DNA of 64,000 nucleotides, taken from assembly GCA_037043015.1 (NCBI GenBank), contig CM073321.1:7584001-7648000 (forward strand). Direction: 5' to 3'. The position numbers and the translations under genes were made by a program. The DNA is from Bryum argenteum (Eukaryota; Streptophyta; Bryopsida; Bryales; Bryaceae). This document shows positions 1 to 64,000 of this stretch, in pieces (position 1 is the first letter of the stretch; each line of letters opens with the position of its first letter). Below the pieces are notes generated by a model, which had not been told where the DNA came from, did not search any database, and worked only from the letters and a program-made list of their open reading frames with translations.

Positions 1-364
1 TCTTGCGTTCCCTGATCCGGTACACTAGACCGTGTTGGTCGTTGTAGCGTCAACCCGGTGATCAATCCGGATTTCGTCTTGTCTTCACACTTCACAGAAT
101 CTCCGTGGAACGTTACCCGGAAGGTGGACCATCTTGCTAGGTTGTAAGGGTAAATTGAGTTAATTTTGGTCTCCTCGGTTCGGTAACTCACGACACATGT
201 TCTTCTTGTTTGGTCATTCTTTGACGATCCAATCTATTTGAGCGGTATTACACTATAACAATCAGAATATGTGATCGCTGCACATCGTCCAAAGATGAAG
301 TGCCCGATTTTGAGAAGATTGCGACCACGCAGAAGGAATTTGGAATAACCACGCAAAATGCTTC
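1..364. other. No gene recognised
   Basis: I see no convincing coding signal here. It may hold an upstream exon or the 5' flank of the ParB-like segment that follows, but no start codon or splice junction could be fixed. Confidence 0.4.
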
Positions 365-910
365 CTCTTCGATTTGGAGCCTCTAGATGTGAACATCAAT
401 GAATGCATCCTTGCGAATGATTAATACATCATTCAAACCTTTCAAAAGGACATCATGGAGAGCGTTAAGGTTAGTCGTGTCTATATGATTGACGTTTGGC
501 AGAGACAAAAGGCTTGCTTGACGCCTGTTGATAAGAATAATCAACTTCTTAAAAGGAAGCCTTCGAAGTGGGAAGATATCAAGGATGGAAATTTCATGAT
601 CATAAACGGCCAGCACAGCATCTTCGCTTCGAAGGCACTTCAGACTGAAGGTTGCCGAGCAAATTGCTGTGAGAGACTTTGCACATGGAGTGCATTCATC
701 GTGTGGTAACTCGATCCATCTCGGCTGAGGGCTATTTCCAAATTCTATAACATCACAAACCATCTAGACCATGGCTGCCAAGCCAACATGGGACAACCAG
801 ATTGTGAGTTGTAGAAACATTTGGACCTCGCTCGATCGTCCCTCCGAGTACAGCCTTTAAGACAAAGAGAGGGGTAACGGCGCTGTCTTCAACAAGGCAA
901 ATTACAAAGT
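365..910 (+). pseudogene. ParB-like N-terminal segment of locus L1 (broken)
   Basis: The plus-strand frame from about 365 reads FDLEPLDVNIN and then, after an in-frame TAA near 422, continues through an ATG at 455 into WEDIKDGNF and MIINGQHSIFASKAL (about 570-640). The pattern hydrophobic-x-N-G-Q-H-S-I-x-A-S matches the G-x-[RH]-R-x-x-A box of ParB/sulfiredoxin-fold domains. That resemblance is by eye and is inference. The frame then meets a TAA near 708, but WDNQIVSCRNIWTSL (about 788-830) continues in another phase, so there is also a frameshift or intron. It lies directly upstream of a methyltransferase-like domain on the same strand. The segment cannot be translated intact. It could also be an unrelated protein with a chance NGQH motif. 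Confidence 0.4.
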
Positions 911-964
911 TAGTTTGCATTCCCGCTTGTTATTGTCGGGTCAAAGATAAGGTTTTTCTACTAC

Positions 965-2343
965 TTGATCGATTCTTGTAATCTAGCTTGTGTTGACTTA
1001 CTTGAACTTTCTGGTAAAATTCAGTGTTTCACGGACGCTGTCATGGAAAGATTCCAGAACATCAACCCCGACGGTGAAGGAGCTAAGATTCAATCCTTGA
1101 AAGATTTGAAGAACGAGCTCCAAATGATCACTTTGCCGGATAATATCTGGAAGCACTGGCAGAACTTCCTTACCTTGCACCACGACGGGGAAATATTGAC
1201 CCAACCACGATGGAGCCCTACAAGCTCGCCAAGGGGTACAAGAGGCACGTTCTGAAGCGCGAGTTCTTCAAACGCTTCGGTTGGTTCACGGACAAGGACT
1301 TTCAAACCGTGGTTCAGCATCTGCTTATGTTGACCCCCGGTCGAAATGCACAGTATCCCAAGATCTCAGTGCACCGAACAAAATTTCTCGTTTCCGACAA
1401 CATGTTGAGCACCGATTGGGTTGAGCGGCATAAGCGCAAGAAGGTGGTGATGCAGGAAATTGTGGATCTCAAGCCTTCACTCAAATTCGTGGACAGTGGC
1501 GGTGATGTAATAAAGTCAATGTGGTGGGTCTGGAAAGCTAGGCACAAGTTTACGTTGATTACATGGGATCATCTTAACGCACATATACATGCGGATTTCT
1601 TCACAAAAAGACTCCGCAATGAGGCAAGACATAAGCATGCAAAAGGTATGGTCGACGTTCATTTTGTAGTACAGTTTATGATGAAAAGGTTTATGGCCTT
1701 GAAATACCGATTACCCGGGAGTGCAGGAGGAGTACAAATGAGAGAAATAGACTGGGCCAACAGGGCGTTTGTTCACAGATCTATTTATACTTACACTAGT
1801 CGGCCAGTAAACCTCGCTGTATTGGATGTTCGGAACATTCCACGTTGCCCCGCGTCCGACACACGAAGCGCCATCGATCTATTATTGAACTTCATGCAAC
1901 ACGAGTTCGAGCCAAAGATCGATACTCCAAAGATTTGGCTCTTCATCATTCTCAGCAAGGACAACATATGGGTCGCCTCAACATTTGCTGCTCGGGAGCT
2001 CTTCGGATACGAGACGAAGGTCTCTACATACACCCCCGCTGAAGTTGAAATGCTAGACAACGTGTCAAACCGGTCTGTTTCTCCGGAAGTGACACTGCTC
2101 TTCTTGTTCAAGAAGGGCGACGAGCTTGCCGATTTAGCAAAGAACTTGATAAAGGATACATATTCCACCCCCGCAACTTGTTTGTACTATAACAACATCG
2201 CCAAGAATACAGAGGCAAAGTGGAGGCATTACGCAAGTGAACTCCGCATGGAGTTTTACCTTGAAATACTTCACGCGTGTGCCTCACCCCATGAGAAAGT
2301 TATCGGGGTTTACACCGAAGCAAAGTTTCTTCTAGCGGCAAAG
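965..2343 (+). pseudogene. Beta-class DNA-methyltransferase-like domain of L1
   Basis: A linker frame runs from 965 to about 1200 (PDNIWKHWQNFLTL) and is offset by one base from the long frame that starts with ATG at 1210, so a frameshift lies near 1195-1210. The long frame (~378 residues to the splice site) shows, in order, VNLAVLDVRNIP (about 1806-1840), KIWLFIILSKDNIW (about 1925-1970) and HEKVIGVYTEAKFLLAAK (about 2290-2343). The order of a motif IV-like strand followed by a C-terminal motif I-like strand is that of beta-class N4/N6 amino-methyltransferases. DPPY/SPPY and the FxGxGxT loop are both degenerate, so catalysis is doubtful. The exon ends AAG|GTAACG in phase 0. Locus L2 at 26-30 kb shows the same order with better motifs. 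The assignment is inference from motif order. Confidence 0.42.
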
Positions 2344-2637
2344 GTAACGACACATCCTTCGTTATCGTCGGGTCGACGATAACCTTTAGTTTGTACGCAG
2401 CTCTCGGATTGTATTGATAGTGATGTTCCCATTAGCTAGCCTTTATCGTCGAGTCGACAATAACCTCCAGTGTTGTATGTCGCTCTGGGATTGAATTGTT
2501 AGAAATGTTCTCGTACGCTAGCTCATATTGTTGGGTCGACGATAACACTTGACTTGGAAGTTGATATCGTCGGGTCGACTATAACATTCCGACTCGTTTC
2601 ACACTTTTAAAATGATTGCGTAATCATTTCTATGCAG
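2344..2637 (+). repeat. Intron of L1 filled by ~81-bp palindromic tandem repeat
   Basis: The donor AAG|GTAACG (2343/2344) and acceptor TATGCAG|GTC (2637/2638) join two open frames in phase 0. Inside are four copies of an inverted repeat with arms like GTTATCGTCG and CGACGATAAC around a 3-base centre, beginning near 2361, 2442, 2524 and 2563. The spacing is about 81, 82 and 39 bp. The first copy is perfect over 10-bp arms. The sequence between copies is also related, for example GCTCTCGGATTG near 2400 and GCTCTGGGATTG near 2483, so this is a tandem repeat rather than isolated palindromes. Related sites lie near 4135 (TATCGTCG-AAC-CGACGATA), 4245 and, degenerate, 928. Confidence 0.65.
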
Positions 2638-4246
2638 GTCTTCACAGCGTACTCTTTTGGCTTCACAGACCAGAAGAAAGTGAAAGGAGCCTTAAAACTT
2701 GTAGGAGTCGCAAACAAGATGGACAAGAGCAATTTTATGTTTGCCTATTCTCCATACATGAGCACCTACAAGCGCCCGAAGAGTCGCCTGTCCGTCATCG
2801 TACACTCTCATTCACCCCCTCCTCCGGCATTTTTGTGCAGTCACCCAACGAGCTATTACCTGCAACTGTTGGACAGACTGAGTGTGTGGGTCCTCATGTC
2901 TCCAACGATCCTGGAATTGAAGGTCTCGATCAGTTCGGAACTGTTGTTGTCTTCCCCCAAATTGTCCCTAAATCCAACACAGAAAGGGAGTGATGTGAGT
3001 TTGGCACAGGACAATCCCGACGAATCCGACGATGATGCACAACCAAGGGAGGCGATTGAAGCTAAGTCAGATTCTGACTCAGAATCAGAGTCAGGAGTAA
3101 TCCTGCTCCATCTCCGGCGCGCACTTGTGTACATCCTGGCAGAGAAAGTCTAAACGACAACAACGCAATCGTGCCATACGATGAAACCGTTGCGGATATT
3201 GCCATGGAACAGCTAGATGACACCACCGGAGTCCATCCTCTCAATGATATCCTTGCAGAACTTGTCAGGAAGGCCGTTGAAGGAGTCCTTGAGAAGGCTT
3301 TCGATGAGTCCGACGATCAGGAAAATGCTGCAAACGCTTCGATGGATGAAGCTATTCGGGAGCAACATGATGGAGCTGGCGCTTCAATGGAAGAAGCAGT
3401 CGCGGAGCAGGCTAATGACGATTTAGTCCCGGGGGATGCTGAACAGCAGAACGACGAGGTTGCGCTAGATAGACAAAACAACATTGAGCCTTCTAGGGCA
3501 CAACAAGAGAGACCTGTTGAAGAATCGGAAGCTGCTCGCTTGGGTGACGCTGCTGCAGAAGAGGAGGAGGTCGTGAACGATGACGATGTCACGATCTCCG
3601 CAGTAGTCGAGAAACAACCTCCGGATCCAAAAGACATCATCAATTTGAGTGATAGTGAGTTTGATATTCACTCTTCGGATAGCGATGATGAGGAGGATGA
3701 TCTTCTCCCACCCGATATGAAAGCTCATGTTGTCAAGGGGAAAACAATAAAGGTCGAGATGGACCAGTGGGGTAGGGAGACGACGAAGTTAGATAGGAAG
3801 AAGAAGCGGCGGGAGGCTAAGGCACAAAAAGCTGCGGAGGAAGAGAATGAGCGTCTAGTGGCCCAGAAGAAGCTTGCCGATGCTGAAGACGCAATTCAAC
3901 TTGCGACGAAAAGGTTGCCCAGGTTGAGGCTGAGGCTGCAGCGAAACTTCAAGCATTTCAAGATGAGGCAAGAGAGCAGTTTAAATTGTTGCAAAAACGG
4001 ATGGCTAAGTTCGCTGTAGCGGCTGCTGCCTCTCAAAGCAAGTCACTGCCGGCTCCGCTAGCTGCCAGTGTATCTCTTTTGACGCCGTCCATGAGCGCTT
4101 CTCTGCTTGAGCCTCAACGAGATAATTTCCATGTCTATCGTCGAACCGACGATATGTCTGAGACATCCTCTAATGCCGGCATCCTTTCAGGTGATGATAA
4201 GCTTGTCGTCACTATTGTTGCTGAGGTTCAGCAGCCTGAGGTTTAG
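2638..4246 (+). pseudogene. Acidic, Ser-rich and coiled-coil region of L1 (frameshifted)
   Basis: After the intron the frame reads VFTAYSFGFTDQKK and continues to a Ser/Asp-rich stretch (SDSDSESESG, about 3068-3095). The following coding sense lies in another phase: RSNPAPSPARTC... into PYDETVADIAMEQLDD from 3171. A long acidic domain (DSDDEEDD near 3680-3705) is followed by a Lys/Ala/Glu-rich heptad region (KKKRREAKAQKAAEEENERL, 3795-3860). Near 3905-3915 the frame shifts once more: the annotated phase degenerates into RLRLRLQR, while the neighbouring phase keeps the heptads (AQVEAEAAAKLQAFQDEARE) and runs to a TAG at 4244. At least two frameshifts therefore break it. A similar coiled coil lies just 5' of the HAD domain in L3 (55.2-56.0 kb). 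The function is unknown. Confidence 0.5.
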
Positions 4247-4742
4247 CGTCGACTCGACGGTACGACTCACCTCACTCAAAAAGCTTCTGCTATTACAGAA
4301 GCTGGCCAAGCACTTGGTGCATCCGATTGGTGGACTACGAGTTGGAAGCTGAGGACATCGCCGTCACTCGACAAGAAATCCCCCCTCCTCCTTCCGATCA
4401 ACCTCCCGCCATTGATCATCCCAATCAGGTACGGGCATCTGACCCTTATTATTTTGGGCGATTCTATATTGCATGGAGTCTTCCATCTGGCACTCTAGAA
4501 ACTGGTTCTAGTTATGTTTTCTAAAGTGAATTCATTCGTCTTAATATGGTGTCAACACCGGATCATGATGACTAGCGCGCGGACAATGTTTATGATGCCC
4601 AGCTCCGGAATAATATATGCGTGCATCATCTGCTTACCTTGGAAGCTGATCGCTCCTATCCACTCCAGGTCTCCTCTATCTCATCATTTCATCAGGTATC
4701 ATCATATCTTTGTTAGTTGTGTATTGAATCGGGGGTAGGAGG

Positions 4743-5084
4743 GTGATCGCTCCGATACCGCCGCCTCCCCCGCGGAGGAAGTGGCTGAACCTTGTCTTCG
4801 ACTTGAACGGTATACTTTGTCATACAGCGTTGAAGACGACGCGTGTTGGACAAAGGTCGTACAAGTTGGAGGACACTATCCTCTACCACCGAATTCCAAC
4901 TATAGTCAGTGCTAAGGTGGTTTTTGCCCGACCAGATCTTGGAGAATTCCTACGCCACGTTTTCTAGATGGCAGATAATGTCGTAGTGTGGACCTCAATG
5001 CAAAAGTGGAATGCGGAAGCCATTTTTGGCTACCTCTTCCGCGGTACGAAAGGTCCTATCGCGATCTTGAGCCAAGAAAAATGA
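4743..5084 (+). pseudogene. FCP1/NIF-type HAD phosphatase-like fragment of L1
   Basis: The frame reads PPPPPRRKWLNLVFDLNGIL, then KVVFARPDLGEFLRHVF, a TAG stop at 4965-4967, then in the same frame MADNVVVWTSMQKWNAEAIF to a TGA at 5082-5084. DLNG corresponds to HAD motif I (DxDx), and VVWTSM to the motif II region of the FCP1/SCP family. The nucleophile Asp is kept, but the second, acid/base Asp is Asn, so a working phosphatase is unlikely. Motif III and the C-terminal Asp pair are absent because the sequence ends. There is no ATG at the start; a splice acceptor is likely just upstream. L3 carries a fuller relative at 53.8-54.7 kb. The family assignment is fairly secure; the role is unknown. 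Confidence 0.6.
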
Positions 5085-6104
5085 GAGCCTAAATTCTGGT
5101 GACCCGGTTTTTAAGCTACAAAATGGGCCGTGGGGATGGAGTACAATGCTAATTAGCCTTCCAAACAATAGACACCACTTTCAAATACAAACATGCAATG
5201 CAAGACAAGTTCAAGTAAAAGACGTAAACATGCAAGGACTCTAATCTTCATGCAAGGACTCCGACCTTTATGCAAGCAAGAAATTTCAGCATTAACCCCA
5301 GTTCCAAAATCCACCCTAGGAGGCTCAAACAGCTTCCAAGTGACCACTAAGGGCCAAGGGCTTAATTAGGGAGGCCAAATGGGCAAAAAACCACCACAAA
5401 ATCTTCAAAATCCACTAAGACTAATGGGGTCAGCACACACACGTGGGAAGTAAATGATGACAAGTCAACTATAAAACTCTCTTTCTTCTACAAATGCGAA
5501 CCAATGAACCCACATACTCTAGTGCACAATCTAGTAAGGCATTCAACCATTCCAACATAAATAAGGAACTTTTAGGGTGATTTGGACAGCGCTTCCGCGC
5601 TTGATCCCAATTTCCCAATTTTTAATCTAAATTTCACCAATTTAGCCCTAAAAATGGGCAGCGCTTCCGCACTGCCCTTGCACACAGTGAACACTAACAC
5701 ACGACCACTTCAAACAACAATTCAAGCAAGAACCATACAAACATTCAAACAAGGAAACAACCACCAATCACAAGTGCAAAGCAATGCTAAAATAGATCAA
5801 AGCAAACATTTTGTGGAGCAATGGATGTTGCCATTTTTGAGATGAGGGTACACAGTTATTACTGCATTCAATCCAAGCTAATCAGCAAAAAACAACAGCA
5901 AATAAGTAGACCAAAGGAAGAAGAGAGGAGCTCCCTCTCTTATGTCACCCTATGCACCCTCCGTATTGTCACGGGAGAGACAGAGTGCCGTCAACGCTGG
6001 AAGCAGTGCCGATCGCTGCGGCCGTCCGCTCCGGACCCTTGCTGCCGTCGTCACTCCAATTCCGACCCCCACCGGCCAGCAATGCTCACCGTCCTCGCGC
6101 TTAG
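5085..6104. other. No gene recognised
   Basis: This is non-coding sequence of moderate AT content. A short phrase, CAGCGCTTCCGC, occurs twice, near 5588 and 5658. Open frames here are short and of low complexity, and no mobile-element ends were found. Confidence 0.4.
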
Positions 6105-6545
6105 TTACTGTCCTGCGGCTGTTGCGTCAAGCCCACCTCGTCGCAGCCTTCGGTGTTGAGCTGCCGTGGAGCCGATGTCGGCCTTGACTGCCGTTGCCGG
6201 TGCTGTGAACGACGGTGCTGGCCTTCGAAAACTCCACCGGTTCCACTTCCCGTCTCGTCGTTGCCAGCTCCTCCGATCCTTCACGATCGCCGTCTTGCTC
6301 GTATTGGTATTCTTTGTCAAAGTCGCTAGATCGCCCACCGCCGAGGGTTCGTGGTTGTGTTATTAGACACCGCCGGACGTCGAGCAGAACACGACATGTC
6401 GATGCACATTAAGCCTCAGAATGTCTAATAGACTCTATAGAGTCTTTTTTATACCCTTGATTTACCCTGTCCACGTTGCATCCTACGTGGCTGCCACGTG
6501 GTGTGTACAACTTAGCAATACGGTTCGCGACTGCGCCACGTAGGA
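6105..6545 (-). promoter_or_regulatory. GC-rich promoter-like segment, relative of 24770-25210
   Basis: Read on the minus strand, this segment has CCACGTAGGA near 6497, a TATAAAAAAG box (about 6446-6455), GTGTCTAATAACACAACC near 6360, and then a C/G-rich open stretch. The plus strand at 24770-25210 shows the same order: CCACGTAGGA, then GTGTCTAATAAGACAACC, then C/G-rich sequence. In both places a dyad-box cluster lies immediately upstream. I read it as a duplicated promoter plus 5' transcribed region. The downstream open frame has biased composition and is not called as a gene. Confidence 0.4.
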
Positions 6546-6554
6546 CTGGACCGG

Positions 6555-6815
6555 CGGTCGCCTCGTCTAGACTGGCGGTCGTCTCGGCTGGACCGGCGGT
6601 CGCCTTAGCGCCCGACTATCGCCCAAGGTCGACCGACGATCGCCCATGAGCGACCGACGATCGCCCATGAGCGACCGACGATCGCCCATGAGCGACCGAC
6701 GACGCCAGAAGCGATCGGCGGTCTCATTGAACGGCGGTCTCGGCCCCACCGCGGTCTCGCTTGACCGGCGGTCGCCTATTTTCGCCCCTGGACCGGTGGT
6801 CGCCTAGGGTCGCCT
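6555..6815. repeat. GC-rich dyad-box cluster 1
   Basis: The cluster mixes GACCGGCGGTCGCC boxes and GCGACCGACGATCGCCCATG boxes. The second type is repeated at exactly 21-bp spacing (starts 6650, 6671, 6692, with a truncated copy before). Each box is a near-palindrome of the form GCGAyCG-N-CGrTCGC. It lies directly upstream, in minus orientation, of the TATA-bearing segment at 6105-6545. Confidence 0.75.
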
Positions 6816-7217
6816 TGCATTGGAGGCTTCACCCGAGTAGAATAAGTTATTTTGCTATCCAACATTACCCAAAATTCTTCCGTTCGCGTTATCCAAACGT
6901 AGATGAAGCATTAAGAATTTAAGATGAAACAAATTACAACAATCCATGAACCGGTGAAGAAAAGGCTAACATCAACCATGAGGTTTGAAACTCATGTAAC
7001 AAAAAATGTGGTGACATACATATGTGACTAGTGTAAAAAGGGAACATAATTATAAGAGTTGCAAAAATCTATTAAAACTGGAACAATATGTCAAAAAGTA
7101 GATTGTATATATTGCAAGTATAATTTGTGAATTACATGGCTAAATGAGCACTCAATGACGTGAGATGGTCATCCATAGGAGTCTATGAATTGCAAGAAGA
7201 TATACTAATATTATAAA
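6816..7217. other. No gene recognised
   Basis: AT-rich sequence lying 3' of the minus-strand kinase remnant. No repeat or coding signal was identified. Confidence 0.4.
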
Positions 7218-8770
7218 CTAATAACTGTCCTCTCTAAATACAGACTCCGGTGTAAGCATATGATATGATTTCCCCATCAAGCGGTTCACCACCTCCCCAC
7301 AGGTCATTCTCTTCTCCGATTCATGCCTGGTCAGTGATAACACTTTTGATAGGAATGATTCTCGCACCGTCGAATTCAGAAATAATTCTTCGTCGAATTC
7401 GTTTTTCACACCAATCAACTGGATGAGCTTGCCAACCGCATACGAATCTGATGCTATTGTGGTTGGATGTCGAAGTTCCTGGACGTTCAAATTTGTATCA
7501 GAACTTTTAGGTCCATAAGTATAGATCATCTCGGGCGCCACCCACCATCGACGTGCCATATCTTCTTCTTTTTTTCTTCTCCGTCTGGTATCCGTAACGT
7601 GAAGGCTGTTGTTCTACTATACGAGATGCCATCCCCTAGTCACACACTCCAATACAAATCTTGTCTTCTCCGACAGTTGGGAAATGCAATAGTATGTTCG
7701 AGGGGGATAGGTCGTTGTGAAGTACTCCTGTCTTATGCACGAGATTCATGATGTACACTAAACCCCAAGCTAACTTCATCCTATGCTGACGGAAAAGGCT
7801 AATTCTGAAAGCCTCCTCTTGAGTGAGACTCGGAACTTCCTTTGCTTTCGACCAGTGAAGATGTTTGTCGCCGACCTTCTCATTCTACTTCAACATTTTG
7901 TGTAGTGATCCTCCATTCCACCAATATGAGTAAGCTTCGAATGTCCTTGTATGCAACGCCCAAAACTTGATAATTCCTGGATGATTCAAAGGACATACAA
8001 GAGCTTCTGCTGCAGTCTCTATCCTCCTCTTCTGAATATTCATATTCTTGGAAAGCTTTTGCTGCAAACTCGATATGACCTGGAACGTGGTCTACTCCAA
8101 CAATCTTTACCTTCCGCACCAGTCCATGGCCTCCCTCCATGTCGCGGGCTGATAGAGCTTCTATCGTAGCGTCTTGAGGAATCCACACCACCCCCGACCC
8201 TGTGTCTCGTTCAAATGTGGCGCACAAAGCGGTTTTTTCCCATGACATCCCTCGGGTTTTATTTTTGCTAAGCTTTTGGACATAGAGTTGCCACCAATCC
8301 ATCTTGCGTTTAAACTGGTCCTCCTCTTGTGTTAGACGCCTCTGTCCAAATCGCTTCTTCTACAACTCTTTTACATTGAAGATGCGTTGTTCAATTGTAT
8401 TCTCCATCCACAACTGGTAGTGCGAATGATAATCCACATCTTGGAATTCATCCGATTCCGCCATGGCCTTCAAAATTACCGCCTCCAATTTCTTCTTCAG
8501 TCTCCCTTTGCCCGTGCTAACATTCTTCAAGTAGTTGTGCTCTAGGAATTGAGCCTCCATTTCCTCATACCAATCCAAGCATGCTTTTTCCGCAAACCTA
8601 GTATAATCTGATGTTGGGAATCCGGGAGCTACTTCTTCTGAGTGCCTCCTCTTCCTCCTATGGCCTCCACTTCCACTAGGTTGTTGCATAGCAATGTCTG
8701 GTGCAAATGTTTCGGGGGCATCAAGATCCCATGTTCGTTGTCCCTCCTGATGCTTTTTGGATTTACTCAT
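7218..8770 (-). pseudogene. Protein kinase-like gene (decayed)
   Basis: The minus-strand frame starts MSKSKKHQEGQRTW (ATG at 8770). A TAG at 8360-8362 interrupts it, and the same frame continues with MDWWQLYVQKL. Kinase features follow: a glycine loop GGHGLVRKVKI (about 8134-8102), the Lys strand EFAAKAF (about 8065), a frameshift near 8055, then LNHPGIIKFWALHT and WWNGGSL. Further on are a catalytic loop LHNDLSPSNILL (about 7720-7685), VCD-stop-GMASR with TAG at 7636-7638, an APE segment RRWWVAPEMI (about 7553-7524), and ASDSYAVGKL. The stop sits where the DFG-type motif expects Trp or Phe (D-W-G), so TGG became TAG. HND replaces HRD. The N-terminal ~170 residues are unrecognised. It diverges from WCHI copy A across a dyad-box cluster and has its own TATA box. 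It cannot be translated intact. Confidence 0.7.
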
Positions 8771-8948
8771 CGTTGAAATTCTTGAAAAAACCGGCAAAAA
8801 ATCTCCCCCCTGCTATCAATGTGCACCAAACCCCAAAAACTCCTCAGACGACCCGGCAGTGCGCATCATTAAGACGAGCAAGGACACTGGGCGGAGGAGA
8901 GTTCGGTAGCGGTTTGGAGAAAAGTAATATCAAACCCGCGCGTTGGGG

Positions 8949-8956
8949 TTTATATA
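8949..8956 (-). promoter_or_regulatory. TATA box of the kinase gene
   Basis: The minus strand reads TATATAAA at the kinase-side edge of dyad-box cluster 2, about 180 bp upstream of the kinase ATG at 8770. Position and sequence fit a plant core promoter. A second, outward-facing TATA box lies at the other edge of the cluster. Confidence 0.55.
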
Positions 8957-8959
8957 TCC

Positions 8960-9190
8960 CTGGAGACCGGCGGTCGCCCTACAGTCGCCCACCGCCGGTC
9001 GCCCCAGGTCCCGCTGTCGCGGCAGCTGCACCGGCGGTCGCCCTACCTCCCGCTGTCGCAAACAGCTGCACCGGCGGTCGCCTTACCTCCTGCGTCGCAA
9101 CAGCTGTACCTGCTCTCGCGCCCTCACTGAACCGCCGGTCGCCACGCAACGTCGTACCTCTATCTGGACCGCCGGTCGCCTTGATTTTGT
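8960..9190. repeat. GC-rich dyad-box cluster 2 between divergent genes
   Basis: Repeated boxes such as GACCGGCGGTCGCC, CACCGCCGGTCGCC and GGACCGCCGGTCGCC, with partial copies, fill the space between the divergent kinase (-) and WCHI A (+) genes. TATA boxes face outward at both edges. This looks like a shared bidirectional upstream element. Confidence 0.75.
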
Positions 9191-9214
9191 GGTCGCTCCG
9201 GCGCGAGGTTGCCC

Positions 9215-9220
9215 TATATA
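9215..9220 (+). promoter_or_regulatory. TATA box of WCHI copy A
   Basis: CCCTATATATTCC lies 50 bp before the shared promoter module (9265) and about 130 bp before the ATG at 9348. The hAT gene shows the same geometry: its TATATAAG lies 48 bp before its module. Confidence 0.55.
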
Positions 9221-9264
9221 TTCCCCCATCGTATCTGAACTTCTTATTTGGGTTTACTGGCCTG

Positions 9265-9303
9265 GCGCGTTGTCTTACATCCTTTTAATTGGCTGCATGC
9301 TCG
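9265..9303 (+). promoter_or_regulatory. Shared promoter/5' module, copy A form
   Basis: It begins GCGCGTTGTCT and ends TGCATGCTCG, about 45 bp upstream of the ATG. The same head (GCrCATTGTCT) and tail (TGCTTGCTCG) recur upstream of WCHI C and D and, with one head mismatch, B. This copy is the more diverged form. Confidence 0.45.
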
Positions 9304-9347
9304 TTTTGGGTAGGTAATAACTATTCGCAATTTTGGCTATTTCATCC

Positions 9348-10838
9348 ATGGCTACTCTCGAGCAACTTAGGAAGGAAGAGAACGACAAGAAGAGGAAGAG
9401 GAAGGGCGCTCCACAACGGAAAAGATTACACGTGCTTCAAAATCCAAATAAGCTTGCCTTCAGAGGTTGGGAAGATGAACCAGATATGTGGACGATGGCC
9501 ACTTGCGAATCGTTCATTGAATGGTGTCACATTGACAAGAAATTCCCTCTGTCTCGTCACCATTTTCATCAGCGCACCAACAAGGCAAATCTTAAGTTTT
9601 GCGATTGCCCAAACTTCAAACAACGATGCATTGAGGTTTACCAAGTCCTGTATGGCATGCCATGTGTGGAGCGCAACGAGGTTCCATTGTTTCTTGCTCG
9701 TGGAGTATACGCCGAGGTTGCTCTTGGTAAACGAGTGGATTGGACAACTGTCAAAGAGGGGAAGCATGTAACACGACCTTCAACAAGTGACATTCCGACA
9801 GGCATTCTAAGATTCCCTGACGCTCCTAATGGTGGCATGGCAGTGACGAGGTCTATTACCAAGGCTATGGAAGAGGCTGCCTATCATAGTGCTACATCAG
9901 AAGAGGACGATGATTCGGATGGTTCGCGGCCTCGTAAGGCGGTGCGTCAAGTACAACAACCTCTTCCTCCCGCCAGCGTTGTGATTGATGCGGATCATCG
10001 TCGTAATTTACCTGGCCGCGTTCCTGAAATAGGTGGCTCTCGCCCTCCAATAACAAGTAATCACCCACCCGTAGTAGAGCCCCATGGTACTAGCATCTTA
10101 CCATTGGAAGAACTTGACACATCTTCCGATCTCAAAGCTCTTCTGAAGAGCAAAGACGACGTCATAGCAAGATTGCAAGCGGATCTCAAAAAAACACGAG
10201 CAATGTATAAGGAGAAGGTGAAAGAAGGGGACCGGCTTTCCGTGGAATATGCACACATGCGCGAGAAGAGGCAAGAACTATCTCACCGACGTAACATTTG
10301 TGGAGATATAGAGAAATTGGACATGGCGGATGTTGATAGAGTTGTCTTCAACCTTACAGAAGACTCAGCATTTGGAGAAATGTCACCGCAACGCCCTAAA
10401 TTGCGCCGTCCTATGAAAGCTCAGCCATGTGTTGTTAATATGTGTGGCTTCGAACGAGAAGAAGATGTACAAAGTGATTCCCAAGATTCTTTATCTTTAT
10501 CTTTGTTCCCCCCTATTCGTAATCCCCCTTTCATGTCCTTTGATGGATACAACTCCTTACTAAAGGAAAAGCAACAACTGCAAGCTCGTTTGGAGCAGTT
10601 GTCAGCCACTTACTACCATTGGAAGGTGGCATGTATACTTTCGGTGGACAGAGGCAGACAAGTTGCAGCGGAGCTGGAGAAGATCCATAAGAATTTTACT
10701 AGTGGAGCTGGTCGACGAACGTTCGGTATGACCTCGTGGCCGAGTGTGGATACATTGTTTGATAATCTTCCTATCATGGACATCAAGATGCAAGATGACA
10801 CTTCTACAGAGGTTGTAGATTGGAGCAAGGCCGGGTAG
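9348..10838 (+). CDS. WCHI family protein, copy A (intact, ~496 residues)
   Basis: I do not recognise the family. An ATG at 9348 opens MATLEQLRKEEND, a basic stretch KKRKRKGAPQRKR, and a conserved domain of about 130 residues: HVLQNPNKLAFRGWE, ATCESFIEWCHIDKKFPLSR, NLKFCDCPNFKQRCIEVYQV, NEVPLFLARGVYAEVALGK, VDW. Conserved Cys/His positions and the basic N-terminus suggest a nucleic-acid-binding domain, which is inference. An acidic Ser-rich linker follows (SEEDDDSDG), then a coiled coil (about residues 265-310 and 410-440). Three other copies (B, C, D) are in the window, all broken; this one has no internal stop. Upstream lie a TATA box and dyad cluster 2. A RING-H2 frame starts 45 bp after the stop. 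Confidence 0.6.
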   Translation: MATLEQLRKEENDKKRKRKGAPQRKRLHVLQNPNKLAFRGWEDEPDMWTMATCESFIEWCHIDKKFPLSRHHFHQRTNKANLKFCDCPNFKQRCIEVYQVLYGMPCVERNEVPLFLARGVYAEVALGKRVDWTTVKEGKHVTRPSTSDIPTGILRFPDAPNGGMAVTRSITKAMEEAAYHSATSEEDDDSDGSRPRKAVRQVQQPLPPASVVIDADHRRNLPGRVPEIGGSRPPITSNHPPVVEPHGTSILPLEELDTSSDLKALLKSKDDVIARLQADLKKTRAMYKEKVKEGDRLSVEYAHMREKRQELSHRRNICGDIEKLDMADVDRVVFNLTEDSAFGEMSPQRPKLRRPMKAQPCVVNMCGFEREEDVQSDSQDSLSLSLFPPIRNPPFMSFDGYNSLLKEKQQLQARLEQLSATYYHWKVACILSVDRGRQVAAELEKIHKNFTSGAGRRTFGMTSWPSVDTLFDNLPIMDIKMQDDTSTEVVDWSKAG

Positions 10839-10882
10839 AATTTCAAACACCACATGTCGGCACATGTTGATGTAGCATCCAG

Positions 10883-11680
10883 GACATTATTGTGGCCCAA
10901 CCTCCGCAGTTTGTATTGGATCACTCTACGTGTCCTATATGCCTAAATCCATTTGGACCTGAGGGTGGATGGGCTTTAGGCACATGTGTCCATATGTATC
11001 ATCTGCAGTGTCTCTTAGTTCATTGTTTGACTCAAAGTCGTTGTGCTATATGCAAAGCGCCTTTTCACGAGCGGTTTTACGAGATGTTCAATCTAAGAAC
11101 TTATATGCCGCCTTCTTGGGAACACAATGCTGAGACTACTGACGAGGTTCGATTCTGGGGTAAAGACCTTATTTGGAGTTGGCTTAGAGGTGAACATGAT
11201 CTCGAGAAGAGTACTCCTAGCTCCCAATTGAATTGGGAGACTGACCCAAACGAGATTCTAAGAGTTGCACCAATACTTGCCGGACAAGGTCCACAGCATG
11301 AGGGTAATCGGATGTTCTTCTTCCAATGCCTTGGAGGCTATTTTGATGTGAGCTCTAGTACATTCAAGTGAAGGCCCCACCCAATGGAACATCGATGGAA
11401 TCAATATGGGAAGAGAGTAACCGACGGTGAAGGTCATGCCTCCATGGAAGATTTGGAAGAGTGTCAATATGCTGAGTCTACTTGGGGGCCACGATACCAG
11501 TCTCAAGCTTTAGACTATTTATTGGATGTACATAGTCCCCTCACAAGAAGGACTTTGCAGGACTTGAAAGACTCTATAGTCTTAGATCTGATCTTAAATG
11601 CAGATGGTCCATTTAATCGAACTCGTGCAAAGCGTAAACTTCTTGTTGGAGAATGCTCCAACCCTCAGTCTAGTGAATGA
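10883..11680 (+). pseudogene. RING-H2 finger protein downstream of WCHI A (one internal stop)
   Basis: The frame has no ATG before the RING. A CCAG acceptor-like site at 10879-10882 suggests it starts as an exon. The RING reads CPICLNPF, GTCVHMYHLQC and CAICKAPF, with zinc ligands C-x2-C, C-x-H, H-x2-C and C-x2-C (about 10934-11065), which is the C3H2C3 type found in E3 ubiquitin ligases. The frame then runs about 100 residues to a TGA at 11369-11371 and continues in the same phase from RPHPMEHRW to a TGA at 11680. The internal TGA can derive from CGA or TGG. It may be the second half of a WCHI-RING gene joined by splicing, since the two lie on the same strand with a 45-bp gap. No substrate can be inferred. 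Confidence 0.6.
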
Positions 11681-12186
11681 TAATTAAGATATTGTGAATC
11701 CATACACTCCAGCAGAGCGTATGGTTTTAGCTATATAGGACTATATTTGATTATAGTATTAACGAGTGGCAGCTTTTTGCAACAATGTATCTCATTTCCT
11801 ATTGTACTACTTTCTGCACCGATTAAATCAATGGTATGTATTTGGTTCACTCCTTTGCTTGTGGTCTATCGATTGTACTTTGTCAGCTTTTATTGTATCT
11901 TACATCTTCATAGTCCATATAACCCGCCCAACCCCTTGTACCAATGCACAAACACGTACTTACGCATAATGAAAGGTAAAAACAAACTTCCATATATAAA
12001 GTGTATGCGAAAAAGTACATAGAAGAAATTACGTACACTTTCCCTACACCTAATTAACGTAAATCAAATATTGTTTGGTGAATGTTGGGGGTGTAAGTCC
12101 ATCGTCTCTACGATAAGAATCTTCAACTTTTTCTTTGCCCTTGGAAAAAAGTGATCGTTGCGGTTCCAAATCAACGTCAATTGCGT
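11681..12186. other. AT-rich spacer between convergent genes
   Basis: This lies between the 3' ends of the RING frame (+) and WCHI copy B (-). It is AT-rich with only short open frames; no gene is seen. Confidence 0.4.
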
Positions 12187-13419
12187 TTATGTTGATGTCA
12201 ACTTTTGCGTTATTTTACGATGAGCCCACTCTGCCCATGCGTCCTCGAATCGAGCATTCTCCTCAGCTACATGTAGTTGCTTCGCGAGTTTTACATTCTG
12301 GTCTTCACTCCATTTTACCAGCCTCTTTAATTTGTCAACTTCCTCTGGAGTCTTGCCATACTTACCCGCAAATGCCAAATCACGAATGCGTAGCATCTCT
12401 TTATCTACCTCTAGAGCAATAGATTCTTCAATATCCATCAACCGATCCCTCCTCTCGACTAGGACCCCTTCCAGGTAAGTATGTTTCACTGTCCAGAACT
12501 CTTCGTAGTCTTCTATGGAAAGGTTGTTTGAATGTTTCTTCTCCAAAAACTTCTCACGAGCCTCTTTTCGTAGCACAAGCATGGTCTCCATGTCAGCTAT
12601 GCTGTCTAGAAATTTTTCCGAAATCTCCCGACGGTCTTCTTGTACATCGTATAGTTCAGTGGTAGAAAGGGCTCTTTCTTTGAGGGCTTCCAATTCCTTT
12701 CTGTGCTGCACTACTTCCTCCAATTGCACGTATGTTCCTATACTGAAATTGTGCAAAATGATAAAAGAATCTATGAAATTGGATAATCTTCCACCCACTG
12801 TTCGGAGTGGATTTGACTCATAGGAAATCCGCTCCATCCAATTTATTGGAGGACCAGTTGGTTCACTCAGTTCACTGAGCTCGTATTCGTGTGTGTGTTC
12901 ATCCTCCGAGGATTCGGAAGAAGACCCTGCTGTGTAAAATTCTGCGTTGGCCTTAGGACTCATAGGATTAGTTCCAATTCCATCTCCTTCAATAGTCTTT
13001 GATGTCTCTCCAACCTCTATTGGTTCGGTCTTCTCTTGTATAGGCAAACGTGGATGCGTCCACCAATCCACCTCCTTCCCGAGAATCATTTCCGCATATG
13101 CCATTTTTGCCAAAAAGTAGGGAACTTCATATTTAAAAATATGGTTGTTACCGTATATCAAATGCCAAGCATATATGCATCTTGCTTTAAATAGTTAATG
13201 ATGGTGCTCTCGGAGGTTTGCTTCATTCTTCTGCCAATGAATATTGTGCCGATGTAGAGGAAAGAGCTTGTTGATGTGGCACCACTCCACATATTTCTCA
13301 CATGTGGCAAAAGACCACGGCCCCGTCTCTTCCTCCCATCCTCTAAACGCTAATATCTTTGGATTCTTCAAGATGTCTATGCGCTTCTTCTCAATCCGAC
13401 CTCGATCATGGCGCACCAT
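12187..13419 (-). pseudogene. WCHI family, copy B (single in-frame stop)
   Basis: On the minus strand from the ATG at 13419 the frame reads MVRHDRGRIEKKR, KILAFRGWEEE, CEKYVEWCHINKLFPLHRHN and NEANLREHHH. It meets a TAA at 13195-13197 and continues in the same frame as LFKARCIYAWHLIYG and EVPYFLAKMAYAEMILGKEV, with VDW conserved. An acidic linker (SSESSEDEHTHEYE) and a long coiled coil (about 12700-12200, KRLVKWSEDQNVKLAKQL) follow. One stop alone breaks a ~410-residue protein. The upstream promoter module is at 13486-13530 and dyad cluster 3 is beyond it. It is divergent from copy C. Confidence 0.6.
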
Positions 13420-13485
13420 GGATGTACCCGCTACAGCGGGTAGTGCCTCCAGAAAAAAAATTTGTAGAAACGCAAAGTCCCTCTA

Positions 13486-13530
13486 CGAGCAAGCAAGCAA
13501 CAACACTGAAGTCGATACTAGTCAATGCGC
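13486..13530 (-). promoter_or_regulatory. Shared promoter module of WCHI B
   Basis: On the minus strand, GCGCATTGACTAGTATCGAC leads after a short gap to TTGCTTGCTTGCTCG, 67 bp upstream of the ATG. Over 44-45 bp it aligns with the modules before copies C and D. Confidence 0.6.
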
Positions 13531-13589
13531 GATAAGGAGGGACTCGCAAAGTGTGAAAATAGACTGCCCGTCGCGTTCTTAAGCACAGT

Positions 13590-13945
13590 AATAAGGCGAC
13601 CGGCGGTCTACAAAATCTGCACCGCCGGTCGCCCACCGGTCCAGCTATCGCCCTATCTGTACCGCCAATTGCCCAACGACCAACGTTTGCCCATGAGCGA
13701 CCGACGTTCGCCCATAAGCTATACCGGCGGTCGCCCTGTGACCGACGTTCGCTCATTGGCTGGACCGCCGATCGCCCCAGCGACCGACGTTCGCCCATGA
13801 GCTGGACCGCCGATCGCCCTAGCGACCGACGTTCGCCCATGAGCTGGACCGCCGATCGCCCCAGCGACCGACGTTCGCCCATGAGTTGGACCGCTGATTG
13901 CCCTAGCGACCCACGTTCGCCCATCCCCTGAATCGGCGGTCGCCC
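13590..13945. repeat. GC-rich dyad-box cluster 3 with 42-bp period
   Basis: Two 21-bp boxes alternate: GCGACCGACGTTCGCCCATG and GCTGGACCGCCGATCGCCC. The pair repeats with starts at 13779, 13821, 13863 and 13905, exactly 42 bp apart, and looser copies extend to 13590. It lies in the divergent region between WCHI B (-) and WCHI C (+). Confidence 0.8.
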
Positions 13946-14390
13946 TATTTGCAATCGGGAATTCACCTCTTTATGTTGAATGCGAGGGCATGAGGTTTCA
14001 TAGCAGCTCCTACGAGGATGAGAATCATCAGATGAGGATGAATATTGGATGGGGGAGGGATAAAAGAGCCCTATAGTTTATAATGTATTAGTTTAAAAAT
14101 TAAGAAGGTACTCATAGGGTAGGAATTTCGGATCGTGGGTCCCATAATTCCCATTTTATGATCATTCAATTCATAAGAAATGGACAAGAGATGTCTAAAT
14201 GGATAATAATGAATGGGAGGAAGGATGGGGTGAGAGTTCTTCGTCCTCTTCGTAGGCATGAATGGTATATATTATTTTGTATGATGTATATTTTAAGAAG
14301 TCATATTGTGCCTGACCATTTATAATAAGTGATAAAATACAATTGTTATTGGCCGTAGTCGTCACTTTTCAGTCCACGTGCCGTGGTGTT
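13946..14390. other. AT-rich upstream region of WCHI C
   Basis: No gene is seen. A weak TATA-like GATAAAATAC lies near 14331, about 50 bp before the promoter module, which is the spacing found at copy A and the hAT gene. Confidence 0.35.
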
Positions 14391-14434
14391 GCGCATTGTC
14401 TGGTGTCGACTCAAAGTTGCCACTTGCTTGCTCG
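14391..14434 (+). promoter_or_regulatory. Shared promoter module of WCHI C
   Basis: GCGCATTGTCTGGTGTCGAC (14391-14410) is followed by GTTGCCACTTGCTTGCTCG ending at 14434, 87 bp upstream of the ATG at 14522. It is the same length as the copy D module, with about three quarters of positions matching by eye. Confidence 0.65.
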
Positions 14435-14521
14435 ATTGGTCGGCCAACGTGGACTGCACTATTTTTGGTGTTTTGTATCTAACATCACATCATAGCCGCA
14501 TTTCCGTGATCGGAGGTAACA

Positions 14522-16069
14522 ATGACTACAGTTGCGGAACGTAAAATAGTACTCGGTGAACGATGCAAGAAGAGAGGAAAAACACAGAAGAGGAATCACC
14601 GTATTCTCCAAGATGCCACTCAACGCGCTTTTCCAGAGTGGGAGACCGAAGAGGGTGTGTGGAGTCAGACAACAGTGAAGAATTACATCGCCTGGAGCCA
14701 CATCAGCAAGTTGTTTCCACACTTTTGACATGAGACGCACTTGAAATTAAATGCTGCAAATCTGCACTATTGTAAGCATGACGAATTTGTACAACGATGT
14801 ATTGAAGTGTTCAGGTTCCTTTATAAAGGCAAGAATGTCACCAAGAACGAGGTTTCGTATCATATTGCACAAATGGTGTATGCAAAGGTAATATTGGAGA
14901 AAGTGGTGGATTGGAGCTCAATGAAAAAATCGCCTCAATTCTTCCTTCCAACCAAGCAAGACATTCCAAGAGCTCCACTGACAGAAAACCCACGAGAAGG
15001 ACTTCCGGCAGCAAGGCATCGGAAAGATAGGGATGCTGATGATGTGTATGTTTGGGAAATTCTAATTCTGATGAAGAAGAGGTTAACGAGAGGGAGCATC
15101 ATACTCCTCTTGTAGAAGGTTCTATTGGTGCGAGATTCGGATGTGATTGATGCACCTGTGAAGCACGTCGAGGACCTACGAACAGAAGGAGAAGCGGATG
15201 TCATTGAATACATGGAGGTTGAAGGAATGTTTGGTGCTTGTACTTTGGGTCCACCCGAAGTTATAGTTCGGCCCGCTATGAGCTCCTCTCCTCAAACAAA
15301 TGTTAGCGTAGAGGATGGGACTCTAGAATATCCAATGGAAACGACTGAACAGCCAGAAAGAGAAGGAAATGAAGAAGTAGAGCTGGAGAAGGAAGTTCAA
15401 GTAGTCTTTAAAGCGAAACGCCGGAATGAAATCGATGATTCGTGGATGAAGGAGATGAAGAGGGCTTCTGAGGATTATTCATATTTGTTTCATGCTTTGT
15501 CATACGAACGGGCAAAGTGTGTTGAACTCCAACATGACATACATGTAATCAAGGATGCAAAAAAGAAGATCCAAGACGTGGCGACGAATGTTTTTCCAAC
15601 TCTCGATGCATCGGATCAGGTCGATTATGACAAAGAGCTCATAAAGCAGATGAAACATTTCGAAGATGTGCAAAGGAGATATAATCACGTCGACGAATGG
15701 TTTGTGGTCAATGATTGGGGTCGCGAGAAGGATATTATGTTTGAAGGAGCCAAGGACCAATGTCATTCTGAGAAGGAGCTAAAGGTATTCATTTTGGCAT
15801 GCGATGCCTTGAGAGCTGAGATCGAAAGGGTGAACCTAGGATCAAGAAGATTGAAGGAGAACAAGGAAAAGTTAGTACTCATCAGAATAGATGGAACCGT
15901 GGATATTGCAGAAGAGGGTCAAAGTTCACAGCGCAATGAAACAATTGAGGAGTTGGTCAAAAAGCTACTTGTGTCCGCAAAAGGGGAGAGGTTCTTAAAA
16001 GCAAGGATCGAAGATCTATGTATTGCAAATAAGGCAAAGGAGAAATGTCGGAGCTGGTACCATCCATAA
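14522..16069 (+). pseudogene. WCHI family, copy C (decayed, long coiled coil)
   Basis: An ATG at 14522 opens MTTVAERKIVLGERCKKRGK. The conserved domain reads AFPEWETEEGVWSQTTVKNY, WSHISKLFPHF, a TGA at 14726-14728, then in frame HETHLKLNAANLHYC and QRCIEVFRFLYKG. Copy D has Arg at the stop position, so CGA became TGA. Near 15050 the coding sense moves to the next phase (GNSNSDEEEVNEREHHTPLV) and returns by about 15140 (RDSDVIDAPVKHVEDLR), so two opposite frameshifts and a TAG at 15113-15115 mark a damaged acidic linker. A coiled-coil region runs to the TAA at 16067 (about residues 230-480). The domain order is the same as in copies A and B. Function unknown. Confidence 0.6.
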
Positions 16070-16784
16070 AAAATCGAAAGTACAATGGAAGAAGATTAGA
16101 GTAAGCGGAATCAAATTTTAGAAAGACTTTCGTGTGTTGGTTATATCCATTTACTTTATTTTATTTGTGAACTGAAAGTTGGGAGATAAGTGCTAGGCTG
16201 GATGTTATACAATGTATTTTTTTGATTATATGATATGTTTTTACTAGTAAGATACCCGTTCAACGATGTTATGTTTATTATTTGTATATATGCCCACGGT
16301 GTTAGTTTAATCATCTTGTTTATTCTTTTTATTTTTTTATTTTTTATTTTAAATGCATAATTTGGAAATATGTAAAGAAAGGTTTTTAGAATGGTATGTA
16401 GGTTGGTAATTATTTGAGTTGGTAGGTTTGTATGTTGGTAGGTTGGTGGATACTTTGGACAGTGGTATTTTAGAAAAGTATGTCGTCTATACCATTCCAT
16501 ATGTATATATAATGATATTGAATTTTGGAAAGCTTTGATTAGCATTAATCCACGATGAAGTAATGATAAATAATTTGTAAAAATTTGGAATCGTAACTAA
16601 GTTGTTGAAGTTACGTATCAATATATGGTGGGATTTAGTTGCAAGTATTTAGAGTCAATGAATATTTTGACAAACCCCCCAAAACATCTAAAGGTAATGA
16701 TTCAGTATAATCGTACATGATTTCAAATATGCAGAAAAAGATTTGTAGCAAAAGGGGGGGAAGCAGATATTCGCGCCCATCACG
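16070..16784. other. AT-rich sequence, no gene
   Basis: 3' flank of WCHI C: AT-rich, with a T-rich tract near 16320-16350 and repeated TTGGTAGGTT phrases near 16400-16450. No coding signal. Confidence 0.4.
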
Positions 16785-17165
16785 TAGACCGCCGGTCGCC
16801 CTCTCAGCGTCGTTCGCCCATCAGCTCGATCGGCGGTCGTCCCATTAAGAGGGGTGCGCGGAGGCTTGCGGACACTTTCTCCTTGGGTCCTTACCCATCA
16901 CGTAGACCGCCGGTCGCCTTGTCAGCGTCGTTCGCCCATAGGCTGGATCGGCGGTCGCCCTAGCGACCGACGTTCGCCCATCGGCTGGATCGGCGGTCGC
17001 CTCATCAGAAGGGGGTGCGCGGAGGCTCGCGGACACTTTCTCCTTGGGTCCTTGCCCATCACATAGACAGTCGGTCGCCTTGTCAGTGTCGTTCGCCCAT
17101 CGACTGGATCGGCGGTCGCCGTAGCGACCGACGTTCGCCCATCCGCTGTATTGGCGGTCGCGCAA
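16785..17165. repeat. GC-rich dyad-box cluster 4 with ~156-bp direct repeat
   Basis: Dyad boxes (ACCGCCGGTCGCC, GATCGGCGGTCGCC, GCGACCGACGTTCGCCC) are embedded in a larger direct repeat containing GGTGCGCGGAGGCTTGCGG and TTTCTCCTTGGGTCCTT. Copies start near 16853 and 17009. Unlike the other clusters, no recognised gene starts next to it. Confidence 0.7.
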
Positions 17166-17569
17166 TCTGGAGGTTTTGAAGCAAGTTAACACCAAGTATC
17201 CTATACCATGCCAGGGTTGAATCAAATTAACACCAAGTATTTCCTTCCATGTAAATCCAAGTTCCATGTGGCTTCTTTCATGATTCAATTTATTTAATAC
17301 GGTTAGAGAAAATAATAAAACCACCTCCTCCCCCCTTTAGTATAACTTCCTCTATTACTCAGCATCCTACAAAGTCAAAGTAAATCATGACATGTAGATA
17401 CGTTTCTCTTATGGGAAATTTTATTCTTCCATAATTTTTATAAGGTCTTTTTTAGTCAACACAAGTTTTAAAATTGTTATTCCTTTCCACAAATCTATTT
17501 TCCGTATATCATTCAATATTCTACTCATTCAAAAGACTTACAAGTAAATGATGACCTATAGATGAGATA
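17166..17569. other. No gene recognised
   Basis: AT-rich non-coding sequence between dyad cluster 4 and a degenerate repeat field. Confidence 0.35.
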
Positions 17570-18775
17570 TCCCCACGATTTTCTAAATAACACCATCATT
17601 TCCATAGGGTCATCATTAGGTAGTCTAAGGGTTTAAATTGTCCCCTTACCCCTTTTATCTATTTTTTCTTATTTTTTGAAGTTTTGGTGTTTCTAAGTGC
17701 TTGCAACCAAAATCCACCCTATAGATCCTTTACTCCAACGATCTTTTTTTATAGCTCCATCATGTTCATAAGGTAGTTATTAAAAAGTCCAATTCTTTTT
17801 AAAATATTTTTTCTCTCCATTTGACTATTTTTTATCTATTATTTAAAGCTCTACTTACTTCGAAAATTCTAGATTAATTTGGGAAAAATAGTACAGGTTG
17901 TCCTATAATATTTTTGATGGTTCCATCATTTTTATATGATCCATATTACCTACACTAAATAGGTAGATTAGTATTCGATACACTAATTTACATAAATAGG
18001 CTATAAGTTTTTACTATTAGTCAATATTTGTACCCTCTACAATGGTGAAGATGGGGATCCTTACATAGTATTGGAATCAATACTCTTGGTAAATTTTTTA
18101 TACCAAAAGTAAAAACTTGTAGCATTTTCAAATCTTATAAAAATCTAACACTAATGTACCTATTTAGTATAGTCCAAATGTTCAAATTACATTCCCCACT
18201 TTGTTTTCGTATGCATGTGCGCACACCGCCTACTTTCACATGACTATTTAATTTTTAAAAATTCGGGAAAAATACTTTCGTTCCTCCCGTGGCCCTAAGA
18301 TTTATACCATATTTTTTACACTATATGAATCACCTAGGAAAGTTATCAACACCCCTTCCACTCCCTTTTTGCTTATATTTTTACATATGCCTCCGTGCTT
18401 CAAACCCCGCAATTCAAATATCCCCATATAAATTCAACCACATAGTTCGCATTCTCCTATGGTTTTATGAATACTTCCATTACATTCATGAGGCCCTTAT
18501 CACCTAATTCAAGTGTTCGTATCACCTCCTCTACCTTTTTATTTTCTTTTCCCTTATCATTCGAAGTTGTGGTAGGTGCACTCATATGGATGCGATTTCC
18601 CTATGGTTTTTTTTATGATTCGATCATTTTCATAGGGTCATTATTAGGAAGTCCAAGTATTAAAAGCACATTATTGCCCCATTTATCTATTTTATCTCTT
18701 TTTTTTTATTGTTTTGATGGTTCCAAATACTTGCCACCAAAAGCCATTATACAAATTCGTTACTGCTTTGATAAT
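17570..18775. repeat. Degenerate tandem-like repeat field (~150-165 bp period)
   Basis: A phrase like ATCATTTTCATAGGGTCATT with AGGAAGTCCAAG recurs imperfectly near 17604, 17759, 17925, 18480 and 18625. The 17570-17730 and 18590-18770 blocks also share CCCCATTTATCTATTTT-like and TTTTGATGGTTCCAAATAC-like stretches. I read this as an old tandem or dispersed non-coding repeat; no gene. Confidence 0.4.
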
Positions 18776-18814
18776 TTTGACAAATACGCTGGGAGGAAGA
18801 TTAGTCCTTGCCCA

Positions 18815-19050
18815 TGAGCTGGACCGCCGGTCCCCCACTGACCTACGTTCGCCCACCAGCTAGATCGGCGGTCGCCCCAGCGACCGGCGTTCGCCCGTCC
18901 GCTGCATCGGCGGTCGCGCGATCCAAAGGTCGCGCCCCCAGACATACGTCGCGCCCTCTGACCGAAGGTCGCCTACCAGGTGGATCGGTAGTCGCCCCAG
19001 CGACCGACGCTCGCCCATCGGCTGGATCGGCGGTCGCCCTAGCACCAGGG
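18815..19050. repeat. GC-rich dyad-box cluster 5 upstream of WCHI D
   Basis: Alternating boxes TGGACCGCCGGTCCCCC, AGATCGGCGGTCGCCCC and AGCGACCGACGCTCGCCCAT show roughly 21/42-bp spacing. The cluster ends about 60 bp before the promoter module of WCHI D. Confidence 0.75.
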
Positions 19051-19110
19051 TTACAACTACGCGCGCGGACACCGGCTGTCCCCATTTTTCACCTCCACGT
19101 GTCGGGCCTT

Positions 19111-19154
19111 GCACATTGTCTCGTGTCGACCTCTGGTTGCCGCCTGCTTGTTCG
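19111..19154 (+). promoter_or_regulatory. Shared promoter module of WCHI D
   Basis: GCACATTGTCTCGTGTCGAC (19111-19130) is followed by GGTTGCCGCCTGCTTGTTCG ending at 19154. It is the same length and order as the copy C module. The ATG is 170 bp downstream, at 19325. Confidence 0.65.
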
Positions 19155-19324
19155 AGCGCTAAAGCGTGCGGTGATTGGCACACACGTGCCACACGTGTAC
19201 TTTTTACACATACGTGCTGCACGATTTTCGAGTTTTTCAAATTCTGTGTTAGTCCACGGAATAGATATAACTTTGTTTTGAGTTATTTTAAAAAAATTCT
19301 TCCTTGGTTAGTATTTGGGTGACG

Positions 19325-20002
19325 ATGACGCCTAGCCAGGAGCAAAAGATAGCGAGAGACAAGGACCGCAAGAGGAAAGGAAAGAAGCAAAGGAGATTTC
19401 ACAAGATTCTCATAGATTCCACGCAACATGCTTTTCCGGGGTGGGCGCAAGTGGAGGGACCGTGGACCCTTAAGACTTGCAAGTGGTACATTGGTTGGTG
19501 CCACATCGGCCATTTGTTTCCACACTATCGTCACGAGTTTCATCGCCGCCTGAATTGCGCAAATTTGCACTATTGCAATCACGATGAATCTGTGCAACGA
19601 TGCATTGAAGTGTGGAAGTTCCTCTACGCCGGTGTGCATGTGGTGAGCAACGAGGTTTCGTACAACATAGCACAAATGGTGTACGCGGAGATAATTTTGC
19701 ATAGGGAGGTGGATTGAAGGACGTTAAAAAAATCCCCTCAAACAATTAAGCCAACAGAACCCCATATTCCGCTAGCTCCTTATCTAGCGGCCAATCCACG
19801 AGAAGGTCTTACAACGCCTAGGGGTTACAAAGGAGGAATCCCTGATGAGGACATAGTTTGGTCAGATTCGGAAGAAGAAGGGACCGAAAGGCGAGAAGTG
19901 GATGAAGGGGAGCCGAACCAAACGATGGAGGAAGATGAAGCACATTTGGATGAAGGGGGGCCAAGCCAACTTTACAATGAAGGGGGCCCAAGCGAAGAAT
20001 GA
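19325..20002 (+). pseudogene. WCHI family, copy D (short, one stop)
   Basis: An ATG at 19325 opens MTPSQEQKIARDKDRKRKGK. The conserved domain is the clearest of the four: FPGWAQVEGPWTLKTCKWY, IGWCHIGHLFPHYRHEFHRR, NLHYCNHDESVQRCIEVWKF, NEVSYNIAQMVYAEIILH. A TGA at 19715-19717 follows VD, where copies A-C have Trp (VDW), so TGG became TGA. The same frame continues through SDSEEEGTERREVDEGEP to a TGA at 20002. The coiled-coil part present in A-C is missing, so the copy is truncated 3' as well as nonsense-mutated. Confidence 0.6.
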
Positions 20003-20387
20003 CTAGTAGTTAGTTAATCACGCTTTTTTAGCAGTTGTAGAAAAGTAGTGTACTCACTATCAAACACTAAGTGCAATTGCCATTTTGTATGCAAAAACGT
20101 TGAATGTGAATATGAAGTTTCTGATTTTCTTCAATTTAAATATTCTTGGTGAATGAAATCTCACTATTGCATTTGGTATAAGCATAAGGGAAAAACCTTC
20201 AATGTCCAAGGTACCTTCATTGATACATGGCAATTTTTACCATTCTTAATTATTTCGGAAACGTGGATTGAGCAATATTCATCCCTTTATTTTTTGGATT
20301 TGGAGCAAGAGAAGTTAAAACTCTAGTTTCTAATATGAGTCCTTATTGTTCTCTCTCTTGCCTTCCCATGTTCCCTTTATTTGTTTG

Positions 20388-20423
<36 letters not shown>

Positions 20424-20569
20424 TGCCAATCAAACATTTTTGAGCCGCATGGTCTCCGGGATTCTAGTTAATAATAGCTGTACTGCGTGGACCATGGATA
20501 TTGACTATGGCCCCCTACAAATTTGTGGTTGGGAAGTAAAGTGCTCTTCGTCGAAGAAATCTGTCATCG
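20003..20569. other. Spacer with T19/A17 tract
   Basis: Non-coding. It contains a pure T run (20388-20406) followed directly by a pure A run (20407-20423), which forms a hairpin-capable simple repeat. Confidence 0.5.
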
Positions 20570-20745
20570 CTAGGGCGACCGGCGGTCCAACTGGGTCAGG
20601 GCTAGGGCGACCGGCGGTCCACCTAGCGCAATGAAGTCAAGGCCAGGGCGACCGCCGGTTCATATGGCGCGATAGCGTTGTTGTTAGGGCGACCGCCGAT
20701 CTGGTTGTGGCGACCTAGCCGAACCGCCGGTCGCCTTCTATGCGC
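20570..20745. repeat. GC-rich dyad-box cluster 6 upstream of the hAT gene
   Basis: Boxes read AGGGCGACCGGCGGTCCA, AGGGCGACCGCCGGTTC and GAACCGCCGGTCGCC, mostly in the orientation opposite to clusters 2-5. The cluster ends about 30 bp before a TATATAAG box. Confidence 0.75.
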
Positions 20746-20774
20746 ATTCGCCCCCGACTTACAGAAGTATGGAG

Positions 20775-20863
20775 TATATAAGGAGTCGTTCACGGGCTCA
20801 AAGCCACTTTCCTTTGCGCTTTGCCCGTTGTCTTGGGTCTCCCCATGAGAAGCCCCCTGCTCG
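20775..20863 (+). promoter_or_regulatory. TATA box and shared module of the hAT gene
   Basis: TATATAAG lies at 20775-20782. A diverged form of the shared module starts GCCCGTTGTCT at 20823 and ends CCTGCTCG at 20862. The ATG follows at 20953. The 48-bp TATA-to-module spacing matches WCHI A (50 bp). Confidence 0.5.
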
Positions 20864-20952
20864 GTCTATATGTGCAAAGAGTAACTTGAGCCCTTGTAGT
20901 GCGCGTTGTCGTCACCAGTTTCATTGCACCGGCGGAGGTGCGATTCCGGAAC

Positions 20953-23900
20953 ATGGAGCATTCTTCCCAATCCAACGGGGTAGCAGATAATAGAAGAGAC
21001 ACTCGCAAATGGGACGATTGGCTACAAGTATCCACGGAACGGAACGACAAGCCAAATACTCGCGTGTGCTTATTTTGTGGGAAAAGCACAGTCTTTGTAA
21101 AGCAACAAGCATTTGCTCATTTCGGATATCCTCATAATTCCCCATTACCCCGGTGTACGAGGTTACCCCGTGGAGTTCTCGAGCTATTCCGTGACTGCGG
21201 AGGGATGGTTCCAAAGAACAACATTCCTTATGCGGATGTTGTTCCTGACTCACGAGTGGATGCCGGCATACCATATGTGGCAAGGGAAACTATAGAGAAC
21301 ATAGATTCCCCTCGCATCAAGTCTGCACAAGTGCCATCCCCTAACCTAAGGTCTCATCAGGTGCCATCCTCTAACAAGGGGAGTTATGGCAGCAATGGAC
21401 AAAGGATCTCTACACTCTCTAGTGGACATGGGCAAAGGAGTATGGAGGATAGTTTTGATCTTGCCACTAGGCAAAATTTGGATGCAAAGTGGGCTTCATT
21501 TTTCTATGAGGCAAACATTGCATTCAATGTCGTACGACATCCAGCATTCATAAGTGCCGTTCAAGAGACAACAAAGGCTGGTATTGGTGGATATCAACCA
21601 CCCTCGTATCATGCTATAAGGACTACGATGCTCGATGCGAAGAAGGCAGCTGTGCAAACGTCGGTAGAGGATCGAACAAAACTTTCTATCGAGAAGTACG
21701 GAGGAACAATATGCTCAGATGGGTGGTCAGATGTCACAAGTAGACCACTCATTAACATGATGCTTGTTTGCCCAGTGGGAGAGGTGTTTCTGGGATCAGT
21801 GGATACTACAAGGAAGAAAAAGGACATCGCTTATGTGGCAAATGAAATGACGAAGTACATAGAGGAGGTTGGACCACAAAACATCGTTCAGATATGCACA
21901 GACAATGCAAGCTCCATGTTAGGTGCTGTGAAGAAGTTGCAGATAGACTATCCTCACTTATATGGACAAGGTTGTGCAGCACATATTCTAGACCTCCTTC
22001 TAGAAGATTGGGGGAAAGAGGCATAGGTTAAGCATTTGGTGGAGCAAGCCAAGAGAGTGTGCACATTTATTAAAGGGTCGCACGTCCCACTTGCTCTATT
22101 CAGGAAGTACTCGCCAAAGCTGCAGCTCAAGGTACCACCTCAGACTCGATTTACAACAAACTAATTGGTGATAGAGCGGTTGTTAAAGCTACAACAACCT
22201 CTGAACAACATGGTGATCGATGCGGAGTGGCATGTGTTTGTCCAAACATTGTTCAACAGGCAAAACAGTCACCAGTTACAGACAAAGGCAAGGAATGTGC
22301 GGAATAGCATTAGGAGCGATGAGTTCTGGGAGAATTGTACGAAGTTTGTGAAAGTAGTTGAACCAGTACTCATAGCTCTTCGGGAGTTTGACGGGGAAGT
22401 ATCAGCCATGCCTAGGGCGTATGTACTCATGTCGGACCTTAACGAACACGTGTTCTCTTTGCGTGAACCTCCATTCAAACTATCCCCCGACATTGCTACA
22501 AAATACGAGGATGCATTTCAAAAACGATGGGAAATGATGCTCACAGACCTCCACTATGCAGCAACTTTGTTGAACCCTTATTTGACAAATATGGGAGCAA
22601 TTCAAAACAATGGAGAAGCAAAAAGAGCTTTCAACTGGGTCATAAGGAAGCTTAGCGCCCTTATGGGAGTAGTCTATGAAGAAGTGGTGAAAGAACTCAT
22701 ACAATATGGGGAGAGGACGGGTCCTTTTAACACCAATTCAGAGGCCCCTGATCCAGCTCAGTGTGACTTGTTACCACATCAATGGTGGCATCAAGTCAGG
22801 GGGAATTCCTTGCCAAAAATTGCGAAGAGGATTTTGGCATTGACATGTTCAGCTTCATCATGTGAGAGGAATTGGAGCATGTACTCTTTCGTGCACAACA
22901 AAGTGAGGAATCGGTTGTCAACTTCCAAAGCAGAGGACCTTGTGTACATCTATGCGAACGCCAAACTCGAGCGCCAGAAACGTACCAAATCGCCGAGAAC
23001 GTGGTACTAAACTTATTTAGAAGAAGAGGACTCTGACAAAGAAGACTATGTACCGGACAATGAATGGGATGATGGTGTATTCATGGATAATCCGGAGGCG
23101 GATGACGACAATTATCTCAATGACGGTAGCGAACACGACGACTTAGAGAATTGGAACGACAACGAAGGAAACATGACTATTCATGTCAAGGACCCGTTTG
23201 AGTTCGATGACGACCAGGATGTTCCACAACTGCCTCGCCAGTTTGCGGTATTCGCCAATGACACAGAAGGAGAAGGATTGGCAAATTTACAACTCCAAGA
23301 GAGTACCTGCCTAGCGAAACAAGACTTGGTAAACCGGATGGATGAAGAGAACATTGGTCCACTCAAAGGCAACCCACACTCTAACAACGACGATAAACTT
23401 GAGAGTGTGAAGTGCACGGTTACCACGGCCGGAGTTCAAATGGACCAATTTAAAGTGGAACCTGACGATGTATCCAATTCAGGTTGCATGGAAGTGGGGT
23501 CACCTAGAGTTTCAACCATTCGATCAAGGAATTCAACTCTTAACGGAGATGACTCCGATGTTCCTCTACACAATTGTTCCCAAGGGTTACCCAACCTAAA
23601 GGGGCCCATACAACTCATATGGTATTGCCGAAGATGGAGGTCAAGATAGAACCAACAAGTCCAACATGCACCCGGGCATTAGCAGTGGCACGAGACGTCG
23701 GGCCATCTACACAACCTCGCAATCGTATTACACGACGCCAAAAGCGTTTGAGGAAGGCACACGACCGACGATGTCGGAAAGGAGCACGCGTACATGAAGA
23801 AGTCCATGCGGGGATTGCTTCATCCAATAATCCGAATACACGTACAATGCGCCATCTACCACTGAACGCAAACGGGATCACCAATGCTTAACGGCCCTTG

Positions 23901-24104
23901 AAGCGCCTCGTTACAGTGAACAAGAAAACAACTACGGACACGGAATTGCGCAATTCGGCGAGTGAGGTTGAGTGTGAAGTACGTAATAAGACAGAGGATG
24001 AAGACGAGGATGGCGACCAAAGCACTGATGACTCTCTAGGTGAAACCGCTCCAAACGCAGATGAAGTATCAAGCGACGATACATATACATTGAAGGATAC
24101 CTAA
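20953..24104 (+). pseudogene. hAT-superfamily transposase (several stops, one frameshift)
   Basis: From the ATG at 20953 the frame shows a BED-like zinc finger (VCLFCGKSTVFVKQQAFAHF and PHNSPLPRC). A DUF659-type core follows (ICSDGWSDVTSRPLINMMLV, QICTDNASSMLGAVKKLQ, GCAAHILDLLLEDW). The C-terminal hAT dimerisation region reads ALTCSASSCERNWSMYSFVH and NRLSTSKAEDLVYIYANA. In-frame stops are at 22024 (TAG), 22162 (TAA) and 23008 (TAA). The same frame continues as an acidic tail to a TAG at 23647. The coding sense then moves one phase (KIEPTSPTCTRALAV) with another stop near 23889 and ends at 24104. Family proteins cut and paste DNA in the nucleus; this copy cannot. I could not identify terminal inverted repeats or 8-bp target duplications. 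It shares promoter architecture with the WCHI genes. Confidence 0.8.
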
Positions 24105-24439
24105 AGACGGGTTATTAGAATTTTGTTATTTTGGATTGGAAGCACGAAGTTCATTGTTAGTACTCAGTACAATACTACAATGTACTGCAAGTAGGGCAAC
24201 TATTAGCTTACAATATTTTGGTATCCTAGTATGTTTCGGAGTATAATATAAATAGTTTGGTATATGTAATAGTTACATCATATATATGAATACTATGATT
24301 ATAGACATGGACAAATTTGTACTATGAAATACACCATTGATGTTGTTTCCGATAAAAAGGTATTCATAAACATGCATTGAAGATCATTTTGTACCAATAT
24401 GAATTTATCTTTCTTGTTTCGTATTCAACCATAGTGTTG
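24105..24439. other. 3' flank of hAT gene, no gene
   Basis: AT-rich non-coding sequence; no element terminus could be fixed. Confidence 0.35.
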
Positions 24440-24735
24440 GTCACCACACACGCGGTGGCCCAAGGCGACCAGCGATCGCCACATGGGCGCTACCCCCAGG
24501 GCGACCACCGATTGCCATAAGCGACCGACGATCGCCCTGGGCGATCGTCGGTCGCTCACTACTGGACCGGCGGTCGCCTAGTAGCGGTTGCCAAGGCGAC
24601 CGCCGGTCTCCATACTGGTCCGCCGGTCGCCTACGTGCGGCAGCCAGGGCGATCGGCGATCGCAGCAGGCGACCGACGTTCAGCCCTGTGCTACCGTCGG
24701 TCGCCTAGCAAGGTCGCCCACCTGCGGTCGCCCAC
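24440..24735. repeat. GC-rich dyad-box cluster 7
   Basis: Boxes such as AGCGACCGACGATCGCCCTG, GGGCGATCGTCGGTCGCTC, GGACCGGCGGTCGCC and AAGGCGACCGCCGGTC occur in both orientations. It lies immediately upstream of the promoter-like segment at 24770-25210, as cluster 1 does for its relative. Confidence 0.75.
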
Positions 24736-24769
24736 TGTGACGTGTATTTTGATTTTCACGTCATTATCA

Positions 24770-25210
24770 ACCCTACGCCACGTAGGAAAATAGCTTTTTA
24801 CCTCAAGGTAAATCTCAACAAGTTTTTTACTATGTAATTTTTGGTACGGTCGACATTTTCGTCGATTGGACGTCTAACAGACATGTCCAATACGACAAAT
24901 CAGACAGACATTCCGAAAATTGTGTCTAATAAGACAACCGTGCCGAGGTTGCTGGTCAAACCGGCGTTGCTGGCCCGATCGCCTTTCCGACCCTGCTCCT
25001 GCTGGTTTCGCCGTCACTGTCGTTGCTCGCGGTGCTGGATCTCGCAATTGTCGTCGTCTTGCGGTACTGGATCTCGTCGCGACCTCCGACCTCCGCCTAG
25101 GCTGCTGGTTCTGCCGGCCGCCTTCACTGTCGGTGTTTTTTTCGCTGCCCTCTGATCGCTGTCCTCCTTGATGCTGAACCGCCGGACCGCTTGCTACCAA
25201 ACGTTGCCGT
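24770..25210 (+). promoter_or_regulatory. GC-rich promoter-like segment, relative of 6105-6545
   Basis: CCACGTAGGA (24779), GTGTCTAATAAGACAACC (about 24925) and a C/G-rich stretch occur in the same order as on the minus strand at 6545-6105. The open frame through the C/G-rich part is compositionally biased and I do not call it a gene. Confidence 0.4.
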
Positions 25211-25247
25211 ATCTCACCTCCAACTCGCGCCGTATGTGGAATGCACG

Positions 25248-25285
25248 GGTGTGAGCGGAGAGCGGTGAGCGGTGAGCGGTGATTG
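25248..25285 (+). repeat. MULE-type terminus-like motif (left orientation)
   Basis: GGTGTGAGCGGAGAGCGGTG followed by AGCGGTG repeats. The reverse complement of this motif closes both MULE copies, at 40652-40681 and 44606-44628. It may be a left terminal inverted repeat of a related element. Confidence 0.4.
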
Positions 25286-25903
25286 GCAGAATTTTTTTTT
25301 TTTCATGAAAGATTAAGACTCTATTACCACTCATTGTACTTGGGATAGTGACCCTATGACCATTGAGTTAAGGGTGGTGAAATATATTTGGGAATAGTTT
25401 GATCGAAATGAGTACCCCAAATCCGTGAAGTTAGATCCTATTTCCGCGCAAAAGTATTGTTGGCTCCATTCCATAACGCCTCAAATAAAACTATTCAAAA
25501 GTTTTCACATTTTTGTCAATGAATTAGGGCTAACGTCATCGCTTCTCACCTTATAAAATTTGAAGCCAATTTTCCTTTGATTAAGATGTGAACTTTTTTA
25601 CACATTTCGCTTCCGGTTATAAGATCGCGAGAATAGATACACGGATGCATTGAAATTGGAGTTGAACGAGTTACATCAAAATTAGAGCTGACGTCATCGT
25701 AAGAGGCAAGCATGGCATTGATTACATAGTATTGACATACTTAGATTAATACTTGAAGCACTTAGTGTAGATTATGCTATAAATGATAATCACAACAAAT
25801 AAAAATAAAAAACCATATATATAGTATATAAGTAATAGATAATGGTAAACTACGAATGTATGGCGCTACCATGTCCAGTACCTATCAGCAAACAAATCAC
25901 ACA
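25286..25903. other. No gene recognised
   Basis: Non-coding, AT-rich sequence between the terminus-like motif and the 3' end of L2. Confidence 0.35.
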
Positions 25904-27200
25904 CTAGGCAGAAGGTGTAGTACGATTAAAGTGCTGATCACACTCATCAGCCTCAAAGTCTATAAACTTAAGCACACTATTGCTATAACGTGTACGTGGA
26001 GTGTCAGAAAAAATCGGAGATGGAGCTTGAGCAAACTCTTGAGCAAGATGCTCAGCGTATGATGGAAGGGTGAATTTTGATGGAGGGCTCTTATAGAGAT
26101 GAGCAGTGCGAGTCAATCGTTCTTTCACACCTGCGATCCTAAAAGTACAAAGAAAGTCAATACTACAAATTTGTAAGTGTGTAATTTGAAATTGAGAAAG
26201 ATAATAGAAGATGGTATTATGCACCAATGAACTTTCATGGCTTCTTCACGACCGGTTCGTCAGAGTCATAATCTGCGGGAGGGGCAAATTCTCCACTTTC
26301 TTCATCACCGGGAGGACCATTCTTGTAATCCGCTAGTGCACCATAAAAGATTTCTTTGTAAGGTTCCATAGCGATGAGGTGTCGGTTGGAGCGCGCGCAA
26401 GTAATTACAGATGCACCGAAAATTCAGAAGCCCACGTTAGAAATGCAAAATGTATAAATGAATTCTACTGTAATGTTTACGGAAACATTACTTGTACTTG
26501 CGCTCCAGTCGAAGACTATACCCCCATCGTCCGTGAGACAATCCACGAAACACTGAATAAAGGAGGGGTCCTTCTCTCATGAGCCTCGCCATGGCGTACC
26601 GTCTGGACGATAACAAAATGTCTCTTTGTCTGCAAAGTTACAGAGATGGTCTTCCTCATTAGGTACAATTGCCACACCGCCGTATGCATGAGCCACTTGC
26701 CGAGTTTGGAACTTCGGAACAAATCTTTACGTATATAAACTTTGATATAGAAGCAGTGAGTGTGCAAAACACAAGTATAGGTACATAAACATAGAAGCAT
26801 AGAAGGCAATAATCATGAATGGAGAAATTGGAAACTAGAATTTGCTGCGTACCTCTTTCGGTTTAGGTACGGTAGAGGCCATAGGAAGGGGATTATATCT
26901 CCACCAGTCTCGAACAAGACGAAAACTATATGTATGCGACTCAGAATTGAGAGTACGCTCGATTCTACAACATTTTGGATGCATAACAAGAATGGCTCCA
27001 ACGTCTGTCAAATGATACGCGACAAAGAAGAAGAGGCTTTCAAAGTAGTTTTTGTCACGCCGGTTCCAAGATGGAATTTCTGTTGGAGACACACCCGGTA
27101 CATGCAAGTTCTCGGGAGCGTCCGCAAAAATGAGACCAATCCTTGGATGCTTGGGATCATACTCCAGCTCCGAACACGGGTACTTTTGGTCCTTTCCAAT
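25904..27200 (-). pseudogene. L2, 3' half: beta-class DNA-methyltransferase-like domain
   Basis: Exons read on the minus strand. Exon 27200-26853 (after TCTCAG) has IGLIFADAPENLH, a motif IV-like strand where DPPY/SPPY is expected, then VGAILVMHPK, and ends GAG|GTACGC. Exon 26711-26492 has VAHAYGGVAIVPNEED, a TGA after WRGS, then FVDCLTDDGGIVFDWSAST (motif I-like). The next exon continues ASVITCARSNRHLIAMEPYK, to a TGA at 26235; its acceptor appears lost (TTTTCG|GTGC where CAG is expected). A last exon from about 26119, joinable through that stop, ends at 25904. The order motif IV then motif I plus ...C-R-x-x-R-H is that of beta-class N4/N6 amino-methyltransferases. The degraded catalytic motif and the stops argue against present activity. 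Confidence 0.5.
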
Positions 27201-27335
27201 CTGAGATACAAGTCAATATTTAGATATTGGCTCATAGATTTACAAGTACATAACGTAATTAGGGAGATTATAAATGAGAGATTTACAAAATAGTACCTTC
27301 TTGATGTACTAGACGATATCGAGGATTTGCGAATC

Positions 27336-29248
27336 TCAATTTCCAGTCTTCAACGATTGATGAACCAAATCTCCAATGTTCCCCTTCTCGAGATACATAG
27401 GTAGAGTGACTGATATTTTCGACGACGAGCTGCTACCAATGTGATTGGGTTTCGAAAGAGGGCGTTTGGCAAATATTGGTTGGCTGAGGCAACGGAGGGA
27501 CTCCAGAGAGTTGTGGTCAACAGTGAATGATTGAGAGGGGGACCCAGCATTCGGAAGCCCACCTGCAGAAAGTTGAGTCAATCTTGCACCGCGTCGAATT
27601 GCATTGTTTGTGGCTCCGTCTGAAGCCTCAGTCAGATCAACATCTTCTGGGCTTGCAATGTCTTCTAGAAGGGGAGCAATTTCTTCGGATTCTTGCTCAA
27701 GATCTACTATAGGGTCTGATGGAACGTTGCGTCGCTTCTTGTTTGCTCGAGACTTTGGGAGTGCAACAGGTGAAGAAGCTGAAGAGATTGGATCACGTGC
27801 GTCTGGTAAAATAGAGAGGTCATCATCGTCATCGTCGTCAATCTCCATCGGTTCAGAGTTGGTTGGGTTTGAAGCGAGGTTCCAAAGAAGATGCTTCTCC
27901 TCAAGGAACCATCTACCGGTCGTCAGTTGGGAGTTGGTAAACCGCTCTTGTTGGGCTGGTGAGAAAAAGGTGCGGGGATCATTTGTGACTGAAATGTCCT
28001 TGAACTCCACTGGAATGGAGAACGAAGCTAATGCTCCTTTGGCAACGAGCTCTTGTTTTAAGTACTCAGAAAAATGTAAACAAATTAGACTGTGAAAATT
28101 GAATACGTTGTACCATTTTTATTAATATTTTATAGGAAATTGGATACATACCGGAATAAAAGTCGTTTATTTGTAGCTTTGCCTCCACTAATCTTGTAGA
28201 TATCCGAGCCTTTAATGAACTTGCATTAGGAGCAAGATAGTTTCCGAATGCCTTCTACCATAAGAGCAACCTTCACTTCTCGATATATGCTGATAGTTTC
28301 AGTACAACACTAGACCACTCAATGTTGAGGTTCTCGTTATCAATCAAATTTTGCAATTCACTTTCAAGTGATTGCTGTAGCTAAGAATACACGAAACATC
28401 TAATGATATAAAGTAACAGATAAATTCAAATATTCTACTCACGGAACAAAAATGCAAGTTACATGTGCCCAGAAAGAAGCCCGATGAAGAAATGCAACTA
28501 AAGTTCTATCTTTCATAGGAGGTTCTTCTAGGAAGCGAAATGATCGCCGAACTTCGTTAGGTGAGTTCCACCATTGCAGCCACTTTGCCTTGAAATCAAA
28601 GTGAACATTGGTAGTGGCTACCATGTGTAAGCGATCTAGCGTCATATCGGGGTTCAATTTTTGGCAGTAATGAGAATAAATCTGCACATAAGAATCACAA
28701 TTTTGATTAGAGCAATAGAACATAAAGACGGAAACAATGATATGAAATCGAAGAACTCAGCCACCTATACCTCTTTTGCAAAAACTTTCCCGAGTTTGTT
28801 ATTAGCCACAGCGACCATCTTGTCGAAATTCTTCCCACGTATTGATTTGATTTCAGCCTTGATTGCGTTATCCATGGCACTCCATACTCCCGGTCCAGTT
28901 TGTTTCTCTTTTGGAACCGTGGCGTAGTACGTAGCTTCAGCATCGTCCGATTTTTTTGCTAACCTCTTCTATATACCAAGCAGAACACAAATGAGAAGTT
29001 GTTTTAAATAAATTTGAGGGAGAAGAGTCTAGCACATATGCAGTGAATGTATCGCGTATAGAAATATTTCAAAAACGTCTTTTGTGACAGGATACCAAGT
29101 CTCCTTTTTTGCTTTGGCGTTCTTACAGATCCTGTAATCCTCTGGAGAAATGAGGTCTTTAAAATCTTCGAGTTTCAGTTTACGAAACTTCCTCATGTGT
29201 TGCAGTTTTGCACACAAACAGTCTTCGACATGAACCTGTTCAGTGGAC
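27336..29248 (-). pseudogene. L2, middle exons (unrecognised)
   Basis: Consistent splice joins support exon 29248 to about 29045 (STEQVHVEDCLCAKLQHMRK), exon 28963-28771 (LAKKSDDAEATYYATVPKEK, ending GAG|GTATAG) and exon 28681-28443 (IYSHYCQKLNPDMTLDRLHM, ending CC|GTGAGT). The exon near 28390-28150 (LQQSLESELQNLIDNENLNI) carries a TGA and a TAG, at least the second in a W/K-rich context. The last exon starts near 28050 (YLKQELVAKGALASFSIPVE) and includes an acidic patch (EIDDDDDDDLSILPD) and a basic patch (KSRANKKRRN) before it decays near 27340. It links the ParB-like exon to the methyltransferase-like exons. I do not recognise a domain. Confidence 0.5.
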
Positions 29249-29334
29249 CTACAAAATGGAACATTATATGAGAAAAGTTGTTTATGACAAAACCATAAAC
29301 TGTAATGATTTTAAGAAATGCAACATTTACTTAC

Positions 29335-30215
29335 CAGTTTATGTCGTTCATAGCATCGATGAGGAGATTGCTCTCTCCACGGGCATCGAGTACGATGCAA
29401 TCAACCGAAATGTACCACGAGGTATCATTCTTGTGGTACCTCTTGATATGGCGCATCCACGCTGTAACGCGTTGGTTCCCTTTGTAGACATAGAAATATT
29501 TGTCACTAAGGTCATGAAGATCAGGATCGGACCGCGGCGAACTCTCGAACTCTTCATTAGCAGCTCTCCAAAGTGGGTTCGTCGAAAGTTCATCTTGAGT
29601 GTCAACAATTTTTTCTCGGCCTTTCCTATCAAAGAGAGACACGTACATTACCCGATCGCCTTCCTGGTATCCTTTGTTGAACTCATTCTCCAATTTTCTG
29701 ACGTCTTGTTTTGAGTTCGAGCGAACCTTCGGATAACAAACAAGGCGACACAATGGAATAAGCATTCGAGACTTCTCAACAAGTTTGTAGCGTAACATGT
29801 TTATGATTGCAATGGAATCACTTTTGTGAAGCATTCGCATCTTGTTCCCACTCTAGTCGGGGTCCTTGTTCTGAAGATGTGTAGGCATGTGAATGATTCC
29901 AACGTTGACACCTTTAGACAATGTAGTTTCTTCATCATCCGAGAGGGAATGGTGGTCATCATGGTCTTGAGTTGGAAGATGAATATCTGCACCTTCGAGA
30001 GGATTGTTACTTGAAACTGCATTGCATTTGCCTTCCATAGGTTGGCAATCAGTTTCCGAAGGACTCTCTTGCGGAACTCCAGTTCCCAAGTCTTTGACGT
30101 TTCTCACACTATCAAGTATGAGTTCATCCCCGTCGGAAGATACAGTTTGTGGAGGATTAAGAAGAGGCAGGTTGGCTTCTTCATCTTGAATAAGATGGAC
30201 TGGAGCTAAGTTCAT
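29335..30215 (-). pseudogene. L2, first exon: ParB-like domain
   Basis: From an ATG at 30215 (MNLAPVHLIQDEE) the frame passes an acidic, His-rich region and a TAG at 29853-29855, then continues in the same phase as KMRMLHKSDSIAIINMLRYK. DKYFYVYKGNQRVTAWMRHI (about 29505-29446) fits the ParB/sulfiredoxin-type box G-[NE]-x-R-x-x-A, and DTSWYISVDCIVLDARGESN follows as a beta strand and loop. The exon ends CTG|GTAAGT (29335) and joins G|TCC at 29248 in phase 2. ParB-like domains often precede DNA-methylase domains in phage and bacterial proteins; finding both in one intron-containing plant gene is unusual. The domain call is by motif only. Confidence 0.45.
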
Positions 30216-30355
30216 CTCGCGGTCCAGAAAACCATATACAACACACCACAAAAAGAATAAGATAGTGTCAAACGAACAATAATATATAAAAAGTAATACA
30301 TAATCTTCTTGTAATTAAATATATGATAAACATATCATATAATTTGACGATACAA

Positions 30356-30673
30356 CTAAGCAGATTGCAACTTTGCGGCAAGTCGAGGAGAACGTGTGGG
30401 TACAAGTCTAGCTAATGCTTTCTCTTCGATACGACGAGCCTTGGCCTCATTCTTTTTAATTTGCATGTTAACTGCTCGTGCAACCCTATCAACGTGAACA
30501 CGTGATATGTGACGGACAGGTGAGGCAGGAGGTGGAGTTTCCGGAACCGAAGACAATGCTATTATTAATCGACGGGACTCCACTATAGCCAACACATCGT
30601 CTCTCAAAGCGGAGAGGTCGCTGTCTGCAACGTATTCCTCTTCAAGATGAACTCCATGTAGCTTTAAAGGATC
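30356..30673 (-). CDS. Terminal exon of an unrecognised minus-strand gene
   Basis: After a TATGCAG acceptor the frame reads DPLKLHGVHLEEEYVADSD, a Pro-rich segment (PETPPPASPV) and a basic C-terminus (KKNEAKARRIEEKALARLVP), ending in TAG at 30358-30356. The composition looks coding. It could be the last exon of the gene that starts at 34833, with the satellite array as an intron, or an upstream exon of L2. I cannot decide. Confidence 0.35.
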   Translation of the reverse strand, partial: DPLKLHGVHLEEEYVADSDLSALRDDVLAIVESRRLIIALSSVPETPPPASPVRHISRVHVDRVARAVNMQIKKNEAKARRIEEKALARLVPTRSPRLAAKLQSA

Positions 30674-30841
30674 CTGCATAAACACCACCAACCCAATAAT
30701 CAAATACCAAACAACGAAAACCTATAAATTAAAATAAATCAACTTAAATAATCCACCTTTGTTTCACAAAGTAATTCACATAAGCTCATAATTCACGGCT
30801 TATCAACCATCAACAAATGAAGATCGGATAAGGCGAGGATG

Positions 30842-33275
30842 CAGAACAAATAAGGCAAGTATGGTTGGTGGAGTTCGGAGCCCTGACGTTGCCGTGAGTA
30901 GGGCCTTAGGCTCGGCACAAGAGTGCGAGTGTTGGCCATAACTGACCCCACCCACTCACTGGCAAGCAGCTCGCAGCAAAAGCACAACCTCGGCGTCGCC
31001 GATCAGAACGTGTTGGTCGGACATCCCTAATGCGAAATCCACAGGCATCACACTTCAAGGCATGCATTTGAATTTCCAAAAGCATCAATTTGGGAGAATC
31101 CACCGTCCAACCTCCAGACTTGCGTCAACGCAAGTCTGGCATCAGGACGACCAAAGTTGTCATATCGGGCGTGCTGAGGCAATCGGGCAGGCAAAACGGG
31201 CGTACGAGTTGTTCCGAACGGACGGGCGTGCCCGCCCACCTTGATTGTAGAGGGTGTGTAATTCTTCGTGGGTAAAAAACTTTGCACTAAAAAGCGTGTG
31301 TGGCGTTCCACGCGGCCCGTACGCGGCGGCCAAGTGGCTTAGTTTTCACCTAAACCCTTGCCACGTCGTCGTTTTGTTTACCTAGACTAAAAGTAAACAG
31401 CCGTTTGACCCTATCGGGCGAGCTACAACTCAATCGGACGGACAAGGCAGACGGACACCCAGGCGGCGTGCCCGCCCGGTATGACAACCATGAGGAGAAC
31501 AGATTCGAAAAAAACTTGAGCATCAAAGCAAAAAAAAATGCAGATTGAAAAAGGCAAGTATGGCTGCTGGAGTTCGGAGCCCTGACGCCGCCGTGAGTAG
31601 GGCCTCAAGCTTGGCACAAGAGTGCGAGTGCCGGCCATCACCAACCCCACCCACTCCCTTGCACACAGCTCGCAGCAACAGCACACGCTCGGCCTCGCCG
31701 ATTAGAACGTGTTGGTTGCACAGCCCCCATGCGAAATCTACATGCATCACACTTTAAGGGAACCATCTGATATTCCAAAAGCATCATTTCGGGAGAATCC
31801 GCTGTTCAACCTCCACACTTGCATCCACGCAAGTGTGGCATCACGAGGACCGATTCAAAAAAAAACTTCATCATCGCAGCAAGAAAAATGCGGAACGAAA
31901 AAGACAAGTATGGCTGCTGGAGTTCGGAGCCCTGACGCTACCGTGAGTAGGGCCTCAGGCTCGGCACAAGAGTGCGAGTGTTGGCCATCACCGACCCCAC
32001 CCGCTCCCACGCACACAGCTCGGAGCAAGAGCACAAGCTCGGCCTCACCGATTAGAACGTGTTGGTGGCACAGCCCCATTGCAAAATCCACATGCATCAC
32101 ACTTCAAGGCAAGCATCTGAAATTTCAAAAGTATCATTTCGAGAGAATCCACCGTTCAGCTTCCAGACTTGCGTCAACGCAAGTCTCGCATCACGAGCAA
32201 AGATTTTCAGAAAAACTTCATCATCGAAGCAAAAAAAATGCAGAACGAAAAGCGCGAGTATGGCTGTTGGAGTTCGGAGCCCTGACGCTGCCGTGAGTAG
32301 GGCTTTAGGTTCGGCACAGGAGTGCGAGCGCTGGCCATCACGGACTCCACCCACTTCCTGGCACACAGCTCGCAAGAAGAGCACACGCTCGGCCTCGCGG
32401 ATCAGAACTTGTTGGTGGCACAACCCCAATGCAAAATCCACATGCATCACACTTCAAGGCAAGCATCTGAAATTCCAAAAGCATCATTTCGGGAGAATCC
32501 AGCGTTCAACTTCCACACTTGCGTCATCGCAAGTCTCGCATCAGGAGACCAGATTCAAAAAAAACTTCTTCATCAAAGCAAAAAAAATGCAGAACGAAAA
32601 AGGCAAGTATGGCTGCTGGAGTTCGGAGCCCTGACGCCGCCGTGAGTAGGGCCTTAGGTTCGGCACAAGAGTGCGAGCGCTGGCCATCACCGACCCTACC
32701 CACTCCCTTGCGCACAGCTTGCAGCAAAAGCACAGGCTCGGCCTCGCCGATCAGAACTTGTTGGTGGCACAACCCCAATGCAAAATCCACAGGCATCACA
32801 CTTCAAGGCAAGCATCTGAAATTCCAAAAGGATCATTTCAGTAGAATCCACCGTTCAACCTCCAGACTTGCATCAACGCAAGTCTGGCATCAGGAGGACA
32901 AATTCAAAAAAAACTTCATCACCGAAGCAAAAAAAATGCAGAACGAAAAAGACAAGTATGGCTGCTGGAGTTCGGAGCCCTGACGCCGCCGTAAGTAGGG
33001 CCTCAGGCTCGGCACAGAAGTGCAAGTGCTGGCCATCACGGACCCCACCCTCTCCCTGGCACACAGCTCGCAGTATGAGCACAGGCTCGGCCTCGCCAAT
33101 CAAAACGTGTTGGTTGCACAGCCCCAATGCGAAATCCACAGGCATCACACTTCAAGGCAAGCATCTAGAATTCCAAAAGCATCATTTTGGGAGAATCTAG
33201 CATTCAACTTCCAGACTTGCGTCGATGCAAGTTTGGCATCAGGAGGACCGATTTTTAAAAAAATTCATCATTAAA
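30842..33275. repeat. ~349-bp tandem repeat array
   Basis: The landmark GCAAGTATGGCTGCTGGAG recurs near 31554, 31904 (as ACAAGTATGG...), 32253, 32603 and 32951, and in a diverged unit near 30855, giving a period of 348-350 bp. Each unit ends in a hairpin of the form CCAGACTTGCGT-CA-ACGCAAGTCTGG (arms of 12 bp). At 31818 both arms changed together (CCACACTTGC ... GCAAGTGTGG). The slot between the first and second unit holds a 333-bp MITE. Because 349 is not a multiple of three, long open frames here run across unit boundaries and are not genes. Confidence 0.85.
31156..31488. mobile_element. 333-bp MITE inside the tandem array
   Basis: It starts GTTGTCATATCGGGCG and ends with the complement CGGGCGG...CCGGTATGACAAC, so the 16-bp terminal inverted repeat has one mismatch. 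Sequence on the two sides, CATCAGGACGACCA and CATGAGGAGAACA, both match the same part of the array unit, so the target was duplicated over roughly 9-13 bp with later divergence. It is GC-rich with no coding frame. The superfamily is not assigned. Confidence 0.6.
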
Positions 33276-33297
33276 GGTAAAAAGCTGCAATACTGAC

Positions 33298-34833
33298 ATT
33301 GAAGTTCCGCGAGTAGTACGCTTTCAGCTCCGCACGGGTTTGGATCGCTTCTCCAGGTTGATAACGGTGGGATCTGTAGAACTCTGCGAATAAACTTGAC
33401 TCAGAGGACTGGGTACTCACATTCTCCGAATCCATGTTGACGATCTTCTCATCGCCCCGCATTGTCAAGACATCTCCTTCGCCCTGCACTACCATCTCAT
33501 CTGCTTCGCTCAAGTTTGTCATGATCTCTTTCACTTCTACAACTGCAGCTCCTTCGCTCAAACGAAACTGAATATCAAAAAAGTTTACACTGTTTTGAAA
33601 ACAAGCTAAGTTATATAGGACCATCGCTATCCTCTACATTACGGACGTCCATGTTAATCTGGATGCTAAAATTGGATCTTCCCTCTGACACGGTTTGAGT
33701 TCCGAGGACTTCCAAGCTTATCGCTCGGCGGAACGCAGCTGATTTTGGCTAGGTTTTTGACGGCAGGTTAATGTCGCGCTATTTTGAGGCCCTGCCGCGC
33801 CACCGTTGGAGGCTCTATTCAGAGGAGTTGGGGCATTTGAGGCTGAATTCGGAGTACATGTTATCAGAGGGGGAACTAGACGTATTGTATAATAGACTCG
33901 TATCTTTTTTACTCTGCGATAACTTCACATGCACACTATATTCTGTTTGCGATCATCCTTAACACCATACTTAGTCACTGCAGTCCATATTATTGTGATT
34001 TATACGTATGACAACAAAAAAAACATAAACTCACTGGTAGTTGTTCATATTGTTTTTTATCACCAATACAAGACCGAAATCTACACTTGCGTGCCTAAAA
34101 ATCATAATCGCATATCTAATCTATGGAGGTGAATGCTAAAATGTGTCCAGACTCCTTCATGACACTTAAGAAAAACGTCATGTCATTTACTTCCTCCTCT
34201 AAAATGTGATCACTTGTATATTTATATTCTTCATCATCTACCAACTTCTTGTTTTGGTCCATCCGCTCCTTGTTCTTAGAACTGTCCTTCAATTATTTCT
34301 CCGTATCTTCAAAACTTAAATCATCTACGTCATTGGCCTTGAGACCTTCCAAAGCATCACCCTATTATGCAAACATTCAATTCGTTAAACTCAAATTTTA
34401 GTAACTTAAAGGCAAAAAGTCAAGAATACTACCGTACCTGCTTCTCGGAATCTTGTGCAACCTCATCACCTCCTACGTAATAACATAGAGAATCGCTTGA
34501 TGTTGATCCACTTCTACCGCGCTCCTGTTCTTCTATAAATCTCTTGAACTCGTTCACATCTTCAGATGTATCTTTCTCGGCAACCTCGATCACTGTGTCA
34601 AGATTGATCGACTGCATTTTGAGATTCCGCCTATACTGGGGCCCGACTTCATCATCGTTCAGATCATAATCAGCAGGGCCTCCCTCATCTTCACTTGACC
34701 TAGACGCAGCCACCTTTCTCAATGCACTTCGTTTGCGCGCGTCCGTGTTACTAAAACGAGTACCCCCTCTCTTCTTCTTCTTCTTAGACACACTCTCATT
34801 GGATCTCTCAGACCCCATGCTCACCGCGTCCAT
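33298..34833 (-). pseudogene. Unrecognised multi-exon gene divergent from the MULE
   Basis: Exon 1 (34833-34438) starts at ATG with MDAVSMGSERSNESVSKKKK, a Ser/Lys-rich basic segment then an acidic one, and ends CAG|GTACGG. Exon 2 (34361 to about 34116, acceptor ATAATAG) joins in phase 0 as GDALEGLKANDVDDLSFEDT and has an internal TAA after TEK (Gln expected from CAA). A later exon (33567-33298, acceptor TATTCAG) reads FRLSEGAAVVEVKEIMTNLS and ends AAT|GTCAGT. Basic and acidic clusters suggest a nuclear protein, which is inference. No domain recognised. 33625-34115 and the short plus frame at 33771-33962 gave no recognisable product. Confidence 0.4.
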
Positions 34834-35344
34834 GACGTCAAGACTCTATGCAGACGGACACAGATCGAACCGTCTTAATACCTTACCAACACCAACTAAA
34901 CGAACAATGGAAAGGACCATATCGTCGTCCTACTCCTATTTAAACAAAGTTCACAAGCCGCCCCCTAACCTAATTCGTGCAGTTGATTATGAATTATCGC
35001 AACAACTGTGACGGCTCATGGGCTGCCAAATGTGACACTGTCTGACATGAGATGCTAATCTATTATTTGAATATACATACAAATGCTCTAACAGTGACGG
35101 CCGCCATCACTTTTCCAAATTGAAGCCTGTCAACACTTGCACATTAATGACAGTAATTACAATCGCCTAATGGTACACAACATTTACTCTTCAATATGGC
35201 AATTGTCTGATTTATCCACTCTACTGTCCATATTTACTTCATCACAAGTTCCTACTACCAATTTACTCTTATAAACTGCATCATACCTAGTCTGTATCCT
35301 TTTCTCACATCCACTGTCGATGCTCGTTGGTTCTCTCGCTCATC
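34834..35344. promoter_or_regulatory. Divergent intergenic region of the unknown gene (-) and MULE (+)
   Basis: 511 bp separate two outward-facing ATGs (34833 minus, 35345 plus). It is AT-rich with no dyad boxes and no shared module. It presumably holds both promoters; no clear TATA pair was fixed. Confidence 0.3.
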
Positions 35345-38300
35345 ATGGCTTCCTCCGCAGTCGAACCGACTCTTGCAGACATCGTTGAGATTATGTCACA
35401 GGGTGCACTTGTTTCCATTTACATGTCCGTAGGGCTTGAAGGTGTCGTAGAGATCACTGCATCGTGGCTTGGAATTCGAATCCGCTACGATGCATCTTCC
35501 GTGTGGTTAGAGAGGGAAGTCCTTGAACCTGTTAATAATCATGTTTATTATTCCATGGTCGTAGATCCAGTCATTTTAGAGAATAATACTACAATCTGGA
35601 AGCTTAGAGCTGGAAAGTATCGCCTTTACGGCTTGACAGAGTTCGTCATGAACGCCTCAACAGTTCTCCTGACCCCACGTAGTTCTTCTATTGTCTCCAC
35701 GGTTGCTCCAACTCTTGCTCGTGTCAAAGAAAAACCAGGTCTAAAGTCACCATTGACATATCGGATTCATCAGAAGACGAGAAGAAGTCTCCTCTGCAGC
35801 CATGTCGTCCGTCATCTCATATTCCCTTGCCACCTTCTGTTAGGGATAACTATCCAAGAGTCACCCCTCCTTCTTTACTTTCCTCGCAAATTGTAAAACC
35901 CAAAAAAATTCTTCCATCTCTCTGCGATCTCGCTAGAATGCCCAGTAGCAAGACTCTCTTCAAAAAAATTGATTTCAAAACCATCCGCACTGTCAACGTA
36001 TCTTTCTTGCCTCCGTCTTTCAATGGCGATGTTCTCTTCATATTCCCTCCTACTATTCCGTCTGCAACTCACAAGGTCTCGAAGTCCATGAAGGAGATGG
36101 ATAAACGATATGACCGTCATGTATGGACTAGGACAATGACCACCAACATTAGCAACACCCAAGGGTTATCTTTCCGATACTCAAATTGTGTAGGTCATCT
36201 ACAATGCCACAACCCAAACTGCGACTTCTTGCAACGGCCTGATCGAGTCGCCGGAGTGAATGACGTGGAGTTTGAAGGCATTACCAAAGACCCCTTCCCA
36301 ATAGGCGGAGCGCCCTCCTCCACGTTGGTATGTAAGCTTTGCAAAGAACCTCCTGTGTGTGTTGCGCCTTGTTCTGCCAAAATCTTTTACATAGTTGGAT
36401 ATGATTGTCAAGAGCGTGCATGTGTCCATATAGGAACCCACGAACACCCTGTCAAAGTTGGAGATTATAGATGTGTAAGGAAAAAGATAGATGAGTTACT
36501 AGAAGAGCATGTTGACCGTAACCCTCAAGCAACCGTGCCTAAATTAGTTATGGAAACGAGCATAGACATGGTAGGTAACTTACTCATCCGTGACGAAGGT
36601 GACCTCGAAACTGGCAATCTTTCTCTCCAGCAGCTAGAACCTGTCTTTGAACAATGCAAAGAGCTAAACTCTCCGAGCATGCGGAATCGTATCTACACTT
36701 TCAAGTACCTGCTTAGGTATGGCATCTTGGATGGAATCACAAAGCTAAGAGGTCTTAGCAATTGGGCGTATGTGCAACGCAACATGTTCCCTGGCCAAGG
36801 CGACGAATCGGAGAAAGTCTTCATCTTCAAGATGTCCGAGGTCGGCCCCCGTAGCGGTGTTGATCTTGTTCGCCGTATGCAGTCTGGAAGAAACCTCTCC
36901 TACGAAAGGATGATGTTTGACCATATCAAACACGTTACGGGTTGGACCACCATGGCCTGCCACGTGTACGACTCACGTTACCAACGCATTGTAACCATTG
37001 CATGCTGTGATTTCCAGTCAGAGAACAAAGAAGCTCACACTACAAGGAGAATAGTATCCTAATTGACGAAATTTTGACAGAAACCTGCCAATTGTTCCGT
37101 CAATTAGGAGACCCTGATTCGGTCACTCAATTGACAGAATTCTATCATTCATTTGTCAATTTGGACGAAGTTCCACAATGCAAAAAAATTAAAAATTCGG
37201 AAATTTTGAGGAAACATTTCTCTGCCCGGGCACACCGGGCAGCAGCGTTGGCACAACGAAAAATAGCGCGGGCCCCATCAAGGGGGTAGCGAGGGCCCTA
37301 CCGCGGGAAATGCGAGCCCTACCGGTGGAGGCTCACAAGTGGTATGTTAGGGGATTCGATCCCTTGACCTCACGGGTATAGTCCAAGTGACTAGCCAACT
37401 CACCTACTATCCAATTTCATGTCCGAAGCTACGTTTTTTTTTATATATATATGCTTTAAGTACAAGTATAGTAGACTTTGAATATTTTTCACGATGTAAA
37501 AAAAAAAAAAATTTCAAAATTTTTTTTGAAATATTCTATGCAGGTATTTTTTATATGTATAAAAATTTCAATTTTTTTGAAATTATTTTTTTATGCTAGG
37601 GCCTTTTTTACTACCGAGTAGACTTTGAATATTTTTCACGATGTAAAAAAACTTTTTTTTTTCAAAATTTTTTTTGCACTATTTCATGCAGGTATTTTTC
37701 TATATGAAAACCAACCCAAGTGATTTTGTCCAAAACGGAGTCCGGATGAAGAAGTTATAGTTCTTCAAAGTTTCTGCCCTTCATGCAAAATGTCGTATTT
37801 TGGCATTTTGCATCAACTTTGAACGTTATGATCTCACAAATGGAGAAGATCCAACGGTTGAAAATTTCAGCGGTAGCTCAAAAACAAGTAAATTACAAGA
37901 TCCTACGGTTAAAGTCTACAAAAAGTTTTAGCAATTCCATGCTTGTCGTAAATAAAAAAAATTGACAAGAAGTTGACTAGAATTTGACAAGAAGTTGACA
38001 AAAACATTAATAATGTCCAAAGTGACAGAGTTGGGCTGCGAGATGCTGACTTCGTCATTTCGGACATTTTTTTGTCAACTATTTGTCATCTCGGGCCCCA
38101 TTTCCTTGTAGTGTCAACTCGTCTTCTGGAAGAACCTTAACCACGTCATAACCAAGAACGGACTATCCAAACTGCAGTTTCAAGGATTTATGGCTGATAG
38201 TGCTCAAGCCAATTGGAACGCTGTGCGCATCATCTACGGCTCTGGAAACCCAGCTGTCCCAATGGAAGGCCGCGAATGAACATGTTATTTCCATTGGACG

Positions 38301-40200
38301 TAGTCTCTTGAGAAACATGCAAAACAATACATTGTGCCCAAATTGCAAGGCCAACACCGGATTCTGTGTAAGCAGTTCAAGGATGCGTACAAGGATGCGC
38401 ACCATAGAAGAGGCTGAGACCCGATATTGGGCTATAAGAGCGTGGTGGACATCCTCGAAGGCCACCTCCGAAGTTGGTTTAGAACACTTAGGTCATTGGC
38501 TTGCGTACTGGCACTTCAGATACAGACAATGGGGTGGATTTATGGAACTAATAAGTATACAATTTCTTTGCAATATCTTTGCTGATTACATGCTCTACGG
38601 TAGCTTCTATAATGTTTTGACAATAGCAAAGAAATTAACAGTTATTGTTTATATATTATTAGTTGATTTTTTATGTGGATTTATATACTCTGGATCGGTA
38701 TTAAGTACAAAATATAAAATATGAATGAAGTTCTAATACGTTTGTACATTACAGGAAAAAAATATTTGGCAGAAGAACTCGCAGAGATGCCTTCTTGTAA
38801 TCTTGCGGAGTCAATCCGTAACAAGTGGCTGCAAGCGTCTAGCAGTAAGGTAGGGATCTCTACGTCGCAGCCGTTGACGACTACCTTCGAGCCTTCCTCC
38901 AAGTGGTCGGCTACCATCAATTTAACAAAGGCAAGTGGTTCTGGACCATCCGTAGAAGAACTTCGTCAGCGTCTTTATACCGCTCAACGTCGTGCGAATC
39001 GATCCGGCAATCCATCTTGCCTCAACAAGGCAATTATGGACTTCCTTGAAGCAGAAGCTTACTGTACGCGTGACGCCCACTTGGAGGGGGCAGAGATTTT
39101 TGGTTCCAGGAAGCGGAAGGCTGATGTTTCCATTGGTGCTGAAGATGAAATTCATCGACCTGACACTGTGAGTTACTCACGTCCTCGAATAGGGAGAAGA
39201 GTCACACGAGCTCTTGCTGAGAATCTCAGTCCTATCCACGAAGAAGATGAAGTTCAGGAGCAACCGCTGGAACCCCCCGCTTCTCCAAGACCCAGTATTC
39301 AGCGCGTCATTGCTATCCAAGAGATGAAGGTGAATGAGCGTCTATAGCACATTGCTTGTTTGAAGGAATCCTCATCCAAGGCTTGTTGGGGTATCATGGC
39401 TAAGACCAGGAAGAAATGCGAATCTCGCATTGTCCAAAACAGAAAGGCAGCCGCAGCTCCAACTTACACCGGAGTATGGCAACGTCCTCAAGAGGTTCCA
39501 AAAAAAACTGATAAGTTTTTCTTTTGTCCAGACGACTTTCAGTGTTGTGTGAAAGGCAGTCGTCGTAAATGGATTGAGCCGTTCTCTCGGAAACAAGGAC
39601 AACCGCCTATTCCCTCTATTTGGCCCGTGAAGATTGGGACTAATCTGACACAAGACAAAATAGAGGCGTTGGAGAATGCGGTTTTTTGGCTCCTACAAAA
39701 GGAACGCCTTCCTCTCAACCGCACATTCAATACTTCTGCCCCACCGAGAGACTTGTCACATATTCCAGTGCCGGACAAGGCCGATGTGTACTACCCCAAA
39801 TCACGCAAGTCTAAAGTTCTTCGACGCATCAAGGCTGAGTCCGAAGCACATGAAGAACATTGATTCAGCTCGTGCCATGGAGGCAAAAATACTCGAGGTG
39901 ACCATGATACCACAACTTGGTTTCGGATGTATCATTGCTTTGGAGTCGGATTCCGACTCTATCTATAAACTATCTCTAAGTGAGAACTCTGAGTGTTCTT
40001 GCCCGGTGTTCAAAAAAACCATAACTAAGTTAGGACAAAAAGGCGAATCTCATAGACATTGCAAGCACCTATACTTTGTGTTGGTATTGGTATGCAAATT
40101 TGATATTGATAGAGACCTCTTCATCCACACGCCGACCCTGAGTTTCAACGAGGTGAAAATGATTCTAGAGAGGGGAATCCTAGACCAAGTTATAGAGTAG
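35345..40200 (+). pseudogene. MULE-type transposase gene with C-terminal SWIM finger (split and decayed)
   Basis: An ATG at 35345 opens MASSAVEPTLADIVEIMSQG. A frameshift near 35.72 kb leads to the main frame. A Cys/His domain follows (CHNPNCDFLQ, LVCKLCKEPPVC, HIGTHEHPVKVGDYR; WRKY-GCM1/FLYWCH-like), then a MULE DDE-like start, MACHVYDSRYQRIVTIACCD. At 37038 a CACTA element interrupts; removing it with one TCA restores QLVFWKNLNHVITKNG and FMADSAQANWNAVR. Stops are at 38277 (TGA), 38301 (TAG) and 38415 (TGA). A new exon starts after CATTACAG at about 38754 (GKKYLAEELAEMPSCN). A TAG at 39345-39347 replaces a Trp that copy 2 keeps (NERLWHI). After a frameshift near 39835 come ECSCPVFKKTITKL and HRHCKHLYF, a SWIM C-x-C...C-x-H finger, ending at 40200. 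Not translatable as it stands. Confidence 0.75.
37038..38113. mobile_element. Non-autonomous CACTA element (1076 bp)
   Basis: It starts CACTACAAGGAGAAT and ends TTTCCTTGTAGTG, giving an 11-bp terminal inverted repeat, CACTACAAGGA. The 3-bp target duplication TCA is at 37035-37037 and 38114-38116. Subterminal repeats of the type TTGACAGAA and TTGACAAGAAG crowd both ends. There is no transposase frame, so it needs a partner element. Deleting it plus one TCA restores the MULE reading frame, which confirms the boundaries. Confidence 0.92.
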
Positions 40201-41341
40201 ACTACCTCAAGGTCCACATCAAGACTACCTCAAGAGTAAACCAACATCCACATCTACCCGTTCTATATGTTTTCCCTGTAATCGTGTATTTCACACGTTA
40301 TTTATTTTGATTTCAGCATTCTACTTAAGTCAATAAATGTATCCCTATTTACAAAAGTTTATGAATTGCTATACAACTTTGACTTCTGATTTCACAGTTA
40401 TAATATACTAGTCTACTCTGTAAATTTCTTAAATGTCTCTTAACGTTTGAAGAACTTTGTTTAAGTCCACCCAATTTCAGAATTTTTAGCCTTATCTTGA
40501 CGGATTTAGGAAGACTAAACCACGGTAATAAGTCAAGAATATTCGAATATTCTTGAGAATATTCTAGAAAATAGTAAAATATTATTTTTAGAATTTTTTT
40601 TACTAAAAATACCAATTCACCGCTCAAATTGCTGAAATTTGATGGCTCAACACTCACCGGTCACCGCTCTCTGCTCACACCGTAGCTACGTCCGCGCCGT
40701 ACCGATTGCCGTTCCTCATGTGCTCCAGCGCTCTCCTTGCCTAGTCAAAAAATAGTCACACGAAGAAAAAACTCGCTCTCCCTAAATTCCGGCCCTGACT
40801 CTCCTCCTACAACCCTATCCTTTGGAGCTTCTCCTTCCCCCGTCGTTGCGGGTATCGGCCCCTTGGGGCCCCTCTGTCCAATGCTGGTTTCTGGTAATGC
40901 AAAGAAAAAGAAATACATCAGGAAAAAGAATTGCAAGAAAAATAAAGAAATGATAAATTGAATGATGAGAGATATAGCAAAGAAGATAAGCAATTTAGAA
41001 AGTGTAAATGTTTTGAAGATAATTCTAATTATAAAACGAGGTTATAGACACACCGCAAATGTGCTAAAATATGAATAATGGTGAAAGCCTAAAAAATACC
41101 CAAAAACATGCCAAATTATATTGACATTAATCAATCTAACCAAATTAGAATAAACTAAATCAACGCCGAGACAGTTAGGCCAAACCCCACCCGAGATCAT
41201 ATATTTCCCGGGAACCGGAAGAATTAGCTTAGATGTCCCAATTAGGGAATTTGAATATGAATAAACTAAACTAAAGCTTATAGGAAGCAATTCCCGCAGC
41301 GTGAACCGTTTCGATGTGAACTCTTCTAAGGATTAGACTCA
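40201..41341. other. MULE 3' flank, including terminus at 40652-40681
   Basis: ACGGTAATAAGTCAAGAATATTCG near 40525 also occurs in the flank of MULE copy 2 near 44488. The motif CACCGCTCTCTGCTCACACC ends at 40681 and is the likely 3' terminus. Beyond it (40682-41341) I see no gene. Confidence 0.45.
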
Positions 41342-42535
41342 AGGTGACCTACGGAGATATGTTGACAACCATCGAATTGGTGTCAATCCTTTGAGTGCGG
41401 GTGACTTGGCTTTAGATGACCGCATCGATAGGAAGGAGTCGTCGAAGAATATTGGGGCGCGGTTCAATCTTCCTGGGTTGGATATGGTTATTGAAGCAGG
41501 AAGGGTTAGATCTAGGTCCCAACTTCGGGCAGTGGGTTTAGCATAGGTAACAAACATTTTATCTACGATGCAATTTTGTGTAACATAATTATTTGTAATT
41601 AAATCAATCCAAGCTTGGACTAAATGTTTATTTGTAATTAATTTCCAATGTTTGTGTATCATGTTGAATTTTGCTTGTTTTGAATATGCTTGCTGGTGTG
41701 CGACGGAGTTCATTCTGAGCATTGTATATGACAGGATGGATTTACTAGCATCCTTGAACCCATGAGTCCTAATGGGATGACTAGAAGTCTTCGCTCCGGA
41801 TGAGATTCTGAAAAAGCCATTTGCGACTCACTTCCATATTCCAAACTATATTTGTTGCGATTGGCGGCAAACGCCATATCTGCAGCCATAGACTATTCCA
41901 AAGCGGACATCGAAGATGGCATGGTGAATAGTCCCCCTAGTCGGAGTCTAGTCGGAGTCTAGTCGCAACCCCCGTGTGTTCGCCATCACCGTTGAGGCGC
42001 GTATCGTCAAGTCAAGAGGATTGTTTTTTGCCGAATGGGCCATCTGGCGAGGGGACCAACCGTAAACTTAACCTCCTCTTCAAGGCGACCCCCGAACCTC
42101 AACAGGTGAAAGAGATGCCTAAGGTTGCTGTTTTTAGGCCAATTGTACATGCAGCCATCATCACTAGATCTCCATATGTACGGAAGGGAAGTATTTCTAG
42201 GGATCCTGTAGTTGTCGAACCTGCTCACACTGAACCCCCACAACCAACAAGTATTCAGGTTATTTATAGAAAGAAGCTCAGTGCCACAATGTCCTCGCTT
42301 CCTCCTCTAGGGACACGGTCCCTTTCGGAGGGCAAGGTGGGCAAGGCCTCAAAAAGCACTGGAAGAAAAAACCAAAATACGGGAGAGTAGGATACGATTG
42401 TGCATGTTATAATGCGGTAGGTGTGGGTTCCACCTCTTTTCCTTCGCGTCGGGACGATACCATGAGAGGTTTAGCCAAGCTAAAAGCAGTAGAAGCTACT
42501 AAGGCAAAGGAGGAAGCATTATTGAAGAAGTGAGC
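41342..42535 (+). pseudogene. Unrecognised multi-exon gene remnant with coiled-coil end
   Basis: Exon 1 (41342-41546) reads YVDNHRIGVNPLSAGDLALD and GARFNLPGLDMVIEAG, ending with a TAG just before GTAACA (Gln expected from CAG). The acceptor TATGACAG (41734) opens DGFTSILEPMSPNGMTRSLR, with stops near 41800 and 41960. Later frames include TEPPQPTSIQVIYRKKL (about 42230) and, in another phase, GLAKLKAVEATKAKEEALLK near 42475-42530. The final heptad-like stretch suggests a coiled coil. No family recognised. Confidence 0.35.
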
Positions 42536-43024
42536 TCTCGAAGAGAATATTTTTCTCCAAAATAAGTCTTTACCTAACGTATATAATTTTAGAAATATGG
42601 TCTTTAAATAGACGTTTGATATTCCATTTGGTCGGTGACTATCACATAGTGCCTATATATAGTATAGAATCATTCATATGTATGTCTTTTTATAAATGTT
42701 GTGAATTCATCAACATATATATGTATACAACAACAATATTAAATAAACTTGTAGTCTTCATTAAGACACTTCTTCATCATGGCTCATGGGTCCTATTCAT
42801 TGCCGATGTTAGGTACTAATCGTTTACCCACAACTTCTACTGTATGGATGTTATATTTGTTCGATATTCTCTGAACTTACCTCAAGACAACTTATGCTCC
42901 ACAATGTATTGGTAATTGATGTCCAATTATTGTCATAGTTATTGTTGGGTTCAACAACTATTTTTGTTCGGCAACGATTTAATAGTCTCAAAATGTGCAT
43001 TTTGTCTCAATTTAACGAATATGG
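42536..43024. other. No gene recognised
   Basis: AT-rich sequence between the coiled-coil remnant and the second MULE copy. It may include the intron that preceded the shared exon, since similarity to MULE copy 1 begins at 43025. Confidence 0.35.
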
Positions 43025-44210
43025 CCTTATTAGATATCAACAAGGCAGTACTAAATTTTCTTGAAGCTCAAGTTTTCTGTACTCGTGACGCCCACTTGGA
43101 GGGAGCCGAGGTCTTTGGTACAAAGAAACAGAAGGCATATGTTCCAATTGGAGCGGAAGAAGAAACACATCGACCTGACATCGTAAGCTTCTCACGTCCT
43201 CCAATCGAGAGAAGGGTTACTTGAGCTTGTGCTGTGAGTTTGGATACTATCTAGGAGGAAGACGAAGTTCAAGAATGCCCGCTGGAACCATCTAGTTCTC
43301 CGGGACCGGGATCCAACGCGTGACCGCAGTTCAAGAGACTAATGTAAATGAGAGGTTGTGGCACATTTCTCGACTCAAGGAGACATCTTCCAAGGCTTGA
43401 TGGGCAAATATGGCAGTGACTAGGAAGAAATGTGAATCACGCATAGTCCAGAACGGGAAGGCTACTTCGGCTCTTATTTACACTGGAATATGGCAGCCTC
43501 CTCAGCGCAGCCGCAAAGTTGAAGAAAAATTCTTTTTAGCAGATAATATTGAGAGGTGTGTAAAGGGTTATTGTCAGAGATGGGTTGAGTAATTCTCTCG
43601 CACCCAAGATCGACCATCTATTTCTTCAGCATAGCCTGTAAAAATAGGGATAAATCTGACACGTAGCGAAATCGAGGCGTCGGAGAATGCACGATTCTAA
43701 CTCCCACAAAAAGAGCGCCGTCCCATGAACCGCACATTCAATAACATTGTCCCTTTACGGGACTTGTCACACATCTCGGTGCGGGATGATGCAAACGTCT
43801 TCTCCAAATCAAAAAAATCCAAGAATCTTCGTCAAGTCACTTCTGCAACACCAAAGTTGATGAAGGGAGTCGATTTGGCTCGGGCTTTGCAAGCCAGCAT
43901 ACTCAAGGTGACCATGAAACCGCAGCCTGGTTTTGGTTGTATTGTCGATTTGGAGTTGGATTTGGGGACAGTTTATAAAGTTTCAATAAGTGCATTGCCT
44001 AATTGTACTTGTCTAGTGATGAAGGATACAATTGCTAAGTTGGATAGGAAAGGATGTCCATATAGACCCTATAAGCACCTTTACTACATCTTTGTTAGGG
44101 TCTGTAATTTTGATGCCAATAGCGACCTTTTTATCCACGCTCCTACCTTGAGTTTCAATGAGGTGAAAAGGATTCAAGAGTGTGGAGTCCTAGACCATGC
44201 AAGAGACTAG
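43025..44210 (+). pseudogene. MULE transposase copy 2, C-terminal part only
   Basis: It matches 39020-40200 in order: LEAQVFCTRDAHLEGAEVFG against LEAEAYCTRDAHLEGAEIFG, MAVTRKKCESRIVQNGKA against MAKTRKKCESRIVQNRKA, and NRTFNNIVPLRDLSHISV. The SWIM region reads NCTCLVMKDTIAKL and PYRPYKHLY, so the C-x-H pair became Y-K-H and the finger is broken. Several stops interrupt it (near 43222, 43252, 43399 and 43591). The catalytic part is absent. The 3' flank with its terminus-like motif (44606-44628) matches copy 1. Confidence 0.75.
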
Positions 44211-44605
44211 AGGACACCCTACACATATTCTATATGTTATACTATAATATTGTGTCTCTCTATCTTATGTAGTATGATTTGACAAGTTAGTGAAAATCAA
44301 TATATATATAATTGTACATGTTCCAATATCTCCGCTCCTATTTAACAGATTATATGCTGGTAAGTAGTTATCATGCACATGTAATCTTATCGTTTGAGTT
44401 CAGGAATGTCTTTGTATGCATCTAACGAATGCATAATTTCAGAATTATATCACCTAATTCTACGGGTTTAGGTCCAAAAACCACAGTAATAAGTCAAGAA
44501 TATTCGATATTCCCAAGAATAATCCTCAAAAATGAATATAAAAACAAATTTTAAAATTTTCGTACTAAAAATTTGAAATTACTGCTCTAAAATTAGAAAT
44601 TTTGT

Positions 44606-44628
44606 CCTCACCGCTCTACGCTCACACC
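44606..44628 (+). repeat. MULE 3' terminus-like motif (copy 2)
   Basis: CTCACCGCTCTACGCTCACACC, the counterpart of the end of MULE copy 1 at 40681, at the same relative position after the shared 3' flank. Confidence 0.5.
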
Positions 44629-44881
44629 TCGTTTACCTCCTCCATGTTTTTCCAGGTAGGATTGACATGTACGGCTTCAAAGTTGATATACCAGTTAATA
44701 TGCTTCCTTTGTAACGTCTTACCAAAGATGTTTTGTAAGTCAGCACTCGTGAAGACCCCATTAGTGCGGGCTATAAGTTTAAAGTGCCGGATATTCCAGT
44801 CGGAGTCAGCAGCGTCGTCAAATACCGGATAGGGTATCTTAGGTAACTTAATAAGTCTATCTCTTTCCCCTGAGTTCATCG
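44629..44881 (-). pseudogene. Ty3-type gag N-terminal fragment (minus strand)
   Basis: On the minus strand the frame reads LPKIPYPVFDDAADSDWNIR, TNGVFTSADLQNIFGKTLQR and HINWYINFEAVHVNPTWKNM. The W...F...A...L...WY pattern is that of the N-terminal half of Ty3/metaviridae-like retrotransposon gag proteins. It is cut at the MULE terminus side and lies head to head with a plus-strand gag fragment. Confidence 0.4.
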
Positions 44882-44883
44882 AT

Positions 44884-45456
44884 ATGGCCATAGAAAAGAT
44901 CATAGGAGGCACCAATGTTGAACATGACAAAGCTCAATGGGCCACAACAAAGACTCGGTCGCTACAACAAGGTACATGCTGTGCATCGACCTATGCATCA
45001 CATTTCCGGCAATTGGCGTGCGACATCAATTGGGGCGAAGAAGCATTGATGAGCCAATTTTACTGCGGTCTGAGGGACGATGTGAAGGACTTGTTATTAT
45101 CTCTTCCTAATCCACAAACACTCTACGAGGCTATTAGCCAAGTTGTGAAGTGTGATAACCGCTTATTCAAGCGCAACCAAGATCAACGCCCAAGACAAAA
45201 TACAACTCGTCATAGTGCAACTATGGTAGCAAGCGGTCTAAATTCACAATTGGAGGCCGAAGACATGCAAATTGATGCGGTACGTGTGAAGTCTCTTACT
45301 CTAGAAGAAAAGAAACGACATATGGAAGAAGGATTATGTTTGTACTGCGGTGAAGAAGGCCATAAGGCTGCGAATTGTCCTAAGAAGCCAAACATATGCA
45401 TTGTCAAGACCAGAAGCTTTGTGATTCTGGAAAACGAAGGTATCCAGCCACAGTAG
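44884..45456 (+). pseudogene. Ty3-type gag C-terminal part with CCHC zinc knuckle
   Basis: An ATG at 44884 opens a ~190-residue frame with FRQLACDINWGEEALMSQFY and GLRDDVKDLLLSLPNPQTLY, typical of plant Ty3 gag, and the knuckle CLYCGEEGHKAANCPKK (C-x2-C-x4-H-x4-C, about 45340-45390). It ends at a TAG shortly after the knuckle. No protease, reverse transcriptase or LTR is nearby, so this is an isolated remnant. Confidence 0.75.
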
Positions 45457-46156
45457 GTATTGTCAGACCCTGTTTTTTTTATTGGGTGTTCAATATGTTT
45501 AATGCGCAATAAGAATAAGTATAGTGTCTAGATTCCGACCTAGGTAAGTGGTAGGCCGTATATTATAAGGCAAATAAGTTCAAACAAATATGTGTTTTCA
45601 TTAGAATGAAGTTTTGAATAAGGACGGGTTCACGAACCCGTACTCCGCACTTAAGTAGCTAGGACGTACTGTAAGAAGCCGATTACAGGTTTGAAGGACG
45701 GCGGATGAAGGACGGAGCAGAGATGTCACGGCATCCGTACCTCCGGATGTCCGGTAGACGTCCGTCGGACGTCCGCAGGGGGTTATGGAAGCGTCTGTGA
45801 CTTAGAGATTTTAGACTTTTTACTTAAGGTAAATGGGACGATCAGCCTCTAGGATGGCCGTCGGCACGAGCAACCGGCCACCAGAATGGCCGTCAGCCCG
45901 CGCGACCGGTCTTCGACTCGGGCGATCGGTCTTCGGCCCAAGCGACCGGTCTTCGGCCCGCAAGACCATTCTCTGGCCCGGGCGATCGGCCTCCGGGGCG
46001 ACTGCCCTGCCGACCGGCCCGACCCGGGGCGACCAACATGCCGACGATAGCGAAGTGGCCGTCCGATCGATCGCTGCAGTCTCCCAACGATGGATCGATC
46101 GCGGCCAACTGATCGGTCGACGGTCGACCGGTCGGACGGCCCGACCAGAATTTAAT

Positions 46157-46190
<34 letters not shown>

Positions 46191-46258
46191 AACAAAAAGA
46201 AAGAAAAGGAGTGGCTCATGGCCCGGCCGTCTGAGGCCGCCCTGGTGGGCAGCCGACC
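45457..46258. repeat. GC-rich GCGACCGGTCTTCGGCCC-type repeat with A30 tract
   Basis: Short repeats such as GGCGATCGGTCTTCGGCCC and AGCGACCGGTCTTCGGCCC run through 45840-46010, preceded by CGGACGTCCG palindromes near 45755-45780. They resemble the dyad boxes in composition but not in box sequence. A pure A run occupies 46159-46188. No gene. Confidence 0.5.
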
Positions 46259-47979
46259 AATGCGACGGCACGACCGGATTCCAATGTTTTTTTTTTAAAT
46301 ATTTTTTAAATATATATATATATATATAATTTTATTTATTTATTTATTTTTTTATTTTTATTTTTTTTTACGACGGCCTTGGCGTCTGAAACCGCCTTGG
46401 TGGGGAGCTAAGGATGGCGGCCACTCCTCTTAAACCTAACCCTATTCTAATTTATTCCAACAACCATTTTGAATTTGTTCAGAACTCTCCCCCTAAAGTT
46501 TTTCAAGATCTAGATTACAGTATTTGGGATTCCCACGCAAATAAGATTCTCCTTGCTTTGTGCATTATGATCTCACTAATGGAAAAAAATCGACGGTTTA
46601 AATTTTACAAGTAACTAAAAACTCAAGTTAACTATAAGATCCTACAGTTGGATCTTCTAAACATTGCTTCAAATGAAACTTTACAAGCATGGAGAATTTA
46701 GGCAATTTCACATCTAGGATATCTAGGGATTAAGATCTCTTTATTTTATCTAAAATTTAACCATACTTAAGTTACTTTTGCGAATTGATTGATGATTCAT
46801 TTAATCTTATGACACAAACATGACAAGGTTTGCATAATATTGAATAACTTATTATAAAAGGAAACTAGTAGTATTCTTTATAGATAAGTATTGGCCTTTA
46901 TCATATAAGATAAAATTCAAGGAAACCATACAAATAAATAAGTACTAAGAAGAGAAATGAAAATTTTATTTTTCTATTGAAAGATTTGGTGTCCTTAATC
47001 TATTACAAGAGAATTATTAACTATTAAGAGGATTTCAACTATAACAATTTAATCTAAGCATTAAGGTTTTTATATTGTCTTTGGGGAGAAAGTTCACAAG
47101 AGTTAGGAAACTCACATTTCTTGACAGATTTATTTTTCCTTCAAACCCCCCCCCCTAGCTTTTAGAGGTTGAATAAACAACCACCCATTTGGATGCAAAT
47201 AAAATTTGCTTCGATACTTAGATCCGTAAATAGTTAGCAACTATAATATTTTTCATTATCATAAGTTAATGTGAATATATTGCAAATTCTATCAAAGCAT
47301 GACATTGTACTCGTAAAGAATTCCAAGTGATTTATGGATAGTTGAGATTCATATGAACAATAAGGGGTTATTCCTAATAAGTTCTGTTTTTCATGTGTCT
47401 CCAAGCCCATAAAGATCTTTTGAGTAAAACATTCTCTTCTATGATGAGAAGATCTTTCCGACATTCCTCTGACAAAATCGGCATGTGGATTAATGCCCTG
47501 ATTTAGGTTGTGGGTACAATGTTAGGTGTCTAAAAATAGAAATTTTTAAAATGCAGGCAAGAAGAAGAAGAAGAGGGAAGTGGAGAGAATTCGGAGTGTT
47601 GGTGAGTGAGAGAGGAAGAAAGGAGCGCAAGACCCGACCGGGATGTCGACCTTGCAATACAAATTCATGCAACCAAAATTGAGAAGTACATGGGTACAAA
47701 GTAGTATGTGCTAATATTTATCTTTCAAGTGTATGTGCGAGTATGAAGATTATATTTCTATAAGACTCTCCTAATCATTTAACAAGTTACGTAGTGGCAA
47801 TGTGTAGATATAGATTTTTCATTTAATTGTTCTTGGTAGATGTTCATAACTCTTGAATAAAGATGACTCATGTCTACGTTTATGGCGTATATTATTTTTG
47901 GTTTTTGTAGAAAGTGATGTATCTTCAGTATCTTATTATAGCCATTCATAATACTACATGATCAAATATACAATGATAT
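46259..47979. other. AT-rich non-coding sequence
   Basis: TA and TTTA simple repeats lie near 46290-46370. The stretch 46555-46660 (GTGCATTATGATCTCACTAA, then ATAAGATCCTACAGTTGGAT) is related to the interior of the CACTA element near 37825-37915. No coding frame of interest. Confidence 0.4.
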
Positions 47980-48135
47980 ATTTGAAGACATCTTATGAAA
48001 TATCACAAAAAACACCTCCAAAATATCCTCTCAGACATCTTCAAAACATTATGTAAGACATCTTATAAAACATTTTGTAAGACCACAGAAAACATCCTAT
48101 ACACATCCTGCAAAACATCATATAAGACATTGTGC
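47980..48135. repeat. AGACATCTT-type repeat array outside the CACTA element
   Basis: AAGACATCTTATAAAACATT-like units of roughly 20-25 bp recur here. The same AGACATC/GATGTCT words form the subterminal repeats of the neighbouring CACTA element (48481-53099), yet this array lies about 350 bp outside its left end. Confidence 0.5.
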
Positions 48136-48424
48136 AATATGAAAAGTAATCACTAAACACGTAATTTGTGATAATGAGAATATATACTGATTTTGGTAAT
48201 TAGGGAGACTTCCATTTAGATCGAATCTCACTTGATTATTTACCAAATCATCAAGTTATTCCTGATAATGATGAATTTTCTCAATATAAAAGACAATAAG
48301 AGAAAAGAAATCGTAAAGCAAGCTAAGGAATATGTTCCTACAAGAAAAAGTTTTATTGATATGAAAGCACAAATACAATTTATTGGTGTAATTCTAGACC
48401 TCCAAAAGGTAGGCATAATATCAT

Positions 48425-48480
48425 CTACCAATCACGACGTGGCGGAGAGGAGGTATCACCACTAGAATCTATCTTAGTGA
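48425..48480 (-). pseudogene. C-terminal end of L3, separated by a CACTA insertion
   Basis: Joining position 53103 (minus strand) to 48480 after removing the CACTA element and one TGA gives the unbroken sense SEEPVFTKIDSSGDTSSPPR followed by RDW and TAG at 48427-48425. Only the correct excision gives this frame. Confidence 0.6.
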
Positions 48481-51400
48481 CACTATAAGAAACCTGCGTT
48501 TTTAATGATGTTGTAAATGATGTCTAAAAAGACATCGTAGACATTAATTCGGATGTCTCATAGACGATAAGACATCCTAGACATGACATATGTCTAAGCA
48601 GACGTCTAAAAAGACAAGAAAATGTCTTAAGATCGAAGATGTCTTAAGGTAATTTTGGAAGGGTAAAAAGTGTGCCACGTAGGTGCCACGTAGATGACAC
48701 ATCAGCTTGAAGTGGAGGGGCAGTGCCACATGGGGATGAAATTCATCATGATGTGGAATTTTACATGGTCCCACAAAAGATGACATGGCGGCGCCAAAAT
48801 TCCACGTGGACCCGAGAAAATCCGACGTGGCACCCGGGAATATCCGACGTGGCACCCGGGAATATCCGACGTGGCACGCGGGAAAAGTTGACGTGGACTT
48901 GGAAAATTGACATGGCATGCCACGTCAGCATATTGCGGAGGTTTTATGCTCCTATCATGATAGTTTTAGACATCAGTTAAGACGACTTAAATGTCTTGCA
49001 AGACATCTTAGATGTTGTATAAGATGTCTTGCAAGACGTATGCAATGTCTTACAAAATATCTTAGAAGACAATTTTTATGTCTTAGAAGATGTTTCCAGT
49101 GCGTAGAATGATGTTTACGTTGATGTCCTTATTAAGTTTGAGATGTTTGCTCGGATGTTTGTAGCGACATCTCCTAGGACATCGATGTGAACGTTTTGTG
49201 TTAAAGATGATGTTTGCAACAATGTTACTATTGATGTTTTTTGGGCATATGAAAGGACATCTAGGATGTCATTTTTGGATGTTTATATAGTCATCAGATC
49301 TATAATCCACAGACGTCTCACATAACATCAACTGTAAACATTGTCACATCAAAAAGTATGAATCAAACATATATTGCTTAGGTCATTAAAACCTCAGATA
49401 ACACAAACTAGAATATTTACTAATACGCCTGTCAACAACTACGATATACTACGCACCCACAATTTGAACTACGTAAGTCTCTCCACTTCCATCGCTTGCT
49501 GTCGATACCCGTATGGTCATGTGCATGTCCCGCCGCTACACATATTCAATAAGCCAATATCAACTGCATTTAAAGAAAGGTTTGTAAAGGTAAAAAAAAT
49601 CTGATTTAATTTCATTTAATTGCACTACCTAGGTTGAGATGGTTTACTTCCTAACCTCAAGATATCGACACAATTAGACATTCTTGCAAACATCTGCTTA
49701 GACATTTCTTCAGACATCCTTCTAGACATCATTAAAAACAACGTTATAGACATCTATACATACATCTGTTCCACTCACCTACAAGCACGCATGTCGCTTC
49801 GCGGCCTCAGATCGTGCTCGCTGCCCCGACCTCTTATGTCCCACCTTCCAAAATAGAATTCCATCAACACATTTAGACATTTTCATAGACATGCTCTAAG
49901 ACATCTTGCAGACATCATCATAGACATCTTCTACAACAAATCAAATACTACAAGTACTAGGGTTTCCTTCACAACAAATCAAATTCTACAAGTCCTAGGG
50001 TTTCTTGTACAAGATGCTTTTGAAATCCAGTACCTCTTAAGTAGCAAATCTTAGCCACATGAAGAAGGAAACCTACTCTTAAGAGCTATTGGATTTCTAC
50101 AAATACTATTCTCTTATTGTAGTTAACAATCATTCTGAAACTGAATGGAAACAATTTCGAAATCCTCTATACTTTAAACACAAACTCCTTGGAAAAACTA
50201 AGGCAAAAATGAGCTTTGTAATTCCATTTGAAGATCTCATGACCTAACTATGGCGGCGGCAACAAACCCTAGCCACATGAAGAAGCAAACCTTAGCCTCT
50301 ACACTCCAAACACTAACTCTTTGAAAAAATGAAGGCAAAATTGAGCTTTGTGCGGCCTCTAATTCTACTTAAAGGTCTCATGACCTAACTATGGCGGCGG
50401 CAGCAAACCCTAGCCGCCTCTATTCATCCATTGAAGTCAATGAAAATCATCCCTGTAGATGGTTCTGGATGCTGTTATAGATGTCATCTTCGACATCTTC
50501 ATAGACATCATGTTAGACATTTTCATAAACGTCATCTTACACATCCCTGCAGACATTATCATAAACATCTGATGACATCTTCAGGGTTTCAATCACAACA
50601 TTTTAACTATAAAAGGTCATTTGTTTTCCCTCACAACAAATCAAATACCAAATGCTTTAAAGTTCTTTCCACAACAAAGCACATATTGTAAGTCTTAGAG
50701 TTTCTTCCACAACAAATCAAATAAACTTTATTGATAGAAAAAGTGTGGAATTACAATCATGAGACTATTTATAGTCTTCCATGGTGATAGGCTCTCTTTT
50801 AAACTCTCAACTACCTTCTATTTCTACCCTAACTAACTTTCCAACTAACTTTCTTAATACTAATTCTATTCTTGAATTGTCTCCTAGACTGTATTAAAAA
50901 GCTACTTTCATAATTTCATATTTCTTGTAAATTTTCTTTAATTTGTATAATATTGGTTGTTAATGATAGAGTAATGTATAGTCTTGCCATTAGACTATAA
51001 TAATCTAATCTATAAGTAATCAGTAATATTTAATTCCTTCTTGAAGTAAGCCAAAAAACACTGTTTATTATTTTTATTTTCTTTTTATATTTTCTTTAAC
51101 CCCTAAACGCCCAAGCCTATTTTTAGCATAAAAGCACATTTCCATAGAAATTGTCATAGATGAAAATCAAGATAAGCTATTAAGATCTCAACCGTACAAA
51201 CTTGTAATAGACTTATCCAATATCATGTGGACCAAAATTTGAGTCATGAGGCCTTATAGATCGGGAGATCATAACATATTAATATCAAAAACAAACTGCA
51301 AAATTTCATCATTTTCACTTTGAGGTGGAAATGCTACCAATATTCCTATTGCAATGAAAAAATCACCAACTAGAAAGATGTTCACCTTCATCTTAATAAG

Positions 51401-52715
51401 TCCTTTACCCAACTAAAATTCATCAAAAATATTTCTTGGCTCAAATAAAAGCCATGCAATGGTAAAAACTACCGAACATTTTACAAAGGAATAATAGTCC
51501 AAATCTAGACCCTTTGCATTCAATTTCATGCCTTATCTTCAAAACATCTTCAATCTTGTTGAGGTTTCTACCACTTAGACTAGACTCTAATTGGAGGCCA
51601 TCCCAAAAAATAAAGTTGAAATCCAACGGTGGAGGAGGGAGATATAGCTTCTCAAATATCATCCATTTTCTCACTTTTTCACTTGACAAAACATCATTGC
51701 AAATCCAATAGAAAAATCATTTGGATCAAAAATCTTCTCACTACAAAGTTGTTAAGAATCACCTTAAGATCACAACCATGAAAAAAAAATCATGAAAAAC
51801 AATTTTTAATTTCACATAATTGGCTTGCAATGGTAATACATGCCTCATGCTTGGAAACCCAAAAACAAGAGCTGTCTTCACTAAAGTGCATTCCATTAAT
51901 TCATACTTTATTGTATGGGCTTGCAAATTTTACAACACAAACTAGACTTGATTTGGAACCTAATCCAAGTGATTTCATCCAAAACGGACCTTGGATGAAG
52001 AAGATATGGCTCTTCAAAGTTTCTGGATGTACATCCAAAATGTCGTTTTTCGACATCGTGGGCGTTTAAGGGTTAAGTATTTGAGGATTACCCCAATCAG
52101 AGACCCGTGCCAATGGAGGACAAGCAGTAAGAGAAAAAGTTGATATTATTCTTTAAAAGACTCTTAAGTACTGCCGCTTTTTAGTAAATGACGTCTAGGA
52201 GGATGTCGTGCAAAACATCTTCATAGACATCCAAGTAGATGTCTATGCGGACATTCATGCCTGACTGTAGTTATGGTAAGTTGGACATTGTGCTAGACAT
52301 CCGACTAGATGTTGAATGACTTGTCAACTGGTCTGACGTGGAGTTTTTGTTGCCATGTAGATAAAGCCCTGTAAATAACTTTATTAATCTATGTCCACGT
52401 GTTTTTTGAGGATTAAATATCCACGAAATTACTTTTACTTTTTTTGTTTTTGCACCATTGTTATCTTATAGATAATATATTTTATATATAATATTTTTTA
52501 ATATTTAAATATTTTTTAATCATAAAAAATTACAGAATTATAATATTCTAATTTTTTTGAATATAATAAAAATTTACAAAATATATTTTTTATTGAAATA
52601 TAATTATATATTTTAATATTTTTTAAAAAAAATAGACCAATGAAAAAATAGTGAGAATAGCCTGAAATTAGTATTTTCAGTATTGCCACGTCACATAATG
52701 TTTTAGCAAGAGGAA

Positions 52716-52746
<31 letters not shown>

Positions 52747-53099
52747 GTGTGATGTTTTTTTTCTACTTTTGAAAACCGCTGCCCATTCACCTACTCTTTT
52801 AACATTAGAAATGTTTTTTACCCTGTCTACCAGTAAATTTTGGTCGTTTTTACCTTGCTGGTCCAAAATCCCTTGCCAACGTGGCAGTTTGATGTCTATC
52901 AAGATGTCTTCAAAGACATCCATGTCTTCACCAACATCTTTTTGTTTGGTGATGTCTTCATGCCCCCCCAATCCAAATGTGCCCGTTAGACGTACAGACA
53001 TCCTCCCGTCTTCGAAGACATCTTTTAAGACAGTAAGACATCACAAAATACATTAGACATTACACAAGACATCACAAAAAACAGGGTTTTCTTATAGTG
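48481..53099. mobile_element. Non-autonomous CACTA element (4619 bp)
   Basis: It starts CACTATAAGAAACCTG and ends CAGGGTTTTCTTATAGTG. The 3-bp target duplication TGA is at 48478-48480 and 53100-53102. Subterminal regions are crowded with AGACATC/GATGTCT words (48500-49110, 49670-49930, 50450-50600, 52190-52330, 52890-53085). There is no transposase frame. Related non-coding stretches occur in the 37038-38113 element and near 46500. Removing it restores the L3 reading frame, which supports the boundaries. Confidence 0.92.
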
Positions 53100-53814
53100 T
53101 GAATACAGGTTCCTCACTACGTGTGTATTTAGAGAATGCAGCCTCGTCCATCTCCATGAGCGCACCACATCTACGACGCTTCAATGCACGTCTCCGTACT
53201 AGACAGTGAGTCTCGGACAATATACGTAGAGGATGATCGCGAGTGTTTGCCCCAAGAGACAAGGAGCAATGAGCCACAGTATTTGGCAAAGAACTATTTA
53301 AATCGAATCGAGCTAAATAGGCACCGCCATCTACGACGAAGTTGCAAAACACAACTTTACCTTAGGGTGCCGCTGCAGCCAACGTCGTCACACTAATTTG
53401 ATCATGGCGGGTTGCAATACTTGGAAGAGTCTGAATAGGGGGACTGTCTACTACACCGTCTTCCTCATTATCCATGTCTTCCTTCGTGTAATCTACAGCC
53501 GACGCGTCGTCCGGAGCACAGTAGATTAACCGACCCCGCTTTTGTTCCAAGAAAGTTCTCGAGTCCTTACTTGTAATGGAAGGATCTGACACCGTTGAAG
53601 GACCAATTACAAGATTTGCTTGCAAAGCACATGATGGAAGAAGAGAGAGTTGACGTCCAACGGCAGCAACTTGGTTTATAAACACACCCATTTTAAAAAG
53701 TGAGTCCATGACACTAAGTGCAATGAAAAAGGTACACAATATAACAACGCATTTAATCATGTATGATGACGGGGGAATCACCAATCGATCTATAATATAT
53801 CTGCATCTAAGCAA
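53100..53814 (-). pseudogene. L3, exon after the HAD domain
   Basis: The minus-strand frame from about 53715 reads MGVFINQVAAVGRQLSLLPS, then KEDMDNEEDGVVDSP, a TAA at 53362-53364 (Gln expected from CAA), and in the same frame GKVVFCNFVVDGGAYLARFD, HCLVRRRALKRRRCGALMEM and KYTRSEEPVF. The RRRALKRRR stretch could be a nuclear localisation signal, which is inference. The CACTA element interrupts the frame at 53099. No domain recognised. Confidence 0.5.
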
Positions 53815-53844
53815 CCGATAAACATAAGGTTTCTAGGGTAAATA

Positions 53845-54695
53845 TCAGAATAATACCATAGATAAAAGAATTGAAGGCAAATTCTTCCCACTGATTCGGT
53901 CCTGATTCCACAAATATGGAAGATTACGGCTCAGGAGCTTATACAACTCTGAGTCCTTCGACAGTTCATTCTGCGTGGGTCTAAGATAGCGCATAGTCTC
54001 ATGAAAATTCTCAGGACCATTCAAATGCACGGCAAGACATATCTCCCCTATCCTTTTAAATAGCTCGGACTTTGGCTCCTCCGAACAGGAATGGTTCCAC
54101 GGAATAGTTAAAAGTGTGTTCTTTGTGGGAACCGCAATGCAAGTCTCAGGCTTGGAATCGACAATGAGCAAGTTATCGTCAATAAAATTGGCACCCTTCG
54201 TAGGATACAACCGCCGCCGAGGATATTTTAAGAGGATGGGATTTGTCCGGGGTACTTGGCGAATGCGTAATTCTTCAACAATACATTATCGCATTGGTTG
54301 GAAGTCAAGACAACTCTAGGGGCAGCGTCTGACTTTGAGAACAAAAAGGAGCAGAGTCCATGGATAACCTTAGGACCTAGGGTACTCTAGATGTGGATGT
54401 GGCAAAACAAATTTAATAAGCGAAGGAACGTGGTCAACCCGGGACGACAATAGACGACCCTGCCGGCAACTAAGGTTGGGACGGTGGAGGAAAGCACCGT
54501 AGGATTATTGGGATCCGGAAAAGACAGGCACTGTGCAGGCGTTGGAGTAGACACAGAGGCCATCGAACATAGAACCCCGTCCAACTCCAACACCACATTC
54601 AACCACTTGGGCTTGGAGCGTAAAAGACTGCGGGAGATATGTGTAATAGGTAGCTCAGGCGAGATACGTTGTTTGGGATGTTTCGACGGTCCTGC
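53845..54695 (-). pseudogene. L3, FCP1/NIF-type HAD phosphatase-like domain
   Basis: The exon opens after CGCTGCAG (54695) with AGPSKHPKQRISPELP and reaches KPKWLNVVLELDGVLC (about 54610-54565). E-L-D-G stands at HAD motif I, so the nucleophile Asp is Glu. VAGRVVYCRPGLTTFLRLL follows, then HIHI-stop-STLGPK, with TAG at 54387-54389 exactly where the family has Trp (IWSS/VWTSM). Next come APRVVLTSNQCDNVLLKNYA, a frameshift near 54225, and NFIDDNLLIVDSKPETCIAV, the motif III/IV region with acidic residues. The domain is nearly full length but cannot be translated and would lack the catalytic Asp. It is a relative of the fragment at 4743-5084. Confidence 0.65.
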
Positions 54696-55220
54696 CTGCA
54701 GCGAGGGAACACGTAACAATGGCAAAGGGTATTGAAACAAGAGGGTGTGTACCTTGCAAAATGCTGAAGTATGCAAAGAACTGCCAGCACTGATTGGGAA
54801 TTGAACCGCAACACCCAGAGGTAACATGAGGTGGTTGGTGGGGGATTTTGAAGCAATCGGACGGAATAAGGTATTCAGAAGGGGGGCCCGGTAGAAAAGG
54901 ATGATGTTTAGGGCCTTGTGATGAGAAGGACGCAGACTCAATGAAGAGGAAAAGTGATGTGAAATAAAAAGAGTCTCAATTTTATTAAATGATGTTTCAA
55001 TAAGTACAACGTTTATAAGTGTACTATGAACAAGAAGCAAAACAACATCCAATAATTTGGAGACTACTCGTCGACCTACTCGCCGCCACCAGTGCCGAAC
55101 TCCTATAAAACAAGGAGCGCCGACGTTAAGATTACTACAAGAGAAAACTTCAAAAATGAGGGAATAGCAGAGCAACTGCCATCACCAGCAACGATCGCAA
55201 AGACAAAGAAAAAGAAAGGA

Positions 55221-56058
55221 TAGAAACTAAACTCTTGATTTATCGGTGAAGTCTTTGTCGTCTCGATAGCAGCCACGGGAGAGTCACGGGAAGGGACAAC
55301 CTCTTCATGCTCCTCCCCATCCAATGCTACTGTAGTGGTGTGATGTGTCGGCGTTGCCGTAACCTCAGTCGCGACATCATCCTCTTGTCCAGGCCTATTC
55401 GAAATCTCGAGGGAATGCCCTGATTTAAGTAATGGGCAGGGTGCGGTCTTCGATTCAGAAACATGAGGAGGTTGTGGAGACGCGTCAATGGTTGCTGGAC
55501 TCGCGTCACAGATGCTCTGGCGAGGTTGATCTGGGTTGTAGGTGGCAATGGAAATAGGTATAGGCAAATTGGATAAGATATTCCCGAATGAAAGAAACAT
55601 CTGCTCCATCTTGCCTAGATGCATGCGAGTTCTAGACTGAGAGCTAATGATGGTGCAATCCAGTCTGTCAACGCGTGTATTTTGGGCCGCAATGTCTGCT
55701 AACCTTTGCTTCTCTCTCTCCATCCGCTCTGCGGCAAGTTCCTGTGCCTTGATGGCCTTCCGCGCCTCCTTCTCCTGCAGCTTTTGTGCCCGCTTCCGAT
55801 CCTTTGTGAGCAGAGGGACAACAATTTCGAGCTTCACTGGTGGTTGTGAAGGCTCTCCATCTTTCTTGGGCCCGATAGGGAGAAGAGGATCATCCTCATC
55901 GCGCTTTGGCTCTGGAGAATTAGGCTCCTCCGAGAAGTCGTAATATCGGATTTCTTTGTTATCCTCCGGCTTGTCCTGGGGCTTTCAGACTCCTTTCACG
56001 AACCATTTGTCGTACTTTCCCTTCTCAATCTGCCTCCTGTATGCGATCTGCGGGCATT
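55221..56058 (-). pseudogene. L3, acidic and coiled-coil region upstream of HAD
   Basis: From 56056 the frame reads CPQIAYRRQIEKGKYDKWFV, a TGA (Arg expected from CGA), EDNKEIRYYDFSEEPNSPEP and a coiled coil TKDRKRAQKLQEKEARKAIK / ERMEREKQRLADIAAQ (about 55810-55680). A Ser/Thr/Pro-rich acidic part ends near TSPINQE (55221). Coiled coil followed by HAD is the order seen in L1. The 5' continuation is cut by the CACTA element starting at 56059 and should lie beyond the right end of the window. Confidence 0.5.
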
Positions 56059-56884
56059 CACTAGAGGAAAACAGTGTCCGGAGGGACGCAGTTTAACGTG
56101 CGTTTTAACGCATTTTAACGCGGTTTAACAAGGGGAATTTTGTTGACGCAAAAATGCGCCCTACGTCACGAACGTCTTTTGGGCTTGACGTTGCACGTCT
56201 AAACGTGTTAAACCGTTTAACACAAAATTATGGCTGAGATTTAGACACGTGGCGTGAACCTAGATTTTGCATATAATTTTGCACTAGAAATTGGGTATAC
56301 ACTTATATTGTGTTAACGTTGACGCAGAGTGACGTGCTTCTCGAATGCGTCACTGACGTTAAATTTGACGTTGTTGAATGTTGTTAAACACAAATGTCTT
56401 TTGTTTTAACATGTTTCGGATGTTTCTTTAGACGTAGGGTGACATTCGCGTTATCAAGTTATGTGTCAAAAGAAACAAGGCCTCGTGTCAAAGTTGACGC
56501 ATGAAGTTGTGAAGAGAAACAGAACATGTTGTTCATGTTGACGCGTAGCAAGCGTCCATTATGACGCAGAGAGACACTTGTAAACATGAGTGTCAACGTT
56601 AATAGGGACGTTACATGATACAAAATGACGATAATGAAAACGTCAAAAGTGACGTTACATAACACATTTGATAACGTAAATGGAACGTAAAAAATAACAC
56701 ACGTTGACAGAAACATACAAGCGATGGAGCGGAACATGAACGCCAATTCACATGGAAAATTAACCTGTTGCATTGCATATACTGGTGATACAAAGTCGGT
56801 AGTAATCAGTAGCATAAAACATACAGGCTACGTGTATGTGCTCTAAAATAAGGTACTCCTATGTACTAAAATGCCAGATATGTA

Positions 56885-59800
56885 CTACTTGTACCTGGGC
56901 TTCAAGATCTCAACAGGGCTGTTGGCAAATTCAGCGTGGAGTGACTTACTCATTTCCTCATATTGGATTCTTTTTTAACTGCACAATACACATTAGACGT
57001 GTACGCGGTGAGTATAAAAATGCATGTCATGCAATGAAATGATGATAGAGATTCAGTCTGATGGTGGAGATATAGCTTACGTACCTTTTTAAAACACTTA
57101 ACAGGAACTGTCGCTTTCGATGCTGACCCCTTCTCCAAAACCCCCAGCTTCGTCCAGTATACACAATTGACTTATCATCGTGAGGGTAGACGAAAGCATG
57201 AGCCTGCTTCACAGCCTCCAAATGGGATCTACTTTTCGCCTCATCAAAGGTTGCAGTCTTGCGAGACTGTGCACGATAAGGCCGGACCTGTGTTTAGGAA
57301 TACATGGAAAATTTGGAAATGTAAATTAATAGTAAAGTTACATGTGTAACTTACCGCTAATTATTCATGCAAATTGATAGACCTGCAAACTAACCTCTAA
57401 GGGCTCGCTAAAGGCGCAACGTTTTTTGGTGATGGTTGCATCCTCCTTTGACTTCGCACGCTTGGACTGAGCCTTCAATGGAGATTTAGCTTTGTAGACC
57501 TTCATAGGGGACTTCGCCTTTTCGACCCCGCTCGGGTTGTTGTGCGACCTTCAGTCTCCATAGGCAATTTCTCTTCGGTCGAGGTTAGCGCTCCTGCCGG
57601 GTCGACTTCAACACGCCTCAAGTCGCTTGCGGGCCATCGAAGGATGTAACCGACAGCCTGCTTCATTGTGAAGACGTCGTCATCTTCAAATGGGCATTGG
57701 AGGTCATGATCTTCTTTTAGGCATGTCTTCACCTGCACAGAGAACTCGTCCTCTTCAATGGTCTTGCAGTGGATAGTCTCTCCAGGCATTCCGTGCAGCA
57801 CTCCATCACCAACAACTTCAGAAGTCAGGTCGTCGTGAGGGCCGCTGAGCAAGTGGACTGTCACTCCCTTAGCAAATCCACCCTGGGATGCCTACAATAT
57901 CCATACGAAAACACATTCACGTCAACAGTTACGTTTAATTACGTCACTTCAACCGTCAACTGAAACGTGTACAATGTCATTCTAAACGGGGTTTAATCCT
58001 TCCAGTATTACGTCACGTTTTACGTCATTTTGTGTCACCTTAGACGCAGTAGGACGTCAATAAAAACGCAATTTTATGTCACTTTAGATGCAATATTATG
58101 TCATGCTAAACGCAATTATATGTCTGAAAAAACATACATTGAAACATTGTATGGCACAGAAACAACAACCACCAACTTACCTGATTAATCGAGTCATTCG
58201 GGATGGACAGCGTTGCAATCATTTTGACTGCCTCCTGCTCGTCGCTAGGAGGTGACCCTGTGTCCCTCTTGGTGTTGGCATCCTTCTTGTGGGCATCCGC
58301 ATGCGCTTCAGTCTCTTGATGGACACCTTTCGGGGCACCATCATCTGGTGTCTGGTTCGCAGCATCCGCATGAGGCGTCACAAAATTGATGGGCGAGGCT
58401 GCAGCAGCCTCCTCATCTGGGTCTACTTCGGTGTCACGGGCCTCTTGCAGCAGCGTGGGAGCGTCCGGATCCTCTAGAGTAGGCAGAGGTGCCTCCCTCT
58501 CGTCCTTCGCGTCGGTGACATCATCCGGGGACTCCTCCGGCTTGGTTTCATCATTGTCAACGTCTGGGGTGAGCACAACTTCGTGTGCTGCCCTAGTGCT
58601 GCCTCGCTTGGGCTGCAATTGCCGTTTGGATTTCTTGGATGACTTAAGCAAGGGCGCAGAGGGCCCGACAACAGGTTTGGGTGCCAATGCTGCGATGGTG
58701 GCATGTAAATCACCTAGCATTTCCTCCACCTTCTTCAACCGCGACTCTTGGGCTACTAACATGGCCTCAAGCTTCTCCATCCGGCCATCATGGTCACTTT
58801 GTGATCGCTGCTGCTTGGCTAGGGCGCGCTCTTCAAAATCCCTTCGCCTCATTGCCTTCACCTCGATATCCAATTCCGCTTGTGTTGGCTTTCGTCCCAA
58901 TTTTATACTCTGCATAGGAGTTCTAGCTAGTCAGATCGTTGCCAAGAAAAACCCGAACATGTTCATCTATCCCATTGCGTCACTTGTAACATGGAGTCGT
59001 TCACCTATGTTTATTGTAACAGAAGCATGTTAACTTAAACGTTTAGAAAAGTTGTTTTATGTCACTTTTGACGCAGAGTCACGACACACAAAAAACAAGG
59101 GAAAGTAAAGGGAAACGCCATTTCACGTCAAAAGAAATGCACAGATACGTCCTTGACATGCACAAATCACAAATAACACTATGAAGCGTCAAAAGGAAAC
59201 ACAATGTCATCAGAAACATGACATAACGTAAATGTTGAAAACACAAGGTGACCCAAAAGGAAATGCACAGATACGTCCTTGACATGCACGAATCACAAAT
59301 AACACTATGAAGCGTCAAAAGGAAACACAATGCCGTCATCAGAAACATGACATAACGTAAATGTTGAAAACACAAGGTGACCCAATACTTACCAGCGTTG
59401 ACATTGCAGCTAGAGATAGGTTCCATGTGGTACCGGTCTTCGAAGGCCTCCCAAGCGAAATGCTGGACATGATCTGCGATTTTTCTTGTACTTCTGGGTC
59501 GTCCCTCATTTCCACCAACTTGTCCCAATGGCATTTGCTTATGTCGGCTGGCTTTGAAGCTCCTTCCTTGATGAGCTTGTTGATTCCGTGTTTCACCCGA
59601 GTCACTGCCCTAGACATCTTTGAGTCGAACCACTTCTGACTCAGTTCAGTGGTTTCGCCATAGAACTCGAACTCCGCTTGCACTCGTTCAATGAGAGCCC
59701 TCTTTGCCGCGCGTTTTTGACCAATCCAACCGGGCTTCACTGTCGGATCCAGCGCGCGGGCAAACTTCTGTAGGTCACGCGTCACCATTGCCTCGTGGGA

Positions 59801-60460
59801 TCCAACAGGCACACCATGCGCATTCAACCTGATTCGCAGTCGGTCCTTTGGTTCTTCATCATCCTCCTCGTCCTGGGATTGGATGTCGTCGTCCTCCTCC
59901 ATTTCTTCGTCCTCGGGCTCCTCATCTTCCATTTCTTCTTCATCTTCAGGCTCCTCTGATGACCTCCGCATGCGGCTCTGGGAACCAGATTCGGTGCTGC
60001 GCATGGCCGTCCTTCTTGTCCCAAGTGGCCCATGAGATCCGGATGACTGCCAAAGTGAGGAGGAGTTTCGTCGTGGTGGGGTTAAATCCTCGCTCAAGTC
60101 CTGCTGCGGCCTCGAGGGGGGTGGAATCAGCTTCAACACCCCTGCTGGCCTCCTTTGCGACGTCCCCGCAGGTGCTCGAGCACTAGACGAGGTGGTGGGC
60201 AGCGATTTTTGAGGGCTTCCTCTCGTCGCCCTCTCCATCCAGCCCGTCGTGATGCGGCGTTGTTGGGCGCCCTTTGTACTGCGAGGCACCTTCCGTGCTT
60301 TTCTGCCAGAGCCGCGGCCCTCTTCCATCGACGCTGTTCGCCCCTCTCGAGCAGGCAGAGATCCGCGAACCGCCTTTAGTGACAGCGAATTCCCTTGAAG
60401 CTTAACCGGCAAAACTCGATGCTTCCACTCCCTGAACAGCTCCTTAGTTTCTCTTCGTTT
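56885..60460 (-). pseudogene. TnpA/Ptta-like CACTA protein (Transposase_24 and DUF8039-like), frameshifted
   Basis: Minus-strand exons with phase-0 joins: 60460-59393, 58909-58181, 57891-57396, 57287-57085 and 56956-56885 (TAG). Exon 60460-59393 has RKARKVPRSTKGAQQRRITT, a Glu/Asp-rich tract and KCHWDKLVEMRDDPEVQEKS, typical of the Ptta/En-Spm Transposase_24 region. Exon 58909-58181 is a coiled coil plus acidic linker. Exon 57891-57396 (GGFAKGVTVHLLSG, GETIHCKTIEEDEFSVQV, FTMKQAVGYILRWPAS) matches the C-terminal domain of plant En/Spm proteins. A frameshift near 57550 is followed by KSPMKVYKAKSPLKAQSKRA. In exon 57287-57085 an extra TA near 57158 breaks IVY-WTKLGVLEKG. Such proteins bind subterminal repeats during transposition. 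Confidence 0.7.
59134..59390. repeat. ~126-bp tandem duplication in a TnpA-like intron
   Basis: GAAATGCACAGATACGTCC begins copies at 59134 and 59260. The unit runs to CACAAGGTGACCCAA, which in the second copy abuts the splice donor (CAGCG on the plus strand, CTG|GTAAGT on the minus). The copies differ mainly by a 3-base insertion (GCCGTCATC against GTCATC). Confidence 0.8.
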
Positions 60461-62597
60461 CTGTCAACACAAATCAAGCACATGTCTCATGTTTCCTTCC
60501 GTTACTAACAGCCCCCTTTTCCGGATGAGAATTTTGCTCTGATAAGAAACCAATTGAACAGTTCTGCTCAAAACTCAGTTTCATTGCCGAATCTGAAAAC
60601 AGCTTGAGGAATTGGTAACTAAGCCCTCCCTCAATCCACTTAGAACCCGAACCAAAACAATCCAAAGCAATCAACAACTAGAATTTGAATCACTCCGTCA
60701 CGAGGCACAACTTTCATGATGTGTCTATTGGTAAGACAAGAGAACAATTGTCTCTTGACCCCAAACATCAGATCATAATTGCAATATTGCAATATGAATC
60801 GTCTTGCATTGAGCTCTAAAAAGCCCAGACTAATGCATACTCATTTGACCTTCACAAGATCAATTTTGAGTTCATGGAACCAAAAACTCCGAGGACAAGG
60901 AAAAGATCACCATATCAATTGAGTTCGCTCTACTGTACACTCCGAGGACATTTAAACGAATCATGGTAGCTCAGCGTTGTGCATCATCCCTGAATGCAAT
61001 CCTGATCACATGACCTATACACAGACCCACTTCAATCTTATTTCCTTTTGGTCCACACTCCCTTGACCGCATATCTCAAACCACTACACACACCAATGAT
61101 GAAACCATTTCAACCGTGTATCATGACACATCAAAGCTACTTTTGATCCAGATTGGAATGTAATTTTAGTTTAGAAACATATAACCGTGATCATTGGAGA
61201 TTCCGGAGAATGGCAATAGTTTCATTGATGGCCCATGAGCACACGTGCAAGTGGGGTACCTTCTCAAATACAGTAATCGTTTAACAACTCATCTAGTGAT
61301 TAAACTTAGTACATTCTGTCACAAGCAGTCCGCCTCGTCCGAAGAACAAACATGCATTTGCCGTCACCCATTGCCGAAATATCACTCTGAACATGTTAAA
61401 AGACTCAAAATTTGATTGCCGAATCTGAGTGGAATTGCTCGTGATTGACCCCTCCCTCTATTCATCACCAACTAGAACCCCGAACCAAAACTGAAAAGAG
61501 CAATCAACGAAGAGAAATCTAGTCACTCCAAAATTGCGCGACAATCACGTCATCACTCAAACAAGAATCGATACAGGTGAATAATCCGTAACTAGCGAGG
61601 TTGAATATCAACATCTAAGTTTCATGTATTTGCACCCTAAACTGTGTTGCCATTTCAAGTGGCACCTTGATCTCAGTAAGCAAGGACAGTAGATCAGTAT
61701 GAAAATAAACAACTCGCAGAAATATCAAGTAGCAGAGACGAATCTGATGAGCTGGGCTAGAGTGGAGCGACGGTACTCAAGCCAGTAGAGCTATACTCGA
61801 TCAGACACTACACCTAAGTCGGAAGGGTGGAATTTCACTTGTGGGAAAGATGTCCTAATTCCAGAGTAGGTACAAGAGCTCGAATTCGGTTCGTGTTCAA
61901 TCCAGAACAGAACTACAAAGCTTTTGTCGATTATTTTCAGGAGACAAACCCTTCCTAACGTATCTTCAGTATAGTAAACTGTGAAAAGGCAAATTAGAGC
62001 ATATTAAGATGATACAGGGTACAAGAGATGCATCGGGAGGAAGAAAAAGAATTGCAAAACCTGCGGTCGGAGCTGCGGTCGGAGCTTTCCCCGAATGGGA
62101 ACCTGTTTCCCACGCACCCGACAAATCGGTACTGCGACGGCAAGCTTCTGATCGACTTCGAAGCGTTCGGCGTGCGATCATGCTTTATCTATCCAATGCT
62201 GCGAGGTACTAGCCCCGACTTCAGTGTACTTCGGCAATTTCTAAACCTATCAACCCTCGCTTCTCTTGCTCAGTCAGCAGCATTCCGACTACAATGGGAG
62301 GCCGTACTCGAATGAGAATTAAAAACCGATGGAGAAGCCGTCCACCTACCTGTCAGGGTCTCAGGGACGACGGCTTGCAACGCCGTAACTTTGCGTGCCC
62401 TAATTAAACTAGCAATTTTCTAGCAATTGCCTCGCATTAGTTCCAAAAACAAGCAACCTTCTACCTACCGCGCTCCTTAAGAGTACCGCGATATTAGACG
62501 AAAGGCTGCTGCGCTACTCCTTCGGCACACTCCAATTAGGTCGATCCCCGTGCAACATGAAAAGCTGGAATTGCATCTTGTGAGAACGATAGCTTAC
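60461..62597. other. Long intron or upstream region of the TnpA-like gene
   Basis: Two related blocks, near 60590-60700 and 61410-61540, share TTGCCGAATCTGA, CCCTCCCTC, GAACCC(C)GAACCAAAAC and GCAATCAACnA, so an internal duplication is likely. The overlapping short frames at 62009-62315 gave no recognisable product. Confidence 0.4.
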
Positions 62598-62918
62598 CTC
62601 TGCAAAGCTTGTGTCAAGTGTCGTGACGATTTCTCTCTCCGCGCTCTCCAAGTATGTGACGGCAGGACGCGTGCGCGAGCTCCGCCTTGGTTGGAACCCG
62701 GACTCCCCCTCCTCCGATCGCCTCCCTCCTCTTGCTGCAGGTTTCACTAATTGCGCAACGGCGGTGGACTTTACCGAGGACGACGTACGCGAAGGGAAGA
62801 GTGCGATAGCAAAGTTTGGATCGAAGCCAGCCTCCTTCAAACGTGCTGCTACCTCCCTCTCATTTGCTGCAACAATTGCATCACGCACTTGCTCGTAGGT
62901 GACAGCAGCCGCCTCCAT
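62598..62918 (-). CDS. Candidate first coding exon of the TnpA-like gene
   Basis: An ATG at 62918 opens MEAAAVTYEQVRDAIVAANE. The frame continues REVAARLKEAGFDPNFAIAL, GRRSEEGESGFQPRRSSRTR and TLDTSFAE, ending GAG|GTAAGC in phase 0, which fits the phase-0 acceptor at 60460. The frame is open upstream of the ATG, so the start is uncertain. No domain is recognised; the helical N-terminus could mediate protein contacts. It might instead be a separate small gene. Confidence 0.35.
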
Positions 62919-63391
62919 AACTTCACGCAATCTCCATGATGAGGATGCAATCCGGCGTTCATAAGTGCAATTGAGTAGGTGGCCTTATGGGCGTGCGCTA
63001 ATTAAAGCTCCCGGCGGTGTTAAGGTACGTAACCCCTACTTCCGTTTAGAAAATGATCCAAATTCAGCGTTTTAATTTATTTGTAATTACTATTTACTTG
63101 TGTTACTTTTAACACTATGTCACTTTTAACAGAACACACTTTAAACGTTCCATGACGTCATTTGTGACGTACCGTTGACGTGTTCTTGGATTGCGTCCTG
63201 TAAAACGACAACTTTCATGTTGTTTGACACTGTTCAACAAATGTGTAACTTATTTTAACGCGTTCACGGAAACGTCTTTAGGAGAAGGATGACGTCCGCG
63301 TCTTTCAATTTTTTCTCACAACATACACAATTTCTTAAGTGCATCGAGAGTACGATTTGATGTTGTCAAATGTTGCATTTGATGTTGTCAG

Positions 63392-63742
63392 ATGTCCTCT
63401 TTGTTGCAGAGTCTTTCTTGCCTTGCTATGAATTCTGGGCAATATGTGACTGGAGAGCCTGTTCCTGACATGTGCGGGAAGGAAAGGAAAGGCGTATTGA
63501 AAAGGAAGAGTTCTTTGCAGTACCTTGACCGCATAATAAGAAAAACCTTTCCTAGGAATGACATCGGAGAGGCCCATATTGGCGTGAGGGATTCACATAG
63601 GAAGAAGGTGGAGATGAAGAAATTTCTTTTAGAAATGCTACGACAGTCATCGGAAATGCTGCAACTATCACGAGAAATGCTACGACAATCTGAACTGATG
63701 TTAGGTCCCGAATTACCAGAACCCTCTGGCGATCCTCTGTAG
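63392..63742 (+). CDS. Unrecognised small frame with C-terminal Met/Leu heptads
   Basis: The frame reads NSGQYVTGEPVPDMCGKERK and IIRKTFPRNDIGEAHIGVRD, then LLEMLRQSSEMLQLSREMLR, a short amphipathic heptad repeat, and ends in TAG at 63742. TTGTTGCAG at 63405-63413 could be a splice acceptor instead of the ATG at 63392. It lies in the CACTA interior between subterminal-type repeats. It could be an exon of a plus-strand gene running into the element. Confidence 0.3.
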   Translation: MSSLLQSLSCLAMNSGQYVTGEPVPDMCGKERKGVLKRKSSLQYLDRIIRKTFPRNDIGEAHIGVRDSHRKKVEMKKFLLEMLRQSSEMLQLSREMLRQSELMLGPELPEPSGDPL

Positions 63743-64000
63743 AATCATAGAGGTTGCACACTAGAATTTCACTTACTCTAAAGTGTATAGGCTTTAGAAT
63801 ATTTAATCTGAATAAGTGAATTTTTGTACGTCACTTTGCGATATCAGAAACGCGATGTTACATAATGTTGCGTTTTCTAAGACATTATTCTGCGTCACTA
63901 GAAACGCAAAGTAACATACTATGACATTTTCCAAGGCGTCATTTTGCGTCACCTGAAACACAATGTAACATAATCAAATGTCTTCTACGACGTGAACTTG

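Follow-up and report, generated by a model that had tools for sequence, protein, structure and literature searches.

The closest described system is that of Arabidopsis, where VANC is an accessory gene of the Mutator-like VANDAL transposons and VANC proteins act against silencing. In VANDAL elements, arrays of motifs specific to the element lie in tandem repeats, also within introns of the accessory gene, and these arrays vary between related elements (PMC5735166). Bacteria and phages have ParB-methylase fusions such as Bce_0392 of Bacillus cereus, in which a ParB/Srx fold is joined to the fold of an adenine methylase (PMC5512222), and in bdelloid rotifers the active host gene N4CMT carries SPPY together with a chromodomain (PMC8885841). 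The moss genes described here resemble VANC in being accessory genes of a Mutator-like element, and their elements resemble VANDAL in layout. Unlike VANC, they encode ParB-like and methyltransferase-like domains; the likeness is one of element layout. Unlike the bacterial and phage fusions, they are eukaryotic and intron-containing, have a long linker and a replaced catalytic motif, and lie on DNA transposons, which, with the loss of SPPY, also sets them apart from N4CMT. METTL14, a pseudo-methyltransferase, likewise retains the fold without an intact catalytic motif, but is a partner subunit for RNA m6A and is not transposon-borne.

The window analysed here is a stretch of 64,000 nucleotides from Bryum argenteum (Table 1). 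Two related families of large Mutator-like transposons carry its genes L1 and L2 as accessory genes. The product of either gene has a ParB-like domain, then a long linker, then a domain resembling beta-class DNA methyltransferases in which the usual catalytic motif has been replaced. Both genes recur in the same genome, with at least 105 matches for L1 (101 of 857 candidates scored), and at least 150 each for L2 exon e1 (150 of 555 first-look candidates scored) and the L2 motif-IV exon (150 of 972). The profile comparison of L1 with L2 was not significant (score 16.1, against a column-shuffled mean of 13.8 and maximum of 25.2), and their relation is based on the structure model and the common layout of the elements.

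Transposon membership is indicated by termini, target-site duplications and a linked transposase. Copies of the L2 element are colinear with 25634-30760, 33872-37037 and 38114-40695, and its terminal inverted repeats are short and imperfect (~40 bp), with the common core GGTGTGAGC. At up to two mismatches, the left terminus of the family was found at 253 sites (120+133; control 0) and the right one at 374 (186+188; control 1). All nine terminus pairs tested had target-site duplications, six of them exact at 10 bp, one exact at 11 bp, and two of 10 bp with one mismatch. The transposase residues D519, D585 and C614-x2-H617 are invariant in 17 homologues and compatible with the D-D-CxxH pattern of MULEs; none of the 17 had a Pfam transposase match, and a PDB search gave no match below E 0.8. 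The duplications fall within the 8-11 bp range given for Mutator-like elements (PMC6446971). In the L1-type element, the left part holds the ParB-like and methyltransferase-like gene, with an acidic, coiled-coil-like C-terminus, and an NIF/FCP1-like ORF, whose match in the colinear copy L063 reached E 1.6e-9.

Table 1. Features of the window (positions numbered from its first letter)
Feature	Position	Strand	Basis or remark
Left part of L1-type element	280..5083	+	colinear with L056/L063
L1 ParB-like exon	425..706	+	INGQHS at 602-619 (string check)
L1 linker and methyltransferase-like exon	1144..2343	+	string check: VLDVRNIP at ~1818-1841, KVIGVYTEAKFLLAAK at ~2297-2344
Palindromes TTATCGTCG-N3-CGACGATAA, L1-type element	2362..4263	+	up to 3 mismatches; starts 2362, 2443, 2525, 2564, 4135, 4243
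Further palindrome of this type	start 930		
NIF/FCP1-like phosphatase fragment	4728..5081	+	Pfam match below cut-off in the window
Left target-site duplication GCGCCGTAT, eroded	25227..25235	.	matches right flank at 8/9 bases
Complete L2-type Mutator-like element, 15,458 bp	25236..40693	.	colinear copies and termini
Left terminal inverted repeat, core GGTGTGAGCGGAGAGCGGTGAGC	25236..25277	+	terminus comparison
L2 exons e9-e10, motif I region (VFDWSAST-GASV)	26238..26724	-	in-frame stop ~26577
L2 exon e8, motif IV region	26853..27200	-	IFADAPE, with DAPE at 27122-27111 (string check)
L2 exons e3-e7, linker region	27338..29248	-	limits by eye; singly 29248-29036, 28968-28771, 28681-28443, 28380-28152, 28064-27338
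L2 exon e2, ParB-like domain	29335..30215	-	GNQR at ~29480-29469 (string check); in-frame stop ~29853
L2 exon e1	30360..30676	-	genome matches
Palindromes CCANACTTGC-N6-GCAAGTNTGG, L2 element (n=6)	31114..33236	.	starts 31114, 31813, 32163, 32513, 32862, 33211
349-bp tandem repeats, presumed first intron of L2	31489..33283	.	vary between copies
Probable first coding exon of L2 (MDAVSMGSERSNES...)	34445..34833	-	limits approximate; also in copy N2
Transposase gene, divergent from L2	35291..40200	+	37037-38114 missing in both copies compared
Right terminal inverted repeat, GGACGTAGCTACGGTGTGAGC on minus strand	40653..40693	-	terminus comparison
Right target-site duplication GCGCCGTAC	40694..40702	.	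flank comparison
Right part of L1-type element	41343..44632	+	third ORF 41684-42521, transposase C-terminus 43036-44207, terminus near 44619

The first-pass annotation, which read both genes as decaying fusions of the two domains, is borne out in part. All strings that it quoted for L1 and L2 were located, including GAILVMHPK and GGIVFDWSAST in L2, with GASVITCAR across the next intron. They are more than chance, since they recur in codon-conserved families of the same genome and have supported relatives or folds. The pairing of domains also stands. A fold of the ParB/sulfiredoxin superfamily is present; the conserved arginine of its box (G-x-x-R) is kept, as GNHR, by the L040 type and by the open L2 copies in the alignment, and as GNQR in the window, whereas the L1-type boxes GQHS, GQHN and GQHH lack it. 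Profile searches of PDB gave no match for the L2 ParB exon and only matches at E above 1 for L1 alignments, and the structure model of the L2 ParB domain is of low confidence. The second domain has the permuted class I methyltransferase fold, with motif IV before motif I. The proposed check against PF01555 gave a mixed result: the sister gene L001/L040 scored above the cut-off of 26.7 bits (28.8 and 27.6), but L037, P0001 and P0002 fell below it (16.6, 15.7 and 14.5 bits), and Pfam gave no PF01555 match for the exons of L033, the window exons or the L1 types. Single L1 and L2 exons had no Pfam match at cut-off.

The loss of SPPY/DPPY was confirmed, with (S/D/N)PP(Y/F/W) replaced in the copies compared. 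Among 32 distinct L2 copies, 28 carry DAPE, three DAPK and one DALE; the L040 gene has DTPF, and the L1 types have DLR or DVR. Decay is seen in the window copy of L2, which has in-frame stops at ~29853, 28275, 28255 and 26577. Four other copies (L034, L037, L038 and L039) are open at these places, L035 has the last stop in common, and the L2 gene is under purifying selection, methyltransferase domain included.

Four subfamilies were examined, one of L2 type and three of L1 type, and each has a palindrome peculiar to it. Copies of the palindrome recur in introns and elsewhere in non-coding sequence and, for the L1 types, in coding sequence as well. The L2 element holds six (0.01 expected), with 260 genome-wide (control 0), and the L1-type element seven (0.01 expected), with 457 genome-wide at up to one mismatch (control 0). 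Another palindrome, with 9509 sites, is the candidate for the third L1 class. Such element-specific arrays in non-coding DNA are of the VANC type. The palindromes consist of 9-bp arms with a 3-bp spacer, or of 26 bp, compared with the 9-base YAGTATTAY recognised by VANC21 (PMC5735166). For the L040 subfamily, the search for an array gave two exact cores only.

We give about an even chance to the reading that L1 and L2 encode transposon accessory proteins with an anti-silencing role. Each protein would recognise the palindromes of its own element, and its methyltransferase fold would serve DNA or partner binding, not catalysis. It could then protect the element from host silencing, or recruit factors that erase silencing marks, as a functional analogue of VANC; the FCP1-like phosphatase gene added by L1-type elements could act on transcription. 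A more specific version is tentative. Bacterial ParB is a CTP-dependent clamp that binds the palindromic parS site, and candidate parS-like palindromes are present here and partly co-located. In a eukaryotic counterpart, the ParB fold with its dead methyltransferase fold might load on the element's palindromes, spread along the element and shield it from silencing; protein and palindrome would have diversified together, so that protection stays within each subfamily.

Other roles can be envisaged for the same protein. As a helper of transposition, like maize MURB, it would assist the transposase, with the palindromes as assembly or enhancer sites. The gene does adjoin the transposase, divergently, in the window and in both compared copies, and MULEs are known to have additional ORFs that serve in this way (PMC6446971). 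However, the palindromes occupy internal positions, in introns or coding sequence and away from the ends of the elements, and a helper alone does not account for a different palindrome in each of three L1 classes, making this rather unlikely. It is still less probable that the protein marks self by N6-A or N4-C methylation at the palindromes through an unusual catalytic motif. The whole domain can be aligned to active enzymes and is under selection, and the sister gene retains an aromatic residue in DTPF; yet the motif is otherwise DAPE, DAPK, DALE or DLR/DVR, and changing SPPY to APPA abolishes activity in rotifer N4CMT (PMC8885841).

Equally doubtful is a nicking nuclease, with a ParB domain that cuts DNA to promote excision or counter the host. 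Bce_0392 nicks DNA non-specifically (PMC5512222) and aligned L2 copies retain GNHR, but the L1-type boxes have lost the arginine. A lineage-specific host gene family, merely expanded outside any transposon, would fit the purifying selection and the only two protein homologues, both from Ceratodon and without a transposon label. It is already contradicted by the target-site duplications, besides the common termini and linked transposase, and we regard it as highly improbable. A search with the L1-type protein L062 gave none of 6896 candidates at E 0.001.

If the anti-silencing reading is true, such a function arose in another land-plant lineage independently of VANC, from parts of bacterial or phage type. 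The four pairs of protein family and palindrome make the distinction between transposon self and host directly testable, and could guide sequence-specific epigenome tools. Among the matches listed in open-licence literature, none described a transposon with ParB and methyltransferase, or palindromes of moss elements.

Several terminus pairings were discarded. Taking the left terminus as one of a simple inverted pair gave two candidates, 26 kb and 22.7 kb apart, without matching flanks; it pairs instead with another right terminus. The end of the L2 element is not at 44619, a terminus that belongs to the split L1-type element. Contig C1 also has two wider candidate left-right pairs, with spacings of 25 and 29 kb.

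The usual catalytic motif is replaced in copies of both gene families, not only in the window. The first-pass annotation had reported the loss of SPPY/DPPY in both genes, and this was borne out. At the motif position the 32 distinct L2 copies carry DAPE (28), DAPK (3) or DALE (1), and the L1 types DLR or DVR. A protein search of 5.8 billion sequences, by a method requiring shared 5-residue words, found two Ceratodon purpureus proteins as the only L2-family homologues (~48% identity over 70%), which makes a moss the most likely host; both have DAPE too. A sister ParB-MTase gene, present in two copies (L040 and L002, on C4 and C7; 98% identical over 3.1 kb), has DTPF and scores above the PF01555 cut-off. 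The median dN/dS is 0.12 for the L2 motif-IV exon (494 pairs) and 0.26 for the window copy against other copies; the L2 ParB exon gives 0.03–0.13 (10 pairs). Because selection has retained a protein without the canonical motif, the family as a whole has most likely lost catalysis. The earlier description of the genes as "now decaying" applies to the window L2 copy, whose in-frame stops mark it as broken.

The quoted L1 and L2 motifs were recovered at their positions and strands. L2 is indeed intron-containing, with at least 11 exons in order and a probable first exon near 34.4–34.8 kb. Throughout the genome (258.8 Mb, 25 contigs; window G000:C1:7584001-7648000), 150 matches to the L2 motif-IV exon were found, with 150 of the 972 first-look candidates scored; the window's own copy apart, they are 79–89% identical. 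Seven of the eight stretches retrieved together with their flanks (L033-L039) align with the window across the L2 gene, in the case of L036 only from position 29157 down; the remaining one is the sister gene L040. Contig C1, with 44.1 Mb (17% of the genome), holds 86 of the 150 listed exon matches and all listed close-class L1 matches except two. It is possibly a sex chromosome or a contig with little recombination.

Beyond a variable tandem-repeat block, homology of two compared L2 copies to the window resumes at 33.9–40.7 kb, a part containing a transposase gene on the strand opposite to L2. The flanks of the element, GCGCCGTAT and GCGCCGTAC, are identical at 8 of 9 bases. Nine further left/right terminus pairs, 10.8–20.1 kb apart, were picked from the listed C1 termini; five enclose a listed L2 exon, and all nine have duplicated flanks (10 bp and exact in six, 11 bp and exact in one, 10 bp with a single mismatch in two). 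These lengths fall inside the 8–11 bp range of target-site duplications described for Mutator-like elements in excerpts of PMC6446971. The transposase has 152 homologues, and the 120 listed all lack Pfam annotation. D519, D585 and C614-x2-H617 are common to 17 aligned members, none of which matched a Pfam transposase or solved structure. Our label "Mutator-like" therefore takes its support from the duplicated flanks, the termini and these shared residues.

L1 belongs to a sister element. Its protein has 105 matches in the genome, with 101 of the 857 candidates scored. They fall into two broad classes, a close one (37–87% identity) and a distant one (27–36%) spread over many contigs. One L1-type gene, L062, is intact, its open frames spanning 996 and 694 codons. 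The C4 copy (L056, L063) follows window positions 280-5083 and then 41343-42968 in colinear order. After this second stretch, the window encodes a transposase C-terminus that shares 64–69% identity with its counterpart in the L2-type copy N2, and an element terminus lies at 44619. On these grounds, the window appears to contain a single L1-type element interrupted by ~36 kb of insertions, the L2 element among them. L1-type elements also contain a NIF/FCP1-like phosphatase ORF (PF03031, E 1.6e-9 in L063), and related fragments occur in L062 and in the window.

The four element types examined each have their own palindrome (see table). With up to one mismatch, the genome contains 457 sites of the window-class L1 palindrome (GTCG), 1722 of the L062 type (CCCG), 9509 of the third class and 260 of the L2 palindrome, and a reversed-pattern control gave 0 sites genome-wide for each of the four. 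With up to three mismatches, the window has 7 L1-class and 6 L2 sites, against 0.01 expected each. The retrieved parts of L036, L039 and L040 showed no L2 palindrome. Palindromes also occur within open frames in L062 and the GTCG class (peptides YPRAGDN and YRRPDDM).

For three of the palindromes (GTCG, CCCG and L2), sites are located near the matching gene class, as a comparison of listed sites with listed gene markers shows; the remaining sites have no listed marker nearby. Of the 54 listed GTCG sites, 34 are no more than 12 kb from a gene of the close L1 class (random mean 2.0), and none is near the distant class. For CCCG, the distant class has 20 of the 69 listed sites in its vicinity (random mean 1.5) and the close class none. 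On C1, 23 of 41 L2 palindrome sites fall no further than 10 kb from a listed L2 exon (random mean 2.4). For conservation, sites at L1-type loci were picked by one exact arm on both strands, a perfect palindrome counting twice. The second arm was perfect or had a single mismatch in 28 of 36 (GTCG) and 36 of 36 (CCCG) sites, with a conservation of 0.88 and 0.99, respectively, versus 0.38–0.43 in the flanks and 0.52–0.66 in the spacer. The contrast is weaker for the L2 palindrome (0.82 versus 0.55–0.65; 38 sites), because it sits in tandem repeats. Such a pattern would be expected if a symmetric protein bound these candidate sites and selection preserved them.

Proteins of the ParB family nucleate at palindromes and spread from there. 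In Arabidopsis, the VANC anti-silencing proteins of VANDAL elements bind element-specific motifs, which have accumulated in tandem arrays within introns and non-coding DNA, and their binding leads to a loss of methylation across the whole element (PMC5735166, in excerpt). The moss element of L2 type is organised in a comparable way: it combines an accessory gene with a transposase gene, and its variable array falls in the presumed intron of the former. Given this resemblance and the ParB mode of binding, we favour self-recognition with anti-silencing as the accessory gene function: the protein would recognise its own element via the palindromes and, once bound, might counteract its silencing.

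Features of the window and palindromes of the element types
Feature	Position	Strand	Description
L2 element	25236-40693		short terminal inverted repeats at ends
Short repeat	31152-31492		341 bp; second insertion elsewhere in L2-type copy N1 (88% identity)
Palindrome, L1 elements of window's class (GTCG)			TTATCGTCG-N3-CGACGATAA; 3-7 sites per fetched locus
Palindrome, L062, L064, L065, L067 (CCCG)			TTATCCCCG-N3-CGGGGATAA; 16 sites in L062
Palindrome, third L1 class (two loci: L066, L068)			TTTAGCTCG-N3-CGAGCTAAA
Palindrome, L2 elements			CCAGACTTGCGTCGACGCAAGTCTGG; ~1 per tandem unit in window
Arrays of related 16-53-bp units	6549-6706, 8990-9110, 13677-13924, 16793-17161, 18810-19043, 24495-24663, 45896-45961		sequences such as CGACCGACGATCGCCC
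Palindrome within these arrays	24528		ACGATCGCC-CTG-GGCGATCGT
Lookalike ORFs	9321-10838, 12187-13194, 14729-16069, 19292-19717		near the arrays
Kinase-like ORF	7218-7613	-	resembles, by eye, protein kinase C-terminal part (VAPEMIYTYGPKSSD)
RING finger	10871-11371
hAT transposon ORFs	20890-23010		DUF659 + Dimer_Tnp_hAT
Possible L1-type remnant	53362-55984	-	contains the stretch below
Second NIF/FCP1-like stretch	54261-54500	-	distant (25% identity, E 3e-5)

A charged, coiled-coil-looking ORF adjoins the second NIF/FCP1-like stretch, and the region around it may be what is left of a further L1-type element. The palindrome within the recurrent arrays is possibly a further element-specific 9-N3-9 palindrome. 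The ORFs near these arrays look, by eye, like a repeated gene family with WCHI... and NEV...MVYAE-like stretches.
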